Made by a program: the position numbers and the translations under genes
Part shown: one piece after another, positions 1 through 64,000 of the stretch
How positions within the stretch are numbered: the stretch's first letter is position 1
How the letters are laid out: the number at the start of each line of letters is the position of its first letter
NCBI GenBank assembly: GCA_017505525.1
Contig: JAFVPB010000007.1
Span: forward strand, 22,075 to 86,074
Source: Clostridia bacterium
GTDB lineage: Bacteria > Bacillota > Clostridia > UMGS1883
Length of the DNA stretch: 64,000 nt
Direction of reading: 5' to 3'
The notes under the pieces: model-generated
What the model saw: the letters and a program-made list of their open reading frames with translations, nothing else
The model's database searches: none
Told to the model about the DNA's origin: nothing

Positions 1-582
1 ATGATTAAAGAAGCAGGTATCAGATTTACTCAGCTTCCTGATGAAAACTTTGATGATCCGTTCGGCGATCAGGCTACAGGCGCAGGCGTAATCTTCGGTG
101 CTACAGGCGGTGTTATGGAAGCTGCTATCAGAACAGTTGCCGATATTCTCGACAACACAAGCCACAGCGAAATTGAATATGAAGCAGTTCGTGGACTTGA
201 GGGTATAAAGATTGCATCTGTTACTGCAGGCGGAAAAACAATTCGTGCAGCAGTTGCACACGGTCTTGGTAACGCACGTGAGCTTATCAACAAAGTAAGA
301 AACGGCGAAATCGAGCTTGATTTCATCGAAATCATGGCTTGCCCGGGCGGTTGCGTAAACGGTGGCGGTCAGCCTATCGTTCCTGCTAAGGTAAGAATGG
401 ATATGGATATCCGTACTGAAAGAGCAAAGGCTATCTACAACGAGGATAAAGCTCTTCCTCTCAGAAAGAGCCACGACAATCCTTATATCAAGAAGCTTTA
501 TGAAGAGTATCTTGGAAAGCCATGCGGACATAAGTCGCACGAGCTTTTACACACTCATTATATAGCAAGAGATAAACATTAA
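1..582 (+). CDS. [FeFe] hydrogenase catalytic subunit, C-terminal part (5' truncated by window edge)
   Basis: The visible 193 residues are the end of an [FeFe] hydrogenase large subunit, which reduces protons to H2 in fermentative anaerobes. The segment FGATGGVMEAA (about residues 32-42) and the cysteine motif MACPGGCVNGGGQ (about 112-124) match the H-cluster region, in which the cysteines of the CPGGC element bind the cluster. The tail HYIARDKH is the small-subunit-like C-terminal extension usual in clostridial enzymes. The methionine at base 1 is almost certainly internal, because the family has a long N-terminal part (iron-sulfur domains and the first two H-cluster motifs) that would lie to the left. 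Whether it belongs to an NADH- or NADP-linked bifurcating complex cannot be seen here. A perfect palindromic terminator follows directly. Confidence 0.95.
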   Translation: MIKEAGIRFTQLPDENFDDPFGDQATGAGVIFGATGGVMEAAIRTVADILDNTSHSEIEYEAVRGLEGIKIASVTAGGKTIRAAVAHGLGNARELINKVRNGEIELDFIEIMACPGGCVNGGGQPIVPAKVRMDMDIRTERAKAIYNEDKALPLRKSHDNPYIKKLYEEYLGKPCGHKSHELLHTHYIARDKH

Positions 583-625
583 AAAATTAAGGGGATGTTT
601 CAATTGAAACATCCCCTTAATTTTA
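583..625 (+). terminator. Rho-independent terminator of the hydrogenase gene
   Basis: This is a perfect palindrome centred at 603/604. The core stem AAGGGGATGTTT pairs with AAACATCCCCTT, and A-rich and T-rich flanks extend the stem to a run ending TTTT. It begins one base after the hydrogenase stop codon. Confidence 0.9.
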
Positions 626-681
626 GTAATACGAAAGTTTTTGTGCATATTGCACAAAAATAAAAAAACAAAGTTGTGAAA

Positions 682-762
682 TTAGTGAATGGCGTATATT
701 GTAAAAAAATAAAATATAATGTAATATATTAATGTACTCAGTGAGTACAAAACTTTTTTCAT
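682..762 (-). CDS. possible small membrane peptide, 26 aa
   Basis: This short reading frame starts with ATG at 762 and ends with TAA at 682-684. It is preceded by a strong ribosome binding site (AAAAGGAGGGAAA before the ATG). The product begins MKKVLYSL and is then almost entirely hydrophobic and aromatic (Ile, Tyr, Phe), enough for one membrane span. It lies about 120 bases downstream of thiT, beyond a terminator-like hairpin, so it would need its own promoter; none is convincing. A short hairpin (779-800 on the plus strand) sits just upstream in its leader. No family was recognised. It could be a leader peptide, a small toxin or chance; the ribosome binding site is the main argument for translation. 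Confidence 0.35.
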   Translation of the reverse strand: MKKVLYSLSTLIYYIIFYFFTIYAIH

Positions 763-830
763 TTTCCCTCCTTTTAGTGGCAGATAATTTGGTATCTGTC
801 ATTTTTTTTGCACAAAAATGTAGTAATGTA

Positions 831-870
831 AAAAAGGTGTTGTAAAACTTAGTTTTTACAACACCTTTTT
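831..870 (-). terminator. terminator hairpin downstream of thiT (possibly bidirectional)
   Basis: The arm AAAAAGGTGTTGTAAAA (831-847) pairs with the mirror-image arm at 853-870. Both ends are A/T runs, so it can act on either strand. It starts 14 bases after the thiT stop codon. A second, weaker hairpin at 779-800, followed by eight T on the plus strand, may stop leftward or rightward readthrough. Confidence 0.7.
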
Positions 871-883
871 GGTTGTGCCTCAT

Positions 884-1435
884 TTAGGAAAGTTTTTGAA
901 ATACCTTGGAAAGCAGTGCTGCTGTAATGGTGGATATAATGATTTCAGGAACCATATATGTACCATTATAGATAAGTGAGTACATCAGCACTGTCTGGCC
1001 TTCGGGGGCATACACGCCCCAGATAAGTAACCCTGAAAGAATGTGGCACACATAACGAAACGTGGTTACCACAAACGCTGAAACAGGCACGGCATACGCT
1101 TTTTTGCCAAGCATACTATAGATGTAGCCTGCAAGTCCCAAAACGCCATAGGCAAGCACATAGTCGAGCAAAATAACAAGTACAAAGCTTAAAAATGTTT
1201 GCGTTGGCGGGGGATAAAAGCCTGTCATCATCTGCAAAACTGAATAAACAAGCGCCGAAAGTATACCCCATTTTCCACCAAGAATCACCGATGCAGCAAT
1301 GATTGGAACCATGCTTGCTATTGTAACAGAGCCACCTTGCAGCCATGGAGCAGGAAGAAGCTTTGAAACAAACATAAGCACAGTGGAAAGCGCTACCATA
1401 AGTGCACTGAAAGTAATTTTCTTTGTAGAGCTCAT
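884..1435 (-). CDS. thiT: thiamine transporter ThiT (ECF-type S component)
   Basis: This 183-residue membrane protein has about six hydrophobic segments. It binds thiamine and works with the shared energy-coupling module (EcfA, EcfA', EcfT), which is encoded elsewhere. Family features are the N-terminal KKITFSALMVALSTVL segment, the W-x-x-GGSVT stretch near residues 31-37, and the FYPPPTQ-x-x-LSFVLVILLDYVLAY region near 73-95. Length matches the YuaJ/ThiT family. The start is supported by AGGAGG 8-9 bases upstream. The upstream leader holds a TPP riboswitch and an intrinsic terminator, so uptake is switched off when thiamine pyrophosphate is plentiful. The riboswitch confirms the substrate independently of the protein match. 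Confidence 0.93.
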   Translation of the reverse strand: MSSTKKITFSALMVALSTVLMFVSKLLPAPWLQGGSVTIASMVPIIAASVILGGKWGILSALVYSVLQMMTGFYPPPTQTFLSFVLVILLDYVLAYGVLGLAGYIYSMLGKKAYAVPVSAFVVTTFRYVCHILSGLLIWGVYAPEGQTVLMYSLIYNGTYMVPEIIISTITAALLSKVFQKLS

Positions 1436-1520
1436 TTTTCTGTCCTCCTTTCGTAGAATTAGTAGCTTGTATGACGCCCGTTAAGACCAATAAGCCTTAC
1501 TGCACCATAAATTTGGACAG

Positions 1521-1554
1521 AAAAAAAGGTCATACTTTATAAAAAGAATGACCT
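1521..1554 (-). terminator. riboswitch-controlled intrinsic terminator (expression platform)
   Basis: On the minus strand, AGGTCAT pairs with ATGACCT across an A/T-rich loop, followed by TTTTTTTCT. It lies between the TPP aptamer and thiT. It is best read as the off-state terminator that forms when TPP is bound. Confidence 0.85.
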
Positions 1555-1566
1555 GAATTAACTATT

Positions 1567-1672
1567 TTTCCCTACGTTGGCATTATCCAAATCAGGTCCG
1601 AGCACATAGTGCTTGTGGGTCAAAGCGCAATCACGCTTACTCTCAGCCTGCTTTGGCAAGCTCCCCAAGTTA
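1567..1672 (-). ncRNA. TPP riboswitch (THI box)
   Basis: Read on the minus strand, the element contains the conserved THI-box pieces in order: GGGGAGC, the loop CTGAGAGTAAGC, GACCC, then ACCTGATTTGGATAATGCC and the closing CGTAGGGAA. The CUGAGA element (complement of 1639-1644) and the GGAUAAUGCC element (complement of 1579-1588) bind the pyrimidine and pyrophosphate parts of TPP. A consensus promoter lies just upstream and a terminator just downstream, so this is a complete transcription-attenuation leader for thiT. Confidence 0.96.
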
Positions 1673-1688
1673 TTAAGCTACAAGAGGT

Positions 1689-1717
1689 ATTATAAACCTT
1701 ATTACACCTTTTGTCAA
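1689..1717 (-). promoter_or_regulatory. sigma-A promoter of the thiT leader
   Basis: TTGACA (complement of 1712-1717) and TATAAT (complement of 1689-1694) are separated by exactly 17 bases. Transcription would begin about 10 bases before the TPP aptamer. It is divergent from the tRNA promoter. Confidence 0.9.
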
Positions 1718-1743
1718 ATTTTTTTTAAAATAATAAAAAAATG

Positions 1744-1772
1744 TTGACAAAAACAAGCTCGGGTGCTATAAT
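1744..1772 (+). promoter_or_regulatory. sigma-A promoter of tRNA-Glu
   Basis: TTGACA at 1744-1749 and TATAAT at 1767-1772 have 17 bases between them. This full consensus promoter lies 16 bases before the mature tRNA 5' end. Confidence 0.92.
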
Positions 1773-1788
1773 TATAAAGTCCTAAGAC

Positions 1789-1864
1789 GGCCCCATAGTC
1801 TAGCGGCCTAGGACGTCGCCCTCTCACGGCGAAGACCGGGGTTCGATTCCCCGTGGGGTCACCA
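1789..1864 (+). tRNA. tRNA-Glu (anticodon CTC)
   Basis: The acceptor arms GGCCCCA (1789-1795) and TGGGGTC (1854-1860) pair with one G-U. The anticodon stem CGCC/GGCG closes the seven-base loop CTCTCAC, giving anticodon CTC, which reads GAG (Glu). The T arm is ACCGGGGTTCGATTCCCCGT. The 3' CCA is encoded (1862-1864). The gene has its own promoter and terminator. Its 3' side borders an integrative-element remnant, the usual place for such insertions. Confidence 0.96.
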
Positions 1865-1868
1865 TCTG

Positions 1869-1910
1869 AAAACGGCTTAACCAATAGGGTTAAGCCGTTT
1901 TTCTTTTTTT
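1869..1910 (+). terminator. terminator of tRNA-Glu
   Basis: AAAACGGCTTAACC (1869-1882) pairs with GGTTAAGCCGTTTT (1888-1901), and a pyrimidine run rich in T follows. Confidence 0.9.
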
Positions 1911-1924
1911 CGCTCTTTTTGCAT

Positions 1925-1957
1925 TTTGACTGACTTTTGACTAACATTTGACTGACT
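1925..1957 (+). repeat. three tandem 11-bp repeats beside tRNA-Glu (candidate integrase arm sites)
   Basis: Units TTTGACTGACT (1925-1935), TTTGACTAACA (1936-1946) and TTTGACTGACT (1947-1957) follow each other without gaps; the first and third are identical. Short direct repeats of this kind next to a tRNA 3' end are typical arm-type binding sites of tyrosine integrases or excisionases. The link is inference, because no integrase gene is seen. Confidence 0.6.
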
Positions 1958-1992
1958 GTTATAGTTTATTATGGTCAAATTACAGCATTAAA

Positions 1993-2343
1993 TCAATCCA
2001 ATTTATCAACCAATGAATGGTCCTGACCGATCAGATACATAAGTTTTTTTGCAGTAGGAGTTGGAGTAGATTTGCCACATTCCCACGCTTCAACAGTGCG
2101 GCAGGAAACACCAAGGATGTTAGCGAAGGCCTTTTGTGTCATAGAAAGGGATTTTCTTATTTCCTGAACATTCACCTGAGGAAGAGAGCTTTTTCTTGCA
2201 TAAGTTTCTGCGCTCGCTTTACCTTTTTCGTAGGCAAGTGCTTCATTTAATCCTTCCATAATCCCGGAAAAAAAGTCAATGCCTTCAAAATTCTTTTCAA
2301 TTTCATCAGTTGTTAAAGAAGATTCAAAACGAATTTCACTCAT
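1993..2343 (-). CDS. HTH-type antitoxin (HigA-like, XRE family)
   Basis: This 116-residue protein has an acidic N-terminal part and an XRE-type helix-turn-helix at about residues 65-100 (MTQKAFANILGVSCRTVEAW is the core). It is the second gene of a toxin-antitoxin pair; the toxin stop codon lies 4 bases upstream of this start. In HigBA-type modules the antitoxin neutralises the toxin and, with it, represses the shared promoter. Two mirror-image 15-bp sites before the toxin gene are the probable operators. The toxin-first gene order also fits HigBA. It sits directly beside tRNA-Glu, inside the element remnant, where such pairs often act as stabilisers. Confidence 0.85.
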   Translation of the reverse strand: MSEIRFESSLTTDEIEKNFEGIDFFSGIMEGLNEALAYEKGKASAETYARKSSLPQVNVQEIRKSLSMTQKAFANILGVSCRTVEAWECGKSTPTPTAKKLMYLIGQDHSLVDKLD

Positions 2344-2347
2344 AGTA

Positions 2348-2677
2348 TCACTCCTTCTTTATGGCATCAATCAGTGCACGAATAGCAGCTTTTTGTTCTT
2401 CCGATAAATTTTCCTGTACATTCTTAGGATATGCGAAAAGCAAGTATAATTTTTCTTTTTCAAATACATCAAGATAAATTACACGGCCACCGCCACTTTT
2501 TCCGCGTCCGTCGAGTTGTATTCTCATTTTTCTTGCTCCGCCTGTTCCCTGAATAACTTCTCCAATTTGAGGATTATCAAGCAGTATGCGTTCCAAGATT
2601 TTTAAATGGTCGTTATTTAAACCCATTGCTTTCCAACAATTTAGAAACGGTTTTGTATAAATAAATTCTCTTGTCAT
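2348..2677 (-). CDS. RelE/HigB-family toxin
   Basis: This 109-residue protein starts MTREFIYTKPF and contains the RelE-like stretch GGARKMRIQLDGRGKSGGGRVIY and LYLLFAYPKN, followed by a C-terminal helix (EEQKAAIRALIDAIKKE). Such toxins cleave mRNA at the ribosome. A longer in-frame start at 2854 would read back through the promoter and both operator sites, so ATG at 2677 is chosen; AAGAAGTG precedes it as a modest ribosome binding site. It is co-transcribed with the downstream XRE antitoxin. The catalytic residues of this subfamily cannot be assigned by eye. Confidence 0.85.
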   Translation of the reverse strand: MTREFIYTKPFLNCWKAMGLNNDHLKILERILLDNPQIGEVIQGTGGARKMRIQLDGRGKSGGGRVIYLDVFEKEKLYLLFAYPKNVQENLSEEQKAAIRALIDAIKKE

Positions 2678-2703
2678 TATTTCACTTCTTTTGCAAAATA
2701 TTA

Positions 2704-2758
2704 TACGATAATATCGTACCTCCAATAACAGTATATACGATATTATCGTATATGTCAA
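2704..2758 (-). promoter_or_regulatory. toxin-antitoxin promoter with two inverted operator sites
   Basis: On the minus strand TTGACA (complement of 2753-2758) and TATACT (complement of 2730-2735) are 17 bases apart. The 15-bp site TACGATATTATCGTA (2736-2750) fills almost the whole spacer. Its exact reverse complement TACGATAATATCGTA (2704-2718) lies just downstream of the -10 box. The site centres are 32 bp apart, about three helical turns, so two repressor dimers could bind one DNA face. A toxin-antitoxin repressor is the obvious candidate. Confidence 0.82.
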
Positions 2759-2795
2759 TGTTTTATTTAGTATAATAGCTTTGAAAAAGTAATTT

Positions 2796-3872
2796 TTATA
2801 GCTCACACCATTCCTCATACAGATCCAATGGTGTTGGAATATACCCGTGGTCAAAGAGTTTTACCGCCTCGCTTGTTACGGTTACATAACTGGTGTCTAT
2901 ATTAGAGAGCATCCAAAGCATACGGTTAAAGACCTTTTTGTTCATACATTTTTTGTGCATTGAAATTGCCTTTGCTGCACTTCTGAAATGGTTGGAATAC
3001 TCTATAAATTCTTTTAGCAGCTCTGTGTTTTCAGGCTTGTATTCTCCCATTTCAATTCTTTTCAAAGCCACTGAAAGAGTGCAGATTTTTCCATCGTTGC
3101 ATATCCTTGATAGATAGTATCTGAATAGATAGTCGCCAATCTCTTGTGATGACTCCATAAAATCTCTGATACTTTTCAAATTGAATTTCTTCTTTAATTC
3201 GCTGACTTTACCCTCCATACAACGGATTTCAATGCGGACAATATTTTCGGCTTTCTTTATTTCTGATTTAGGGAAGACAGTTTTATTTTTGCCCTTTTGC
3301 TCTTTTATCATCTGCCGCTGCTTGTTGTATATTGAGATTGCAACATAGTGGTCGTTATATACTGTAAAATCATCCTTCATAGGCTTTGTTCTTTTTGCCT
3401 TTTCATCGTATGTTTCGTATAACTGTAGGTGATTTGGAATATTTGCTCGTTTCATTGTCTTTATATAAGCCTTCACCTGCTCCTGATTATCAAGCTCCGC
3501 ATTAATACAAAAGTCAATTCTTCTCATTGTACATTCTTTAAGTGTAGGGAGTAGCTTACATTTATAGTGGAGAAGAGAATCCACTTCTTTTTCTAATTCT
3601 TCATAATCGTCTGTATCAAAAAGCCCGACAAAGTCATCATTATCTATGACTCGTCGGGCTGATATTCTATATATGATATTGTAGGTAAAATAGTCTTTCT
3701 TTCGGGTTATAAACATTTTAATCAGAATGCCTTTATCAGAAAGTCCCCAATAGCTCATTCCATTTGATGCTTTTGCCCATTTTGATGGATCAGCATTTTT
3801 AAGCTTCTCTTGAATGAAATAGTACTCATCTCCGGGAACAGAGCAGGTTACTTCAAATGTATGTATAGTCAT
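2796..3872 (-). CDS. replication-initiation/relaxase-like protein (Rep_trans-like) of an integrative element
   Basis: This 358-residue soluble protein has the pattern of replication-initiation or relaxase proteins of Tn916-type elements: RRIDFCINAEL near residue 120, YVAISIYNKQRQM near 185, and NIVRIEIRC near 220, followed by a helical C-terminal half. These would nick DNA at an origin to start rolling-circle replication or transfer. ATG at 3872 is chosen because GGAGG lies 8 bases upstream; an upstream methionine at 3920 has no such site. The AT-rich region upstream carries a long-range inverted repeat that could be its target. The family match is by pattern only and the catalytic tyrosine is not assigned. 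A plasmid-type Rep is the alternative. Confidence 0.6.
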   Translation of the reverse strand: MTIHTFEVTCSVPGDEYYFIQEKLKNADPSKWAKASNGMSYWGLSDKGILIKMFITRKKDYFTYNIIYRISARRVIDNDDFVGLFDTDDYEELEKEVDSLLHYKCKLLPTLKECTMRRIDFCINAELDNQEQVKAYIKTMKRANIPNHLQLYETYDEKAKRTKPMKDDFTVYNDHYVAISIYNKQRQMIKEQKGKNKTVFPKSEIKKAENIVRIEIRCMEGKVSELKKKFNLKSIRDFMESSQEIGDYLFRYYLSRICNDGKICTLSVALKRIEMGEYKPENTELLKEFIEYSNHFRSAAKAISMHKKCMNKKVFNRMLWMLSNIDTSYVTVTSEAVKLFDHGYIPTPLDLYEEWCEL

Positions 3873-4170
3873 TGTAAATACCTCCATGAATTCATTTGTA
3901 ATAATATATTTTATACGCATTTTTATTTATGTAATAATATGATTTATAATCAGTAATCTATAGCTATAATTAATATTTATCACTTCGTTATTTGTCCACT
4001 CCCAAGCTTATATAGCTTATATCAGGAGTACCCGCCTTTTCAGAGGATTATAAATCATTATTATATTTATGTTATATAATTTTAAAATTATATTTTATAT
4101 AAAGCAATTTCATATAATGGATTATCTTGTGTTACAAATAAATTTGATTACTAGATATAGTACTGTTTTC
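3873..4170. other. AT-rich region upstream of the Rep-like gene with a separated inverted repeat
   Basis: The stretch contains no gene. ATGATTTATAATC (3939-3951) and its exact reverse complement GATTATAAATCAT (4046-4058) are separated by 94 bases. A short direct repeat, AGCTTATATAGCTTATATC, lies near 4003-4022. This could be the origin or operator region of the Rep-like protein. That function is inference. Confidence 0.4.
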
Positions 4171-4199
4171 TTGACAAATGACAGAGGGGTTGCTATAAT
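4171..4199 (+). promoter_or_regulatory. sigma-A promoter for the ceramidase-like gene pair
   Basis: TTGACA (4171-4176) and TATAAT (4194-4199) have a 17-base spacer. The leader to the gene start at 4346 is about 140 bases and includes the palindrome AACAATTGTT (4284-4293), a possible operator. Confidence 0.8.
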
Positions 4200-4345
4200 T
4201 TATTTAATATAAATTATAGGTAAATAGTTTATTATATTAGCTTTTTATTCCTGTCTTGACAAAATCATAATAAGTTATAAACTAACAATTGTTTTGGGAT
4301 TTAATTTGACAAAAAATATTATATGATAAAAAGGAGTTTTGTTCA

Positions 4346-5689
4346 ATGAAAACAGGATTTGCAAAGAAATGTATCACACCACCAATGGGCTTCCCTGTAA
4401 GAGGCTACTATAAGGAAAGATTTGCCAAAGGAATTTTGGAAGACCTTTATGTAAGAGCACTTGCTTTTTGTGATGGTGAGAATAGTTCGGTTATACTAAG
4501 TGCCGAAATATCTCTTTTAACAACTGAGCAGTGCGATGAATTCAGAAAGGCTATATCCGATTTTTGCGGATTGCCTTTTGAAGCGGTATTTATTACATTT
4601 TCTCATACACATACCGGACCGTATGTTAAACCTACAGAGCAGATTGAAACGGACATAGAGCGTTTGTATTATGAAAAACTTAAAATTAGTTTTAGAGATG
4701 CGGCGTTTTTAGCGCTTGGAGATTTGAAGGAGTCAAAATTCTACACAGCTGCAGGAATAGCAAAAAATATTTCTTTTATCCGAAGATTTAGAATGAAGGA
4801 TGGTTCGGTACAAACAAATCCGGGAGTTTTAAATCAGGACATTGATTATCCCTTGGGCGAGCCGAATGAAACGGTAAAACTTTTAAAGATAACAAGAGAG
4901 AATGCAGAAGATATTTTCCTTGTTAATTTTGGAACTCATCCTGATACAATTGGTGGTGAGCTTATCAGTCCGGATTATCCCGGATATATTTGTAACATAG
5001 TAGAAAATGCTCTTCCGGGAGTTAAGTGTATGTTTCTGTTAGGTGCACAAGGTGATGTGAATCATATAAATGTAAATCCCACCAAGGGAGAACAAGCAAT
5101 TACAAAAATTGATTTTGATAATGTGCCTCGTGGGATTGAACAATCAATGCATATGGCAAGAGTTATTGCAGGAAGTGTGCTTTCAATTTGCACAACGGCA
5201 GAAGAATTAGCCGTGGATAAAATTGCCTGCTTATCTAAAGAAATTGTTATCCCATCATATCAAGAAAATGATAAAATAGTTGAAGCTCAAAAAATAGAAG
5301 AGCTTTATAAAACTGGTAAAACGGATGAACTTCCATATAAAGGAATGGAGCTTACAACTAAAATAGCAGAGGCGATGAGAATAATTTCTTTGCAGAATGG
5401 TCCTGAAAGCTATGCATTTAAGTTGTCTGCTGTGCGTATTGGAAATATTGTTTTCGCTGGAGTACCGGGCGAACCTTTTGTTGAGATTGGTGATAGAATA
5501 TGTAAAAAATCTCCTTTTGAAACAACGATTCTTTGTTGCTTGGCAAATGGAGGCGATTCGTATTTTCCGACAAGGACGGCATATGATGAAGGCGGATATG
5601 AAGCCAAAACATCCAGGCTTGCTCCCGGAGGAGACGAAATTCTTGTTAATGGGATGTTAGAATTACTTAATGAAGTTAAATCAATTTAA
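4346..5689 (+). CDS. neutral/alkaline ceramidase-like hydrolase (PF04734-type N-terminal domain)
   Basis: This 447-residue protein begins with the family pattern for neutral/alkaline ceramidases (GFAKKCITPPMGFPVRGYY, then VRALAF). It has the zinc-site stretch SHTHTGP at about residues 89-95 and the conserved FGTHPDTIGG and GAQGDVNH segments near 205 and 232. Ceramidases of this fold hydrolyse an N-acyl bond. Bacterial homologs in glycan loci have unknown substrates and are shorter than the true enzyme, as here. No signal peptide is visible, so the protein should be cytoplasmic. AAGGAG is 10 bases before the start. It is paired with an unknown gene 23 bases downstream, under a consensus promoter. 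The amide-bond substrate is inference only. Confidence 0.75.
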   Translation: MKTGFAKKCITPPMGFPVRGYYKERFAKGILEDLYVRALAFCDGENSSVILSAEISLLTTEQCDEFRKAISDFCGLPFEAVFITFSHTHTGPYVKPTEQIETDIERLYYEKLKISFRDAAFLALGDLKESKFYTAAGIAKNISFIRRFRMKDGSVQTNPGVLNQDIDYPLGEPNETVKLLKITRENAEDIFLVNFGTHPDTIGGELISPDYPGYICNIVENALPGVKCMFLLGAQGDVNHINVNPTKGEQAITKIDFDNVPRGIEQSMHMARVIAGSVLSICTTAEELAVDKIACLSKEIVIPSYQENDKIVEAQKIEELYKTGKTDELPYKGMELTTKIAEAMRIISLQNGPESYAFKLSAVRIGNIVFAGVPGEPFVEIGDRICKKSPFETTILCCLANGGDSYFPTRTAYDEGGYEAKTSRLAPGGDEILVNGMLELLNEVKSI

Positions 5690-5712
5690 ACTAAACAGAG
5701 AGGCTAATAAAT

Positions 5713-6585
5713 ATGAAAGCAGAATATATTTCAAAAATAAAAGACGGTAGACAAGATGGTGCTATCAGTAAGGGTTATTTATTTAGTTTCAACCATAAGG
5801 GTGAATGTACAGTATATCAAACGAAATCTCTTGAAAGCATAAAAAATGGTGAAGCTGAGGTTTTTGCAGAGTTTACCCTTGATAAAAATGATATAATTAT
5901 GCCTCATAGCAATTCTGTAATGTTTGGAAAAGAATATTATGACGAAAAAGATGAATTTCCGTTACTCTATACCAACATATACAATAATTATGCTAATGCT
6001 GACAATAAATTAAAAGGTGTGTGCCTGGTTTATAGATTGCAAAGAAATGAAAGAGAGTTTACCTCAACACTTGTTCAAATCATTCAAATAGGATTTGTTG
6101 AAGATGAAAACCTTTGGAAGTCTGCGGGAGAAAATGAGGATGCAAGACCGTACGGCAATTTTACGATTGATGCAGAACAAGGTGTTTTATATGCTTTTAC
6201 AATGAGAGATAATACTAATTCTACAAGATATTTTTCTTTTGAACTGCCTAAGGTGAATCAGGGTAAAATATGTGAAAAATATAATGTGAAAAAGGTTGTT
6301 TTAACTCAAGCCGACATTATACAATATTTTGACTGCGATTATCACCATTTTGTTCAGGGTGCAAGTTGCCATAATGGAAAAATATATTCTTTGGAAGGAT
6401 TCACAGACAGCGTGGAGAATCCACCTGCTATTCGTATTATTGATGCCAATCTTAAAAAAGAGATTGTTTATAAACAGTTTAAAGAGCTTGGGAGCAATAT
6501 TGAACCGGAAATGATTGATTTTGATGATGATATTTGTTATTATATCGATCATAATGGCAATGTGTACAAATTGTTTTTTGAATAA
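5713..6585 (+). CDS. uncharacterised protein, beta-propeller-like
   Basis: This 290-residue protein has no clear family by eye. It is rich in short beta-strand-like segments with aromatic and glycine turns (for example NFTIDAEQGVLYAFTMRDN near 156-174, and QGASCHNGKIYSLEGF near 216-231), as in a beta-propeller. It has no signal peptide or membrane segment. It follows the ceramidase-like gene by 23 bases with GAGAGG as ribosome binding site, so the two are probably one operon and one function, perhaps an enzyme and a sugar- or amide-binding partner. The real function is unknown. Confidence 0.7.
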   Translation: MKAEYISKIKDGRQDGAISKGYLFSFNHKGECTVYQTKSLESIKNGEAEVFAEFTLDKNDIIMPHSNSVMFGKEYYDEKDEFPLLYTNIYNNYANADNKLKGVCLVYRLQRNEREFTSTLVQIIQIGFVEDENLWKSAGENEDARPYGNFTIDAEQGVLYAFTMRDNTNSTRYFSFELPKVNQGKICEKYNVKKVVLTQADIIQYFDCDYHHFVQGASCHNGKIYSLEGFTDSVENPPAIRIIDANLKKEIVYKQFKELGSNIEPEMIDFDDDICYYIDHNGNVYKLFFE

Positions 6586-6762
6586 AGTGGGACGGTTCTG
6601 ATATATTTTTACTTGTGTCAAGTCAATATAATTTAAAAGATTAGTTTGCCGATTTTGATATTTACATATACTATCGGGAGCGAGAAAATCCAGTATTCTC
6701 GCAGGTTATAGAGAAAAGAGTTAAAGGAAAAACAGTTGGAAAAAGTAGAAAAACACCAGTTA
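6586..6762. other. intergenic stretch with a small hairpin
   Basis: No gene is visible. GCGAGAA (6680-6686) and TTCTCGC (6696-6702) form a short hairpin. The start (GTGGGACGGTTCT near 6588-6600) resembles one arm of the GGGGACGGTTCT repeats linked to REP transposases, but the second arm is not found. Confidence 0.3.
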
Positions 6763-6800
6763 AAGAGCGTTGCGGTAATCCGCAACGCTCTTATCTTTTT
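6763..6800 (+). terminator. strong hairpin terminator
   Basis: AAGAGCGTTGCGG (6763-6775), loop TAAT and CCGCAACGCTCTT (6780-6792) form a perfect 13-bp stem. ATCTTTTT follows on the plus strand. It lies about 180 bases after the unknown gene and also downstream of the convergent excisionase-like gene. Confidence 0.8.
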
Positions 6801-6884
6801 ACCTTTCTTTTACAAATTCCAACACCTTATATCCAGGGACATACATCCTTATAGCAGATACGTTGAGGGATTCCCCATATACAA

Positions 6885-7079
6885 TTATTCTTTCTTATTC
6901 TTGTTAACGCTTTTATCTATGTATTTATCAAGTTCTTTGCGTGGTATTTTCCAGGTTCTCCCTATGCGGAAAGCTCCCAGTTCACCGCTTTTTAAAAGGC
7001 GATATATTGAGTTTTCTCCTATGCCTAAATAATCCATAGCTTTATATGCCGTCAGTACATCGTAATCATTGTTGAACAT
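6885..7079 (-). CDS. excisionase-type helix-turn-helix DNA-binding protein
   Basis: The 64-residue protein is a single MerR-like winged-helix domain of the excisionase family: TAYKAMDYLGIGENSIYRLL, then FRIGRTWKIPRKELDKYID. In integrative elements such proteins bend DNA at the attachment site and steer the integrase toward excision. A GGAGA ribosome binding site precedes the start. No integrase gene follows on either side, which suggests a defective element. It could instead be a stand-alone regulator with the same fold. Confidence 0.85.
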   Translation of the reverse strand: MFNNDYDVLTAYKAMDYLGIGENSIYRLLKSGELGAFRIGRTWKIPRKELDKYIDKSVNKNKKE

Positions 7080-7197
7080 TATGAAAAGTCTCCTTTCGGT
7101 TAGTATAATTAAATGTTATTGTTTTTCAGTTTTATTCAGTTTCAAACACTCTGGAAATATATATTATATCTATGAAAATATATAAGGAGGTAAGATA

Positions 7198-7305
7198 ATG
7201 CTTGTCGCAATGCTCGAAATAGCAATGGAGCTGCTGAATAAAAAGGAAAAAGAATGGTTAGATAGGGGCAAAAAATTAATATTATGTAAAAAAGCAAGGC
7301 CTTGA
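7198..7305 (+). CDS. possible small protein, 35 aa
   Basis: This frame has a very good ribosome binding site (AAGGAGG, 7 bases before ATG). The product begins MLVAMLEIAMELLNKKEKEW and ends in basic residues: one amphipathic helix with a cationic tail. It is divergent from the excisionase-like gene. A 14-bp perfect hairpin (7297-7327) overlaps its stop codon. No family was recognised; it may be a truncated remnant like the neighbouring pseudogenes. Confidence 0.35.
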   Translation: MLVAMLEIAMELLNKKEKEWLDRGKKLILCKKARP

Positions 7306-7327
7306 GATTTCCAAAATCTCAAGGCCT
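7288..7327 (-). terminator. hairpin terminator, minus strand
   Basis: AGGCCTTGAGATTT (7297-7310) pairs perfectly with AAATCTCAAGGCCT (7314-7327). A T run (complement of AAAAAA just below 7294) follows only on the minus strand. It could end leftward transcription coming from the AraC gene region. Confidence 0.6.
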
Positions 7328-7479
7328 CAAGGTGATGACTTATAACATGATCGCGCTTGTATTAGGCAGAGCAAAAAAAGCGTAGAACAATCGCAACAGA
7401 AAGCATTGCACAGAGCGGTAAAAATGTATTTGTAAAATTTGTAACAAGACAAGAACAAAAGCAGAGATACAAGAATACT

Positions 7480-7648
7480 CTATAGGTTTTTCTTTTTGAA
7501 TTCCCTGGGAGTCACACCCGTTATTTTTGAAATTACGATAGAAGGTTGAAAAATCAGTATATCCACAAAGTCCGTAAATGGCGGTTATTTTATAACTGTC
7601 TTTTATATATTCTGTGGCTTTTTTATTCGGCAGATGTTTAGATAACTG
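7480..7648 (-). pseudogene. broken AraC-family regulator, C-terminal fragment
   Basis: The minus strand reads LPNKKATEYIK, then YKITAIYGLCGYTDFSTFYRNF, which is the second helix-turn-helix of an AraC regulator. The conserved ending GVTPREFKKKNL and a stop are present but in another frame, so one base has been gained or two lost in an A run near 7533. Nothing upstream continues the gene. It is a decayed fragment, not a working regulator. Confidence 0.7.
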
Positions 7649-7689
7649 TTAAGGAAATGTCCAGTAATGGTTGTCTTTTTTATTGTTAA

Positions 7690-7898
7690 GTAATCGTTGT
7701 TGGTAATTCATGTATCAACTTAGGTGAACTTACTACAAATAAGGGATTTTTAATTAAAACAGATGAAAATGGAATTACTGTTTACGGTCATGATGTGCGC
7801 GGAATTAGACAGGGTGTTTTTATATAGAGGATTTGATGACGTTTGAGCATGCCTATGTGAGTTCTCCAAAGCGATTGAGAAATGTAGTGACTTTTTAA
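7690..7898 (+). pseudogene. broken glycosidase-associated domain (GH20/DUF4838-type N-terminal domain)
   Basis: The plus strand reads GFLIKTDENGITVYG, then HDVRGIRQGVF, a one-base frameshift near 7815-7825, and then YIEDLMTFEHAYVSSPKR. The pattern G-F-x-I-K-T-x-x-N-G-I-x-x-x-G-x-x-x-R-G-x-x-x-G-V matches residues about 80-105 of the intact DUF4838 protein at 57921-59672. Both ends of the original gene are missing. It shows that a related glycan gene once stood here. Confidence 0.65.
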
Positions 7899-7978
7899 TC
7901 AGTCATCAGTCAGCCAGAACAAAAAATGTTGAGATACTCACAAGAATACTCCATTTAATAAGTTTATCGACTCCTTGT

Positions 7979-8722
7979 TTATTTAAACACACGATTATAT
8001 ACCTCGTAAAAAAACGACATATTATTAAACCCTGCTACATACGCTGCTTCGCTGATTGAAAACTCTTCCGAATCGACCATATTCTTAACCTGATAAATGC
8101 GGATAAGATTTCGATATTCTACTGGGGAAGTTCCCGTATACTCCCTGAAAAGCTTACGGAAATTGGATTCAGACATATTGCACATATCTGCATAATAACT
8201 AACCTTGTGATTTTCGAAATAATGCTTTTTTATATCCACAATAGCAGGGAGTATTTTAGAATATTTATTTGCCGAAGATGTATCTGGCTTTTCAAGAATA
8301 TATAGAAGATCGTATATTCTGGCATAAATGAAAGTCGGATTTTGAATATCAACCCCTGAAATGGCGTATAATTGTTGTGATTGCTTTGGCACCTTTCTTA
8401 AAACAGGTTTTTTTAGATGGTCTGGAGTTTTATCTTCGGGAATATCAAACAAAAAAATGCTTATAGTTGTATTATCTTCAAGATAGGTGGCATTATAAGG
8501 AGTTTTTTGGGGTATATACAAAAGTTGTCCCTTATTAACAACAACTTTTTCTTCTGAATCAAAAAAGTTATACATCATCGACCCGTTTTCAACAATTACC
8601 ACACAATGAACATCCTTACCGTATTTATAAGGAAATTCAAAATCCTTATTACGGACTACTTTTGTATATCCAATATTCCCTATAGCATAACCAAGATTCC
8701 CGAAATTTTGTACAAGCTTCAT
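7979..8722 (-). CDS. AraC-family transcriptional regulator (C-terminus slightly truncated)
   Basis: The 247-residue protein has an N-terminal cupin-like sensor part (about 20-110) and two helix-turn-helix motifs (YYADMCNMSESNFRKLFREY and ISEAAYVAGFNNMSFFYEVY). It is divergent from uxaC with 120 bases between them, so it probably senses a uronate or oligosaccharide and controls the glucuronate operon. The protein stops right after NRVFK. AraC proteins normally continue about 10 residues with a G-x-(S/T)-P-x-x-Y/F motif, which is missing here. The region beyond is the pseudogene graveyard, so a deletion may have clipped the end. DNA binding may still work, because both recognition helices are present. 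Confidence 0.88.
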   Translation of the reverse strand: MKLVQNFGNLGYAIGNIGYTKVVRNKDFEFPYKYGKDVHCVVIVENGSMMYNFFDSEEKVVVNKGQLLYIPQKTPYNATYLEDNTTISIFLFDIPEDKTPDHLKKPVLRKVPKQSQQLYAISGVDIQNPTFIYARIYDLLYILEKPDTSSANKYSKILPAIVDIKKHYFENHKVSYYADMCNMSESNFRKLFREYTGTSPVEYRNLIRIYQVKNMVDSEEFSISEAAYVAGFNNMSFFYEVYNRVFK

Positions 8723-8773
8723 ACCATCACTCCATTATTAATCGAATACCATACAAATATGTTAGTTAGTGGA

Positions 8774-8802
8774 TTGTTATATTGTTTATTGAATTATATA
8801 CT
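8774..8802 (+). promoter_or_regulatory. promoter of the uxaC operon
   Basis: TTGTTA (8774-8779), a 17-base spacer, then TATACT (8797-8802), 40 bases before uxaC. The weak -35 box fits a promoter that needs an activator such as the divergent AraC protein. Confidence 0.65.
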
Positions 8803-8842
8803 AAAAGCATAGAAGAGTCAATATTAAATATAGGAGTAATAT

Positions 8843-10177
8843 ATGAAAGATAGCTTTTTAATCAACAACTCATACGGCAAAAGTCTATACAGTAAAATTA
8901 AAGATTTGTCAATAATCGATTACCATAACCACTTATCGCTTGAAGCCTTGAAAAAAAACACGGCTTTTACCGATATATATGATTTGTGGATTGCACCTGA
9001 TCCATACAAGCACCGCGCAATGAGAATGTGCGGTGTGGAAGAAAAATATATTACTGGCAATGCAGATTGTCGTGATAAATTTTTAAAATGGTGTGAAACA
9101 CTTCCAAAGCTAGTTGGAGGGCCGCTTTATCATTGGAGTAGGATGGAAATTGAGTTTCTTCTGGGCAGCGAAGATTTTTCGTGGAATGATGATGATCTTT
9201 ACGAGCGCCTGAATACACATCTTCAAAAAAACAATGTAACCCCCAGAAGCTTGCTTAATAAATTCAATGTTCAGTTCAACTGCCCTTGTGCATCCTTGAT
9301 TGACGATATTTCCTTCTGCACAGAGAATCCCTCCCTTGCTCCATCTTTGCGTGGTGATGATATTGTTTGTCCGTCTTTGGATTTTATAAATAAGCTTGAA
9401 AGAATCACAAACATAAAAATATCAGACCTTGCATCTTTTGAAAAAGCAGTTCAGGCACGGCTTAATGATTTCTACAAAATTGGCTGCCGTTTCACCGACC
9501 ACGCACTTGACAACGGTTTTACATATTTTGAAGATGATGGTTTAAATAATACAAGATTTATAAATCTGCTTTCAGGAAAAATCATTCATAACGACATGGA
9601 GCGTCTTTCTTCCCATATACTAGTAAAGCTTGCTGAAAACTACTCCCGCGTGGGATTTGTGATGCAGTTGCATATCGGTGCTCAGCGGGCAACAAGCACA
9701 CGCCTCAGAGATGTTGCCGGCAAAGCTGGTGGCTATGCCGCAATCGGAAACAGCGTGGATATTAATTCCCTTACTAAATTTCTTGATGATGTGGATTTGT
9801 CCTACAAGCTTCCAAAAATTGTACTTTTCACACTTAACCCTTCCGATAATGCTATGATTTCTGTTCTTGCAGGTTCCTACTCACAAGACGGCGTAAAAGG
9901 ACTTATTACCCAGGGGCCCGCATGGTGGTGGTGCGACCATAAACAAGGAATTGAAAATATGCTTGAAAACTGGAGTTCTTTTGGAGTATTTTCGAATTTT
10001 ATTGGTATGACAACTGATTCAAGAAGCTTTCTTTCTTTTGTGCGTCACGATTATTTCAGGCGGATTCTTTGCAACTGGCTTGGAGAAAAGAAAGAAAAAG
10101 GAGAAATATTTGAAAATGAAAAAGAACTTTATTTAATCGCAGAAAAAATATGCTATATTAATGCAAAGGAGATATAA
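8843..10177 (+). CDS. uxaC: glucuronate isomerase (uronate isomerase)
   Basis: UxaC (EC 5.3.1.12) converts D-glucuronate to D-fructuronate and D-galacturonate to D-tagaturonate in the cytoplasm, the first step of uronate catabolism. The 444-residue length fits the PF02614 family. Diagnostic segments are IIDYHNHLS (metal-binding HNH, about residues 27-35), DLWIAPDPYKHRAMR, MQLHIGAQRATSTR (about 274-287) and the C-terminal GMTTDSRSFLSFVRHDYFRR. The start has an AGGAG site. It is the first gene of a run with uxuB and uxuA in pathway order, at spacings of a few bases. Confidence 0.96.
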   Translation: MKDSFLINNSYGKSLYSKIKDLSIIDYHNHLSLEALKKNTAFTDIYDLWIAPDPYKHRAMRMCGVEEKYITGNADCRDKFLKWCETLPKLVGGPLYHWSRMEIEFLLGSEDFSWNDDDLYERLNTHLQKNNVTPRSLLNKFNVQFNCPCASLIDDISFCTENPSLAPSLRGDDIVCPSLDFINKLERITNIKISDLASFEKAVQARLNDFYKIGCRFTDHALDNGFTYFEDDGLNNTRFINLLSGKIIHNDMERLSSHILVKLAENYSRVGFVMQLHIGAQRATSTRLRDVAGKAGGYAAIGNSVDINSLTKFLDDVDLSYKLPKIVLFTLNPSDNAMISVLAGSYSQDGVKGLITQGPAWWWCDHKQGIENMLENWSSFGVFSNFIGMTTDSRSFLSFVRHDYFRRILCNWLGEKKEKGEIFENEKELYLIAEKICYINAKEI

Positions 10178-10179
10178 AG

Positions 10180-11022
10180 ATGGATTTCACAAATAAGGTT
10201 GCTGTTGTTACAGGAGCTGGCGGAACGCTTTGCTCTCAAATTGCAAAAGACCTTGCCTCTTACGGAGCAAAGGTGGTTCTTGTAGGAAGAACAGAGGAAA
10301 AGCTTTTAAAGGTATATGATGAAATAACTTCCCTTGGCGGAAAGGCGATGGCTTTCCCATGCGACGTTACAGATACTGCTTCTGTTGAAAAGCTTGCTCT
10401 TGCAGTTAAAGAAACTTTCGGCAACTGCGATATGCTCATTAACGGTGCAGGCGGCAACAACATAAAAGCAATGCCTACAATCACCAAATTTGACAAACGC
10501 GAGCTGACAAATGATCTTCCCGAGGGAGAAAGAGGTCTGTATGACATTGACCTTGCTGCGTTCAGAAGCGTTCTTGATATAAACACAATGGGAACAGTTA
10601 TTCCTACTATGACATTTGCAAAGCAAATGATTGAAAACGGAGGCGGAAGCATTATCAACTTTGCTTCTATGAATAGCTACTGCCCCCTCACAAGATGCTT
10701 TGCCTATGCAATGAGCAAGGCAGCTATAACAAATCTCACTCAATCGTTTGCAGCATATTATGCACCTGCAAATATTCGTATCAACGCGATTGCTCCGGGA
10801 TTTATGGTAAACGAGAGAAGTAAAAACTACCTTGGAACAGTTGAAGACGGGCTTACCGCAAGAGGTACTGCCGTCATTACACACACTCCTATGGGAAGAT
10901 TTGGAGAAGCATCCGATTTATCGGGTTGTGTAAAATGGCTTCTTGATACTGATGCGTCGGCATTTGTAACAGGCACCACTATCCCAGTTGACGGTGGATT
11001 TCTGACGTTAGGCGGTGTATAA
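10180..11022 (+). CDS. uxuB: D-mannonate oxidoreductase / fructuronate reductase, SDR type
   Basis: This 280-residue short-chain dehydrogenase has the nucleotide-binding motif TGAGGTLCSQIA (about 12-23), the NGAGGNN segment, and the catalytic Ser/Tyr/Lys (NFASMNSY, then YAMSK). The C-terminal PVDGGFLTLGGV is typical of the SDR-type mannonate oxidoreductases found in Bacillus (UxuB) and Thermotoga. It reduces D-fructuronate to D-mannonate with NAD(P)H. The assignment rests on its place 2 bases after uxaC and overlapping or abutting uxuA, as well as on sequence. It does not resemble the unrelated enterobacterial UxuB. Confidence 0.9.
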   Translation: MDFTNKVAVVTGAGGTLCSQIAKDLASYGAKVVLVGRTEEKLLKVYDEITSLGGKAMAFPCDVTDTASVEKLALAVKETFGNCDMLINGAGGNNIKAMPTITKFDKRELTNDLPEGERGLYDIDLAAFRSVLDINTMGTVIPTMTFAKQMIENGGGSIINFASMNSYCPLTRCFAYAMSKAAITNLTQSFAAYYAPANIRINAIAPGFMVNERSKNYLGTVEDGLTARGTAVITHTPMGRFGEASDLSGCVKWLLDTDASAFVTGTTIPVDGGFLTLGGV

Positions 11023-11023
11023 T

Positions 11024-11965
11024 ATGATACTGACCGATTATTTTCGCAGCAAAAAGGATTTAACGTGGGATATAGCAAAACAGTGCGGTGTGGAAAAAGG
11101 AGTTATCCGTCTTCCCGAAGACAATAATTTCGATTTAACAGACAAATCACACTGGCAAACAGTATACGATAATTTTATAAACTACGGAATAAAACCAATA
11201 ATAATTGAGCCTATGCCAAACGAAGTGCACGACCATATAAAAGCGGGCGACGAAATGCGTGATGAATGCGTTGAAAAGGTTATTAAAATGCTTCCTATAA
11301 TGCGCCATTTCGGGATTGATACAATATGCTTTAACTGGATGGCTCATATCGGTTGGCTACGCACATCAAGCGATTATCCCGAGCGAGGAGGCGCTACTGT
11401 AACAGGCTTTGAAAAAAAAGATTTTAAGCCTGACGACAAGGCAATTACTCACGAAGAACTTTGGAATAACTACGAATATTTTTTAAAAGCAATAATTCCT
11501 GAGGCTGAAAAAAATGAAATCAAGCTTGCTCTCCACCCCGATGACCCGCCGCTTCCTTATCTTGGAAATGTGGGCAGAATTATGACAAGCTATGAAAGCA
11601 TAAAAAAAGCAATTTACAACATTTGCCCAAGCGATATGCTTGGTGTTACAATGTGCCAGGCAACTTTCTATATTATGGGAGAGAAGCTTGAAAAAATCAT
11701 TCCCGAGCTTCGCGATAAAATTTTCTTTATACATTTCAGAAATATAAAAGGAACAATAGAAAGCTTTCGTGAAACCTTTCACGACAATGGGGCTCTTGAT
11801 ATGGCGCATCTTATGAAGCTATACAAAGAGCTTCAAATAGATGTTCCCATACGTGTTGACCACGTTCCCACAATGAAGGATGAAAATACTGATATGGCTG
11901 GCTATGCCGCACTTGGCAGGTATTTTGCAATCGGTTACTTAAAAGGTCTTATTGAATGTTGTTAA
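11024..11965 (+). CDS. uxuA: mannonate dehydratase
   Basis: UxuA (EC 4.2.1.8) dehydrates D-mannonate to 2-keto-3-deoxygluconate (KDG). Family segments are FNWMAHIGWLR, the metal-site stretch LALHPDDPPLP, FIHFRN and RVDHVPTM. At about 313 residues it is somewhat shorter than the common form of about 350. ATG at 11024 is used because AGGCGG sits 6-9 bases upstream; an in-frame GTG at 11015 would overlap uxuB by 8 bases. With the two genes before it, this completes the glucuronate-to-KDG route. No KDG kinase or KDPG aldolase is in the window. Confidence 0.94.
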   Translation: MILTDYFRSKKDLTWDIAKQCGVEKGVIRLPEDNNFDLTDKSHWQTVYDNFINYGIKPIIIEPMPNEVHDHIKAGDEMRDECVEKVIKMLPIMRHFGIDTICFNWMAHIGWLRTSSDYPERGGATVTGFEKKDFKPDDKAITHEELWNNYEYFLKAIIPEAEKNEIKLALHPDDPPLPYLGNVGRIMTSYESIKKAIYNICPSDMLGVTMCQATFYIMGEKLEKIIPELRDKIFFIHFRNIKGTIESFRETFHDNGALDMAHLMKLYKELQIDVPIRVDHVPTMKDENTDMAGYAALGRYFAIGYLKGLIECC

Positions 11966-12016
11966 AAATAGGATATTCATATGAAATTTATAAAAAGATA
12001 GAAATGAGGTAATTTT

Positions 12017-13000
12017 ATGAAAGACAAACTGGTAGCATTTATGCTTTATCTGGGAGAAAATCAATGGGACGACTCTCCTATCCGTATAAATGCTCGCGGA
12101 AGCCGCTATCAGCCTAAGCTCACTACCGATAGAAAAGTATGGAGAGAGATTACTGATTTTGCAGTGGAGCAAGGATTTAATGCCATCCAAATTCCCACAG
12201 TTGACGGCGTAAAGTATAAATCTCATCCCGAAATCGCTATTGATGGCGCATGGGAGGTTGAAGAACTCCGCGAGGAACTTTGTCGTCTTCGCGAGATAGG
12301 TCTTACTCCTATTCCCGAACTCAATTTTTCAACAGGACACGATATATGGCTCGGGGAATATTCAAGAATGGTATCAACGCCTATTTACTATGAGGTTGTG
12401 CGCGACTTAATTCACGAGAACATTGAAATATTTGACACTCCCGAATTTTTTATGATGGATCAGGATGAAGAGACTCACATTGTTCAAAGAAGAATGGACT
12501 TTGTTTGTTTCCGCCAGAACGACTTATTGTGGCATGATATTGAGTTTATGCATAACTGCATGAGAGAAAAAGGGGTTCGTCCGATAATGGCAGTTGATTT
12601 GTTTGCCAACCACAAGGAAGATTTCTTAAAACACGTAAAAAAAGATGTTGTCATAATGCCGTGGTATTATCTGACACTTCAGGAAGATGCCAAGGAGAAG
12701 CTTCCCAAACTTAATGACCCTGCCGATTGGGAAAACTACAACAAATTTTTGATTTCTAAAATAGAAAGCTATTCAGAGCTTCCCAAACTTGGTTATGACG
12801 TTTTTCCAATGGTTTCAGATTGTTACAAGGACTTTGGCATAGACCACTCAATAAAGCATATTGCAAATGATGTTCCTGAAGATAAGCTTCTGGGAGTTAC
12901 CGTTGCACCATGGTTTGGTTGCACCACCGAGGAACATAAATATGCTATTATGGATTCACTTGTTTCAACTCAGGAAGCAATAAACAAACATTGGAAATAA
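12017..13000 (+). CDS. uncharacterised TIM-barrel-like protein, paralog 1
   Basis: The 327-residue protein has no recognised function. It shares long identical blocks with the next gene: YKSHPE, GAWEVEEL, then RLRE, LNFS, YSRMVST, FDTPE, WHD and GVRP. Alternating strand and helix segments with conserved His, Glu and Asp near strand ends (FMMDQDEE, WHDIEF) suggest a TIM-barrel enzyme. Possible roles are an isomerase, an epimerase or a glycosidase of the GH-A kind. There is no signal peptide. It sits in the glucuronate operon 51 bases after uxuA and before a GH39, so a sugar or uronate oligomer is a likely substrate. Similar proteins are often labelled only as hypothetical. Confidence 0.7.
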   Translation: MKDKLVAFMLYLGENQWDDSPIRINARGSRYQPKLTTDRKVWREITDFAVEQGFNAIQIPTVDGVKYKSHPEIAIDGAWEVEELREELCRLREIGLTPIPELNFSTGHDIWLGEYSRMVSTPIYYEVVRDLIHENIEIFDTPEFFMMDQDEETHIVQRRMDFVCFRQNDLLWHDIEFMHNCMREKGVRPIMAVDLFANHKEDFLKHVKKDVVIMPWYYLTLQEDAKEKLPKLNDPADWENYNKFLISKIESYSELPKLGYDVFPMVSDCYKDFGIDHSIKHIANDVPEDKLLGVTVAPWFGCTTEEHKYAIMDSLVSTQEAINKHWK

Positions 13001-13024
13001 AATAATAAGGGAGGGTATATTTTA

Positions 13025-14029
13025 ATGGTTAATAACTATATGTTTCACTTATATCTTGGCGATAATGTTGCAGACGACTCTGTAAACAGCTTGAATGTAC
13101 ATGGAAGAAATTTTTCCACAAAGCTCAATACCGATAAATCTGTGTGGGATGAAATCGTTGATAAAGCGGCTGAGTTTGGGTTTAACAGCATCCTTATTGA
13201 ACTTGCAGACGGTGTGCGCTACAAATCACATCCCGAACTTGCAGTTGAGGGTGCATGGGAAGTTGAAGAATTAAAAGCAGAACTTCAGCGCCTTCGCGAA
13301 AAAGGAATCACCCCCTATCCCAAGCTGAATTTTTCGGCGGCACACGATGCATGGTTTGGCATATATTCAAGAATGGTTTCTACCCGATATTATTATGCCG
13401 CTGCAAAAGAACTCATCAATGAGGTTATTGATATTTTTGATACACCTGAAATGTTTAACTTTGGCTTTGACGATGAAAACCGCTGGTATCAGGCTCGCTA
13501 CGACTTTATCTGCTATCGTCAATGTGAATTATACTGGCACGATTATCGTTTCTTTATCGACACAATAAGAGAAAGAGGAGTTCGTCCCTGGGTGTTTGTT
13601 GATCCTTATATTGTTGACAGCGAAAGATTCCTTGAAGAAACCGACAAGGATGTTGTAATAAGCCCCAACTATTATCGTTCAAGCATATACGAAGACAATA
13701 CTACAAAACAGCCTCTTGGAAATGAAGACGCTATGAAAAATCTTGCAAGCTTCAAAGAGCTTCCCGAATTGGGTTACGAAATTATACCTTTTTGTTCAAC
13801 CTATATTCATCAATTCAATATAAAGCAGACTGTTAAATATGTTAACGAGGATATTCCTAACGATAAGGTTAAAGCAATTCTTGTTTCTGCGCTTCAGCGC
13901 ACAGTAAAGCAAAAGAAATTTAAGCACTTTGATGTCTTAAATTTAACAAAATTCGCAAGAAACTCTCTTGGTAATGGAGAAATTCTCGGATATAGGAGGA
14001 AATCAGACTATGGCAAAAAGCTACGTTAA
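13025..14029 (+). CDS. uncharacterised TIM-barrel-like protein, paralog 2
   Basis: The 334-residue protein is a tandem paralog of the preceding gene, clearly similar over its full length but diverged. Shared blocks include YKSHPELAVEGAWEVEEL, ITPYPKLNFS, YSRMVST and the (F/Y)RQ-x-(D/E)-L-x-WHD segment. GGGAGGG precedes the start. The last 20 bases overlap the beginning of the GH39 gene, so translation is probably coupled. Keeping two diverged copies side by side suggests a heterodimer or two related substrates. Confidence 0.7.
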   Translation: MVNNYMFHLYLGDNVADDSVNSLNVHGRNFSTKLNTDKSVWDEIVDKAAEFGFNSILIELADGVRYKSHPELAVEGAWEVEELKAELQRLREKGITPYPKLNFSAAHDAWFGIYSRMVSTRYYYAAAKELINEVIDIFDTPEMFNFGFDDENRWYQARYDFICYRQCELYWHDYRFFIDTIRERGVRPWVFVDPYIVDSERFLEETDKDVVISPNYYRSSIYEDNTTKQPLGNEDAMKNLASFKELPELGYEIIPFCSTYIHQFNIKQTVKYVNEDIPNDKVKAILVSALQRTVKQKKFKHFDVLNLTKFARNSLGNGEILGYRRKSDYGKKLR

Positions 14030-15515
14030 TGCAAATATAATTATCAAAAAGCAAAAGAATTTCTGGAACAACTTTCTTTTTCACCCCACAGACGGAGTAG
14101 AGGATGACTGGGGCTACGAAATACTAAAACAAATTTCCAAAGACAAAGCATCAAACAGGGTAAGAATCTATTCTATGTTCGAGGACATCGTTTCAATAGA
14201 TGAAATCGGAAAGCTATGCTATGATTTCACCTTGAACGACATCAGGATCGACAGATTACTTGAATTCGGCTTTATACCTCTTATTGCCTATTGCGGTATT
14301 CCTGAATGTATTGCCAAGGATCCTGAAATGAACAATACAAATTCACACGGTTGGCTGCGTTATAAAGGCAAAAAATTTATAACTTCCATGCCAAAGGACA
14401 TCGCCCTTTGGGAAGAAATCTGTTATGAATACACAAAGCATATTGTAGAAAAATATGGTATGGAAGAGGTTTCAAAATGGTATTTCACCTGCCTTAATGA
14501 GCCCGACTCGCCCGGTTATTTTTTACCTTATGAAGAAAACGAGGTTAAAAGAGCTTCATATAATAAGATGTATGACGCCTTTGCAAGAGGGGTAAACAGA
14601 GTCAGCAGCGATTTAAAGATTGGTGGCCCCACTGTTTCAGGTGAGGAAGATATTGGTCTTCTTGAGGCTTTCCTTAAGCATATAAAAGAAAGTAACACAA
14701 GGCTAAGCTTTGTCTCAGTACATGCTTATGGAACTACACCGTGGGAAATTCGTGATGGAAGCAGACCTTTCACCATTCAAAATCATTTCGACCGCATTCA
14801 CGTATATCGTGATGTAATAAACAAGTACTATCCCAATGGGATAGAATTTGTGGTTGACGAGTGGGGTGCTTGCACTAACGGTTATAGTCAGAAATCTGAA
14901 TATCCCGAGCTTAATTTCCGCGAAACTCCGCAGTTTGCGGCATATTTTGCAAATATGATAGCTCAGTATATTTACAAAGAATCACTTATTCCAAGCATTT
15001 TAATGATTTGCCTTTCAGGCCAGCACACTATGAAAGCAGAGTTTGAAGGATTCAGAAATTTCTTTTCTCTTAATTTTATCAGAAAACCGATATATAACGC
15101 CTATATATTAATGAATAAGCTTCACGAAAATATTCTGGAATCGCAGACCGACATTGAAAACCTTACCTTGATTCCCACAAAAGCCGAGGATGATTCTCTT
15201 GCTGTTATTCTTTCCCATGCATCAGAAGATTTCAAGGATGATATGCCCACTATAAACGATACTCTTGTTATAGATGGAGTTAATGGTGACAAGAAAATCA
15301 CTGTGTGGACTATTGACGACAACAACACTTTCCCTTACGGTGAAATGCTTAAGAAAGGCTACTGCGAGCCTCTTACAAAAGAACAGATTGAGTATTTAAA
15401 GGATGTTTCAATGCTCAAACCAAAAACATATACCGCAAAAGCTTCAGGCAAGCTTTCAGTTGATATTGAACTTGCGGGAAATGGAATAATTCTTGTTGAA
15501 GTTACCAACTCCTGA
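14010..15515 (+). CDS. GH39-family glycosidase (beta-xylosidase / iduronidase-like)
   Basis: This 501-residue clan GH-A enzyme has the acid/base glutamate in CLNEPD (E164) and the probable nucleophile in VVDEWGACTNG (E284), both at the expected strand ends. A C-terminal beta-sandwich (about 380-501) follows, as in GH39. There is no signal peptide, so it works on imported oligosaccharides. GH39 members remove beta-xylose or alpha-iduronate; next to uxaC-uxuB-uxuA, a uronic-acid-containing side chain is plausible. ATG at 14010 is chosen for its AGGAGGA site; an upstream methionine at 13968 lies inside the previous gene and lacks one. Confidence 0.85.
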   Translation: MAKSYVNANIIIKKQKNFWNNFLFHPTDGVEDDWGYEILKQISKDKASNRVRIYSMFEDIVSIDEIGKLCYDFTLNDIRIDRLLEFGFIPLIAYCGIPECIAKDPEMNNTNSHGWLRYKGKKFITSMPKDIALWEEICYEYTKHIVEKYGMEEVSKWYFTCLNEPDSPGYFLPYEENEVKRASYNKMYDAFARGVNRVSSDLKIGGPTVSGEEDIGLLEAFLKHIKESNTRLSFVSVHAYGTTPWEIRDGSRPFTIQNHFDRIHVYRDVINKYYPNGIEFVVDEWGACTNGYSQKSEYPELNFRETPQFAAYFANMIAQYIYKESLIPSILMICLSGQHTMKAEFEGFRNFFSLNFIRKPIYNAYILMNKLHENILESQTDIENLTLIPTKAEDDSLAVILSHASEDFKDDMPTINDTLVIDGVNGDKKITVWTIDDNNTFPYGEMLKKGYCEPLTKEQIEYLKDVSMLKPKTYTAKASGKLSVDIELAGNGIILVEVTNS

Positions 15516-15523
15516 AGGAAAGG

Positions 15524-16441
15524 ATGAAAAAAATGAATTTTAATGTGAAAGAAGAAGTAATCGCACTTACCCCCCATTGGAAAGGCGAAAGACTTCCCGA
15601 CGGAAGACCTAAGGTAGATGAAAAATACCTGAAAGCACTTAAGACCCTCACACTTGAAGAGGTGTGGAAACCTATATTTGTTAAAGGATATGAAAGCCAG
15701 TTCGAGGGAAGGCTTCACACCCTGCACGACGATGGCAGAAAGCTTATTGGCCGTGCCGTTACTGCAACCTATTGTCCATTCCGCCCCGACCTTGATGAAG
15801 TTACAAAAGGAATCGGCAAAAGCGAAGGCAGAACGGGAACATATAACCAATGGGTTATCGATAATCTTATGGAATACGATGTGCCTGTAATAGATATGTA
15901 TGATAAGATTTACAAGGGCACCTATCTTGGCGGCAACCTTACAACAGCACTGAAAAATAAAACGAAGAACGAAAACGGTGGTGCTGTAATCTGGGGTGGT
16001 ATACGCGATACCGAGCAGATGAAAAAAGTAGAAGACACTCAGGTTTACTACCGCGGAATTGATCCTACTCCCATACGTGATTTTATTATGACAGGCTACA
16101 ACACAACCACGCGAATTGGAAACGCCGTATGTCTTCCGGGAGACGTTGTGTTCGGTGCAGGCGGAGGTGTCCTTTTTATTCCCTCTCACCTTGTTGAAGA
16201 GGTTGTGGGAGGTGCTGCTAAAACGCAGGTTAAGGATATGTTCGGCTTTGAAATGATTTCACTTAACAAGTTCACAACAGCGCAAATCGATAAAAACACC
16301 TGGACAAAAGATATGCTCGACCTTCTTTTAGACTGGATTGAAAAGGATGACCGTGCGGCACAGTATCGCGGACTTGATTGGTCACACGAATACGACCTTG
16401 CAATTAACGGAGACCCCAACGATACACAATCTGCTTTATAA
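15524..16441 (+). CDS. RraA-like / HMG-aldolase-family protein
   Basis: The 305-residue protein contains the RraA-fold core with GGAVIWGGIRDTEQMKK (G-G-x-R-D type motif near residues 150-166), PGDVVFGAGGGVLFIP and the following helix. This family includes 4-hydroxy-4-methyl-2-oxoglutarate and oxaloacetate-cleaving aldolases that release pyruvate, as well as RNase E inhibitor RraA. In a uronate operon lacking KDG kinase and KDPG aldolase, cleavage of a keto-deoxy acid to pyruvate is an attractive role. That role is inference. N- and C-terminal extensions make it longer than plain RraA (about 160 aa). It lies 9 bases after the GH39 gene. Confidence 0.78.
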   Translation: MKKMNFNVKEEVIALTPHWKGERLPDGRPKVDEKYLKALKTLTLEEVWKPIFVKGYESQFEGRLHTLHDDGRKLIGRAVTATYCPFRPDLDEVTKGIGKSEGRTGTYNQWVIDNLMEYDVPVIDMYDKIYKGTYLGGNLTTALKNKTKNENGGAVIWGGIRDTEQMKKVEDTQVYYRGIDPTPIRDFIMTGYNTTTRIGNAVCLPGDVVFGAGGGVLFIPSHLVEEVVGGAAKTQVKDMFGFEMISLNKFTTAQIDKNTWTKDMLDLLLDWIEKDDRAAQYRGLDWSHEYDLAINGDPNDTQSAL

Positions 16442-16452
16442 GGAGAATCATT

Positions 16453-17235
16453 ATGAATGTTTTTATCCTGACAGACCTTGAGGGCATTCCATATGTTGAT
16501 GATATAGAATGTATGGACAGAGGTACCGACAAATATCTCGATGCCTGCCGTTATCTTACAGACGCACTTAATCTTGCAATTAAGACCTGCTTTGAAAACG
16601 GAGCTGACAATGTATACTACCTTGATGGTCATGGTGGCGGCGGAAATGTTAATCCTGACGATATCGACCCCCGCAGCAAAAAATGTTCAATTGCCGAGTG
16701 GCAAAATCTTTTGCAAAACGGAATGGTAGATTGCCAGATAGAGCTCGGCTCCCACGCAAGGGCCGGCACACTGTATGGCTTTCTCGACCATACACTGACT
16801 TCAAAAGAGTGGTTTTCACACAAGGTAAATACAATTGAAATGAGCGAGCTTTCACTTCATGCGCTTTTGTGTTCACAATATTCTGTTCCCATCATTGCCT
16901 GTATAGGAGATGAGACTGCCTGCAAACAGGCAAAGGAGTATATTCCAAACATATATACAGGTGCAGTAAAAAAAGCTGAGAAACGCAATGTTTCACAAAC
17001 TTACAAAAACTGTGAGGATATTATTGTAGACACCGTTAAAAAAGCCCTTGAAAACTATAACGGCGTCAGCCTTTTTAATACACATTTTCCTGCATCAATT
17101 GAACTGACTTTCTACAGAACAGATATGTGCGACGAGGTTTACGAAAAAGCACAGAAGAATGTGGAAAGAGTAAACGCACGTACTTTGAGAAAAACCATAG
17201 AGAAGCTTTCGTTCTACGAAGATTTAAAGTTTTAA
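16453..17235 (+). CDS. M55-family D-aminopeptidase (DppA-like)
   Basis: This 260-residue protein has the zinc ligands of the DppA family at their usual spacing: D8 and E10 in TDLEG, H60 in LDGHGGGG, and H101 in GSHARAGT. Family members cleave N-terminal D-amino acids (D-Ala) from peptides and are linked to peptidoglycan or dipeptide recycling. AGGAGA precedes the start, 11 bases after the RraA-like gene, and it is the last gene of the glucuronate operon. Its place in a sugar operon is unusual; perhaps it removes an amino-acyl group from a glycan. A terminator follows. Confidence 0.85.
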   Translation: MNVFILTDLEGIPYVDDIECMDRGTDKYLDACRYLTDALNLAIKTCFENGADNVYYLDGHGGGGNVNPDDIDPRSKKCSIAEWQNLLQNGMVDCQIELGSHARAGTLYGFLDHTLTSKEWFSHKVNTIEMSELSLHALLCSQYSVPIIACIGDETACKQAKEYIPNIYTGAVKKAEKRNVSQTYKNCEDIIVDTVKKALENYNGVSLFNTHFPASIELTFYRTDMCDEVYEKAQKNVERVNARTLRKTIEKLSFYEDLKF

Positions 17236-17305
17236 AGAGCGAGTGCATTGAAAATAGAACAAAGCTACGGTTTCAGAAAAAATATGTCTTTTTTTAGATA
17301 GTCTA

Positions 17306-17346
17306 AGGGGTGTAAAAAAACTTAGTTTTTTTACACCCCTTTTTGT
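17306..17346 (+). terminator. terminator of the glucuronate operon
   Basis: AGGGGTGTAAAAAAACT (17306-17322) is followed by its near-perfect complement (17324-17340) and TTTTGTT. It separates the convergent operons and may act on both strands. Confidence 0.85.
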
Positions 17347-17351
17347 TAAGC

Positions 17352-18677
17352 TTATATATTATTAGGAAAAATATAGGTGGCAATTGAATGTGGTTCTATT
17401 TTTGATGATACTATCTTTCCCATAATCCTAAAAGAAAAATCATACTCATTATCTGTTGAGTTAAGAACAACAGAAACAATATTCCCATCAGGATTTTTAA
17501 AGGATATAGTATCAATTTGAGAAATCCATTTACTGCTGGCAATTCGCTTTGCGCCTTGCCTTACAAATTTACTGAAATGTCCTATGTAATAATAGGAATC
17601 ATGAATGTGCAGAATATTATTTTTTGTGTCTGCCATAATAGGGGAATCGCAATAATTGCCCACATGATTTGGACCGCCGTCTTCATTTAAAAGAATATTC
17701 CAATCATAAAATGCGTTGCATCCGTTGTTAAAGTTGCCTATGATATCGTGCGCATATTTCTCTCCGATTTGTGTTGTGCATGATTTTCCAAGGCTATATT
17801 CATAACACCCTTCGGAAAAAATGAGCTGTTTATCTGGATATAGCTTTTTGAAAATATCAAGCTGCTCAAAATGATCTCCGCTATACCAATGAAAAGCAAT
17901 TCCCTTAACATATTTTGATGCTTCATCATCTTTTAACATACAGGTAGCTCTTTCAATAATGCGCTCTTTATTATGATCCCAAAAATACAAATCGATTCCA
18001 AGATTTTGCATTTTTCTTCCCAAATGATTTTTTATAAAGTTCTTTTCTTCTTCAGCAGTATAAACACAGGAATCCCAGATTTGCGTTGCTTTAGGTTCGT
18101 TTTGAACGCTTATTGCACTGATGGAAACCCCCTCTTTTTTATATTCCTCAATAAATTTTACAAAATAATCCGACCAAAGCTCGTAAAACTCTTTTTTGAG
18201 CTTTCCGCCATTATTCATTTGACCATTTGTTTTCATAAATGCAGGGGGACTCCAAGGAGAAGCAAAAATGCTAATGTCGGTATATTTCTGTGCTGCCTTT
18301 ATCATGGGGATAACAAATTTTTTATCTCTTTTAATATTAAAAGACTTAAGAGAAACATCGTTTTCTTCTATACAACTATAGTTTCCCAAAGAAAAATCGC
18401 AACTGTTAATGTGTATTCTGCCACATGTATATCCAATACCCTCTTGCTTGTCAAAATAGAGCTTTAACAATTTCTCTTGGTTGCTTTTAGATAATTGACT
18501 GAAGGTTGAGGCAGCCGCCTCTGTAAAAGCACCACCAAAGCCTGATACTTCCTGATATTCAACTTCTGGGAAAATACAGATAAGATTGTTTTCGGTAATG
18601 TCGTCATTAGTAACATTAAGGTACTCCAATTTCATTGGAGATTGTCCTTGTATGGTCTTTATTACAGATACTTTCAT
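17352..18677 (-). CDS. GH30-family glycosidase
   Basis: This 441-residue enzyme has the GH30 signature: VSGFGGAFTEAAA near residues 44-56, ASPWSPPAFMKTNG near 139-152, acid/base E194 in VQNEPKA, HWYSGDHF near 263-270, nucleophile E289 in FSEGCYE, and a C-terminal beta-domain. Activities in the family include glucosylceramidase, beta-1,6-glucanase and beta-xylosidase. No signal peptide is seen. ATG at 18677 is preceded by AGGAGGAAT; an upstream methionine at 18713 overlaps the previous gene. It is the last gene of the eight-gene minus-strand operon, one base after the GNAT-like gene. A ceramide-linked substrate would pair with the ceramidase-like protein at 4346, but that is speculation. Confidence 0.9.
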   Translation of the reverse strand: MKVSVIKTIQGQSPMKLEYLNVTNDDITENNLICIFPEVEYQEVSGFGGAFTEAAASTFSQLSKSNQEKLLKLYFDKQEGIGYTCGRIHINSCDFSLGNYSCIEENDVSLKSFNIKRDKKFVIPMIKAAQKYTDISIFASPWSPPAFMKTNGQMNNGGKLKKEFYELWSDYFVKFIEEYKKEGVSISAISVQNEPKATQIWDSCVYTAEEEKNFIKNHLGRKMQNLGIDLYFWDHNKERIIERATCMLKDDEASKYVKGIAFHWYSGDHFEQLDIFKKLYPDKQLIFSEGCYEYSLGKSCTTQIGEKYAHDIIGNFNNGCNAFYDWNILLNEDGGPNHVGNYCDSPIMADTKNNILHIHDSYYYIGHFSKFVRQGAKRIASSKWISQIDTISFKNPDGNIVSVVLNSTDNEYDFSFRIMGKIVSSKIEPHSIATYIFPNNI

Positions 18678-18678
18678 T

Positions 18679-19905
18679 TTATTCCTCCTGAAAATAGTAG
18701 CCGTGCATTTCATAAATTGCTTTATTATTCATATAGTGCTCCTTAAGAGCTCTTTCAAGCCTTGTTCTTTCAGGCAATATTGTGATTGGAGGCTCTGTGT
18801 TCAGGGGCTGATTAAAAATAAAGTAAAAAACACCACGACCTGCACTTTTTGCGCCTATTCGGTTAAAGCGTTTTCCAAAGTTTACAATGTTTGATTCGTC
18901 GCCTAAAAGACCTTCTAACTGCGGGTCCATAAGCCAACTATAGCAAACAACTGCCTTATAATCAAAATCGGGAAAATATTGTTTTATAAAGCACTTTGCC
19001 TCTTCAAGTGTTTCGTCTATATCTTTTTCAGTAAAAGATGTTTTACTGGGGATATGCAAGCTTAGAACGCTATCACCGTGTGAGAGCACTTTTTTCCATT
19101 CTTTTTTTGATAAAGAAACCTTACTAGAAGCAAGGAAACCTCTTTCGTTGAATGGATATCCAACCCAATCAGCATCTGTTTCTGAAATTGTGGCAGTAAA
19201 GGAGTCGGATTCGTCTTCAAAATATTTTGCTCCTAACGGGAATCCATCTTTATGGAATTCCATATTATCTGCCAAAGCTATGTATTCGCCATTTTGGTTT
19301 TTGTAAACAGTTGCACTTGCCCAGAAAGATGAGAAGAGTTCAATTTCTAAATGCTTTATTCTGAAAAGTCTTCCATCTATTGATAATTGAAACCAACCTA
19401 AAAGATGAAAACCGTATGCTCCGTTGTGGCGCTTCTTATACTCATCTATACCAAGCTCGGGAGTTTTCATAACAGATGAGATTATTTCTTCCGGAAGATT
19501 TCGAGATTTTAATTTTTTGTAGCAATAAGGGTAGAGGGAACATATAGCAAGAAAAGGAAGCATATCGTATGCCAGTGCTGGCTTGCCATCCGGAGATTCA
19601 GGTAAAACAAGCTCGCTCACATCTTGACGGGCATACTCTCTGTTTTGAAGAGCATAGCAAAGCAGGGCGAGAAATGCACTGAGATATTCGTTTTTACTTA
19701 TTTGCTTAGCAGTTTCTTTGCATATCTCAAGGTGATTTACCAAAATTCCATATTCTTTGCTTAAATTATCATAATAAGAAATATCAAGCAGAAGAGACCC
19801 GTTTGTATAAAAGTCGTCCATTGCATTATTATAAATACTATGCCATCTTTCCGGAAAATTTTTACAGTTAACTTCCTGCATCAGTTCGTCTATCGATAAA
19901 CGCAT
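18679..19905 (-). CDS. GNAT-like acyltransferase-domain protein (NAT_N / GNAT_C type)
   Basis: This 408-residue protein resembles a two-domain family with an N-terminal helical part and a GNAT-like C-terminal half (about 200-400, including GFHLLGWFQLSIDGRLFRIKHLE and the VCYSWLMDPQL segment). Members are often annotated as acyltransferases without known substrate. The start at 19905 has GGAGAT upstream and lies 4 bases after the creatininase gene; the longer frame to 19998 overlaps that gene. It is conserved in an operon with sugar-acid enzymes, so an amino sugar or amine acceptor is possible. The role is uncertain. Confidence 0.65.
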   Translation of the reverse strand: MRLSIDELMQEVNCKNFPERWHSIYNNAMDDFYTNGSLLLDISYYDNLSKEYGILVNHLEICKETAKQISKNEYLSAFLALLCYALQNREYARQDVSELVLPESPDGKPALAYDMLPFLAICSLYPYCYKKLKSRNLPEEIISSVMKTPELGIDEYKKRHNGAYGFHLLGWFQLSIDGRLFRIKHLEIELFSSFWASATVYKNQNGEYIALADNMEFHKDGFPLGAKYFEDESDSFTATISETDADWVGYPFNERGFLASSKVSLSKKEWKKVLSHGDSVLSLHIPSKTSFTEKDIDETLEEAKCFIKQYFPDFDYKAVVCYSWLMDPQLEGLLGDESNIVNFGKRFNRIGAKSAGRGVFYFIFNQPLNTEPPITILPERTRLERALKEHYMNNKAIYEMHGYYFQEE

Positions 19906-19909
19906 AATT

Positions 19910-20782
19910 TTATCTCCATCTATGTTCGTTTTGCCAATCTGAAAGAAGAGTATCTTCCTTAAATGCCTTAAATGCTTTTGCAGCATGCTCGGCTTCAATC
20001 CTTAAAGCGGCTTTACCAATGCGCTCGTTACAACCAATTGGATCATCTCCGGAATAAGCGTTTGGATAATTGAATTCCCAACCATTACTTCTTAATCTTA
20101 ATCCGGCTTCAATTAAATGATCAGCCTTGTGCAGGTTTTGTCCGCTTTCTATTCCAAGCCTGTCGAGATGTACAGACTCAGGGGAAATTCCCATCATATA
20201 AGCAGTTTCTCCAAAACAACCATGCCCAATAAGCATATTTTCGTTGTGATATTTAATGATGAGCTCTTCGTCTTCTTTTGTTAATTCAGGAATAGAGCCC
20301 GAGCCTTCCTTTTCAAGAATTTCAGCCATTATGTGTGGCGCAGGCAAGCCCACAGAATATACTGTAACTACAAAATCGTAATCTTTGTTGCATAAATTCC
20401 TTAAAAAAGCAGGAAGCCATAAATTGTTGCCGCCATGTGCATTGAATATGATTATTTTTTTGAAGCCGTTATCACTGATTTGCACGCAAAGCTGCTCTAA
20501 AAGAAGCATTTGTGTTTCAAGTGGAATACATATATCGCCGTATGGTGCACTGTATGGCACCTTTCCGGGAACATCGCCAAAAATAAAATCAGGAAAAACA
20601 CAAACTGTCTCAAGCTGAGATGCCATATATGTAAGGTGACTGGCTTGAATAATGTCCTGACCGAGAGGAAGATGCAAACCATGCTTCTCAACACATCCCA
20701 TAGGAATGACACAAGTTTTTTCTGCTGCCTCACACAGTTTGGGTAAAGTTTCGCTAGTGTTATACAACCAACGTGTTTCCAT
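19910..20782 (-). CDS. creatininase-family amidohydrolase, copy A
   Basis: This 290-residue protein has the metal-site pattern of the creatininase family: E32, H34 and H37 in CVEKHGLHLPLGQD with D43, then FNAHGGNN. Family members open cyclic amides (creatinine, formamidopyrimidine-type or mycofactocin-type substrates), usually with two metals. It is a recent duplicate of the upstream copy B: by eye only about 8 of the first 100 residues differ. Copy A has its own duplicated promoter. In this operon the substrate may be a sugar lactam or other cyclic amide. Standard creatininases are about 240-260 residues, so this is a somewhat long form. Confidence 0.88.
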   Translation of the reverse strand: METRWLYNTSETLPKLCEAAEKTCVIPMGCVEKHGLHLPLGQDIIQASHLTYMASQLETVCVFPDFIFGDVPGKVPYSAPYGDICIPLETQMLLLEQLCVQISDNGFKKIIIFNAHGGNNLWLPAFLRNLCNKDYDFVVTVYSVGLPAPHIMAEILEKEGSGSIPELTKEDEELIIKYHNENMLIGHGCFGETAYMMGISPESVHLDRLGIESGQNLHKADHLIEAGLRLRSNGWEFNYPNAYSGDDPIGCNERIGKAALRIEAEHAAKAFKAFKEDTLLSDWQNEHRWR

Positions 20783-20814
20783 AATATCAAAACCTTTCTG
20801 TTTAATTTACAATA

Positions 20815-20843
20815 AATATATCACTTTATATAATCTGAATCAA
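20815..20843 (-). promoter_or_regulatory. promoter candidate before creatininase copy A (duplicated)
   Basis: On the minus strand TTGATT (complement of 20838-20843), 17 bases, then TATATT (complement of 20815-20820). The identical arrangement precedes copy B. Confidence 0.45.
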
Positions 20844-20880
20844 AACAATTCTTGTGAAATAATAAACAAATCTTGCAAAA

Positions 20881-21018
20881 TTATTTCTCGTTGGGAATGA
20901 TTGGGTAGAACTGAATTGTGTGCCACCATCAACAGTGAGTTCTGCTCCGGTTGTGGTTTTTGAAAGATCACTACCGAAATAACAGGCATCATTTTCAATA
21001 TCTTCAAAATCTGCTATA
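20881..21018 (-). pseudogene. remnant of the SDR 3' end left by tandem duplication
   Basis: This stretch matches the last ~140 bases of the intact SDR gene (21996 onward) at an offset of 1115 bases, with scattered substitutions. It reads IADFEDI, then FGSDLSK and TGAELTVDGG, but one base is missing near 20920 (GTGTGCC against GTGTTGCC in the intact copy), which shifts the frame. It lacks the first ~210 residues. It begins exactly at the stop codon of creatininase copy B, marking the duplication junction. Confidence 0.85.
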
Positions 21019-21897
21019 TTATCTACACTTCCAACGGCGAGAATCAGAAAATTCTGTAAGAGTATTATCTTCTTTGAAGAGTTTAAATATTTTTGCCAAA
21101 CGTTCTGCTTCAATTCTTAAAGCAGCTTTTCCGATACGTTCGTTGCAACCAATTGGATCATCGGCTGAGTAGGCATTGGGATAGTTTATATCCCAACCAT
21201 TGCTTGCCAATCGTATTCCGGCTTTAAGTAAGTGGTCAGCTTTGTGGGTGGATTGTCCGCTTTCAATTCCAAGCCTGTCGAGATGTACAGACTCAGGGGA
21301 AATTCCCATCATATATGCTGTTTCACCCATACAACCATGCCCAATAATCATATCCTGCTTGTGATATTTTATAATAAGCTCTTCATCTTCCTGGGTTAAT
21401 TCGGGAATAGAGCCTGAGCCTTCCTTTTCAAGAATTTCAGCCATTATGTGTGGAGCGGGCAAATCCACATATGTTGTAGCAAAAACAAAATCATAATCCT
21501 TATAGTAAAGCTTTCTTGAGAAAGTGGGAAGCCATAAATTATTTCCGCCATGTGCATTGAGAACAAGTATTTTTTTGAAACCATTGTCGCTAATCTGTTC
21601 GCAAAGTTGCTCTAAAAGAAGCATTTGTGTATCGAGCGGTACACATATACTGCCGTATGGTACACTATATGGCACTTTTCCCGGGGTATCGCCAAATGTG
21701 AAGTCGGGGAAAACACATACCGTTTCAAGCTGAGATGCCATATATGTAAGGTGGCTGCCCTGAATAATATCCTGACCAAGAGGTAAATGAAGACCGTGCT
21801 TTTCAACACATCCCATAGGGATTACACAAGTTTTTTCTGCTGCTTCGCACAACTTGGGTAATGTTTCGCTAGTGTTATACAACCAACGTGTTTCCAT
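21019..21897 (-). CDS. creatininase-family amidohydrolase, copy B
   Basis: This 292-residue tandem paralog of copy A keeps all the metal-site residues (CVEKHGLHLPLGQD, LNAHGGNN) and an intact frame, so both copies should be active. Differences fall mostly at surface-like positions of the middle and C-terminal parts. The protein ends RRWKCR against HRWR in copy A, because the duplication junction replaced its last codons. It follows the intact SDR gene by 98 bases, with its own promoter candidate, and lies upstream of copy A. Confidence 0.88.
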   Translation of the reverse strand: METRWLYNTSETLPKLCEAAEKTCVIPMGCVEKHGLHLPLGQDIIQGSHLTYMASQLETVCVFPDFTFGDTPGKVPYSVPYGSICVPLDTQMLLLEQLCEQISDNGFKKILVLNAHGGNNLWLPTFSRKLYYKDYDFVFATTYVDLPAPHIMAEILEKEGSGSIPELTQEDEELIIKYHKQDMIIGHGCMGETAYMMGISPESVHLDRLGIESGQSTHKADHLLKAGIRLASNGWDINYPNAYSADDPIGCNERIGKAALRIEAERLAKIFKLFKEDNTLTEFSDSRRWKCR

Positions 21898-21929
21898 AAT
21901 ATCAAAACCTTTCTGTTTAATTTACAATA

Positions 21930-21958
21930 AATATATCACTTTATATAATCTGAATCAA
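21930..21958 (-). promoter_or_regulatory. promoter candidate before creatininase copy B
   Basis: TTGATT (complement of 21953-21958), 17 bases and TATATT (complement of 21930-21935) on the minus strand, identical to the promoter of copy A. It would be internal to the operon. Confidence 0.45.
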
Positions 21959-21995
21959 AACAATTCTTGTGAAATAATTAACAAATCTTGCAAAA

Positions 21996-22766
21996 TTATT
22001 TCTCGTTGGGAATGATTGGATAGAGCTGAATTGTGTTGCCACCATCAACAGTGAGTTCTGCTCCGGTTGTGTTTTTTGAAAGATTGCTCCCGAAATAATA
22101 TGCAGCGTTAGCAATGTCTTCAAAATCTGCTATATCACCTATAGGTGTATAAGCAGATGGCGCACTTTGAATATTTCCGGTGTTATTTTGCCATCTGTCG
22201 GTTTTTATCATCCCCGGAAGAACTGCATTGACTCTTATATTATATTTTCCAAGGTCAAAAGCAAGGGCACGCATTAAGCCAAGAGCACCGCTTTTTGAGG
22301 CACTGTATGAAATCCTGTTTGGAATGCAACGATAAGCTGTGTTGGAATTTATAAAGACAATGCTTCCGCCGCCTTTTTTAATCATTTGCTTAGCGGCAAG
22401 TCGGGAAAGAAGAAAATTCCAACCGATATTTATATTTATTACATCCATAAAATCCTCAACGCTAACAGAGAAAAAATCTTGGTTTATACCTAAGTTTGCT
22501 GCGTTAAGAACAATACAGTCGAGTAAATAACCTGAACTTTCTATATCGTTGAATACTTTAACTAAGTTTTCCTCGCGTAATGAACCTTCCATTTCGTAGC
22601 CTTTTGAAAATACATTATATTTTTTTGAAATTTTTTCTGCGGCTTCTTTGGCTTCTTTTCCAGAGCGACTGGTAAGAAAAACAGTATAATTGTTTTCAGC
22701 AAATTTTTCAGCAATACCAAACCCTGTGTTAACTGCCGCACCTGTAATTAATACACATTTATTCAT
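21996..22766 (-). CDS. SDR-family oxidoreductase
   Basis: This 256-residue short-chain dehydrogenase has the cofactor motif TGAAVNTGFGIAE (about 8-20), the LNAAN element, and the active site Ser/Tyr/Lys (FINSNTAY, then YSASKSGALG). The ending ELTVDGGNTIQLYP is typical. It would oxidise or reduce a sugar or sugar acid with NAD(P). ATG at 22766 with an AAAGGA site is chosen; the open frame extends 44 codons further upstream but overlaps the dehydratase gene. The C-terminal third was copied in the tandem duplication downstream. Confidence 0.88.
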   Translation of the reverse strand: MNKCVLITGAAVNTGFGIAEKFAENNYTVFLTSRSGKEAKEAAEKISKKYNVFSKGYEMEGSLREENLVKVFNDIESSGYLLDCIVLNAANLGINQDFFSVSVEDFMDVININIGWNFLLSRLAAKQMIKKGGGSIVFINSNTAYRCIPNRISYSASKSGALGLMRALAFDLGKYNIRVNAVLPGMIKTDRWQNNTGNIQSAPSAYTPIGDIADFEDIANAAYYFGSNLSKNTTGAELTVDGGNTIQLYPIIPNEK

Positions 22767-22779
22767 TTTATTTTCCTTT

Positions 22780-23940
22780 CTAAAAATAGAATTCCGTTTT
22801 AGCGGGACGAATATCTGTAAGTGCTCCGGTATAATGACGGAGAGTGTGGGGGGTATAGGGGTGCTCGAGACATTTTTCTTCATCAATCTCAATTCCAAGG
22901 CCGGGCTTGTCGGGAATAGTTATATATCCGTCTTCATACTCAAGACTTTCATTTGTAACATCTTTTCTCCACGTTACGTCTGAATACATTATCTCGAGAA
23001 TTTCAAAGTTTGGAAGTGTTGCTGCAAGCTGAAGTGTTGCTGCATTTGCAACAGGACCTGAAGGGTTGTGAGGAGCAAACGCGATATATCGGCATTCTGC
23101 TTCAGCGGCTAATTTCTTTAGCTCCATAATTCCGCCGGCATGAGAAATATCGGGCTGAATGTAGTCTGCTGCCATAAGGTCAAACATCTTTTTATAGTCC
23201 CATCTTGTGTATAAGCGCTCTCCGGCTGAAATGGCAACAGGAGATTTGTCTTTTACTGCCTTAAGTGCATCGAGATTATCAGGTGGAACTGGCTCCTCAA
23301 ATAACATTGGTTTAAACTGTTCAAGCTCCTTTGCTATTTTCGTGGCGGTAGGGATGTTAAATCTTCCATGTCCCTCAATCAAAAGGTCTACATCGTTTCC
23401 GACTGCTTCGCGAACTGCTGCAACGCATCTTAAAGCCTTGTCAAGCTCTTTGTTGGATATGTTGAGATAGTTCTTGCCAAATGGGTCCCATTTCATTGCA
23501 GTTATTCCTCTTTGTACTGCAATTTTTGCTTTTTCTCCGAATTCGTGAGGCTCCTTTGCACCTGCAAACCAACCGTTAACATATATTCTCACTTTTTCAT
23601 TGACTTTTCCGCCAAGCAGCTGATATACGGGAACATTAAGTGATTTCCCTAAAATGTCCCAAAGAGCAGTTTCAACGGCTGAAAGAGCAGACATTAACAC
23701 GGCTCCTCCGCGCCAGTAAGCATCACGGTAAATTGCATGCCAATGTTTTTCAATGTCAAGAGGATTTTTTCCTACGAGGTATTCTTTAATATGCTCTACC
23801 GCACCAATAAGCGCTTTTTCCTTGTATTCAAGCGTTGCCTCGCCAACGCCATCAATACCCTCGTCAGTATATACTTTTACAAATACCCAATTTGTTCTGA
23901 AACAATCAACAGCAAATGTTTTTATATCTGTTACCTTCAT
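22780..23940 (-). CDS. enolase-superfamily sugar-acid dehydratase (D-galactonate-dehydratase-like)
   Basis: The 386-residue protein follows the mandelate-racemase/galactonate-dehydratase subgroup along its whole length (FVKVYTDEGIDGVGEA, RGGAVLMSALSAVETALWDI, VPVYQLLGG). Against E. coli galactonate dehydratase, metal ligands align at E189, E215 and E241 (constant offset of +6 from D183, E209 and E235), with catalytic histidines H191 and H291. The first ligand is Glu, not Asp. It would dehydrate an aldonate to a 2-keto-3-deoxy acid. The exact sugar acid is open, since close homologs act on gluconate, arabinonate or rhamnonate. It is third in the minus-strand operon. Confidence 0.88.
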   Translation of the reverse strand: MKVTDIKTFAVDCFRTNWVFVKVYTDEGIDGVGEATLEYKEKALIGAVEHIKEYLVGKNPLDIEKHWHAIYRDAYWRGGAVLMSALSAVETALWDILGKSLNVPVYQLLGGKVNEKVRIYVNGWFAGAKEPHEFGEKAKIAVQRGITAMKWDPFGKNYLNISNKELDKALRCVAAVREAVGNDVDLLIEGHGRFNIPTATKIAKELEQFKPMLFEEPVPPDNLDALKAVKDKSPVAISAGERLYTRWDYKKMFDLMAADYIQPDISHAGGIMELKKLAAEAECRYIAFAPHNPSGPVANAATLQLAATLPNFEILEIMYSDVTWRKDVTNESLEYEDGYITIPDKPGLGIEIDEEKCLEHPYTPHTLRHYTGALTDIRPAKTEFYF

Positions 23941-23952
23941 TATTCCATCTCC

Positions 23953-24627
23953 TTATAATATAATTTCTTCATATATTACGGGAACAACTTTATTTGCAGG
24001 TAAGAAGTTGTTCATATCAATATCGTCGAATAATCCGCAGTGCAGCGGAACAACCTTTCCGGGATTTATTTTTTCGCTGAATCTGGCAGCATCATCCATA
24101 TTCATATTGTTTCCAACTCCGTTTACAGGAAGGAACAATACGTCAATATGCGGAGGAATATCCTCAAAAATATCTGTGTTATATAATGTATCCCCCGTTA
24201 TATAATAACGCTTTTTTCCATCTTCTATAATAACTCCTATCGGGTGTTCGTCAGTGTGTTCGGCAAGTACTGCTTTGAAAAGAATGCCTTGATAAGTAAA
24301 CTCTGTGTGGCGGTTGAAACGTATGTAATTGTGGGGGCCACCAAACTTTCTAACCTCTTGCCATGCCGATTGAGGCGCCAATACCAAAACACTTTTTTCA
24401 TCTTTAAGATAATGGCAAAGCGTGTCGGGGTCAGTATGGTCGAGATGATTATGCGTGCATATTATCACATCAGGAGATATATCTAAAAATTTTTCGTTCA
24501 CAGGGATTCTGCGTGTGTTTTTGGGGTTTATTTTACTGACACTATCGGATAAATAAGGGTCTATAAGAATAGTAAGTCCATCTTTTTCAAACAGTAGTCC
24601 TGCCTGACCAAGCCAAGTTATTTTCAT
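23953..24627 (-). CDS. metallo-beta-lactamase-fold hydrolase (UlaG-like lactonase)
   Basis: This 224-residue protein has the zinc motif H-x-H-x-D-H in THNHLDHTD (H59, H61, D63, H64), the ITGDTLY segment carrying the bridging Asp, and the VPLHCG histidine near the C-terminus. It resembles the UlaG branch, whose best-known member opens L-ascorbate-6-phosphate lactone. Together with an SDR and a sugar-acid dehydratase, a sugar-lactone substrate is reasonable. It lies 12 bases upstream of the dehydratase gene. Confidence 0.82.
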   Translation of the reverse strand: MKITWLGQAGLLFEKDGLTILIDPYLSDSVSKINPKNTRRIPVNEKFLDISPDVIICTHNHLDHTDPDTLCHYLKDEKSVLVLAPQSAWQEVRKFGGPHNYIRFNRHTEFTYQGILFKAVLAEHTDEHPIGVIIEDGKKRYYITGDTLYNTDIFEDIPPHIDVLFLPVNGVGNNMNMDDAARFSEKINPGKVVPLHCGLFDDIDMNNFLPANKVVPVIYEEIIL

Positions 24628-24645
24628 AGCTTTATTCCTTTCTGC

Positions 24646-26052
24646 TTATTCAAAGTCTCCGCACATAATCATCATAGGGTAATCCTTGATGGGAAGATGC
24701 AAGATCCTGTAAGTTCCAAATTCATCTTTCTCATACATATCTTCCGGCAATTCATATATACTGCCATCCATCAAATCAACGATTTTTGGTACCTTATCAA
24801 AGCAAGCTATCTCAAGAGACATTGTTGATTCGTAATCTGTGGTCATAATGTTTGTGGGGCTCCAATATACAAAAGCGTAAGAACCATTGTTTTTTCTGAA
24901 TCCCTGATATTTTACGTTGAGAGTATTTACATCGTTTTCAAAAATTCTCGGCGAATATTCAGGATGCATAATAACGGGCACATCGTATAAATATATATCC
25001 TCGCAAAACAGAGAGGCAATAACCTGAAGTGCTCTGTATGAAAGCTTTGGGGTATAGGTGCCTGTTGCATGCCCGTCTTCATCAAAATCTGCCCCAAGAA
25101 CGCCGAAGTAGCCAAAATCTTTATAACTGTCGGGATTATCTACTGTGCCGTTAAGGGCTTCAAACATATCCATACAAGAAAAATATGATGTAAATTTAAC
25201 GTCAGCTGATAAATCAGCGATAGCATGCCTTAAAAGCTGCTTTGCCTGTTTAAGCTGTGTCCACGCTCCTGTATGTACGGCACCACAACCACCGCTTCTT
25301 GATTGAGAACCTGATTCCCCCTGAACAATTTCAAGCTTTTTTCCGTAGGAAGAAGCAAGACTTTTATAGGAAGCTACAGTCTGGCAAACCGATGATTCAT
25401 CTGCAGTGTATTCATGAAAAGAAATCGCATCAAGATTATCTGCTAATCCTGCCTTCAAGGCTTCGTTAAGGTAGGTAAGTTGCTTTTCACACATAACCCC
25501 GCCAATAACATACGCATTCTTATTAACTTCTTTTATATAACGGGATGTTTTTGAAGTAAATATACCAAGCTCAGTTGCATTTACGCCTGTTTTCCAGCAC
25601 CACACACCGTCAGGCTCATTCCATATTTCAAAGGTATCTATTTTGCCTTCGTAATGATTTACTGTTGCTTTAACATAGTTTTCCCATGCTTTTTCTGCCT
25701 CCGGCGTATTTATCGGAGGAACCCCGACAGCACCAAAAGTTTGTGCGGCAAGTTCAGAATATAATCCATTTCCGTAGCAGAGGCACATCCAAGGCTTTAA
25801 TCCGTGTTCTATAAGCGAATCCACAATAGTATCAAGCCAGGAAAAATCGTAAACTCCTTTTTCTTTTTCTGTTTTTGCCCATCCTGATTGTATGCGTGCC
25901 CATTTAACGCCAAGTGCCGAAATTTTATCGTAACACTTTGATGGGTCGAACGCATCGCGGTCGAGCTTTTCAAATCCTAAACCAATTTTAGAAAACTTAA
26001 TATCTTTTGAATTTTTTTGAGATATTTCTCCAATCTTTATCAAACGTTCCAT
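24646..26052 (-). CDS. GH39-like clan GH-A glycosidase, first gene of the minus operon
   Basis: This 468-residue TIM-barrel glycosidase has the acid/base E146 in FEIWNEPDG and a candidate nucleophile E246 in VQGESGSQS. The N-terminal GVKWARIQSGW, then KGVYDFSWLD and PWMCLCYGN pattern is that of GH39 and related GH-A families, with a C-terminal beta-sandwich after about residue 370. There is no signal peptide. An AGGAGG site precedes the start. As first gene of the operon it probably releases the sugar acid that the downstream enzymes process. GH39 is favoured over GH5 or GH30 but is not certain. Confidence 0.8.
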   Translation of the reverse strand: MERLIKIGEISQKNSKDIKFSKIGLGFEKLDRDAFDPSKCYDKISALGVKWARIQSGWAKTEKEKGVYDFSWLDTIVDSLIEHGLKPWMCLCYGNGLYSELAAQTFGAVGVPPINTPEAEKAWENYVKATVNHYEGKIDTFEIWNEPDGVWCWKTGVNATELGIFTSKTSRYIKEVNKNAYVIGGVMCEKQLTYLNEALKAGLADNLDAISFHEYTADESSVCQTVASYKSLASSYGKKLEIVQGESGSQSRSGGCGAVHTGAWTQLKQAKQLLRHAIADLSADVKFTSYFSCMDMFEALNGTVDNPDSYKDFGYFGVLGADFDEDGHATGTYTPKLSYRALQVIASLFCEDIYLYDVPVIMHPEYSPRIFENDVNTLNVKYQGFRKNNGSYAFVYWSPTNIMTTDYESTMSLEIACFDKVPKIVDLMDGSIYELPEDMYEKDEFGTYRILHLPIKDYPMMIMCGDFE

Positions 26053-26085
26053 ATTCTACCTCCTGAGTAGTGATAATACTCTTTA

Positions 26086-26114
26086 TTGACAAATAATTTG
26101 TCTAATGTTATAAT
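26086..26114 (+). promoter_or_regulatory. AraC gene promoter with overlapping palindromic operator
   Basis: TTGACA (26086-26091), a 17-base spacer and TATAAT (26109-26114) form a full consensus promoter. The palindrome GACAAAT-A-ATTTGTC (26088-26102) overlaps the -35 box and spacer. It lies midway between the divergent GH39-like operon and the AraC gene, so a bound regulator could control both. Confidence 0.8.
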
Positions 26115-26191
26115 GACACAACAGTAGTGGAAAGTCTATACAAAATATTACTTTTTATTTAGAAATCTTATCCTCAAAGGGCGTGTGAGCG

Positions 26192-27001
26192 ATGAGCAAA
26201 CTAACGGAATTTAACGTATTAAGTGCAGGAAGTTTCGACAGCAGATATGCTTTCGGTGGAGAAAGTGGCTATATTACAAAAGAAAGATGTCTCTCAAATT
26301 ATGAACTGGAATTTTTTACAGAAAACGGTGGAGAAACATTTATTGACGGAGAATCCTACGATATATCCAGAGGAAAGGTTCTGGTGGGAAAGCCCGGGCA
26401 AAAACGCCACAGTAAACTGCATTTTAAGGCGTGTTTTATTCATCTGGATATAAAAGAAGGTTATCTCAGGCAATGCATTGACGAATTGCCCGATTTTTTT
26501 GAAGCACAGAATAACAGAGTTTATGAGGAAATATTCCTGCGGATTACAGAACTTAATGAAGGCGATTTTGATGGAAAAGAACTTTACATCGTCTCTAAAA
26601 TCTACGAACTTGTAAGTGAAATGTATAAGGATGCTAACACAGCTAAGGTACAGATAGGGGAGCTGAATGAAAAAAAACTGGAAAGTGCAAGAGTATTTAT
26701 TGAAGAAAATCACAATACTCCAATAAAACTTAAAGATATTTCAGAATTTGTGAATTTAAGCTCTGTTTACTTTCATAAGATATTTAAAAAACGTTATGGC
26801 GAAAGTCCTAATGAATATTTGCAGAGTGTAAGGCTTCTTAAAGCGAAAAATTATCTTGCCACCACAGACTGTACTGCAGAAGAAATTGCTTTTGCATGTG
26901 GATTTTCTTCACAATCATATTTCAATTATTTTTTCAAACAAAAGGTTGGAATTCCTCCACTTCAATATAGAAGAGAAGCTCTTGGAAAATATAAAATTTA
27001 A
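26192..27001 (+). CDS. AraC-family transcriptional regulator
   Basis: This 269-residue protein has an N-terminal cupin-like sensing part (FFTENGGETFIDGESYDISRG) and a complete C-terminal AraC domain (ISEFVNLSSVYFHKIFKKRYGESPNEYL, then IAFACGFSSQSYFNYFFKQKVGIPPLQYR). It is divergent from the minus-strand GH39/creatininase operon, 139 bases away, and is the likely local regulator. Its own promoter carries a palindromic site. The following terminator overlaps its stop codon. Confidence 0.92.
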   Translation: MSKLTEFNVLSAGSFDSRYAFGGESGYITKERCLSNYELEFFTENGGETFIDGESYDISRGKVLVGKPGQKRHSKLHFKACFIHLDIKEGYLRQCIDELPDFFEAQNNRVYEEIFLRITELNEGDFDGKELYIVSKIYELVSEMYKDANTAKVQIGELNEKKLESARVFIEENHNTPIKLKDISEFVNLSSVYFHKIFKKRYGESPNEYLQSVRLLKAKNYLATTDCTAEEIAFACGFSSQSYFNYFFKQKVGIPPLQYRREALGKYKI

Positions 27002-27033
27002 GGCGACTAAATTATTAGTCGCCTGTTTTTTTT
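27001..27033 (+). terminator. terminator between convergent AraC genes, overlapping the 3' end of the right-hand gene
   Basis: AGGCGACTAA (27001-27010) and TTAGTCGCCT (27015-27024) form the stem, followed by GTTTTTTTT. The U run on the plus strand is the complement of the lysine codons near the end of the convergent AraC gene. Confidence 0.85.
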
Positions 27034-27845
27034 CTGTATTGAAGCGGGGTAAACCCTGTATCCTGTTTAAATACTCTGTCGAAATCTACAAGACTGCTGA
27101 AGCCACACTGCATTGCAATATCTGTGAGGGGAATATCTGAGGATGAAAGCATTTGTTTTGCGTGAATAATGCGTATGGTTTTAAGATATTTTGGTATTGA
27201 AAGTCCCGTAATCGAATTGAATTTTCGCGAAATAGTGTATGGATCAAGAAAGAATTCCTTGGATAATAAATCCAACGTTATTTTAGATGTGTAGTTTTTT
27301 TCTATATACTTAATAATTTCAAAAAAAGTATCGTCGATGCTATGGTTTTCGTCCGGCTCAACATTGCTGCCAAGAAGAAGGAGTAATTCGCAAAGCCGTA
27401 TTAATGAAACGGAAAGATATTTAGGAGAGTTTGTTTTTTCGAGTGTCTTGTTTTCCAAAGAGAAAATGCAATTTTTAAAATCCTCATAAAATTTATTCAC
27501 TGGTATTATCGGGGAGCTCGATTTAAAGCATGCCGTAAGGCTTATAGGAATGCATTTTTGGATTCCCTCGATAAATTCAGGACGAAAGTTAATGCACGCA
27601 CGACTTTGCGGAAGAAGCTCTCCCGAAATTGTCATATGTGGAATATAGGGAGGGATAACTGCCACACAACTTTTATCGAGCGTATATTCGTTGTCTCCGA
27701 TTTTGAGTATTCTTGAGTTTTCATACACATACAAAATCTCATAATGGTGGTGATAATGAGATTGAGGCATTACTTTTTTATTTCTGTATGTTCTGAATTC
27801 TGCATCGTATGTAAGAGAGGCAGAGGTGAAGTTTTCATTAAACAT
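27015..27845 (-). CDS. AraC-family transcriptional regulator
   Basis: This 276-residue protein has an AraC_binding-like cupin (SHYHHHYEILYVYE with metal-type histidines, about residues 30-43) and a full two-motif AraC domain (LLSKEFFLDPYTISRKFNSITG, then IAMQCGFSSLVDFDRVFKQDTGFTPLQYR). ATG at 27845 has GAGGGA upstream; an upstream methionine at 27878 lacks one. It is divergent from the large plus-strand SLH/glycosidase operon, whose first gene starts about 280 bases away, and is its probable regulator. Confidence 0.9.
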   Translation of the reverse strand: MFNENFTSASLTYDAEFRTYRNKKVMPQSHYHHHYEILYVYENSRILKIGDNEYTLDKSCVAVIPPYIPHMTISGELLPQSRACINFRPEFIEGIQKCIPISLTACFKSSSPIIPVNKFYEDFKNCIFSLENKTLEKTNSPKYLSVSLIRLCELLLLLGSNVEPDENHSIDDTFFEIIKYIEKNYTSKITLDLLSKEFFLDPYTISRKFNSITGLSIPKYLKTIRIIHAKQMLSSSDIPLTDIAMQCGFSSLVDFDRVFKQDTGFTPLQYRKKTGD

Positions 27846-28129
27846 AGTTAATCCCTCTTTATAGCTGAGTTGTGGCAAAAATTGTTAAAATCAAAATTTA
27901 AATATTTCAAAATGAGAAAAGTTGCCAAAATGCGGATTTACTCATATAAATTAAGTTTAACATAAGGATGTAAAAAAGTCAACAAGCATCTTCAGGTAAA
28001 AAATTACAATTAAGAAAATGAAAAATAAATGCAAGAATTGTTTAAAAATACTCAATAATTGTGTAGTATGATATTAAAAATAGGAGTAAAATTATATTGA
28101 GAAAGAAGTCGGTTGGGAGGGTGAATGAT
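27846..28129. other. divergent regulatory region before the large glycan operon
   Basis: About 280 AT-rich bases with no gene. A -10-like TATGAT lies at 28067-28072, but no fitting -35 box was found. This suggests an activator-dependent promoter, consistent with the divergent AraC gene. Confidence 0.4.
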
Positions 28130-29824
28130 ATGAAAGACATCGCCGATTTAAGACTGAAAATGTCGACTAACAGATTTTATGAAAATTGTGAATCGTATGA
28201 TGAAAGCACAGGACTTATATTTGGACCAGACGGAAAAACGCATCCTACAAGAAAAAATGCAGCGTTTGTTCAAAATGTTTTTGCTTTTAAAAGTGAAAGC
28301 CACTACGCCATTGCACGAAACATACTGTATAAGTTATGTATGCTGCAAGACAGGAATCCAGAAAGCCCTACGTATGGGCTGTGGCCTACAAGCTTTGAGG
28401 AAAATCTTGCAGATATATCTTTCCCGGATTTTAATTTTGCAGATTTTATTTCATCTTCTCTTATTGGAATTTTAGAAAAGTATAGGGAATATCTTGATGA
28501 AGAATTAATAAAAGAAACGGAAAAGTCGCTTGAGCTTGCGGCATATTGTTCGATAAAAAGGCATGTTGGTCTTGATTATACAAATGTGATTTGTATGAGC
28601 TGCTTTACAATAATCAAAGCAGGAGAAATATTAAATAATCAGGAAATTTTTAATTCAGGAAAGGCTGAACTTAAAAGATTTCTTGAATACACAAGGGTGT
28701 GCGGTGCTTTTTCGGAATATAACAGTCCTAACTATATTGTTGTCGCTGCCGGAGCTATTGAAAATATGATTAAATATTTTGAAGACGAAGAATGCAGGGA
28801 CATGGCTCTTGAACTCAATGATTATTTGTGGGAAATGGGAGCAAAGCACTATAGTAGTACGTTTGATGAATATACCCCGCCATACATAAGAAATTATTCT
28901 GATTTGGATAATGGAAGAGATGCCTTATTTATCTGGTGCGTAACTGACGGAGAATACGGAAAACTGCCTGCCAAACTAAGCGGCGGTGGATTAGATACAA
29001 TAAGATGCCCCAAAAAGTTTTTCCATTTATTCGATAAAGATTTCTGGGAAGAAATCACGTATTACAGAAAAAACAATATCAGAAAAAGTGATGAGGACTT
29101 AACAATAGTAAGAAATTTAGATAGTCCCGACCTTGTTCTTTATTCATATAAAACAAAAGAATATTTGTTCGGAGCTTTTCAAAAAACTGACCTTTGGGGG
29201 CAAAGAAGAAACCTGATGCTTATTTGGAATCCCCTTTGCAAGAAATTTTTAAAGCTTTGTGCGTTAAAGGATGGCGTAGATTTCTCATCTGCTATGGCAT
29301 ACACTGTTCAAAATAAAGGAGAATCGTTAACGCTCCTTGGATTTGCAACAGATAATGGCGATAAGCATTACATAGTTGATCCGTTAACAGATGGAAAATT
29401 CAAAGCAAAAAAACTTTCGTTTATGATTAAAACGGGGGGAGAAAAAAAGCTTCTCTTTGAAAAACATGGAAGTGAATTTATTCTTAGGGATGGAAAGTTC
29501 TTTGTAAGCATAAGAATAGATGATTGGTGTTTTGACGGAAAAAAAGGAGAAATCAGATTAACGGATGATGGAATTGAGTTAATCTGTTTCGAATCAGATA
29601 CTCCGCGTGAAGTTAATTTGTATGAGCTTGGTATGTCATATGGTGTTATAAGTCTTTGCGTGAATGACCAGGCAAAAGCAACGGAAATAAAAACAGATGG
29701 AGAAAGAATAATGGTGAAAAATGAAACAGGCTCCATCGAGGGCTATAATACCCCTCAAAAATATAACGATTGCATAATAAATACTTCGGTAAACAAACCG
29801 AAAGAAAAACAGGAGGAAGGATAA
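28130..29824 (+). CDS. uncharacterised protein, possible (alpha/alpha)-toroid polysaccharide lyase-like enzyme
   Basis: The 564-residue protein has no signal peptide. The first ~300 residues look helical with conserved aromatic and polar stretches (LDYTNVICMSCFTIIKAGEI, then FSEYNSPNYIVVAAGAIENM), as in the toroid of heparinase or alginate-lyase-like enzymes. The C-terminal half is beta-rich, like their sandwich domains. The SEYNSP-x-Y motif recurs in such proteins. GGGAGGG before ATG 28130 supports the start; an upstream TTG/ATG frame from 28097 is less likely. Its stop overlaps the start of the next gene by one base. As first gene of the operon it may cut imported uronic-acid oligomers. Function is inferred from fold-like features only. 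Confidence 0.6.
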   Translation: MKDIADLRLKMSTNRFYENCESYDESTGLIFGPDGKTHPTRKNAAFVQNVFAFKSESHYAIARNILYKLCMLQDRNPESPTYGLWPTSFEENLADISFPDFNFADFISSSLIGILEKYREYLDEELIKETEKSLELAAYCSIKRHVGLDYTNVICMSCFTIIKAGEILNNQEIFNSGKAELKRFLEYTRVCGAFSEYNSPNYIVVAAGAIENMIKYFEDEECRDMALELNDYLWEMGAKHYSSTFDEYTPPYIRNYSDLDNGRDALFIWCVTDGEYGKLPAKLSGGGLDTIRCPKKFFHLFDKDFWEEITYYRKNNIRKSDEDLTIVRNLDSPDLVLYSYKTKEYLFGAFQKTDLWGQRRNLMLIWNPLCKKFLKLCALKDGVDFSSAMAYTVQNKGESLTLLGFATDNGDKHYIVDPLTDGKFKAKKLSFMIKTGGEKKLLFEKHGSEFILRDGKFFVSIRIDDWCFDGKKGEIRLTDDGIELICFESDTPREVNLYELGMSYGVISLCVNDQAKATEIKTDGERIMVKNETGSIEGYNTPQKYNDCIINTSVNKPKEKQEEG

Positions 29825-32418
29825 TGAAAATGAAGAGAATCTTATTGATGCTGGTAGCAGTAACTATACTTGTAACATCAGCAACAAACGGCATTGGCTT
29901 TTCTGCGCAGGCGGAAGATGGCTATGTTGCAACCGCAGGGGAGCAGAGAGCGCAAAAACTGTTGAAAATTGGCGCAATATATAATGATGCAGATGCAATG
30001 GTGCTCACAAGGAGCATAAAAAGAGGCGAATTTGCAAAAATTCTTATTAAGTTCATAGGGCATAATAAGATGGTACCCAATCAGGTAACACAGAAGCCTT
30101 TTATGGATGTGGACCTCGATCATCCCTACATAAGAGAAATAAAGCAGATGAAGGATTTGGGAATTGTTACCGATGCCAAGCTTTTAAAGTTCAGGCCGGA
30201 TGATTACATAACTGTTTTCGAAGCTGCAAATATGCTTGATGCGGCTTTAGGCTACAGAAAATTAGCAAATAAAACATACTCGGCAAAACTCAATATAGTT
30301 GATGGCGTTAAGAAATCTGATGTTGCAGTTGCAACTCTTGATGATATTTATGTAATGCTTGAAAACTGTCTTGGAATAACAATTTTTGAGCCTGAGCTTT
30401 GGGAAGTTGCTAATGGCACAACAAAGGAAACAGTAATAGAAAGATATTATAAGCTTGAAAAGCGCAGAGGTATTGTAACGGCAAATTCTATCAGTGGTAT
30501 TTCAGAAGCTGACAAGCATTCGGCAAAAGGATATTTGGAAATTGATGGTGTTCATTTCAAATCACAGGATCCCGAATATGAAAAATATCTTGGATATACA
30601 GTTGATTTCTATATTGATAAATCCAATAATGAAATTTACTATATTATTCCCCATACAACTAATCAAACTTTAACTATTGATTCAGATGATATTTTGCCGG
30701 GAAATCAAAATACTATTTACTATAAGAACGATAAAGAAAACACAAAGAAGGTAACTGTAAGAAATTATGATGTTATCTATAATAAAAAAGCTTATAGCGG
30801 ATACGGAAATCTTAACACAGTATTTTCGAATATAGACGGAGAGATTACTCTTCTCGACAGAAACGGAGATAAGGTGTATGATGTTATCTTTGTTGATTCT
30901 TATACTTATCATTATATCACGGCAGTTGATATGCAGTTTAAATACATCTATGATGAAGAAACAAACACACGTATCGACCTTTCTGATGAAGAGAATACCT
31001 TAATTTATAAGGCCGACGGCACTCGCATAAAAATGGCGGGAATTCCAACAGATGTTTTAGCTTCGGTGGCTGAAAGCAAAAATACCAAAGGCGATAAAAT
31101 AACAACTGTATACCTCAGCGATGCAGCAATTGAGGGTAAGATAGATGAAATATCAGAGGAAGAAATAGTTATAAACGGCACAGCATATAAGTGTGTTGAT
31201 AGCATTTATAACAAAGCTTCACTTGGTCTTTACGGCAATTTCTACATTGGAAAAACTGGTAAAATTGTAAAATTTATTCCTCTTGCAGAATCCGTATGGA
31301 ATTTGGGCATAGTTCATTCTAAGGATGGCGGAGACGGAACCTTCTCAAATCCGAAGGTAAGAATTTTCACTTCTGATGGTGAATTTAAGGTTTACAATAT
31401 ATTACAAAATGCCCGTGCTGATAAAACAATGGAGTATACAAACGGAATCAAAGGCGATGCAGAAATTTGTGATGCTCTTGTAGTTGGCAGTGTTGTAAGA
31501 TATCAGCTTAATGATAACGAAGAAATTAAAAGAGTACAGATTACCGATACGGGAAGTGGCTCAGGACAAAGCAAGCTTTATGCAAACGATACAGGCTTAA
31601 GACTTCTTAAGAGCGGCAATTCCTTCCATTACTATAATAATATGTATGCAACTTCTTTTGGTACAAACACCAATACTAAGTTCTTTATTATACCCACTGA
31701 GGAAAACTGGCTGAATGAAGAGGAATTTTCAGCAAAGACTGTGACATTCCAGAACGACAGAGATATTAAATATTATTATGAAGCATATACCTTTGGAAAA
31801 AAAGATTTACCAATTGCGGATGTTATGGTTATAAAGGGCGGCTCGGCAGCAACCGTTAAAACAAACGACTATATGTTTGTTTTAAATAAGATTCGCGGAG
31901 TTATAGAAAATGGAGAAGAAATGTTCAGCCTTTCGGGAATAAGTAAAGGTAAGAGTGTAAGCTTTTTATCAGCGGATAATCCGAAGACCAAATACAATGT
32001 AGAAGAGGGAGATATCCTTATTGTACATACAAAGGCTGACGGCACCGTGGCTGACATAATTAAGGTGTTTACGCCAAATAAGCTTAATGACTCAGATGCT
32101 TATATAAGGCCTGGCGTGAATGATTTTAATCTGGGAATGACTGCAACAAGAGCAACTGGTGCGTATGTTTATGTTTACGCAACCGTTACAGGAGTAACGG
32201 GAGAAGGTATTTCCTTTGAATATATAGAACCAGGCACAGGTAACACAGTAGAAAGATTTGGATTCTTAAGCGGTACTACATTTGCACGTTACAATATTAA
32301 TGAGACTGATATTGAAGCAGTAGCGGGAAGTGTTTACGATATTGTTATCGGAGATAAAGTTCTTATTTTGACAAACTACGCTAAACCCAATCAGATTGTA
32401 GTATTTAAAAACAGATAA
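29824..32418 (+). CDS. exported SLH-domain protein, surface-anchored, function unknown
   Basis: This 864-residue protein has a signal peptide (residues 1-30, cleavage after AQA). It carries S-layer homology motifs near residues 39-80 (with the T-R-x-x-F-like TRSIKRGEFAKIL) and 93-145 (FMDVDLDHPYIREIKQMKDLGIV), and probably a degenerate third. The remaining ~650 residues are a long beta-rich region with repeated V-x-x-I-x-x-x-x-I-x-I-NG-x-x-Y strands. SLH domains bind pyruvylated secondary wall polymer. AGGAGGA precedes the start. No enzyme motif was recognised; it could be a scaffold or glycan receptor. Confidence 0.8.
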   Translation: MKMKRILLMLVAVTILVTSATNGIGFSAQAEDGYVATAGEQRAQKLLKIGAIYNDADAMVLTRSIKRGEFAKILIKFIGHNKMVPNQVTQKPFMDVDLDHPYIREIKQMKDLGIVTDAKLLKFRPDDYITVFEAANMLDAALGYRKLANKTYSAKLNIVDGVKKSDVAVATLDDIYVMLENCLGITIFEPELWEVANGTTKETVIERYYKLEKRRGIVTANSISGISEADKHSAKGYLEIDGVHFKSQDPEYEKYLGYTVDFYIDKSNNEIYYIIPHTTNQTLTIDSDDILPGNQNTIYYKNDKENTKKVTVRNYDVIYNKKAYSGYGNLNTVFSNIDGEITLLDRNGDKVYDVIFVDSYTYHYITAVDMQFKYIYDEETNTRIDLSDEENTLIYKADGTRIKMAGIPTDVLASVAESKNTKGDKITTVYLSDAAIEGKIDEISEEEIVINGTAYKCVDSIYNKASLGLYGNFYIGKTGKIVKFIPLAESVWNLGIVHSKDGGDGTFSNPKVRIFTSDGEFKVYNILQNARADKTMEYTNGIKGDAEICDALVVGSVVRYQLNDNEEIKRVQITDTGSGSGQSKLYANDTGLRLLKSGNSFHYYNNMYATSFGTNTNTKFFIIPTEENWLNEEEFSAKTVTFQNDRDIKYYYEAYTFGKKDLPIADVMVIKGGSAATVKTNDYMFVLNKIRGVIENGEEMFSLSGISKGKSVSFLSADNPKTKYNVEEGDILIVHTKADGTVADIIKVFTPNKLNDSDAYIRPGVNDFNLGMTATRATGAYVYVYATVTGVTGEGISFEYIEPGTGNTVERFGFLSGTTFARYNINETDIEAVAGSVYDIVIGDKVLILTNYAKPNQIVVFKNR

Positions 32419-32429
32419 GGAGGAGAACT

Positions 32430-34070
32430 ATGAAAAAGATATTTATTTGTTTGCTTGCCTTTGTTTTTTCAGTAAACACATTGGTTTTAGCAACTGATAT
32501 AAGTGTGGATTTCAGCCTGAGAACAGTTAATGTAACAGTTACAGATAATCTGGGCGTGGAAAATCCAACACTGCAGCTTTTTACTGCGAATAAAACAGAG
32601 CTGTTATACGCGGATGAGGGCACAAAAAATGAAGACGGAAGCTACAGTTTTGATTCTTTCAAAATGAGAGATGATGCTGTAAGCGGAGATTATGTTGTAA
32701 GAATCGGTGAAAACGGAAAGCTTACCGAAAAAACAGTTTATTATCCATCCAAAGGCGAAATGGTGGCAATGATTAATTTCATTAAATCAGAAGATTTCAG
32801 TGCTGCAGGCCTTGTAAGCACGTATCACAGAATTCTGGGAATTGAAAGTAATCTTTTAGAAAATGCTGATAAGTTGTGGATTGGAAAAATAGAAACAGAA
32901 ATCAAAAAGCTTTCATTAGATAATACTACCGATGAAGCAATAATTAATGGAAGAACAGACGTAAAAGATACTTTAGTTTTATGGACAGACATAATCAAGC
33001 TTTATACTGCAAAGGATAAGGACTCGCTTGATGAGGCAATAGCAAAAGTTGGCGGTCTTGATTTAAAATACTACAAATATATTACCGATTACGAGCACAT
33101 AGGTAAGGCAATGAGCAGCGTTGAGATTGATATGGAAACACTTACAAAAAGTGATGTTTCTGATTTATTCGACGGAGCAATCCTTACAGGAGCTATAATT
33201 CAGAACGACTGGGAAACTGCAAGAGATGTTTTAAAATACTATGTTGAGAAGGAGCTTCTCTCGGTTAAGAGCACATATCTTAAGGCAGGAGCAACAGTTT
33301 ATAAAGACCTTCAATCTAAGAATATTATAGACTACACTAAGCTTAGTGATGAACTTGAAGATAGCTACAAGGATAAAAATCAGGGAGGAAGCGACGGCGG
33401 TTCAGGCGGCTCAGGCGGCTCTTCGGGAGGAACTGTAGTTCCCTCTGATAAAACTATCATATCTGGCGTAACCAATTCGCAGGCTGAAGAGGTTGTAAAT
33501 AATCAAAACAATGCAGTTTCAATGTTTAACGATATTTCATCTCATCCATGGGCACAGGAAGCTATTATTGAGCTTGCAAGAATGGGCGCAATTAACGGAA
33601 AGAGCGAAAAAACATTTGCCCCTAACGACAATATAACGAGAGCAGAATTCGTTAAAATAATCGTTAATACATTTAAGCTTAATGATAATTCGGCAACTGT
33701 AAGCTTTGCAGATGTAAATGCAAACCACTGGTATTACAACGCGGTGGCATCAGCAAGCAAGCTTGGATTAGTAAACGGCATGAATGAAAATAACTTTGGA
33801 GCACTTGAAAATATTTCAAGAGAAGATATGGCAGTTATTGCATCACGCCTTATCGAACTCTTAAATATAAAGAAAGCAGAAAACAAAGTGGAATTCAGTG
33901 ATAAAAACGACATAGCAGATTATGCTGCCGAGGCAATTGATACTCTTTCAGGTCTTGGTATTATAAACGGTATGGGAGATGGAACATTTTCTCCGAAGAC
34001 CAACGTTACAAGAGCGCAGGGCGCAAAGGTTATATACGAATTACACAAAATTTCGAGGAGGGCTGAATAA
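32430..34070 (+). CDS. exported protein with three C-terminal SLH domains and Gly/Ser linker
   Basis: This 546-residue protein has signal peptide 1-21, a beta-sandwich-like N-terminal domain (about 22-110), a helical middle (110-315), a Gly/Ser linker (about 320-337), then three SLH repeats at about 366-418, 425-480 and 488-541 (FNDISSHPWAQEAI with TRAEFVKII; FADVNANHWYYNAV; FSDKNDIADYAAEAID with TRAQGAKVI). The linker plus C-terminal anchor is the plan of cell-surface display proteins. No catalytic motif was seen. Its stop overlaps the start of the next SLH gene by one base, so the surface proteins are translated together. Confidence 0.85.
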   Translation: MKKIFICLLAFVFSVNTLVLATDISVDFSLRTVNVTVTDNLGVENPTLQLFTANKTELLYADEGTKNEDGSYSFDSFKMRDDAVSGDYVVRIGENGKLTEKTVYYPSKGEMVAMINFIKSEDFSAAGLVSTYHRILGIESNLLENADKLWIGKIETEIKKLSLDNTTDEAIINGRTDVKDTLVLWTDIIKLYTAKDKDSLDEAIAKVGGLDLKYYKYITDYEHIGKAMSSVEIDMETLTKSDVSDLFDGAILTGAIIQNDWETARDVLKYYVEKELLSVKSTYLKAGATVYKDLQSKNIIDYTKLSDELEDSYKDKNQGGSDGGSGGSGGSSGGTVVPSDKTIISGVTNSQAEEVVNNQNNAVSMFNDISSHPWAQEAIIELARMGAINGKSEKTFAPNDNITRAEFVKIIVNTFKLNDNSATVSFADVNANHWYYNAVASASKLGLVNGMNENNFGALENISREDMAVIASRLIELLNIKKAENKVEFSDKNDIADYAAEAIDTLSGLGIINGMGDGTFSPKTNVTRAQGAKVIYELHKISRRAE

Positions 34071-37000
34071 TGAAAAAAATAAGCTTATTTGTTGCTATTG
34101 TAATGTTATTTAGCCTTATTCCCACAATGGGAATTAATGCTGCTGACGGAATAGTGGCAAACTCAACCTTTAACGAAGGCTCAAACGGCTGGAGAGGCTC
34201 AGGCGGAACCTTTGTTCTTGAAAATGACGATGCTTTGGGAATTCAGGGCGGTAAGTCATACAGAACAAAGTATTCAACCACAAATACTGAATTTCGTTGC
34301 CTTAACGTAAATCTCACTCCCGGAAGATTATACGAGCTTCAGTTTTATGCAAAGTCGGATACAGTAGGCGCTGAAATCCAGGGAATCAGAACATACAGAA
34401 GCGATGGTGTGTATTACTTTGATAATATTGCACTTACTAAAAGCTGGAAAAAATACAGTGTTGAATTTGTTGCTCCCACAAGAACAAATCACGGTGCAGA
34501 AGCAACTGTTGATGGAGATATGTATTTCCGTCTTATGACGCCCGGTTCATCAGTATGGCTTGACGAGGTTTACTTTATAGACCCCACTGTAGTTGAAGAA
34601 GAAAAGATAGAGTACAGTGAACCCTATGAAGAATATAAATATTCAGCCTCTGCAAATGCAATTAATATGGATGGCTTTGCAGATACTAAGGGGCATTGGG
34701 CAGAATTAACAATAACACTTATGAAAAACGAAAATGTTGTTTCAGGTGTTGGCAACGGAATGTTCCTTCCCAATAAAAAAGTAACGCGCGCAGAATTCTT
34801 AAAGATGCTTACTGCAAAGCTTAATGTTGAAGAGCGTGAATATAAGGGTGCTTATGCAGATGTTAAAGCAGAAAAATGGTACAGCGGCATTGTGCAAAAT
34901 GCAATTGAAATGGGAATTATTTCACCTGTGCTTATTGAAAACGGAAACTTCAAGCCCGATAGTGAAGTAAGCCGTGAGGATGCTGCCGTATTTGTAAGCA
35001 GCTATGTAGATTATATTGGTCTTGGCGATAAAGAAAGTGCCAATATGTTCACAGATGACAGTGCAATAGATGCGCAAAAGAAGGAAAGCGTATACAATGC
35101 TGTGAAAAAAGGTGTGATAAACGGCTACACAGACGGAAGCTTTTCTCCCAAAAAGATATTAACAAGAGCAGAAGCCGTGCAGATTATCCGTAATATATTG
35201 GAATATGACGGGCCGATGGCAGTTTATGTTAATCAAAAAACGGGTAAGAAAGGTAACCCCGGTACGATTGAAGCACCGTTTAAAAATCTTGAAGAGGCAA
35301 CAGAATATATAGACGCACATAACGACAAAATGGACCATCATCTTTATGTTCTTATGCAAGGCGAAATTTTTGTTGATGAAACAATTGCACTTACCCCAAA
35401 AGACACAGGAAATGGTGCATATAGCGTAATATATTCATCCTACGGAAATGAGCAGGCGTTAATTTCAGGCGGTAAGCATTTCAAAGGCGGCTGGGAAGAC
35501 GATAATACCGCACTTGGAATTAAAAAGCTCTTTGTTGGAGAAGGCGTTAAAACACGCCAGATGTTTGTAAATGGTATGCGTATGACACGTGCGAAAACCG
35601 ATACAGGCTTTAAAAATCCATCCTATATCACAGATGATAAGGCAGGATACTATACAGAGGATATGTATTTTGCAAATCACAGAGACATAGACGATTTAGA
35701 ATTTGTATGGCTTGTTACATGGACAGAGCCGAGAGTAACAGCTACCAAGGTTGAACCTATGGGCGAGGGCCTTAAAATAACGATGGAGCAGCCCGGTTTC
35801 AAATATGCAGTAAACAAAGGTCATTTAGCAGTCGATCTGCCCGACCATTTTGAAAATCAGTATGAATTTATTGATGAGCCCGGAGAATGGTATCTGGATA
35901 AAGAAGGCTGGCTTTACTATATTCCTTACGATTTTATAGATTTACAAACAGCAGATATTGTACTTCCCGTAACAGAGAAGCTTATAACTGTTTATGGAAC
36001 TAAAGAAAACAAAGCTAAGAATATTTCGTTTATAAACGTTGGTTTTGGATATAACACATGGCTTCGTCCAAGCGGAGAGAACGGTTTTTCAGATGCTCAG
36101 GGCGGAAGATTCCGTGAGGGTGCAGACCATATCCCCGATTCATCAGTTTGGGTACAGTATACAGATAATGTTACGTTTAAAGATTGTACCTTCTCAAAGC
36201 TTGGAAGTACAGCACTTAACGTAACTGATAATGTTACCGATGTTAATATTATAGGTAACCATATTTATGATATTTCAGGATGCGGAATGTATATAGGTAA
36301 CCATAATGCCGATGGTAAAACTGTTTTCGGTGCAGCAAATGAAGATTATCCTTCTGAAAGAATAGCAATACAAAATAACTACATACACGATTACGGTGTT
36401 GAATATGGCTCGTCAGACGGTATTGAGACTATGGCTGCAAGCTATGTAAACATATCGAATAATGAAGTGTACAACGGAAGATATTCGGGTATCGTTGTAG
36501 GCTATGGTAAAAACAGAGCAGCAGGCTATAAATATGCAATTGATGTAGAGAAAAACTACGTTCACGATGTGCTGAACGGTCATGTTTACGATGGCGGCGC
36601 AATATACGTTACTGAAATGACGGATGGTACATTCGACCGTTACAACACAATTCAGTATAACTATCTTGAAAATCAGCGCAATTATTCAGCTGTGCTGTAT
36701 CTTGATAACAGCTCAAGCTTCTGGAATGTTAACCATAACGTTGTAGATACAAGGAGAATGCCCCTGTGGCACAGAAATCGCCAGACGGCACTTAAGCCTC
36801 CTATCTGGTTCTCATCAGGCGGTTGGGACAACAACCCAGTCGATTATAACTACATATCAATCGAATCGCAGAGCGAAAACCATCATGGCGGCGACTACAC
36901 AAATCCCGAGGGCGAAGCAGCAACCTTTGGCGAGCATATCTACTATATTGATTTAGAAAAAGAACAGTGGCCTGACGAGGCAAAGGGTATCATACAAAAT

Positions 37001-38242
37001 GCAGGACTTACACAGGAATACCTTGCAAAATTCAAGGAAGATAATGTTCAGTATCTTGAAATCGATACCTACACAAAGCACTACCTTAAAGCAGGCGAAT
37101 CGCTTAATGCTTACGAGGCTGCAGGTATCAGAGGCTACGGAAGAAAGAGCGAGGAAAGATCGCTTGAGAACGAAAAGATATACTTTACAACAGACCGTCC
37201 TGATTTAATAAAAGTAGAACCCGATGGAACAGTTACAAGCCTTGCAACAGGACTTGCAAACGTAAGAGTTATACATATAAAGGACGATATTGTAAGAATA
37301 AAAACATTCCAGGTTTCATCTGCCGATGAATACGACCACGCAGAGCTTGATATGAATGAAATGAACATCTATGTTGGAAATACATATAACATAGGTACAA
37401 AGGCATTTACAAAGCTTGGCGATGAAATTGAAGATATAAGCATTACTTATAAAACGGACGATGAAAGTGTTGCAACAGTTGATGAAAACGGTAATGTAAC
37501 TGCAAAGGGCGAGGGAACTACGAAGCTTCACGTTTATACAGACTGCCTTGATGTTAAGGAAGAGCTTGTAATCCCCGTAAACGTTAAGAACAGACCTAAG
37601 AGCGATACATTTGATTTAAGCGAATATTTCGTTGTTGATTTCGAGGGTGCAAAGGCAGAAAACTGGGATAAATGGTTCACTCCTGTTGTGGGAGACCAGG
37701 CAGTTGCCTACGAGGACGGAGTTAAGCTTATTCCCCCAAGAAGAGTTGCTTCATATACGAAATACAACTGCGACGAGCTTCTCAGAATGAAGGTCACAAT
37801 GAATCATACAACAAAGTGGCAGAGCCTTAACCTCAGAGCAACAGACCATACAAAACAGTATGATGAGGTTGGCATAAGTAACTATATGATAAGCTTTGCT
37901 CAGGACAAAGGACCTGCAATTGAACGTTTTGCTTACGACCTTGCCTACAGCAAGATGGACCGTACAGGATCAAACAGGAATGGACAGAAGTATGTTGACT
38001 TCGATTTCCAGAATGGTAAGGAATACGAAATGATTCTCGGTTGTGTTACTTATGACGATTACACAGATGTTATCGTAGTAGTAGATGGTCAGCTTGTGGG
38101 CAGATGGAAAGACACAGGCGAGCAGTATAACACTACAACAGGTGAAGTAGCGCGCGAAAACCTGAATATTAAACAAAAGGGTTGCTTCCAGGTACATTCA
38201 CGTGCCCGTGACGCAAGCGTTGTTCTTAAACCTGCAGACTGA
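34070..38242 (+). CDS. SLH-anchored parallel beta-helix enzyme (GH141-like) with Ig-like domains, paralog 1
   Basis: This 1390-residue protein has signal peptide 1-24, a carbohydrate-binding-like beta-sandwich (about 25-170), three SLH repeats (about 198-378), and a right-handed beta-helix (about 384-1000) with GH141-type landmarks (SGGKHFKGGW, RQMFVNGMRMTRA, IYDISGCGMYIGN, YGSSDGIE, GHVYDGGAIYV). Two Ig-like repeats with VATVDENGNVTAKGEG-type strands (about 1025-1175) and a C-terminal beta domain follow. GH141 members include alpha-L-fucosidase and xylanase, so the exact bond is open. It would act on large polymer at the cell surface. Confidence 0.85.
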   Translation: MKKISLFVAIVMLFSLIPTMGINAADGIVANSTFNEGSNGWRGSGGTFVLENDDALGIQGGKSYRTKYSTTNTEFRCLNVNLTPGRLYELQFYAKSDTVGAEIQGIRTYRSDGVYYFDNIALTKSWKKYSVEFVAPTRTNHGAEATVDGDMYFRLMTPGSSVWLDEVYFIDPTVVEEEKIEYSEPYEEYKYSASANAINMDGFADTKGHWAELTITLMKNENVVSGVGNGMFLPNKKVTRAEFLKMLTAKLNVEEREYKGAYADVKAEKWYSGIVQNAIEMGIISPVLIENGNFKPDSEVSREDAAVFVSSYVDYIGLGDKESANMFTDDSAIDAQKKESVYNAVKKGVINGYTDGSFSPKKILTRAEAVQIIRNILEYDGPMAVYVNQKTGKKGNPGTIEAPFKNLEEATEYIDAHNDKMDHHLYVLMQGEIFVDETIALTPKDTGNGAYSVIYSSYGNEQALISGGKHFKGGWEDDNTALGIKKLFVGEGVKTRQMFVNGMRMTRAKTDTGFKNPSYITDDKAGYYTEDMYFANHRDIDDLEFVWLVTWTEPRVTATKVEPMGEGLKITMEQPGFKYAVNKGHLAVDLPDHFENQYEFIDEPGEWYLDKEGWLYYIPYDFIDLQTADIVLPVTEKLITVYGTKENKAKNISFINVGFGYNTWLRPSGENGFSDAQGGRFREGADHIPDSSVWVQYTDNVTFKDCTFSKLGSTALNVTDNVTDVNIIGNHIYDISGCGMYIGNHNADGKTVFGAANEDYPSERIAIQNNYIHDYGVEYGSSDGIETMAASYVNISNNEVYNGRYSGIVVGYGKNRAAGYKYAIDVEKNYVHDVLNGHVYDGGAIYVTEMTDGTFDRYNTIQYNYLENQRNYSAVLYLDNSSSFWNVNHNVVDTRRMPLWHRNRQTALKPPIWFSSGGWDNNPVDYNYISIESQSENHHGGDYTNPEGEAATFGEHIYYIDLEKEQWPDEAKGIIQNAGLTQEYLAKFKEDNVQYLEIDTYTKHYLKAGESLNAYEAAGIRGYGRKSEERSLENEKIYFTTDRPDLIKVEPDGTVTSLATGLANVRVIHIKDDIVRIKTFQVSSADEYDHAELDMNEMNIYVGNTYNIGTKAFTKLGDEIEDISITYKTDDESVATVDENGNVTAKGEGTTKLHVYTDCLDVKEELVIPVNVKNRPKSDTFDLSEYFVVDFEGAKAENWDKWFTPVVGDQAVAYEDGVKLIPPRRVASYTKYNCDELLRMKVTMNHTTKWQSLNLRATDHTKQYDEVGISNYMISFAQDKGPAIERFAYDLAYSKMDRTGSNRNGQKYVDFDFQNGKEYEMILGCVTYDDYTDVIVVVDGQLVGRWKDTGEQYNTTTGEVARENLNIKQKGCFQVHSRARDASVVLKPAD

Positions 38243-38254
38243 TTAAGAATTTCA

Positions 38255-38280
38255 GCATCGGCGGATTCTTCCGCCGATGC
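38255..38280 (+). other. intercistronic GC-rich hairpin between the two beta-helix genes
   Basis: GCATCGGCGGA (38255-38265), loop TTCT and TCCGCCGATGC (38270-38280) form a perfect 11-bp stem. No T run follows, so it is more likely an mRNA-processing or stability element than a terminator. Confidence 0.6.
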
Positions 38281-38306
38281 AAAGAAAAATATAAAAGGGT
38301 GATGTG

Positions 38307-41300
38307 ATGAAGAAAATAAGTTTTGTACTGATTTTCGCCATTATGGTTAATCTCTTGCCGATGCAGCTTGTTACTGCAACAACACAAGAGGATTGGCTTC
38401 GTCCTGATATGAATATAGATTTAAGCGGTTTTTCAGATACAGAGGATCACTGGATAAATGAAACAGCAGTTCTTTTGAAAAACGAAGGAATTGCATTAGC
38501 TGATGAAGACGGAAATTTCAATCCTGAAGAAAAAATTACAAGAGGGGAATTTATAGAATTTCTGCTTGCAAAGGAAATTAATGAAAGCAGCAGCTACAGT
38601 GTTTCCTACACTGATATTGATGAAACCGACAGAGTTTATCCATATATACAGGCAGCGTGCGAAAATGGTTATATAGATCCGATTTTGATTGTGGATAATA
38701 AATTTTTACCCGATCATTCTCTTACAAGAGAAGAGGCTTGCGTGTTTATTGCAAAATATGCAGAAAAGAAAGGCTTTGCAAATTCAGTGAAGCTGAATAC
38801 GTTTAAAGACGACAGAGCAATTCATTCCTGCTATAAAAATGCAGTATACAGTGCGGTTAAAAAGGGATTTATTGAAGGCTACACAGATGGGTATATTCGC
38901 CCGAGAGAGTATATGACAAAGGCAGAGGCTCTTGAGTGCGTAAGAAAAATTTATGAATATTATGTTCCTCTTGCAATTTATGTAGACGGAGAAAACGGAA
39001 GTGATACGTATGACGGAACTATTGAAAATCCCGTTAAAACACTTCAAAAAGCAACCGATATTGCAGGAGAATACAAGAATTATATTGATACAAATAAAAT
39101 TGACCACAACCTTAATATGAATATAAGGTTGCAAAATGAAATATTTGTGGAAAACACTTTAGCTCTCGACAGCACAGATTCGCCATTAGGTGACAGTCAG
39201 TTAATCTATTCTTCTTATGGGGAAGAGCAGGCTGTTATTTCCGGAGGAAGGCATTTCAAAGGAAACTGGCAGGATTCGGGCGACAGAGGCATTAAAAAGC
39301 TTTATGTTGGCACAGATATAAAAACACGCCAGATGTTTGTAAATGGTATGAGAATGACTCGTGCAAGAACAGAATCAGGCTTCAAAGAAGCTTCCTATTT
39401 AATAAAGGAAGAAAAAGCATACTACACGGAAGACGATATTTTTGTATCGGCTGAAGATGTAGCGGGGCTTGAAATGGTATTCCTTGTTACATGGACAGAG
39501 CCGAGGATTACGGCAGTTTCCAAGGAAATATCGGGAGACGGATGTATTTTGAATATGCAAACAGGCTTTAACAGTCTGATTAATAAAAATCATCTTTCGG
39601 TAAATATGCCCGACCATTTCGAGAATATGTATGAATTTCTCGATGAACCTGGCGAGTGGTATCTCGATAACGACGGATGGCTTTACTACTGGCCATACGA
39701 TTTTGTAAATCTCAGCACCGCTGATATTGTGCTTCCCGTAACAGACGGCTTGGTTACCGTGATAGGAGAGGCAGATAATCAGGTAAAGAATATCGCGTTT
39801 GTTGATGTTGCATTTAAGTATTCCTCATGGATGCTCCCAAGCGGAGAAAGAGGATATTCAGATGCACAGGGCGGCAGAATCCGTCACACGCGCGACCATA
39901 TCCCGGGCGCTTCGGTTTGGGTAAGATTTGCTGATAATATAACAATTGAGGATTGCACGTTCTCCAAGCTTGGCGCAAGCGGACTTAACGCAACCGATAA
40001 CGTAACCGATATACGCATTTACGGAAACCATATATATGATATTTCAGGATGCGGAATGTATGTGGGAAATCACGGCGCAGAGGGATATACCATTCCTACA
40101 GGCGGAGTTGCTTACGACCCATATTTATCTGAAAGAATTATCATATCGAATAACTTTATTCACGACTATGGCATTGAATACGGCTCTTCCGACGGACTTG
40201 AAGTGATGGCGGCATCTTATGTTGAGGTAAGTCATAACGAGGTTGCTCACGGAAGATATTCCGGTATAGTTGTGGGCTATGGTAAAAATGGCGCTAAAAA
40301 GGATTCAAGCGGAAACAAAATTGCAGAAGCAGGATATAAATATGCAATCGATGTGGAAAACAACTACGTTCACGATGTGCTTAACGGCCATATTTATGAT
40401 GGCGGTTCGATATATGTTACAGAATTGACAGACGGAACATTTGACCGTTACAACACAATTCAGAACAACTATCTTGAAAATCAGCGTAACAGAACATCCA
40501 TATTATATCTTGATAACAGCTCAAGCTTCTGGAATGTTAACCATAATGTGGTTGATACAAGAAGAATGCCATTATGGCATAGAAACCGTCAGTCTATTCT
40601 TCTACCTCCTATGTGGTTTTCATCAGGTGGATGGGATAACAACCCCGTTGACTATAACTACATTTCAAAAGAATCTGAAAATGAAAGCCATAAGGGCGGC
40701 GACTACACAAATCCTGAGGGAGAAGCGGCAACCTTTGGAGAGCATATCTACTATGTCGATTTAGAAAACGAAGAATGGCCAAGCGAGGCAAAGAGCATTA
40801 TACAAAATGCAGGTCTTACACAAGAGTATCTTGAAAAATATTCTTATGCATATCCAATGCTTGAGATTGACACATACTCTGTACATTATATAGAGGAAGG
40901 AAATACCTTAAATATTCCAAGTGCAGCAGGTAATTACACAAGCAACGTGAAAAGCTACGGAAGAAAATATGCTGAGGCACAAAGCAATGATTATTCAGTT
41001 TACTATTCTACCGATAAACCTGATGTTGTTTCTGTAAGCAGCGCAGGTGTGGTTACACCGCTCGGTCAGGGAACTGCCAATGTAAGAATTATGCAGAAAA
41101 CAGGAGACGTACTCAGAGTAAAAAGCGTACCTGTTGTAACCGATGATGTGTTTACCTACGTGGAAACAGATGTTGACGATATGTATATGTATGTGGGTAA
41201 CAACTACGATATTGGCCACACTGCATACACGGTAAGTGGAAAAGAAATCGATTCAACGGCAACATATCAGAGTACAGATACCTCGATTGCCACAGTTGAC

Positions 41301-42026
41301 ACGCAGGGCAGCGTTACGGCAGTAAAAGCGGGGGAAACCTATGTTACTGTGAATGTAACGGCAGAAAATAAAACTGTTTCAAAAACAGTGCTTGTTCACG
41401 TTAAGGATCGACCAACATCAGAAGGTATTAACTTAGATGAGTACCACGTTGTTGATTTTGAAGGTGCAAGAGCAGAAAACTTCGGAATGTGGTATAACGG
41501 CGACAGTAACAATCCCGCTACAGCTTTTGGCAAAGGCATTCGAATAGCACCTATGTGGTATGCATCAGCCTATAAAAAATATAACTGCGACGAGCTTTTA
41601 AAATTTAATATGAAGGTTAATAAAACGGGGGATAATCCCGTTTGGCTGGAATTAAAAGCCTCTAATCATAAAGAAGCTTATGATGCAGAAAATCAAAGCC
41701 ACTATTTTATTCAGTTCAGAGAAGGAGAACCATTCTTAGTTACACGATACGAAACGGGCGTGAAGAGTGATGGCAACCGTCATAATGGGCCTGTTCAGAG
41801 CTTGGTTGACTTTAAATACGGAACAGAATACGAGGTTATAGTGGGTTGCGTTGAAAACGGATATTCCACCGAAGTAATAATGCTGATGAGGGAAGCGGGA
41901 ACGGATGATGAATTTGCCACTGCAATATATTGGAAAGATGTGGCAGGAGGTCGTTTAAAAGGTAAAGGAACAGTTCATATTACGGCAAGACCTCAATCAA
42001 GTGTTGAGTTAATGCCCGCTGAATAA
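38307..42026 (+). CDS. SLH-anchored parallel beta-helix enzyme (GH141-like) with Ig-like domains, paralog 2
   Basis: This 1239-residue paralog of the previous protein has signal peptide 1-24, three SLH repeats (about 35-215), the beta-helix (about 220-860: SGGRHFKGNW, RQMFVNGMRMTRA, DISGCGMYVGNHG, YGSSDGLE, GHIYDGGSIYV), two Ig-like repeats (about 880-1040) and a C-terminal beta domain. It lacks the N-terminal carbohydrate-binding-like domain of paralog 1. An in-frame GTG one codon earlier (38304) is possible; ATG 38307 is better placed after AAGGG. Retaining the beta-helix core but changing the binding module suggests related activity on a different part of the polymer. Confidence 0.85.
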   Translation: MKKISFVLIFAIMVNLLPMQLVTATTQEDWLRPDMNIDLSGFSDTEDHWINETAVLLKNEGIALADEDGNFNPEEKITRGEFIEFLLAKEINESSSYSVSYTDIDETDRVYPYIQAACENGYIDPILIVDNKFLPDHSLTREEACVFIAKYAEKKGFANSVKLNTFKDDRAIHSCYKNAVYSAVKKGFIEGYTDGYIRPREYMTKAEALECVRKIYEYYVPLAIYVDGENGSDTYDGTIENPVKTLQKATDIAGEYKNYIDTNKIDHNLNMNIRLQNEIFVENTLALDSTDSPLGDSQLIYSSYGEEQAVISGGRHFKGNWQDSGDRGIKKLYVGTDIKTRQMFVNGMRMTRARTESGFKEASYLIKEEKAYYTEDDIFVSAEDVAGLEMVFLVTWTEPRITAVSKEISGDGCILNMQTGFNSLINKNHLSVNMPDHFENMYEFLDEPGEWYLDNDGWLYYWPYDFVNLSTADIVLPVTDGLVTVIGEADNQVKNIAFVDVAFKYSSWMLPSGERGYSDAQGGRIRHTRDHIPGASVWVRFADNITIEDCTFSKLGASGLNATDNVTDIRIYGNHIYDISGCGMYVGNHGAEGYTIPTGGVAYDPYLSERIIISNNFIHDYGIEYGSSDGLEVMAASYVEVSHNEVAHGRYSGIVVGYGKNGAKKDSSGNKIAEAGYKYAIDVENNYVHDVLNGHIYDGGSIYVTELTDGTFDRYNTIQNNYLENQRNRTSILYLDNSSSFWNVNHNVVDTRRMPLWHRNRQSILLPPMWFSSGGWDNNPVDYNYISKESENESHKGGDYTNPEGEAATFGEHIYYVDLENEEWPSEAKSIIQNAGLTQEYLEKYSYAYPMLEIDTYSVHYIEEGNTLNIPSAAGNYTSNVKSYGRKYAEAQSNDYSVYYSTDKPDVVSVSSAGVVTPLGQGTANVRIMQKTGDVLRVKSVPVVTDDVFTYVETDVDDMYMYVGNNYDIGHTAYTVSGKEIDSTATYQSTDTSIATVDTQGSVTAVKAGETYVTVNVTAENKTVSKTVLVHVKDRPTSEGINLDEYHVVDFEGARAENFGMWYNGDSNNPATAFGKGIRIAPMWYASAYKKYNCDELLKFNMKVNKTGDNPVWLELKASNHKEAYDAENQSHYFIQFREGEPFLVTRYETGVKSDGNRHNGPVQSLVDFKYGTEYEVIVGCVENGYSTEVIMLMREAGTDDEFATAIYWKDVAGGRLKGKGTVHITARPQSSVELMPAE

Positions 42027-42047
42027 GAAAGGATAAGGAGGATTAAG

Positions 42048-43955
42048 ATGCAAAAAGGAAAAAATATTTTAGCAATAGCCACTATTTTTTCAATGATTAT
42101 TTCTATGGTCAGCTTTCCTGTAAGTACTTATGCGCAGGATGAAAGTGCCCCGTACTTTTACGAGGATTTTGAAAATGGCATAGGCTCGCTTGATACTGAA
42201 AACACATTAGCTACCTACGAAATAGTTGATGGTGGCTACGGCGGAGCGGGAAAGGCGCTGAAGGTTACACAGGATGCAGGCGCAAAAACGCCATATTTCC
42301 CAATTGTACTTGAAAAGGGTAAAACCTACGAAATAAGCTGCAGAGTTAAGCTTGATAAGGCTTTTGACGAATGTATTGGTGATCAGAAGGTTGACGGAGT
42401 TTCGCTCACAGGCATCGACGTTAACAAACTTATGACTTATTTTATCGATAATGTAAGCTTTGAAAAAGAGGGAACACCTTATAAAGGCTATCTCGACAGG
42501 CGCTATATTCAGGAATATAAAGCAGGCGATTGGACAGAGGTAAAAACAACGTATACCGTTCCTGAAAAGGCGTGGGTAACGGCAGCAGGCGGCTCGATAC
42601 CTATAACGGATTTAACACAATGCCGCATTGGCTTACGATTTGGACGAAACGGAGATCTTAAAGAGCTTACGGGCGGTAAAGCATTTACATATCTTCTTGA
42701 TGATTTCTATGTTGTTGAGGCTAATATGAAATCGCCGTATCCTCTTTGGGATTTTGAGGATGAAACAATCGGAAATGCTTCGAAGCTTGGTGCAGCAAAC
42801 TCAAAAGGAACGAATGAAATAGTTTCAGACGGAAACGGCGGAAAATGCGCAAAAATAACTATGACTGGCGACTATTATTCACTTAAGTTCCCATTAACCT
42901 TAGATGCTTCAAAAAAATATACAATATCAGCAGATATAAAGGTTGAAACTCCTCTTAAGGAATACACAACTGCCGATGCGGGGAAAAACGTAGTTATAGA
43001 CGGAGTAAGGAAAACTCCAGACGATGCTTTTGATTTGAATACCGCTATGGCGTTCCGTGTGGACGGAGCAAACTATACAAACGGAACAACTACCTCAAAC
43101 GGCTGGGCAGTTCAGAGGTGCTTCACTGTTCCAAACTGGCGCGCAGGAGCGTCCTCGTGGCAAACTGCATCGTGGGTGCTTGACCCAACAGTTGTTGAAT
43201 ATAATTCAGGTCTTAAGGGAAACGGCTATGTAGAAAGCTACTCTAATCCCTTTATCACTCTTCGCCTTGGACACGATAATGTGCTTTCAACTCTTACAGA
43301 AAGCTCAAGCCTTGTATATTATCTTGATAACCTTAAGGTTGTTGAAGAAGGATTTTCAGCTCCCGAGGTTAAGCTTCTTACAAAGAGTGGCTATGTTGCT
43401 GAAGGACAAAGCGTAACGGTTAACTGCCAGATGGGTAACGGCGAAACAACAGGTTACCTTCAGCTTTTCAAAAAAGCAAGCGACGGCGGTTGGGCAAGTG
43501 TGGATAAAAAAGCAATTACCACCGACTACACCTATACCTTTACGAAAGATGATGTTGGGGCAGAATTTAAAGCACGCGTTACACCTATCGATTTAGAAGG
43601 AAAAATCGGTGCATATAAAGAAATCGCGCTTGGTAAGGTTCTTCCTATTCTGAGCATTGAATCTGAATTTGTAACGGAAATAGATGCAAGCACGGTAGGG
43701 GCAACAGTAACCATTAACGATTTCAAGGGAGATACCAAGCTTGTGGCACTTCTTCTTCTGCTCGATAGCGACGGAGCTTGCATCAGCGTTGGATACAACA
43801 ATAACGAGGATGGAGGCTTTGGAACCTATAGCTTCGATGTTGAAGCCAATAACACTTCTAAAAAAGCTGTTAAAGCAAAGCTTCTCTTGTGGGAGGGAAC
43901 AACTCCTGTTGATACAACAATGATACCAATAGGAGAAGCAAATATCCTTGATTAA
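42048..43955 (+). CDS. exported multi-domain carbohydrate-binding-like protein
   Basis: This 635-residue protein has signal peptide 1-29 (cleavage after TYA), two carbohydrate-binding-like beta-sandwiches (about 34-225, starting YFYEDFENGIGS; about 230-435, starting PLWDFEDETIGN), an Ig-like domain (about 440-530) and a C-terminal beta domain. Each sandwich ends with a Y-x-(L/I)-D-(D/N)-x-x-V motif as in CBM4/9-like modules. No SLH or catalytic motif is visible. AAGGAGG precedes the start. It probably traps glycan near the surface or partners an enzyme non-covalently. Confidence 0.78.
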   Translation: MQKGKNILAIATIFSMIISMVSFPVSTYAQDESAPYFYEDFENGIGSLDTENTLATYEIVDGGYGGAGKALKVTQDAGAKTPYFPIVLEKGKTYEISCRVKLDKAFDECIGDQKVDGVSLTGIDVNKLMTYFIDNVSFEKEGTPYKGYLDRRYIQEYKAGDWTEVKTTYTVPEKAWVTAAGGSIPITDLTQCRIGLRFGRNGDLKELTGGKAFTYLLDDFYVVEANMKSPYPLWDFEDETIGNASKLGAANSKGTNEIVSDGNGGKCAKITMTGDYYSLKFPLTLDASKKYTISADIKVETPLKEYTTADAGKNVVIDGVRKTPDDAFDLNTAMAFRVDGANYTNGTTTSNGWAVQRCFTVPNWRAGASSWQTASWVLDPTVVEYNSGLKGNGYVESYSNPFITLRLGHDNVLSTLTESSSLVYYLDNLKVVEEGFSAPEVKLLTKSGYVAEGQSVTVNCQMGNGETTGYLQLFKKASDGGWASVDKKAITTDYTYTFTKDDVGAEFKARVTPIDLEGKIGAYKEIALGKVLPILSIESEFVTEIDASTVGATVTINDFKGDTKLVALLLLLDSDGACISVGYNNNEDGGFGTYSFDVEANNTSKKAVKAKLLLWEGTTPVDTTMIPIGEANILD

Positions 43956-43964
43956 TAAATGGCA

Positions 43965-44031
43965 ATTTGTAGGGGACGGCCTCCATAGCGTTCCGTTTGG
44001 CGGGCTGTCGAGGACGCCAGCCCCTACAAAT
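43965..44031. repeat. REP/MITE-like palindromic element
   Basis: ATTTGTAGGGG (43965-43975) and CCCCTACAAAT (44021-44031) are perfect terminal inverted repeats. The GC-rich interior is an imperfect palindrome (GGCCTCC against GGACGCC). It is much more GC-rich than its surroundings. Similar TTTGTAGGGG-flanked intergenic repeats are common in Clostridia metagenome genomes. Confidence 0.7.
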
Positions 44032-44116
44032 ACCGATTAAATCGCAATCTTCTTGAATAAAATTTAATTAGCCGAAAGGCTTTAAATAAATTATATTATA
44101 TTAAGGAGGAAAAACT

Positions 44117-47095
44117 ATGAACAGAGTTAAAAAACTCATATCCCTTTTAGTTACACTCGCTATGCTTTTTGGCATGGCACTTGTGCCGACGGGGGCATCA
44201 GCTGCAGCAACTGCTGCATACATTGGTAATGTCTCAAAAGATTGGCACAATTCTCTTGAAACAGCACTTGGAGTAGACTTTGCTGATTTCAATGTTTCCA
44301 CAATGGAGGAAGCGCAGCTTCACTTGTCTGCATTTCAGACAAGTGAAGTTTACAACTATGTTGTAATCGATGCAAGCCTTGTACGTGATGCAGCATCTTA
44401 CGAGTATCTTGAAAACATACTCTTATCTATGCTGAAGGTAAATCACGCTAATGTGCCTGCAGTGTGCGTTGTTGCAGATAATTCCGAAAGCTCGGCTACA
44501 CTTAAATCGATTTGCGAAAACTTCGGAGTTGACCTTATCGGCCTTCAGAATAAGGGCGAAGAGGATCCAGGAAGCTACATTGCTGCAAACTTTAAAAAGG
44601 CAGCTATGAAGGCACCTGTGCCTGAAAATAAGTATTCAGCATATTCACACGCAATATATCCTGTAAATCACATTTCTGAAAGCGTAACAATTACAGATAC
44701 TACAAAAACATTCACTGTTTACGGAAGCTATGTTATCGTTAAAACCGATTCTTCTCAGTCGGGAACATTCAGTGCAAACGTAGGCGGCCCAATCCATACT
44801 GAATCTTTAAAAAGTAATTTAGCAAGCGGCACTACATACAGTTTCTACCGCCTTGGTCAGGGCCAGCACGAGCTTCAGATTACTGCAGAAGGCACTGTAG
44901 CAGTTACTGCAATATATTCAGATGCAAAACCGCTTTACGAATCACTTGTTATGCTTGGATTTGAAGATAACGATTTAAGCGCTTCAACCACAAACAGAAC
45001 AGGCGGCACATCAAAGGTTGATTTAAAGGTAGTAAGCGACAGTGAAAAGGGTAACGTACTTAACGTTAAGGGAATAAATAATGGTTCTTTAGTTATCCCA
45101 GCTAAGCTTAGCCATGGCCAGAAATACAGAATTTCAGGCCAGTTTAAGGTTCTTTCAATGCAAAATGATGGCGATTATCTTAATCTCTACATAAACCAGA
45201 AGACTTATGCCGACGATTCTGCTGAAGAAAAAATCTTAAGCGGCAACCAAGTACAGGGAACCAGAAAATATCTTAAGCCTGTAATAGGCGAGTGGGTTGA
45301 TTTCAGCGAAGAGTATACGCCTGCGCATACTGTAAATGATGTTGAAACAAGTGATTACACAGAAATATCATTTATGCTTGGCAGCGGATATGATACTTGC
45401 GAATATCGTATAGATAATATAGTGATAGAGCCAGTTGTTGAAGATACTGCTCTTAAAATCGGTTACCCCGGAAGCAAATACGAAAACGGCCTTATTCAGG
45501 ACTTTAACGACGACGAAATAGTTTCCGATTGGGGAAACAGATCTGCAACAAACGTAGTACAGAATGACGGTACTCTTAAAATTGCAACAGACAACGTTGG
45601 TAAATATAATCCGGAGATAGCAAGAATTAATAATATTTATCTTACTCCCGGAAGATACTATAAGGTAAGCTTTAGTGTGTGGACAACTGATGATGAAGAA
45701 TATACATTGAATATGTATCCGTTACGCGGTGCTACACGTCAGTTGCGTTCAGACGGAACAACACCGCTTGCCCCCGCTCCTGCGACAAGTTCGTATAAAT
45801 TCAACGACAAGGTAACAAAGACAAAGACTACCTACGAGCATATTTTCAATTTAGAAAGACAAAATGTTAGCGGTAACACAAAATCATCAGACGATGCAGG
45901 TGTAACAAGCCTTGTGCTTCAGCTTTTTGATAGTAACGGTGCAAAATTTGAAACTTGGGGCAATAAGACTATTTATATGGATGATTTCAAGCTTGAGCCT
46001 TTGGAGTTAGCTTATAACGGCGATTTCGAAAAAGGAGCAGCATACTATGGTGCTCACGGCGGACTTGCAACATCTATCGTGGAAGAAGATGGCAACAATG
46101 TGCTTAAGGTAGATACTCCTTGTGGATACCCTGTAAGCTTCTATCCCGACCTTTTCCAGGGAAGAGCATACAGAATCAGTATGGATATTAAGGGCGATGC
46201 CGATGCAGTTGCAGCAGGAGGTAAAGTTACCGCAACATTTGAAACGACATCTGATTTGGGAGGATATTCAACTTCTCCTATATCAAATGTGGCGGTAACA
46301 ACCGAATGGAAGACAATAACGGCAGGATTTGCTTATCATAATGATAACTATCTCTATCAGGCGTTCCCGCACCTTAAAATAAAGCCTTCTTCAACAGGCA
46401 GTGCAGGAAATATATTTATCGATAACGTAAAGGTTGAAGAAATATCGCTGGCTGGAAACTACATTCAGGACAAAAATATCTACGGCGGAAACTTCCGTGA
46501 AAGAGTAGTTATGGGAAGCGATGATAAGAACTTTAAGGACGGCTTCTTATATAAAGTATATTCCGAAGACGAAAATGACGACGAAACAATCTATACCTTT
46601 GGCGAGGGTAAAGTACACAGAGTGATGTTTAACCTTAATTCGCCCGATGAAAGAATCGATATCCTTATGGATTCTGCAATCGTTTGGGGAAGCGCAAAGG
46701 CAACTCTCGGCTATGGCGACATCAGCGAATGGGGCACAGTGAAGCTTGGCACAGTTAAGCGCAGCAATGCTAAAATAACTGCTGAATTCACAACTTCTGA
46801 TTTTACAAAAGATGCAATTCTTAAAGGTAAAGCAGATGTTGACAACAACGATACTCCTAAGAGCATAGTTGTGCTTATGGCAGTTTATAACAGCGATAAT
46901 AAGCTTATAGACGTTAAAAAATCAGCAGCGGTTGAGGTTGGTAAACAGGGTAAGAAAACTGTAACAATTGAATCGGCAGCACTTTCAGACACCGCTAACA
47001 GCGCTAAGCTCTTTGTGCTCGATTCAGTAACAACAATTTCACCTTACATTCCGCTTGTAGAGGGAGAATCATTTATTACAAAAACTGTTCAGTAA
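44117..47095 (+). CDS. large exported protein with several carbohydrate-binding-like domains
   Basis: This 992-residue protein has signal peptide 1-29 (cleavage near ASA). An alpha/beta segment follows (about 30-170, VVIDASLV and VPAVCVVADNSE strands), perhaps a degenerate Rossmann- or SGNH-like domain. Next come a small beta domain and three carbohydrate-binding-like beta-sandwiches (about 275-440, 450-620 and 625-770), each ending in a Y-x-(I/L)-D-(D/N)-x-x-(I/V)-E-P/E motif. The beta-rich C-terminus resembles the tail of the preceding protein. A strong AAGGAGG site is present. No SLH domain is visible, so it is either secreted or held by partners. Confidence 0.78.
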   Translation: MNRVKKLISLLVTLAMLFGMALVPTGASAAATAAYIGNVSKDWHNSLETALGVDFADFNVSTMEEAQLHLSAFQTSEVYNYVVIDASLVRDAASYEYLENILLSMLKVNHANVPAVCVVADNSESSATLKSICENFGVDLIGLQNKGEEDPGSYIAANFKKAAMKAPVPENKYSAYSHAIYPVNHISESVTITDTTKTFTVYGSYVIVKTDSSQSGTFSANVGGPIHTESLKSNLASGTTYSFYRLGQGQHELQITAEGTVAVTAIYSDAKPLYESLVMLGFEDNDLSASTTNRTGGTSKVDLKVVSDSEKGNVLNVKGINNGSLVIPAKLSHGQKYRISGQFKVLSMQNDGDYLNLYINQKTYADDSAEEKILSGNQVQGTRKYLKPVIGEWVDFSEEYTPAHTVNDVETSDYTEISFMLGSGYDTCEYRIDNIVIEPVVEDTALKIGYPGSKYENGLIQDFNDDEIVSDWGNRSATNVVQNDGTLKIATDNVGKYNPEIARINNIYLTPGRYYKVSFSVWTTDDEEYTLNMYPLRGATRQLRSDGTTPLAPAPATSSYKFNDKVTKTKTTYEHIFNLERQNVSGNTKSSDDAGVTSLVLQLFDSNGAKFETWGNKTIYMDDFKLEPLELAYNGDFEKGAAYYGAHGGLATSIVEEDGNNVLKVDTPCGYPVSFYPDLFQGRAYRISMDIKGDADAVAAGGKVTATFETTSDLGGYSTSPISNVAVTTEWKTITAGFAYHNDNYLYQAFPHLKIKPSSTGSAGNIFIDNVKVEEISLAGNYIQDKNIYGGNFRERVVMGSDDKNFKDGFLYKVYSEDENDDETIYTFGEGKVHRVMFNLNSPDERIDILMDSAIVWGSAKATLGYGDISEWGTVKLGTVKRSNAKITAEFTTSDFTKDAILKGKADVDNNDTPKSIVVLMAVYNSDNKLIDVKKSAAVEVGKQGKKTVTIESAALSDTANSAKLFVLDSVTTISPYIPLVEGESFITKTVQ

Positions 47096-47122
47096 AAGGG
47101 CGCAAATTTTGGAGATTAAATA

Positions 47123-49090
47123 ATGATAACTAAGAAAGAAATAGCAGAAAATTTAAAAAGCATTGCCGAAAATATGCTTGTTACAAGGCCGAAAAAAGAT
47201 GTTAAGCTAAGACCCTTTATAAAACACGGGGCGATAAAAAAATCGCCCCGCAAGGGCCGCATTTGCGCAGAGGTTGAGGTTGATTTAAACGGGTTTTATC
47301 CACAGGCAAAAAACGGCGATTATGCTTTTGTGACAACAGAGCTTAGTGTTCCATTTGAAAACGATGTGGCAGTTGTTACATCGGGATGCAGTGAAATTTT
47401 CTTTCGTGGAGAAAAGGTTGAACAAGACAGCGATGGTAAGATTGTTGTACGATGCCTTGAGGGAAAAAACGAACTTTGTATGAAGTGCGTAAAGCAAGAA
47501 GAAAACTTCAGTTTAACCTTTGTCCCATCGATACTTCAGTACCCGGGAATGTGGGCAACAGATTATCTGTATCACATTAAGGCTTTAATTCCCGTGGAGG
47601 AGTATAATAGTGAAGAGGGTGTTGCTGTTTCAAAGCTTAATTCAAAAGAAACGGCATTTCCCGAGCCTACAAAAAAAACAGAAAAAATTGATTTCTTTAA
47701 ATTGTTTGAAAACCAAAACGGCGATTATGCTTTTGCACTTACATATTGCTCACGCGATACCTTTTGGCACGGAGAGGGCGACCTTTTTGTAAACGGAAAA
47801 TGGGCAGAGAGTTCGTTCCTTAAAAAGGGCGATGAGGTTGTTGTTCGCTTTATTAAAGGGAACAAATGGGGCTTTTCATATAACATCAATGCCGGCTTTA
47901 ATATTCCGTTTCTTGAAACCACAAGAAATAACGGAACAAACTGGCTTTTACTTGGACCTTTTGAAACGCCTGAAGTTCCCAAAGTGCAGTTCAAAAAGCC
48001 TTATGGCAACAAGTTCTGGCGCCTTGCCGATGGCAGCTATGTAAGGCCATATCTCGATAGTTATTTCTACGGAAAATGGTTTTACGCGCTTATGGTTGGA
48101 GAATACGGAATTCTTAAAGCTTCTGAAATTTTAGGTGAAAGCTACTACGATTACTTTGTAGATTCAATGACTGTTATATCAGATTATTATGAATATATGC
48201 AGTATGAATATAAGGAGTTTGGATGCCCGACATTCCTTGAAAGAAGCGTAAATCTTGATAATCTTGATGCAATCGGTGCAATAGGAATGAATTTGTGCGA
48301 GCTTTATAAAATAAATAAAAGTGACGACACAAAGAAAATTTTATATAATCTTGCCGATGCGGCACTGAACAATATTCCGCGCTTTCCCGACGGTACATAT
48401 CACCGCGCCATAACAATGTGGGCAGACGACCTTTTTATGAGTTGTCCGTTCCTTGCAAGAATGGGTGCAATTACGGGAGAAGCAAAGTATTTTGACGAGT
48501 GTGCTCGCCAGATTCTCGGTTTTAAAAATTATCTGTTTATGGATAGTAAAAAAATCTTTTCACACATATATTTTATGAATGATGAACAGATGAGCCGCGT
48601 TCCATGGGGAAGAGGAAACGGATGGATTTTCTTTGCAATTTCAGAAGTGCTTCAGCTTATGGATAAAAAGCACGCGAAATATAATGAAATTGTTTCTCTA
48701 TTCGCTGAATTTGCTGAAGGAATCTTATCTTATCAGGAAGAGGATGGTATGTGGCATCAGGTGCTGGATTATCCTGAAAGCTACAAGGAAACATCCTGTA
48801 CGGCAATGTTTGCTTTAGGTATGATAAGAGGTATCCGCAACGGATGGCTGGATGAAAAATTTTATGAAGCAATAGTTAAGGCTATTAATGGAATATTTAC
48901 CACCGCTCTTGATAAAAACTTTAACATCAGCGGGGTTTGTATGGGCTCTGAGTGCAGTTACGACCCTAAGTATTATGCTCAGCTTGGCGCTGCACTGAAT
49001 GATGATCACGGAACAGGCGTTGTTTTAACAATGCTTACGGAATTTATTAAATACGAAGAAAGCAAAAATAGTAAAGGAGTGGCACAATAA
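47123..49090 (+). CDS. GH105/GH88-family unsaturated uronyl hydrolase with long N-terminal extension
   Basis: The 655-residue protein has no signal peptide. Residues about 290-650 form the (alpha/alpha)6 barrel of unsaturated glucuronyl or rhamnogalacturonyl hydrolases: NLDNLDAIGAIG, MWADDLFMSCPFLARMG (about 431-447), WGRGNGWIFFAI and WHQVLDYPESYKETSCTAMFA. These enzymes hydrate the unsaturated uronic acid left at the end of lyase products. The N-terminal 285 residues are beta-rich and not part of the usual enzyme of about 370 residues; they may be a binding domain. Its presence argues that a lyase acts upstream. GH105 is favoured over GH88. Confidence 0.88.
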   Translation: MITKKEIAENLKSIAENMLVTRPKKDVKLRPFIKHGAIKKSPRKGRICAEVEVDLNGFYPQAKNGDYAFVTTELSVPFENDVAVVTSGCSEIFFRGEKVEQDSDGKIVVRCLEGKNELCMKCVKQEENFSLTFVPSILQYPGMWATDYLYHIKALIPVEEYNSEEGVAVSKLNSKETAFPEPTKKTEKIDFFKLFENQNGDYAFALTYCSRDTFWHGEGDLFVNGKWAESSFLKKGDEVVVRFIKGNKWGFSYNINAGFNIPFLETTRNNGTNWLLLGPFETPEVPKVQFKKPYGNKFWRLADGSYVRPYLDSYFYGKWFYALMVGEYGILKASEILGESYYDYFVDSMTVISDYYEYMQYEYKEFGCPTFLERSVNLDNLDAIGAIGMNLCELYKINKSDDTKKILYNLADAALNNIPRFPDGTYHRAITMWADDLFMSCPFLARMGAITGEAKYFDECARQILGFKNYLFMDSKKIFSHIYFMNDEQMSRVPWGRGNGWIFFAISEVLQLMDKKHAKYNEIVSLFAEFAEGILSYQEEDGMWHQVLDYPESYKETSCTAMFALGMIRGIRNGWLDEKFYEAIVKAINGIFTTALDKNFNISGVCMGSECSYDPKYYAQLGAALNDDHGTGVVLTMLTEFIKYEESKNSKGVAQ

Positions 49091-49091
49091 A

Positions 49092-50696
49092 ATGAAAATG
49101 AAAAAAATAGTTGCTATAGTTATGGCTCTTTCTTTGATGCTTGCGCTTGTAAGCTGCGGCGACAAGGAGACAGCTACAAACGATAATGAAAAAATGACAA
49201 TAACATGGCTTGGTTACCCTAACAATCAGTCGGCAGAAGAGGGAACAGATGCAGAATTACTTCTTGAAGAAAAATTCGGAGTAGAAATTAAGCCGATTTT
49301 CTACGCAAACCAGAATTATAACGACAAGAAGACAATGCTTCTTGCAAGCGGCGACATTCCCGACCTTATTTACGAGCTTGATCCATCTCACGTTGCAGCA
49401 GATGCTGATCAGGGATTTTTAGCTAAGGTTGATTACAAAACAATAGCAAAATACGCCCCCACAGTTTACGGAATTCTTAAGGAAGAAGCTCCACAGGCAT
49501 TTATGTATTCTTATGCAGATGGCGATAACTATGGTGTGCCCAATATTTCGTTCTTCAATGAAGGCGGAAGAGTTGGCTGGTGGAGATTAGACTGGCTTAA
49601 GAATGTTGGAATCGATAAAGTGCCCGAAACAATTGATGAAATGTATGATGCGCTTTACAAGTTTACGCATAATGACCCCGATGGAAACGGCAAGAACGAT
49701 ACTTATGGCATGTCGGGAGATATTGTGAACTGGCATACAACGTTCTCTGAGGTTTTCGGTGCTTATGGTGTTATTCCTTTCAACTGGATGGAACAGGATG
49801 GAAAGGTTGTGTACGGCGGATTTGCTGATGGCATTACAGATGCTATCGACACACTCGCAAAATGGTACAGTGAAGGTCTTATTCATCCCGACTTCAAATC
49901 AGACAATGTGTTTGGAAACGGTAAGGAAAGATTTACAAGCGGCAGCGTTGGTTATATAAACCAGCACGGCGGCTATATGGAGCCTGGTGAGCCTTGGGGA
50001 CTTGGACTTACAACTGTTGAAATAAATCCAAAGGCAGAAATTGCATGCGCTAAATTTGTTAAAGGTCCTGAAGGTCACAGCGGTACACAGTGCTGGGGAC
50101 TTCCTTGTCACATTATTTCTTTTGGTGCTCACCTTGAAGATGATGAAACAAAGCTTATAAAGATTCTTGAAATCTTTGAAGGAACAATCAATGATTCAGA
50201 ATTCCTTCATAAGGTTAAGATGGGCGACGAAGGCGTAAACTGGGAATATATCGATAAAGAAGCAAAATTCAAGGGTGGATTCAACTGGCTTGAGCCTTAT
50301 AATGATTCAGCACAGAGAAGCAAGTATTGTATCGACAGCACCTTTGCTGCACCCACATTCTTCGTTCCCACAACTCCGTCAAGAGCAGAGTATGATGCTC
50401 ACGTTGGAACAGGCCAGGAAAACTGGAATATAGAAAACGACAGAGTAGGAAACGGCCACGCAGATATTTTCTCAAAACCCGATGTTCTTCCTTCAGCTGC
50501 TAAATACTTTGAAAATCTTCGCACACAGCAGATTAATATTATGGTAAGAGCTATTCAGGGAGAAATCACATCAGCAGAATACATAGAACAGTTTAAGGCT
50601 CTCTGGGAGAAAAACGGCGGACTTAAGCTTCAGGAAGAAGCAGACAACATGGGCGATACAATGAACAAGGTTATTAAGAAGGTTACATCATATTAA
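49092..50696 (+). CDS. extracellular sugar-binding lipoprotein of an ABC importer
   Basis: This 534-residue solute-binding protein has a lipoprotein signal (LMLALVSCGDKE, lipid-bearing Cys22). The body matches the large oligosaccharide-binding family that works with LplB/LplC permeases (ITWLGYPNNQSAEEGTDAELLLEEKFGVEIKP, DIPDLIYELDP, NDPDGNGKNDTYGMSGD). Such proteins bind oligosaccharides, often of uronic acid type. It starts one base after the GH105 stop codon, which implies that the imported sugars are substrates of that enzyme. A hairpin separates it from the permease genes. Confidence 0.92.
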   Translation: MKMKKIVAIVMALSLMLALVSCGDKETATNDNEKMTITWLGYPNNQSAEEGTDAELLLEEKFGVEIKPIFYANQNYNDKKTMLLASGDIPDLIYELDPSHVAADADQGFLAKVDYKTIAKYAPTVYGILKEEAPQAFMYSYADGDNYGVPNISFFNEGGRVGWWRLDWLKNVGIDKVPETIDEMYDALYKFTHNDPDGNGKNDTYGMSGDIVNWHTTFSEVFGAYGVIPFNWMEQDGKVVYGGFADGITDAIDTLAKWYSEGLIHPDFKSDNVFGNGKERFTSGSVGYINQHGGYMEPGEPWGLGLTTVEINPKAEIACAKFVKGPEGHSGTQCWGLPCHIISFGAHLEDDETKLIKILEIFEGTINDSEFLHKVKMGDEGVNWEYIDKEAKFKGGFNWLEPYNDSAQRSKYCIDSTFAAPTFFVPTTPSRAEYDAHVGTGQENWNIENDRVGNGHADIFSKPDVLPSAAKYFENLRTQQINIMVRAIQGEITSAEYIEQFKALWEKNGGLKLQEEADNMGDTMNKVIKKVTSY

Positions 50697-50705
50697 TTAA
50701 AGTGA

Positions 50706-50733
50706 CGGGCTGTAAAAATTCTTTTACAGCCCG
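50706..50733 (+). other. intercistronic hairpin after the binding-protein gene
   Basis: CGGGCTGTAAAA (50706-50717), loop ATTC and TTTTACAGCCCG (50722-50733). No T run follows. Such hairpins commonly protect the binding-protein mRNA so that it is made in excess of the permeases. Confidence 0.7.
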
Positions 50734-50753
50734 CCAGAAAAGGAGATGAAATT

Positions 50754-51689
50754 ATGCAATCAAAAAATAATCAACTCAAGAAAAAGTCTATCTTCTCTGG
50801 CTATATAAAGCACTGGCAGCTTCTTATGATGTTAATTCCAGGCCTTATAATTTTGATTTTGTTTCATTATGTGCCTATGACAGGTATTTTTATCAGCTTT
50901 GTTGATTATAAATTCCAGAAAGGAATTTTTGGAAGCGAATGGGTAGGAATGTCGAATTTTGTAGACCTGTTTTCGTTTCTTGATTTTGGAAAGGTTATAA
51001 TGAATACACTTAGCATAAGTGTATATAAATTATTGTTTGGTCTTCCGGCACCAATTATACTTGCGCTTCTTTTAAATGAGCTGCGTGCGCAAAAGTATAA
51101 AAAATTAGTTCAGACATGCACATACTTACCTCACTTTTTCTCGTGGGTTGTGCTTGCAGGTATATTTAAAATGGTATTTTCCAATACCGGTCCTGTAAAC
51201 GAGCTTCTTATGTTGCTTGGAAAGGATAATTATGTGGAATTCTTCAGCAATGGTACATCCTTTAGAATTCTTCTTATTGCTACATATGTGTGGCAGTCGG
51301 TGGGCTGGGGTGCGATTGTTTATCTTGCTGCACTTTCAGGCGTTGACGAATCCTTATATGAGGCCGCATACATTGACGGAGCTAATCGCTGGCAGCAAAC
51401 AATTCATATAAGCATTCCTACAATTATACCAACGATTATAACGGTATTTATTTTAAATCTTGGTCACGTTCTTAATGCTGGCTTCGATCAGATTTATAAT
51501 ATGTATAACCCGATGGTTTACGAGGTTGCAGATGTTATTGATACCTTCACTCTTCGCGCACTGAATCAAATGGACTATGGCGTAGGTACGGCAGCAGACT
51601 TGTTTAAATCAATAATTGGATTGGCACTTGTATTGATTACGAATAAAATAACAGATAAATTGAGCGATGGTTCGCTCGGAATAATGTAA
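50754..51689 (+). CDS. ABC sugar transporter permease, LplB/UgpA-like
   Basis: This 311-residue membrane protein has six predicted spans and the permease EAA loop (EAAYIDGANRWQQTIHISIP, about residues 203-222), which contacts the ATPase. The N-terminal HWQLLMMLIPGLIILILFHYVPM is typical of the LplB branch, which imports complex oligosaccharides in Gram-positives. AGGAGA precedes the start. It pairs with the next gene. No ATPase gene is nearby, which is usual because a shared MsmK-type ATPase serves these systems. Confidence 0.93.
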   Translation: MQSKNNQLKKKSIFSGYIKHWQLLMMLIPGLIILILFHYVPMTGIFISFVDYKFQKGIFGSEWVGMSNFVDLFSFLDFGKVIMNTLSISVYKLLFGLPAPIILALLLNELRAQKYKKLVQTCTYLPHFFSWVVLAGIFKMVFSNTGPVNELLMLLGKDNYVEFFSNGTSFRILLIATYVWQSVGWGAIVYLAALSGVDESLYEAAYIDGANRWQQTIHISIPTIIPTIITVFILNLGHVLNAGFDQIYNMYNPMVYEVADVIDTFTLRALNQMDYGVGTAADLFKSIIGLALVLITNKITDKLSDGSLGIM

Positions 51690-51702
51690 AGGAGGGGCAG
51701 AG

Positions 51703-52578
51703 ATGAAAAGAACTAACGGTGAAAAAGCATTTAATGTTTTTAATATTATTTTTCTTGGCCTTTTGGCACTTACAACGCTTTACCCCTTGATTTACACATT
51801 ATCTATCTCGCTTTCAACTACTGCAGAGGCAGCAAAGGGAGGATTTCATTTCTATCCGAAAGATGTTACTTTTATTGCTTACAAGATGGTGTTTAAAAAT
51901 CCGGACCTTCCCATTGCATATCTCAACACGATTTTCAGAACTGTAGTTGGTACGGTTGGAGCACTTTTGATTACATGCTTCTATGCGTATGCTCTGGCAA
52001 GACCCGAAACTCCGCACAAAAAGTTTTTTACAACTGTTCTTATTATAACAATGCTTTTTTCGGGTGGTAAAATTCCGATGTATATTACTTATAAAAATTA
52101 TGGACTTCTGGATAATATATGGATTTATGTTTTGCCACATTTAATTGGTGCATACAATGTTGTTGTGGCGAGAAGCTTCTTTTTATCGATTCCAGGAAGT
52201 CTTCACGAATCAGCTAAGATTGATGGTGCAGGAGAATTTAGTATTTTCTTTAAGATAATAATGCCTCTTTCAAAGCCTATAACTATGACGCTTGCGTTAT
52301 TTGTTGCAGTATTCCACTGGAATTCATGGTATGATTCGCTTATGTATATTCAGTCAAATTCAAAAATAGTTGTTCAGTTACTTTTACAGAGAATTATTCA
52401 GGAAAATAATGTAGAACTTATTACTCAGGGCATTATAAATCCCGAGCAGACAGAATTTACTTCAGAAACGGTTAAATCTGCTACAGTTATTGTTGCAGTG
52501 CTGCCAATTCTTGTAATGTATCCGTTTGTGCAGAAATATTTCACAAAGGGTATGATGCTTGGTGCTGTTAAAGGCTGA
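51703..52578 (+). CDS. ABC sugar transporter permease, LplC/UgpE-like
   Basis: This 291-residue membrane protein has six predicted spans and the EAA loop ESAKIDGAGEFSIFFKIIMP (about 169-188). The ending YPFVQKYFTKGMMLGAVKG is highly typical of the LplC/YtcP branch. GGAGG precedes the start, 13 bases after the first permease gene. With that permease and the lipoprotein it makes the membrane part of the importer. Confidence 0.93.
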   Translation: MKRTNGEKAFNVFNIIFLGLLALTTLYPLIYTLSISLSTTAEAAKGGFHFYPKDVTFIAYKMVFKNPDLPIAYLNTIFRTVVGTVGALLITCFYAYALARPETPHKKFFTTVLIITMLFSGGKIPMYITYKNYGLLDNIWIYVLPHLIGAYNVVVARSFFLSIPGSLHESAKIDGAGEFSIFFKIIMPLSKPITMTLALFVAVFHWNSWYDSLMYIQSNSKIVVQLLLQRIIQENNVELITQGIINPEQTEFTSETVKSATVIVAVLPILVMYPFVQKYFTKGMMLGAVKG

Positions 52579-52586
52579 TGAATTAG

Positions 52587-52630
52587 AATCAGGTCATTGG
52601 CGCTAATGTGTTGTGACCTGATTTTCATTT
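52587..52630 (+). terminator. weak terminator or attenuator after the importer genes
   Basis: AATCAGGTCA (52587-52596) pairs with TGACCTGATT (52614-52623) and is followed by TTCATTTTGT. The loop is 17 bases, so termination may be partial, letting some transcription continue into the GH20 genes. Confidence 0.55.
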
Positions 52631-52651
52631 TGTAAAGAAAGGACATTTGTT

Positions 52652-54370
52652 ATGTTTATTGTACCAAACCCGCAAAAAATAAAAATAAACGACGGTAAGC
52701 TTATTATAGATTCATTTTCTATAATGGCTGATGAAGAAAGAATATATGATTTTACTAAAGAATTAAATACAGAAAACGGAAACATTAATATAGTTTTTAA
52801 AAAAGTTGAAAATAAGAAAAATGAAGAATACAGCTTATGCGTAAGCGATAAGGGCATTCTTATTGAATATAGTGATTTAGAGGGAGCCTTTCGTGCTTCG
52901 AGCACTCTTAAGCAAATTATTAAAACATCTGAGGGCGAAATAAATTATATGGAGATAGAAGACTGGCCTTCAATAAAAAACAGAGGATATATGTTTGATA
53001 TATCTGCGCCTAAAATTCCTAAAATGGAATATCTTAAGTGGCTGATAGATGCAATGGCAGACTTAAAGTATAATCAGCTTCAGCTCTATATGGAGAGCAT
53101 GGTTTACGAATATAAAAATTTCCCGCAATATTGGAAAGGTACAGATGTTCTTTCAAAAAGTGAAATTGAAGAACTTGATATATATTGCAAAGAAAGATTT
53201 ATAAAGCTTGTACCTACAACAAACGGCTTTGGGCATATGAAAAGCTGGCTTGCAAAGGAAGAGATTAATCATCTTGCTATCACAAGAGATGATAATGGAA
53301 TTCAAACAACTATCAATCCTTTGAAGAAAGAATCCTTGGAGCTTGTTGACAAAATTTATGATGGATTTATAGATGCTTTTTCTGCTGATATGATTAATAT
53401 TGGTATGGACGAGCCTTTTGAACTCGGAATGGGAGAAACAAAGGAAGCTTGTGAAACGGAAGGTAAAGGAAAGATTTATACCGACCATCTTCTTAAAATA
53501 TGCGATTTGGCAAAAAATAAGTATGGAAAAACTCCAATGTTTTGGGATGATGTTATTTTTAAATATCCCGAACAGCTTTCCCGTCTTCCTAAAGATGGCA
53601 TAGTGATGGAATGGGGCTATGAAACAGAACATTATTTCGACAGATACTGCGCCATATTGAAGGATAAAGGTATAAGGTACTATGTATGCCCCGGAAGTGC
53701 TACATGGAGAAGCTTCACAGGAAGAACAGACAATATGATGTTTAACGTTGTTGCTGCAGCGAAAAGCGCAAGCTTTTACGATGCAGAGGGGCTTCTTATG
53801 ACAGAGTGGGGCGACCCCGGGCATGTGCATACATCAACAGTTACATATCTTCCGATGGCTCTTGCGGCAGAATTTTCATGGAACAGCGGAAGCACTGACG
53901 ATATTGAGGCTTGTATGGAAAGGCGTGAAGCGGTAGCTAATAACCTTAAATATCTGGATAAATATATATTTAAATCAGAGGGAGAGGCTTCTCTTGCTGA
54001 TATAATTTACAGGATGGGCAACTATTACTTCCTTGAAAACAGTGTTAACTGTAATGCTACAGAATTAAGCTGCTGCTTTACAAAGCCAGAGGTTATAACA
54101 GAAGAAATGAAGCCAGGGTTCAGAAGAATAATAGAATATATGAAGGGTTTAAGAAAAGAACTTGATATGGTTAAGGCAGATGAACTCTGCTTAAGAGAAG
54201 CAAAGCATAACTGCGATATGGTAATTTTCACGGCTGAAATGGTTTTAGGCAAGCGCGATAAAGCCGAAGCTGAAAGAATGAAAAAAGAGCATTGTGAGCT
54301 TTGGCGCGCAAGAAACAGAGAGCTGGGTATAGAAAATTACGGAAATTTGATAGATGTATTTTTTGAATAG
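52652..54370 (+). CDS. GH20-family beta-N-acetylhexosaminidase, paralog 1
   Basis: This 572-residue protein has no signal peptide. An N-terminal accessory domain (about 1-100, SDKGILIEYSDLEGAFRASSTL) precedes a GH20 TIM barrel with WPSIKNRGYMFD, TNGFGHM and the catalytic Asp-Glu pair D253-E254 in NIGMDEPFELG. GH20 uses the substrate N-acetyl group as nucleophile, so the substrate should end in GlcNAc or GalNAc. The C-terminal helical region (about 430-572) is unusual. The cytoplasmic location means it acts on imported oligosaccharides. It is the first gene after the importer and is followed by a paralog 25 bases away. Confidence 0.88.
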   Translation: MFIVPNPQKIKINDGKLIIDSFSIMADEERIYDFTKELNTENGNINIVFKKVENKKNEEYSLCVSDKGILIEYSDLEGAFRASSTLKQIIKTSEGEINYMEIEDWPSIKNRGYMFDISAPKIPKMEYLKWLIDAMADLKYNQLQLYMESMVYEYKNFPQYWKGTDVLSKSEIEELDIYCKERFIKLVPTTNGFGHMKSWLAKEEINHLAITRDDNGIQTTINPLKKESLELVDKIYDGFIDAFSADMINIGMDEPFELGMGETKEACETEGKGKIYTDHLLKICDLAKNKYGKTPMFWDDVIFKYPEQLSRLPKDGIVMEWGYETEHYFDRYCAILKDKGIRYYVCPGSATWRSFTGRTDNMMFNVVAAAKSASFYDAEGLLMTEWGDPGHVHTSTVTYLPMALAAEFSWNSGSTDDIEACMERREAVANNLKYLDKYIFKSEGEASLADIIYRMGNYYFLENSVNCNATELSCCFTKPEVITEEMKPGFRRIIEYMKGLRKELDMVKADELCLREAKHNCDMVIFTAEMVLGKRDKAEAERMKKEHCELWRARNRELGIENYGNLIDVFFE

Positions 54371-54395
54371 AATTTGAAATAGGAGTGAAAGTATT

Positions 54396-56108
54396 ATGAC
54401 AATTTTACCAGTACCGAAAAAAATGATTCAGAGTGAGGGCAAGTTGTTTGCTCAAAAATTTAAATTGCAGAGTGATAATGATGCAATATGTGAATTTATT
54501 GACCTTCCTGAAGCGGAAGACGGATGCTTAGTTTCTTTTGAAAAAATTTCAGGCAAAGTGGATGAGTGGTATTCTGTTAATATAAATGAAGACGGTATTT
54601 TCATAAAATATGCCGATATCGAAGGAGCGTACAGAGCATATACAACACTTAAGCAGCTTATACGTGAAAATGCTTCGGGGGAACTATGCTTTGTGGAAAT
54701 AGAGGACTATCCATCTATAAAAAACAGAGGGTATATGTTCAGCATTTCAAAAATACCACACAAGGATTATCTTAAGTGGTTGATTGATTTGATTTCTGAT
54801 ATGAAATATAATCAGTTTCAGCTATATATGGATCATAGTGATGTTTATCAATATAAAAATTTTCCCCAATATTGGAATAAAGATGCGTTTTCAAAAGCAG
54901 ATATAGAGGAAATAGATGAGTATTGCCGCAAACGTTTTATAAAGCTTGTTCCTACCACGAATGGCTTCGGGCATATGGAGAGCTGGATAGCAAAGGACGA
55001 ATTTAAGCATCTTGCAATAACAAGGGATGACGGTGCGCCTTCAAGAACGGTTAATCCGCTTATGGAAGAATCTTTGGAGCTTGTTGATAAAATTTATGAC
55101 GGGTATGTAGACGTTTTTTCAGCCGATATGGTAAATATTGGTATGGACGAGCCTTTTGAGCTTGGCATGGGTGAAACAAAGGAAGCTTGTGAAAAGGAAG
55201 GCAAGGGTAAAATATATACCGACCATGTTATTAAAATTTGTGAACTGGCAAGTAAAAAATATGGTAAAACTCCAATGCTTTGGGATGATATAATATTTAA
55301 ATATCCTGAAGAACTAAAAAGACTTCCCAAGGATTGTATAGTTCTTGACTGGGGCTATGAAACTGAACACTATTTTGACAGATATTGTAATATTCTTAAT
55401 GAAAACAATCTGCGTTATTACGTGTGTCCGGGAAGCTCAACATGGCGCACATATACCGGAAGGTCTGTAAATATGATGTTTAATATTGTTGCAGCTGCAA
55501 AAAGCGGTGCGTTTTACAATGCCGAAGGATTTCTTATGACAGAATGGAGTGATCCCGGGCATATGCATACACCTACTGTTACATATCTTCAGATAGTGCT
55601 TGCAGGAGCGATGTCATGGAACAGCGGAAGCAATGATGATATAGAAGCATGTATGGAAAGAAGAGATGTTATGGCAAAGTGCTATAAATATCTTGATAAA
55701 TATGTGTTTAAAACAGAGGGAGATGTTTCTTTTGCTGATATAATTTACAGAATGGGTAACTATTATTTCCTTGAAAACAGTGTTAACTGCAATGCTACAG
55801 AATTAAGCTGTTGCTTTACGAGACCAGAGGTTATAACAGAAGAAATGAAGCCCGGATTCAAAAGAGTAATTGACTATATGAAGGAAATAAGAAAAGAGCT
55901 TGACACTGTAAAAGCAGATGAGCTTTATTTAAGAGAGGCAAAGCTTAACTGTGATATGGTAATTTTCACAGCTGAGCTTGTTTTAGGAAAAAGAGATAAA
56001 GAAGAAGCTGAAAGAATAGAAAAAGAAAAAGAGTGTTTGTATAAAATCAGATTTAAAGATAAAGGTGCAGAGATTTTTGGAAATATGCTGAAAACGTTTT
56101 TTGAATAA
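54396..56108 (+). CDS. GH20-family beta-N-acetylhexosaminidase, paralog 2
   Basis: This 570-residue protein is strongly similar to paralog 1 across the whole length, including the C-terminal helical part (MGNYYFLENSVNCNATELSCCF is identical in both). The catalytic pair is D251-E252 in GMDEPFELG. It has an intact frame and a GGAG site. The duplication suggests two hexosamine linkages are cleaved. It is followed 15 bases later by an amino-sugar kinase and then murQ. Confidence 0.88.
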   Translation: MTILPVPKKMIQSEGKLFAQKFKLQSDNDAICEFIDLPEAEDGCLVSFEKISGKVDEWYSVNINEDGIFIKYADIEGAYRAYTTLKQLIRENASGELCFVEIEDYPSIKNRGYMFSISKIPHKDYLKWLIDLISDMKYNQFQLYMDHSDVYQYKNFPQYWNKDAFSKADIEEIDEYCRKRFIKLVPTTNGFGHMESWIAKDEFKHLAITRDDGAPSRTVNPLMEESLELVDKIYDGYVDVFSADMVNIGMDEPFELGMGETKEACEKEGKGKIYTDHVIKICELASKKYGKTPMLWDDIIFKYPEELKRLPKDCIVLDWGYETEHYFDRYCNILNENNLRYYVCPGSSTWRTYTGRSVNMMFNIVAAAKSGAFYNAEGFLMTEWSDPGHMHTPTVTYLQIVLAGAMSWNSGSNDDIEACMERRDVMAKCYKYLDKYVFKTEGDVSFADIIYRMGNYYFLENSVNCNATELSCCFTRPEVITEEMKPGFKRVIDYMKEIRKELDTVKADELYLREAKLNCDMVIFTAELVLGKRDKEEAERIEKEKECLYKIRFKDKGAEIFGNMLKTFFE

Positions 56109-56123
56109 CAGGAGTGAAGCGTA

Positions 56124-57077
56124 ATGAACAGCGATATGAATGTATCCGTAAAAGAAATTACGATGATTGGAATTGATGGCGGTGGGACAAAAACAGAATT
56201 TGTTTTGTTTTCCGCTGAGGGAACTGTTTTAAAAAGAATAGTTTTAGATGGCACAAATGCTAATTCGGTAGGTATCGCAAAAACAACCCAAATCTTAAAA
56301 AAAGGTATAGATATATTATTAAAGTGTAATCAAAATGTGGTTGGAATATACGCGGGAATAGCAGGCTGCGGCGGAAAAGAAAATCAAGAGGCGGTAATAA
56401 GCTTTTTAAAAAGCGAGTATCCTGGCTTGCTTGTAGGATGCAGCAGCGATATACAAAATATCATATCGTGCGCTAATACAAATCACTGCATTGCTGTAAT
56501 TTGCGGAACAGGCTCGTGTGTGTTTGCTCTTGATGAATACGGTTTACACCAAACAGGTGGATGGGGTTATATGCTTGGAGATGAAGGCAGCGGATTTTTT
56601 ATAGGCAGAGATGTTTTAAGAGCAAACTTATCTTATTATGATGGATTAGGGGAGTATTCCTTGCTTGTTAAACTGGCAGAAGAAAAACTTAATGGAAGAG
56701 TGAATGAGAAAATACCCCATATATATTCTAAAGGAAGAGATTTTGTTGCTTCATTTGCGCCTCTTTGTTTTGAGGCGCAAGTGAAGAATGATAAAGTAGC
56801 AACTGAGATTATTGAAAGAAATGCCGATGATTTAGCAAAGCAAATTAAAATTGCTTATGATAAATACGGAAAACCTAGCTGCGTTGTTCTGTCGGGCGGA
56901 GTTGTTAGTGCAAATCCCGATTATATTAGTTTGATAAAAGAAAAAAGCTGCTTGGATGTGGAATTCAAATTAATTACAAAGCCCCAGGTTTATGGAGCGG
57001 GGCTTTCATGTGCAAAGCTGTGCGGCATAGCTTTAAAGGAAGATTTTCTTAAGGAATTTAAAAGAACATACATATAG
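56124..57077 (+). CDS. N-acetylglucosamine / N-acetylmuramic acid kinase (BadF/BadG family)
   Basis: This 317-residue ASKHA-fold kinase has the phosphate-binding loop GIDGGGTKTEF (about residues 12-22), ICGTGSCVF, GGWGYMLGDEGSGFFIGRD and the adenosine loop VVLSGGVV near the C-terminus. The family includes eukaryotic NAGK and clostridial MurK, which phosphorylates both GlcNAc and MurNAc. Its place between two GH20 genes and murQ argues for an N-acetylhexosamine substrate, with MurNAc likely because murQ is directly downstream. It replaces the phosphotransferase system (MurP) used by other bacteria to make MurNAc-6-P. Confidence 0.88.
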   Translation: MNSDMNVSVKEITMIGIDGGGTKTEFVLFSAEGTVLKRIVLDGTNANSVGIAKTTQILKKGIDILLKCNQNVVGIYAGIAGCGGKENQEAVISFLKSEYPGLLVGCSSDIQNIISCANTNHCIAVICGTGSCVFALDEYGLHQTGGWGYMLGDEGSGFFIGRDVLRANLSYYDGLGEYSLLVKLAEEKLNGRVNEKIPHIYSKGRDFVASFAPLCFEAQVKNDKVATEIIERNADDLAKQIKIAYDKYGKPSCVVLSGGVVSANPDYISLIKEKSCLDVEFKLITKPQVYGAGLSCAKLCGIALKEDFLKEFKRTYI

Positions 57078-57093
57078 AACAGGAGTTTTTTAA

Positions 57094-57924
57094 ATGAACA
57101 GAACTGAAATGCGGAATCCCAAGACAACCCATATTGATAAAATGAATACTTTAGATATTCTTAAAATAATCAACGAAGAGAATATGAATGCCGTGAAAGC
57201 AGTGGAATCAGAGCTTGAGAATATAGAAAAAGCGGTGGAGGCTGCATCGGGTTGTCTTAAAAACGGAGGAAGGATAATTTATATCGGATGCGGCACATCA
57301 GGAAGACTTGGGGTGCTTGATGCATCGGAATGCCCTCCTACGTTTGGTGTGTCACCAGATACAGTGCTTGGAATAATAGCAGGCGGAGACAGATGCTTGC
57401 GCAGTGCAAGCGAAAATCAGGAAGATAACCGTGAAGCAGGCATTAATGATGTGAAAGCAATTGAGATTTCAGATAAAGATTGCCTTGTTGGCATTTCTGT
57501 TGCAGGTGGTGCAGAATATGTCTTGGGTGCAATAGAGTATGCTAAAAAAATAGGTGCTGTAACTGTTGGAATTACATCCAATAAGAATACTCCTCTTGAT
57601 TTGTGCGCCGATATTTCTATTTGTCCCGATACGGGAGAAGAGGTTATTACAGGTTCCACAAGAATGAAAGCAGGAACTGCACAAAAAATTATTTTAAATA
57701 TGATTTCTACAACTTCAATGATAAAACAAGGCTATGTATATGAAAATCTGATGATAAATCTTAAGCCATCTAATAATAAACTTAAAGAGCGCGTTATAAG
57801 GATAGTGCGTGATATAACAGGAAAAAACGCAGAAGAGGCAACAGATGCTCTGAACAAAACAAACTGGGATATTCGCGGTGCGGTGGAAATTATTGCTGGT
57901 AAAGTGTGTGGAGGAGAACAATGA
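57094..57924 (+). CDS. murQ: N-acetylmuramic acid 6-phosphate etherase
   Basis: MurQ cleaves the D-lactyl ether of MurNAc-6-P to give GlcNAc-6-P and lactate. The 276-residue protein matches closely: RNPKTTHIDKMNTLDIL, YIGCGTSGRLGVLDASECPPTFG (SIS-domain sugar-phosphate site, about 68-90), SENQEDN, ISVAGGAEYV and TGSTRMKAGTAQK. It is slightly shorter than the usual ~300 residues at the C-terminal end. The stop overlaps the next start (ATGA). Together with the kinase it forms a MurNAc recycling pair inside a glycan locus. Confidence 0.95.
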   Translation: MNRTEMRNPKTTHIDKMNTLDILKIINEENMNAVKAVESELENIEKAVEAASGCLKNGGRIIYIGCGTSGRLGVLDASECPPTFGVSPDTVLGIIAGGDRCLRSASENQEDNREAGINDVKAIEISDKDCLVGISVAGGAEYVLGAIEYAKKIGAVTVGITSNKNTPLDLCADISICPDTGEEVITGSTRMKAGTAQKIILNMISTTSMIKQGYVYENLMINLKPSNNKLKERVIRIVRDITGKNAEEATDALNKTNWDIRGAVEIIAGKVCGGEQ

Positions 57925-59672
57925 AAAAGTACGAAATTGTAAATAACGGAGTTAGCGAATATTATATTGTTACATCAAAAAAAGCACATGAAACGGAGCA
58001 TTTTGCAGCTTCTGAACTGCAAAAATATATCTACAAGAGTACTGATGTGCTTATCCCTTATTTTTCAGACCGTTGTGAAAAAAGAGGAAAAGAGATTTAT
58101 ATAGGAACACTTCCACGAGATGTTTATAAAGAGCTTGATATGTCGACAGTCGAAGAAGAAGGCTTTACAATTAAAACAATAGATAATGGCATTGTAATTG
58201 CAGGAAAAACTCCGCGTGGGACATTATATGGTGTATACAGCTTCCTTGAAAAATTTCTAGGATACAGGTGCTTTACTAAGGAAGTGGAAAAAATTGAAAA
58301 GATGGACAATTTAACAATAGATGAAATTTCTATAGTTGAAAATCCTGACTTTGAATATAGAGAAGCGTATTTCAGGTTTGCTTTTGAGAGTGATTTCGCT
58401 GTGAAGAATAAGCTTAATGCAAACTTAGCATCAATACCTTTAGAAAGAGGCGGACACACAAAATTCTATAACTTTCATCATTCATTCGACGATTTGGTTC
58501 CACCCGCGGAATATTTTGAAGAGCATCCCGAATATTTTGCAGAGGTAAAAGGGGAACGAATGCCCACTCAATTATGCCTTTCAAATCCCGATGTTTTAAA
58601 AATAGCAACAGAGAAGGTTTTTACATGGATAAAAGAAAACCCTTCGTGCAAGGTTTTTTCTGTTGCGCAGAATGATAATTCTATTAATATGGAAAAGTTT
58701 TGTTCGTGCGAAAACTGCAGAAAAACAGATTTGTATGAGGGGGGGCCTGCGGGCAGTGTTATCCATTTTGTAAATAAAATTGCAAGAGAAGTTAAAAAAG
58801 AGTATCCCGATGTGCTGATACATACTTTTGCTTACCAATATACGAGGAAAGCCCCAAAATACGTAAAACCCGAAGAAAATGTTATAGTTCGTTTGTGCGA
58901 TATAGAATGTGATTTCAGTAAGCCATTTGAAATACTTGTTAATGAGAATAACAGTGAGGCAATTGATTTCATAAATAATATAAATGAATGGACAAAGATT
59001 TCTGATAGAGTTTATATTTGGGATTATTGTGTTAATTTTGCAAATTATCTTCTTCCATTTCCAAATATGTATTCAATGGCAGAGAATATAAGACTGTATA
59101 GAAAAAGAGGCGTTAGAGGAGTTTTACAGCAAGGTAATTTCTCTTACGGAGGAGGAGCAAGCCTTGATGACTTAAAATCTTATGTAATAGCAAAGCTTCT
59201 TTGGAACTCAGAAGAAGACACTGAAAAGTTAATAGAAGAATTTACTGATTGTGTTTATGGAAAAGGCGGAATATATATAAAGAAATATATCGACCTTATT
59301 GCAAAGGAATTCTCTAAATATACTATGAAAATTTATGATAATTCTGATAGTCAGTATATAAATGATTCGTTAATTGAAGAATGTGAAAATCTGTTTGTGC
59401 TTGCTGAGAAAAATGCTGAAAACGAAGTTGTTCTCGAAAGAATAAAAAGGGAGCATTTAGCAGTTCAGTATATGCGTGTTTCGAGAATTGAAAACGACGA
59501 TATTAGAAAAAAACAAGTAGATGAACTTGAAAAGAGTGTGAAGCATTTTAAACTGACAGAAATATTTGAAAGATGTGATTTAGATTGGTCTTTTGATTGT
59601 ATGCGTCGCTCGCGTTTTGCAACCGATAGAACAGGATATAAGGAGAATTTTCTTTACTACATAATGAAATAA
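57921..59672 (+). CDS. DUF4838-domain protein, glucuronidase/hexosaminidase-like
   Basis: This 583-residue protein has no signal peptide. The N-terminal accessory domain (about 1-130) includes GFTIKTIDNGIVIAGKTP and RGTLYGVYSFLE, the hexosaminidase/alpha-glucuronidase domain-2 fold. A TIM-barrel-like DUF4838 region (about 200-450) follows with AQNDNS, the cysteine cluster FCSCENCRK, and VYIWDYCVNF. DUF4838 proteins are suspected glycosidases without proven substrate. GGAGGAG precedes ATG 57921, overlapping the murQ stop by four bases, so they are co-translated. A frameshifted relative of its N-terminal domain lies at 7690-7898. Confidence 0.8.
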   Translation: MKKYEIVNNGVSEYYIVTSKKAHETEHFAASELQKYIYKSTDVLIPYFSDRCEKRGKEIYIGTLPRDVYKELDMSTVEEEGFTIKTIDNGIVIAGKTPRGTLYGVYSFLEKFLGYRCFTKEVEKIEKMDNLTIDEISIVENPDFEYREAYFRFAFESDFAVKNKLNANLASIPLERGGHTKFYNFHHSFDDLVPPAEYFEEHPEYFAEVKGERMPTQLCLSNPDVLKIATEKVFTWIKENPSCKVFSVAQNDNSINMEKFCSCENCRKTDLYEGGPAGSVIHFVNKIAREVKKEYPDVLIHTFAYQYTRKAPKYVKPEENVIVRLCDIECDFSKPFEILVNENNSEAIDFINNINEWTKISDRVYIWDYCVNFANYLLPFPNMYSMAENIRLYRKRGVRGVLQQGNFSYGGGASLDDLKSYVIAKLLWNSEEDTEKLIEEFTDCVYGKGGIYIKKYIDLIAKEFSKYTMKIYDNSDSQYINDSLIEECENLFVLAEKNAENEVVLERIKREHLAVQYMRVSRIENDDIRKKQVDELEKSVKHFKLTEIFERCDLDWSFDCMRRSRFATDRTGYKENFLYYIMK

Positions 59673-59688
59673 AGAGAGCGTGTTATTA

Positions 59689-60882
59689 ATGGATTGGGAT
59701 AAAAGAAATATTATAGAAAAAGGTAACTATGATGTAATTGTAGTTGGCGGAGGAATTGCAGGAATCAGTGCTGCTGTAAGTGCGGCAAGAAACAATCTTT
59801 CAGTTTTGTTGATTGAAAAGAACGTAAATCTCGGTGGGCTGGCTACAGTCGGACTTATTTCCTGGTACGAGCCATTGTGCGACGGAGAAGGAAAACAAAT
59901 GATAGGTGGAATTTGTGAAGAACTGATAAAATTGTCTGCAAAGTATGGCTTTGATAATCTTCCCTCTAAATGGGGCGGAAGTGGAGAATTTCCAAGCTCT
60001 AATGAAAGGTATTCCACCTATTTTTCACCAACTGTATTTTCTTTGGCATTGGATGAATACGTATTGGAAAATGGAGTTAAAATCAGATTTGATACTCTGG
60101 GAGTTTATCCGGTAATGGAAGGAACTCATGCAATAGGTGTAATTTGCGAAAGCGTGGAAGGAAAAGAATTTTTTGGAGCAAAAGTAATAATTGATGCGAG
60201 CGGGACTGCTGTTGTTATGGAAAGAGCTGGAGTACCAACAGTTGTAGGTAATAATTTTATGTCCTATGTTGCCCATGGCTATCAAGTTGAAAATGCAGAA
60301 AATCTGAAAGAAACAGGCAACACCTGTAAGTTCAGAAAATGGATTGGCGTCGGCAGCGATATGTTTGGAACAGGTGCTGAAAAGAATATGCGAGAACTGA
60401 AGGGCATTACTGCTGATGATGTAACTAAATATATCTTACGCGGAAAGAAAGGGCTTCTTAAAAAGATAAAAGAGTATGAAAAAAACAGTTATGATATAAT
60501 GACACTTCCAGGGATGGCGCAATTCAGAACAATACGAAGGATAGTAGGAAAAACTGATTTTAATGCTATTGATGGAGAAATATTTGAAGATTCAATAGGT
60601 TCATGCGGAGATTTTCGACCAAATGGCAAAGGTAAGCATTATCAGCTCCCTTTTGGTGCTTTGTATAATGAAAAATTTGATAATTTAATTGCCGCCGGAA
60701 GAATAGTATCTTCTCCGCAGGGAGATGGATGGGAAGTAGCCAGAGTAATACCGGTATGTGCACTTACCGGAGAAGCTGCGGGAAATGCGGCTTCATTGGT
60801 TGTGAAGAATTCCGTGAAAGTGGCGGAAATAAACATAAAGGAACTTCAAAAGCTTCAGAAAAATAATGGAGTGTTATTTTAA
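59689..60882 (+). CDS. FAD-dependent oxidoreductase (FAD_oxidored family)
   Basis: This 397-residue flavoprotein has the dinucleotide-binding motif VIVVGGGIAGISAAVSAAR (about 17-35), the second FAD contact LLIEKNVNLGGLATVGL, and a C-terminal ending AAGRIVSSPQGDGWEVARVIPVCALTGEAAG typical of PF12831. This family is common in glycan loci and may oxidise sugars or reduce bonds in unusual sugars; no substrate is known. ATG at 59689 is used; the in-frame GTG at 59680 lacks a good ribosome binding site. Its presence with DUF4838 and GH20 genes suggests oxidative sugar processing, a guess. Confidence 0.82.
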   Translation: MDWDKRNIIEKGNYDVIVVGGGIAGISAAVSAARNNLSVLLIEKNVNLGGLATVGLISWYEPLCDGEGKQMIGGICEELIKLSAKYGFDNLPSKWGGSGEFPSSNERYSTYFSPTVFSLALDEYVLENGVKIRFDTLGVYPVMEGTHAIGVICESVEGKEFFGAKVIIDASGTAVVMERAGVPTVVGNNFMSYVAHGYQVENAENLKETGNTCKFRKWIGVGSDMFGTGAEKNMRELKGITADDVTKYILRGKKGLLKKIKEYEKNSYDIMTLPGMAQFRTIRRIVGKTDFNAIDGEIFEDSIGSCGDFRPNGKGKHYQLPFGALYNEKFDNLIAAGRIVSSPQGDGWEVARVIPVCALTGEAAGNAASLVVKNSVKVAEINIKELQKLQKNNGVLF

Positions 60883-60897
60883 AGGGAGAGTACATAT

Positions 60898-62472
60898 ATG
60901 GAAAAGATGCTTGGAGTAATGCTTGATTGTTCAAGAAATGCGGTTATGCGAGTGGAAACAGTAAAAAAATACGCAGAAATAATAAAGCAGATGGGATATA
61001 ATACTCTGATGTTATATACTGAAGATACTTATGAGGTGAATAATCAACCTTTTTTTGGACACTTGAGAGGAAGATATTCAAAAGCTGAAATAAAGGAAAT
61101 GGATAGTTTTTGTAAAGAAATAGGACTTGAACTTATTCCTTGTATACAAACACTTGCACACCTTGAAAACTTATTTAAGTGGAATTCGGAATATGATGAA
61201 ATCAACGACTGTGATAATATTTTATTGGCAAATGAAGAAAAAACTTATGACCTGATTGAGGATATGATTTCCACTGTTTCTGAATGTTTTAGTTCGAGAA
61301 AAATCCATATCGGTATGGACGAGGCTTATAGGGTAGGAACAGGAAAATATCAAAAAAAGAATGGGATAGAGGACAGATTTGATATAATAAATAAGCATCT
61401 TCATAGAGTGTGTGAAATAACTGACAAGTACGGATTTGAACCGATGATCTGGAGTGATATGTTTTGCAGGCTTGCACTAGATATTGAAAATCAGTATGAA
61501 AATGCAGAGAATGACAAAATCCTTGAAAAAGCTGCTCTTCCTGAAAATATAACGCTGGTTTATTGGGATTATTACAGCACAGATTATAATCATTATGTTC
61601 AGCAAATAAAAACCAATAAAATGTTTGGAAGAAAAGTTTATTTTGCCGGTGGAGCATGGTCGTGGAGAGGATTAGCTCCGGATAATACTTTCAGTATAGA
61701 TACAATGAAATCAGCTATCAGAGCATGTAATGACTGTGAAGTTGACGGAATGCTCTTTACAGTGTGGGGAGATAACGGGGCAGAATGCTCAAAATTTGCT
61801 GTTCTGCCTTCTCTTATGTATGCATCTCAGGCGGTAGCAAGAAATACAAATATTGAGGATATAAAAAATAAATTTACGCAAGCTACAGATTGTGAGTTTG
61901 ATGATTTTATGCTTCTTGATATGCTTGACAGGCCTGGTGGTAAGCACAATGACAATCCAAGTAAGTATCTTTTATACAATGACCCTTTTATGGGAATAAG
62001 AGATTATTGCTGTGTGGAATCTGATAATAAATTTTATGAAAACTTGGAAAATCAACTGAAAAAAGTAAAATGCGATAGTTTTTTTGAAGAAATGTTTGAA
62101 CACTATAAAAAGCTTTCAAAGGTTCTTTCAATCAAAGCGGCACTTGGTATAAAGACACGTATAGCATATTTGCAAGGAAACAAAGCCGAGCTCGGCAATA
62201 TAATAGAAGAATATAATTTGCTATTATCCTCTTTGCAAGAATTTTATGATGTATTTCAAAAAATGTGGTTTAAAGAAAATAAACCCCATGGGTTTGAAGT
62301 TCAGGACATCAGAATAGGCGGTTTGATGCAAAGACTGGTAAGCTGTAAAAAAAGACTGGTTCAATTTGTAAATAACGAAATTTCAACAATAGAGGAACTG
62401 GAAGAACCTGTCCTTGAAAAAAGTAACGGTCATAACTTTTGGGACAGAATTGTAACTGCAAATGCGTTATGA
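60898..62472 (+). CDS. GH20-family beta-N-acetylhexosaminidase lacking the N-terminal domain
   Basis: This 524-residue protein starts directly with the barrel (MLGVMLDCSRNAVM, then GYNTLMLYTEDTYE). The catalytic Asp-Glu pair is D141-E142 in IHIGMDEAYRVG, with WSDMF and FAGGAWSW further on. The accessory domain found in the other two GH20 proteins is absent, and the C-terminal ~200 residues are helical. It belongs to a different GH20 branch from the paralog pair. AGGGAGA precedes ATG. The stop overlaps the next gene (ATGA). Confidence 0.85.
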   Translation: MEKMLGVMLDCSRNAVMRVETVKKYAEIIKQMGYNTLMLYTEDTYEVNNQPFFGHLRGRYSKAEIKEMDSFCKEIGLELIPCIQTLAHLENLFKWNSEYDEINDCDNILLANEEKTYDLIEDMISTVSECFSSRKIHIGMDEAYRVGTGKYQKKNGIEDRFDIINKHLHRVCEITDKYGFEPMIWSDMFCRLALDIENQYENAENDKILEKAALPENITLVYWDYYSTDYNHYVQQIKTNKMFGRKVYFAGGAWSWRGLAPDNTFSIDTMKSAIRACNDCEVDGMLFTVWGDNGAECSKFAVLPSLMYASQAVARNTNIEDIKNKFTQATDCEFDDFMLLDMLDRPGGKHNDNPSKYLLYNDPFMGIRDYCCVESDNKFYENLENQLKKVKCDSFFEEMFEHYKKLSKVLSIKAALGIKTRIAYLQGNKAELGNIIEEYNLLLSSLQEFYDVFQKMWFKENKPHGFEVQDIRIGGLMQRLVSCKKRLVQFVNNEISTIEELEEPVLEKSNGHNFWDRIVTANAL

Positions 62473-63170
62473 AAGAGATGGTTATTTTGGAGAATTTTAA
62501 AATTGAAACATCACAAATAGGAAAATTGAAGTATGTGATAAGATACCCAAAGGAATATCAAAAAGACAACAAGTATCCTATAATCGTTCTGTTGCACGGC
62601 GCAGGAGGAAGAGGAAATGATATTAATGTCCTTTTAAATAATCCGTATTTCAGGAATATTAATAATTACGAGGATTTTAAATTTATTACTGTTGCACCGT
62701 TGTGCAGTGCAGATACGTGGTTTGATTTGTTTGGAGAACTTAAAAATCTAGTTATTGAAATTTCAAAGAGAGAATTTACAGATGACAGAAAAATTTACCT
62801 TATGGGAGCCAGTATGGGAGCGTATGCAACATGGCAGCTTGCAATGAGTATGCCTGAATATTTTGCCGCAATTATTCCAATTTGCGGAGGAGGAATGTAT
62901 TGGAATGCTGCCCGCCTTGTGAATGTACCCGTGTGGGCATTTCACGGAAAAAAAGATAGTGTTGTTTTTGTAGAAGAATCTGAAAAAATGATAAATGCAG
63001 TAAATAAAAACGGAGGGAATGCAAAAATAACAATTTATCCCGAAAATGAACATGATGCGTGGAATGATACATATTCTAACCCTGAGGTTTTCAATTGGTT
63101 GTTGGAACACGAAAATCAAAATAATATAAAAATAGAAAACATATATAACGACAGTGATATTTACGGATAA
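62469..63170 (+). CDS. alpha/beta-hydrolase, esterase-like
   Basis: This 233-residue protein has the serine hydrolase nucleophile motif GASMGAYA (Ser near residue 117), oxyanion region LLHGAGGRG, the acidic residue in HGKKDSVV and the histidine in ENEHDAWND. It resembles carboxylesterases and polysaccharide (acetyl/feruloyl) esterases. There is no signal peptide, so it would remove acyl groups from imported oligosaccharides. The start is set by the four-base overlap (ATGA) with the GH20 stop codon; ATG at 62478 is an alternative with a better GAAAGAG site. Confidence 0.85.
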   Translation: MKEMVILENFKIETSQIGKLKYVIRYPKEYQKDNKYPIIVLLHGAGGRGNDINVLLNNPYFRNINNYEDFKFITVAPLCSADTWFDLFGELKNLVIEISKREFTDDRKIYLMGASMGAYATWQLAMSMPEYFAAIIPICGGGMYWNAARLVNVPVWAFHGKKDSVVFVEESEKMINAVNKNGGNAKITIYPENEHDAWNDTYSNPEVFNWLLEHENQNNIKIENIYNDSDIYG

Positions 63171-63187
63171 GAAAGAGAGGGTTTACT

Positions 63188-64000
63188 GTGGGGTTTAAAA
63201 AAGATTTTGTTTGGGGAGCTGCAACGGCAAGCTACCAGATTGAGGGTGCATGGAATGAGGACGGAAGAGGTTTAAGTGTGTGGGATGTTTTTTCACAACA
63301 AGCAGGAAAAACATTTTGCGGTCACACTGGAAATATCGCTTGTGACCATTATCACAGGTTTAAAGAAGATGTTTCGCTTATGCGTGAGTTAGGCATTAAG
63401 GCGTATCGTTTTTCTATAAGTTGGTCGCGTATATTCCCAAATGGAACAGGTGAAATTAACGAAAAAGGCGTAAAATTTTATTCAGACCTTATTGATGAAC
63501 TTATAAAAAACGGGATAGAGCCATATATTACTCTTTTTCATTGGGACTACCCTTATGAACTTCATAAAAAAGGTGGATGGATGAATCCCGATAGTGTTGA
63601 ATGGTTCAGAAATTATGCTGCAACGATAAGTGCGCTTTATTCAGACAGAGTGAAACATTTTATAACCTTTAATGAGCCCCAGTGCTTTATTGGAAGCGGA
63701 TATCTTAACGGTGCGCATGCGCCTGGGCTGAAAGTATTATATAAAGATATTTTTCTGATGTGCCATAATGTTTTAAAAGCTCATGGTGCTGCAGTTATTG
63801 CACTGCGTGAAAATGCAAAACAGCCTATTTTAGTAGGCTATGCTCCCACATGCACTGTTTGCTATCCTTCAACGAATAGCCCTGAAAATATAAGCGCTGC
63901 ACGGGAAGAATATTTCAAATGTCCTCCACTGGGTGATGGTGTTATGTGGAATGTTTCGTGGTGGAGTGACCCTGTTATTTTAGGTCATTATCCTGAGGAT
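63188..64000 (+). CDS. GH1-family beta-glucosidase (3' truncated by window edge)
   Basis: The 271 visible residues open MGFKKDFVWGAATASYQIEGAW, the canonical GH1 N-terminus, and continue with GIKAYRFSISWSRIFPNG, LFHWDYPYELHKKGGW and the acid/base motif FNEPQC (in TFNEPQ, Glu near residue 163). The nucleophile region (TENG) lies beyond the edge. The start is GTG at 63188, 7 bases after GAGAGG. It follows the esterase gene by 17 bases and would hydrolyse beta-glucosides or 6-phospho-beta-glucosides in the cytoplasm; the two cannot be told apart here. Confidence 0.95.
   Translation, partial: MGFKKDFVWGAATASYQIEGAWNEDGRGLSVWDVFSQQAGKTFCGHTGNIACDHYHRFKEDVSLMRELGIKAYRFSISWSRIFPNGTGEINEKGVKFYSDLIDELIKNGIEPYITLFHWDYPYELHKKGGWMNPDSVEWFRNYAATISALYSDRVKHFITFNEPQCFIGSGYLNGAHAPGLKVLYKDIFLMCHNVLKAHGAAVIALRENAKQPILVGYAPTCTVCYPSTNSPENISAAREEYFKCPPLGDGVMWNVSWWSDPVILGHYPED

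What the first reader, a model, noticed from the sequence alone, without database searches (positions are those of the whole stretch)
28130..64000. A Gram-positive, S-layer-displayed glycan-processing system in one 36-kb operon series
One strand carries, almost without gaps, a lyase-like protein, two SLH proteins, two SLH-anchored GH141-like beta-helix enzymes, two multi-CBM-like secreted proteins, a GH105, a complete LplB/LplC importer minus ATPase, and then a cytoplasmic module of three GH20, kinase, MurQ, DUF4838, FAD oxidoreductase, esterase and GH1. This gives surface capture, cutting, import and dismantling. It is an analogue of Bacteroidetes PULs built on S-layer anchoring. I do not know a described locus with this composition.
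Basis: partly seen in the sequence, partly recalled or inferred. Interest (0 to 1): 0.75.

Follow-up and report, generated by a model that had tools for sequence, protein, structure and literature searches.

The report
S-layer glycan-cutting and import cassette
A bacterium, probably a gut member of the Clostridia, carries a run of genes, found in much the same order in some gut Clostridia, that likely cuts an acidic polysaccharide on the cell's outer protein coat, imports the pieces and would break them inside the cell; the amino-sugar genes that follow are probably a separate block.

Summary
The gene inventory is real, but the '36-kb system' is two units. Unit 1, 28130-52578 plus a divergent AraC gene (27015-27878): lyase-like protein, degenerate-SLH protein, SLH protein, two SLH-GH141, secreted CBM proteins, GH88, binding protein, two permeases. 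The set recurs in much the same order in two gut Clostridia (G060; Candidatus Ornithomonoglobus, G063) and in part in three more. Unit 2 (GH20 x2, BadF, MurQ, DUF4838, FAD, GH20C, hydrolase, GH1; 52652 to the contig end) follows in neither: full-length MurQ occurs in 0 of 5 cassette genomes, and 0 of 20 GH20a-homologue loci carry BadF, full-length MurQ or DUF4838. A strong hairpin separates the units. The lyase has a polysaccharide-lyase-like predicted fold and no Pfam, NCBIfam or PDB sequence match; in 75 loci of several phyla GH88 is fused or near in 34, and SusC/SusD or permeases are the next commonest neighbours. Lyase and GH88 lack signal peptides here; both GH141 keep the BT1002 catalytic aspartates. 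Likely route: GH141 cuts at the S-layer, the permeases import, lyase and GH88 finish inside. Substrate unproved. The plan is known from Paenibacillus JDR-2: a new variant.

The parts
27015..27878 (-). AraC-family regulator, divergent from the cassette; orthologues at the same place in L038 and L039
   Evidence: Pfam HTH_18, AraC_binding; 49% and 45% identity to the divergent AraC of L038 and L039
28130..29824 (+). lyase-like protein, 564 aa, no signal peptide; predicted uronate lyase of no Pfam or NCBIfam family
   Evidence: no Pfam, NCBIfam or meaningful PDB sequence match; model pLDDT 92.4 with polysaccharide-lyase folds; GH88 linkage
29824..32418 (+). SLHx: signal peptide, degenerate SLH trimer, then a chain of beta domains
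   Evidence: model pLDDT 77.6, pTM 0.48
32430..34070 (+). SLH546: signal peptide, C-terminal SLH x3
34070..38242 (+). GH141a: signal peptide, SLH x3, GH141 beta-helix, Big_2; D841/D879 match BT1002 D523/D564
38304..42026 (+). GH141b: 54% identical to GH141a; SLH x2 over threshold, GH141; D699/D737 match BT1002 D523/D564
42048..43955 (+). secreted CBM_4_9 protein, 635 aa
44117..47095 (+). secreted CBM_4_9 protein, 992 aa
47123..49090 (+). GH88/GH105-type protein, 655 aa, no signal peptide; not orthologous to the GH88 that leads the cassette in relatives
49092..50696 (+). lipoprotein solute-binding protein
   Evidence: lipobox LVSC read by eye
50754..51689 (+). ABC permease ('LplB')
51703..52578 (+). 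ABC permease ('LplC'); last gene of the conserved cassette
52587..52623 (+). hairpin with a weak U-rich tail after LplC, terminator-like
   Evidence: -22.8 kcal/mol, z -6.0; hairpin plus T-run at the same place in G060; the consensus scan did not list it, its loop being too long
52652..54370 (+). separate block: GH20 (a)
54396..56108 (+). separate block: GH20 (b), 68% identical to (a)
56124..57077 (+). separate block: BadF-type sugar kinase
57094..57924 (+). separate block: MurQ (N-acetylmuramic acid 6-phosphate etherase family)
57906..59672 (+). separate block: DUF4838 protein
59680..60882 (+). separate block: FAD-dependent oxidoreductase
60898..62472 (+). separate block: GH20C-type hexosaminidase
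62439..63170 (+). separate block: alpha/beta-hydrolase, esterase-like
63185..64000 (+). separate block: GH1, cut by the contig end

Best explanation
Window 27015-52578 is a gene cassette, found in much the same order in some gut Clostridia, that likely cuts an acidic polysaccharide with SLH-anchored GH141 enzymes on the S-layer, would import the pieces through the lipoprotein and the two permeases, and is predicted to finish them in the cytoplasm with an unclassified lyase and a GH88/105 enzyme; the GH20-BadF-MurQ block after 52578 is probably a separate module. Steps: (1) capture by the SLH and CBM proteins (inferred); (2) GH141 cleavage at the surface (catalytic aspartates and SLH domains shown; activity and location inferred); (3) import, probably powered by the only MalK-type ATPase gene found in the genome (contig C13; sharing inferred); (4) intracellular lyase cleavage next to a uronic acid, then removal of the unsaturated uronyl end by GH88/105 (inferred from fold, missing signal peptides and linkage). 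An AraC regulator read divergently from the cassette likely controls it. The substrate is probably a uronic-acid-containing heteropolysaccharide, perhaps with fucose.
Confidence: 0.7

Rival explanations
1. One reading: the whole 28130-64000 stretch is one pathway whose substrate carries beta-linked N-acetylhexosamines and a lactyl-ether sugar (peptidoglycan or a teichuronic-acid-like wall polymer), cut outside and dismantled by GH20, kinase and MurQ inside.
For: Same strand, short gaps. The genome's other MurQ (C26) lies with BadF, GH88, an SLHx/SLH pair and permeases, so MurQ meets such loci twice in this genome.
Against: 0 of 5 cassette genomes have a full-length MurQ (MAGs, so absence may be incompleteness); the block does not follow LplC in G060 or G063, and their GH20 genes lie on other contigs; 0 of 20 GH20a loci carry BadF, full-length MurQ or DUF4838; hairpin between the units; GC3 0.289 against 0.338. 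The C26 locus carries a pectate-lyase-type protein and a GNAT beside BadF-MurQ, and congener G001 has a BadF-MurQ pair on a 4.5-kb contig, which fits wall recycling as well.
Confidence: 0.15
2. The lyase-like protein is not a lyase but an epimerase, dehydratase or hydrolase on the same toroid/beta-sandwich scaffold, and the GH88 is an ordinary beta-galactosidase-type enzyme.
For: First Foldseek hit is dermatan sulfate epimerase 1; NCBIfam BglB near-cut-off hit; no sequence match to a lyase with a solved structure.
Against: The fold matches that span both domains are mainly lyases; fusion or nearness to GH88 in 34 of 75 loci fits an unsaturated product.
Confidence: 0.2
3. The SLHx/SLH pair is a general S-layer component that lies here by chance and has no part in glycan use.
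For: SLHx homologues occur in 241 of 391 genomes of the window's class at E<=0.001; of the 29 best other copies, with about 1.5 kb of flank, 1 had an adjacent same-strand SLH546-like gene; in a sample of 39, 19 had an adjacent SLH partner and 6 an LplB within 8 kb.
Against: SLHx-SLH-GH141 adjacency recurs in G060, G063 and three G064 loci, and lyase-SLHx adjacency in L038, L039, L046, L047, L048 and G381.
Confidence: 0.3

Closest known systems
Paenibacillus sp. JDR-2 xylan/aldouronate system (PMC4765114, passages read)
   Same: SLH- and CBM-bearing surface enzyme, ABC importer, intracellular finishing enzymes, coordinate regulation
   Different: GH10/GH67/GH43 and xylan there; the surface xylanase gene is distal from the importer cluster; here GH141, lyase and GH88, all in one run
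Bacteroidota SusC/SusD PULs, e.g. Phocaeicola sartorii L090
   Same: lyase, GH88 and GH141 families in one locus with its own importer
   Different: outer-membrane SusC/SusD and signal-peptide-bearing lyase/GH88 there; S-layer anchors, ABC permeases and predicted cytoplasmic lyase/GH88 here
GH141 family (BT1002 fucosidase on RG-II, Xyn141E xylanase, Wf141 endo-fucanases; PMC10154630, PMC5593877, PMC12786026, passages read)
   Same: fold family, insertion domain, catalytic Asp pair
   Different: three unrelated activities are known in the family, so the activity here cannot be read off
Polysaccharide lyases with toroid plus beta-sandwich (PL8, PL17, heparinase II/III types; type names partly recalled)
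   Same: predicted overall fold
   Different: no detectable sequence relation

Membership tests
Gram-positive PUL (degrading enzyme, transporter and regulator in one locus; definition recalled) | polysaccharide-degrading enzyme, importer and regulator linked | tested here: met
   by family assignment only; degradation itself not tested
Bacteroidota PUL | SusC/SusD pair | tested here: not met
   no such Pfam domain among the cassette proteins; ABC permeases instead
JDR-2 type SLH xylan system | SLH-anchored GH10 and GH67 | tested here: not met
   no GH10 or GH67 hit in the cassette
GH141 | GH141 insertion domain and beta-helix | tested here: met
   GH141_M and Beta_helix above cut-off in both; BT_1002 E 7.9e-29 for GH141b
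GH141 | catalytic D523/D564 of BT1002 | tested here: met
   both aspartates in both proteins; the numbering offset of five is my reading
Known polysaccharide-lyase families | sequence similarity to a family member | tested here: inconclusive
   no Pfam hit at E<=1 for the window protein and no meaningful PDB sequence hit; CAZy/dbCAN not on hand
Known polysaccharide-lyase families | toroid plus beta-sandwich fold | tested here: met
   predicted model only
GH88/GH105 | Glyco_hydro_88 domain | tested here: met
   216.6 bits; GH105 structures among the PDB matches
MurQ etherase | NCBIfam equivalog score | tested here: met
   332.8 against 302
MurQ etherase | SGRTPY loop of the solved MurQ sequences (not known to me as a defining feature) | tested here: inconclusive
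   AGGAEY in the window; two other MurQ looked at also vary there

The most novel reading that the evidence does not exclude
One catalytic core for acidic glycans (an undescribed uronate-lyase family with GH88 and GH141) has been fitted to two different cell-surface chassis: SusC/SusD in Bacteroidota, and an S-layer chassis (SLHx/SLH pair, SLH-GH141, ABC permeases) in gut Clostridia.
Probability: 0.4. Interest if true: 0.65.

Novelty: new variant of a known kind. Interest (0 to 1): 0.45.

Why it matters
It gives a defined, conserved set of genes in gut Clostridia in which surface cutting, import and intracellular finishing can be tested together, and it points to a lyase-like family present in several phyla that the family libraries searched here do not name. 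Comparing the same enzymes in a SusC/SusD locus and in an S-layer locus would show how far glycan use depends on the surface machinery.

Tried and rejected
One 36-kb pathway: rejected as an evolutionary unit. MurQ as a pointer to a MurNAc substrate for the cassette: rejected on the same ground. SLHx/SLH pair as a SusC/D-like marker of import loci: dropped, because in 40 loci taken at about every third unlisted row (1 without SLHx, several short) only 6 of 39 had an LplB within 8 kb. Catalytic residues of the lyase: not assigned; invariant positions were listed, but no coordinates were on hand to superpose them. Substrate from neighbours: fucosidase (8 loci; 7 genes on the lyase strand, 3 opposite), sulfatase (7 loci), GH28 (8 loci; 5 same strand, 3 opposite) and GH94 occur near lyase homologues, too mixed to decide. 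Agrobacterium BglB/PglB literature: none informative in the listing. A fold family not listed is not excluded. Rows dropped: 5 of 80 lyase loci without a lyase ORF passing the threshold; 55 of 135 relatives were not returned; one search scored only the two best candidates of most genomes. Of the 20 GH20a loci, 4 are contigs of 3.6-5.2 kb, and single cassette-type neighbours occur in three (GH141-like in L300, GH88 in L303, SLHx and a permease in L314). Loci of related genomes are not independent. Described-locus check: (open-licence PMC, listings seen).

Full report
Place. The window is the last 64 kb of contig C3 of a 2.4-Mb, 71-contig genome (95.4% complete) with 87 SLH-repeat matches; the window end is the contig end, so the last gene is cut. 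That it is a gut member of the Clostridia is inferred: the named relatives of its lyase and SLHx proteins are Clostridia records. 'Class genomes' below means genomes of the window's own, unnamed class.

Observation. SLHx (29824-32418) has no Pfam SLH hit, but its predicted N-terminus matches SLH trimers (model pLDDT 77.6). Lyase and GH88 have no signal-peptide-like N-terminus, while SLHx, SLH546, both GH141, both CBM proteins and the binding protein do (a simple hydropathy rule).

Two units. A genome scan with the lyase alignment found 135 relatives, of which 80 were returned. In L038/G060 (water deer rectum MAG) and L047/G063 (Candidatus Ornithomonoglobus intestinigallinarum; class Clostridia) the order GH88-Lyase-SLHx-SLH-GH141-GH141-CBM-CBM-SBP-LplB-LplC is kept, with one extra CBM-like gene before LplC in G063. 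L039/G061, L046/G062 and L048/G064 show parts of it up to contig ends. The divergent AraC gene is shared by window, L038 and L039 (49% and 45%); an AraC further upstream of the G063 locus matches only over 96 residues. After LplC, the next gene in G060 is on the other strand; in G063 two short same-strand ORFs of 191 and 58 aa precede the first opposite-strand gene. No GH20 block lies in the 13.8 kb and 8.4 kb read beyond, and the GH20 matches of both genomes (29-30% identity at best) are on other contigs. A more distant locus, G036:C91 (SLH, SLHx, two GH141, binding protein, permeases at 54-59%), goes on after its second permease with other same-strand genes and no such block. Between LplC and GH20a the window has a hairpin of -22.8 kcal/mol (z -6.0) with a weak U tail, and G060 has a hairpin with a T run at the same place; other gaps hold hairpins without a T tail. 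MurQ: no match in G060-G063 and only weak partial SIS matches in G064. GH20a homologues reach E<=1e-30 in 32 of 391 class genomes, the window's own included; in 20 fetched loci none lies with BadF, full-length MurQ or DUF4838 (two neighbours match MurQ over 172-183 residues at 30-31%). GC3 is 0.338 for ten cassette genes and 0.289 for eight genes of the second block, with overlap.

What differs in the window. GH141b carries SLH and is 54% identical to GH141a, while the second GH141 of G060 and G062 has no SLH by Pfam, so the window seems to have a tandem copy instead. The window GH88 (655 aa) is 26-29% identical to the cassette GH88s, which are 49-75% identical to each other; it looks like a replacement placed between the CBM and SBP genes. 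Among the six congeners searched, the rows shown hold no match over the whole GH141 core; most are SLH matches, and one G005 protein matches residues 434-750 at 27% (list cut). The two congeners in the lyase search, G004 and G005, lack the lyase. The cassette looks accessory. The lyase occurs in 9 of 391 class genomes, three of them, the window's own included, with E below 1e-100.

GH141. BT_1002 is the best PDB match. Its D523 and D564 are reported as essential (PMC10154630 and PMC12786026, passages); the numbering offset of five between chain and protein is my reading of the alignment. Both are kept in GH141a and GH141b (of 19 aligned proteins, G036_b lacks the first). Known activities in the family are a fucosidase, a xylanase and endo-fucanases, so specificity is open.

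SLHx. Homologues are widespread (241 of 391 genomes at E<=0.001); among the 29 best other copies 1 had an adjacent same-strand SLH546-like gene within about 1.5 kb; 19 of 39 sampled copies have an adjacent SLH partner and 6 an LplB within 8 kb. It is a general SLH-protein family used in this cassette, not a marker of import loci.

Energy and uronate use. One OB_MalK-type ATPase gene was found in the genome, on C13. A UxaC-SDR-UxuA run lies at 8843-11965 in the window, which fits glucuronate use but is not linked by evidence to the cassette.

Verdict. A conserved S-layer cutting/import cassette with a family-unassigned predicted lyase, followed by what is probably a separate amino-sugar block. 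The general plan is known from Paenibacillus sp. JDR-2; this enzyme set on that plan was not found described in the searches made.

Noticed in passing
window 57094-57924; L034:7795-8610; L148:13881-14702: The loop SGRTPYV of solved MurQ reads AGGAEYV in the window MurQ, SGNAAYI in the second MurQ of the genome and SGGASYV in G065: a possible change in phosphate or sugar binding.
   Followed up: partly
L034, L152, L153 (G000:C26): Second SLH locus of the genome: periplasmic-pectate-lyase-type protein, SLHx, SLH, GH88, BadF-MurQ-GNAT, two permeases.
   Followed up: partly
G000:C49 (L150, L151): Third locus with SLHx beside the two permeases, a binding protein and very long SLH proteins.
   Followed up: no
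window 43965-44030: Inverted repeat (TTTGTAGGGG...CCCCTACAAA) in the 161-bp gap between the CBM genes, like a miniature inverted-repeat element; its core also occurs in L211, L237 and L251.
   Followed up: partly
window 8843-17235: UxaC, SDR, UxuA, two genes without Pfam match, GH39, RraA-like and M55 D-aminopeptidase in one run.
   Followed up: no
window 19910-21897: Two creatininase-family genes on the - strand near GH30, GNAT_C and enolase-superfamily genes.
   Followed up: no
G064 (L193, L196, L197, L198): One genome with several SLH-GH141 loci, three of them with the SLHx-SLH-GH141 triad, with differing downstream genes.
   Followed up: partly
L040-L045, L049: Natural lyase-GH88 fusions of about 950 aa in Lachnospiraceae-type MAGs, several next to permease genes; GH28-like and GH94 genes seen beside two of them.
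   Followed up: partly
G063:C81, just after its last permease gene: A short same-strand ORF (191 aa) with a signal-peptide-like start follows LplC; not identified.
   Followed up: no
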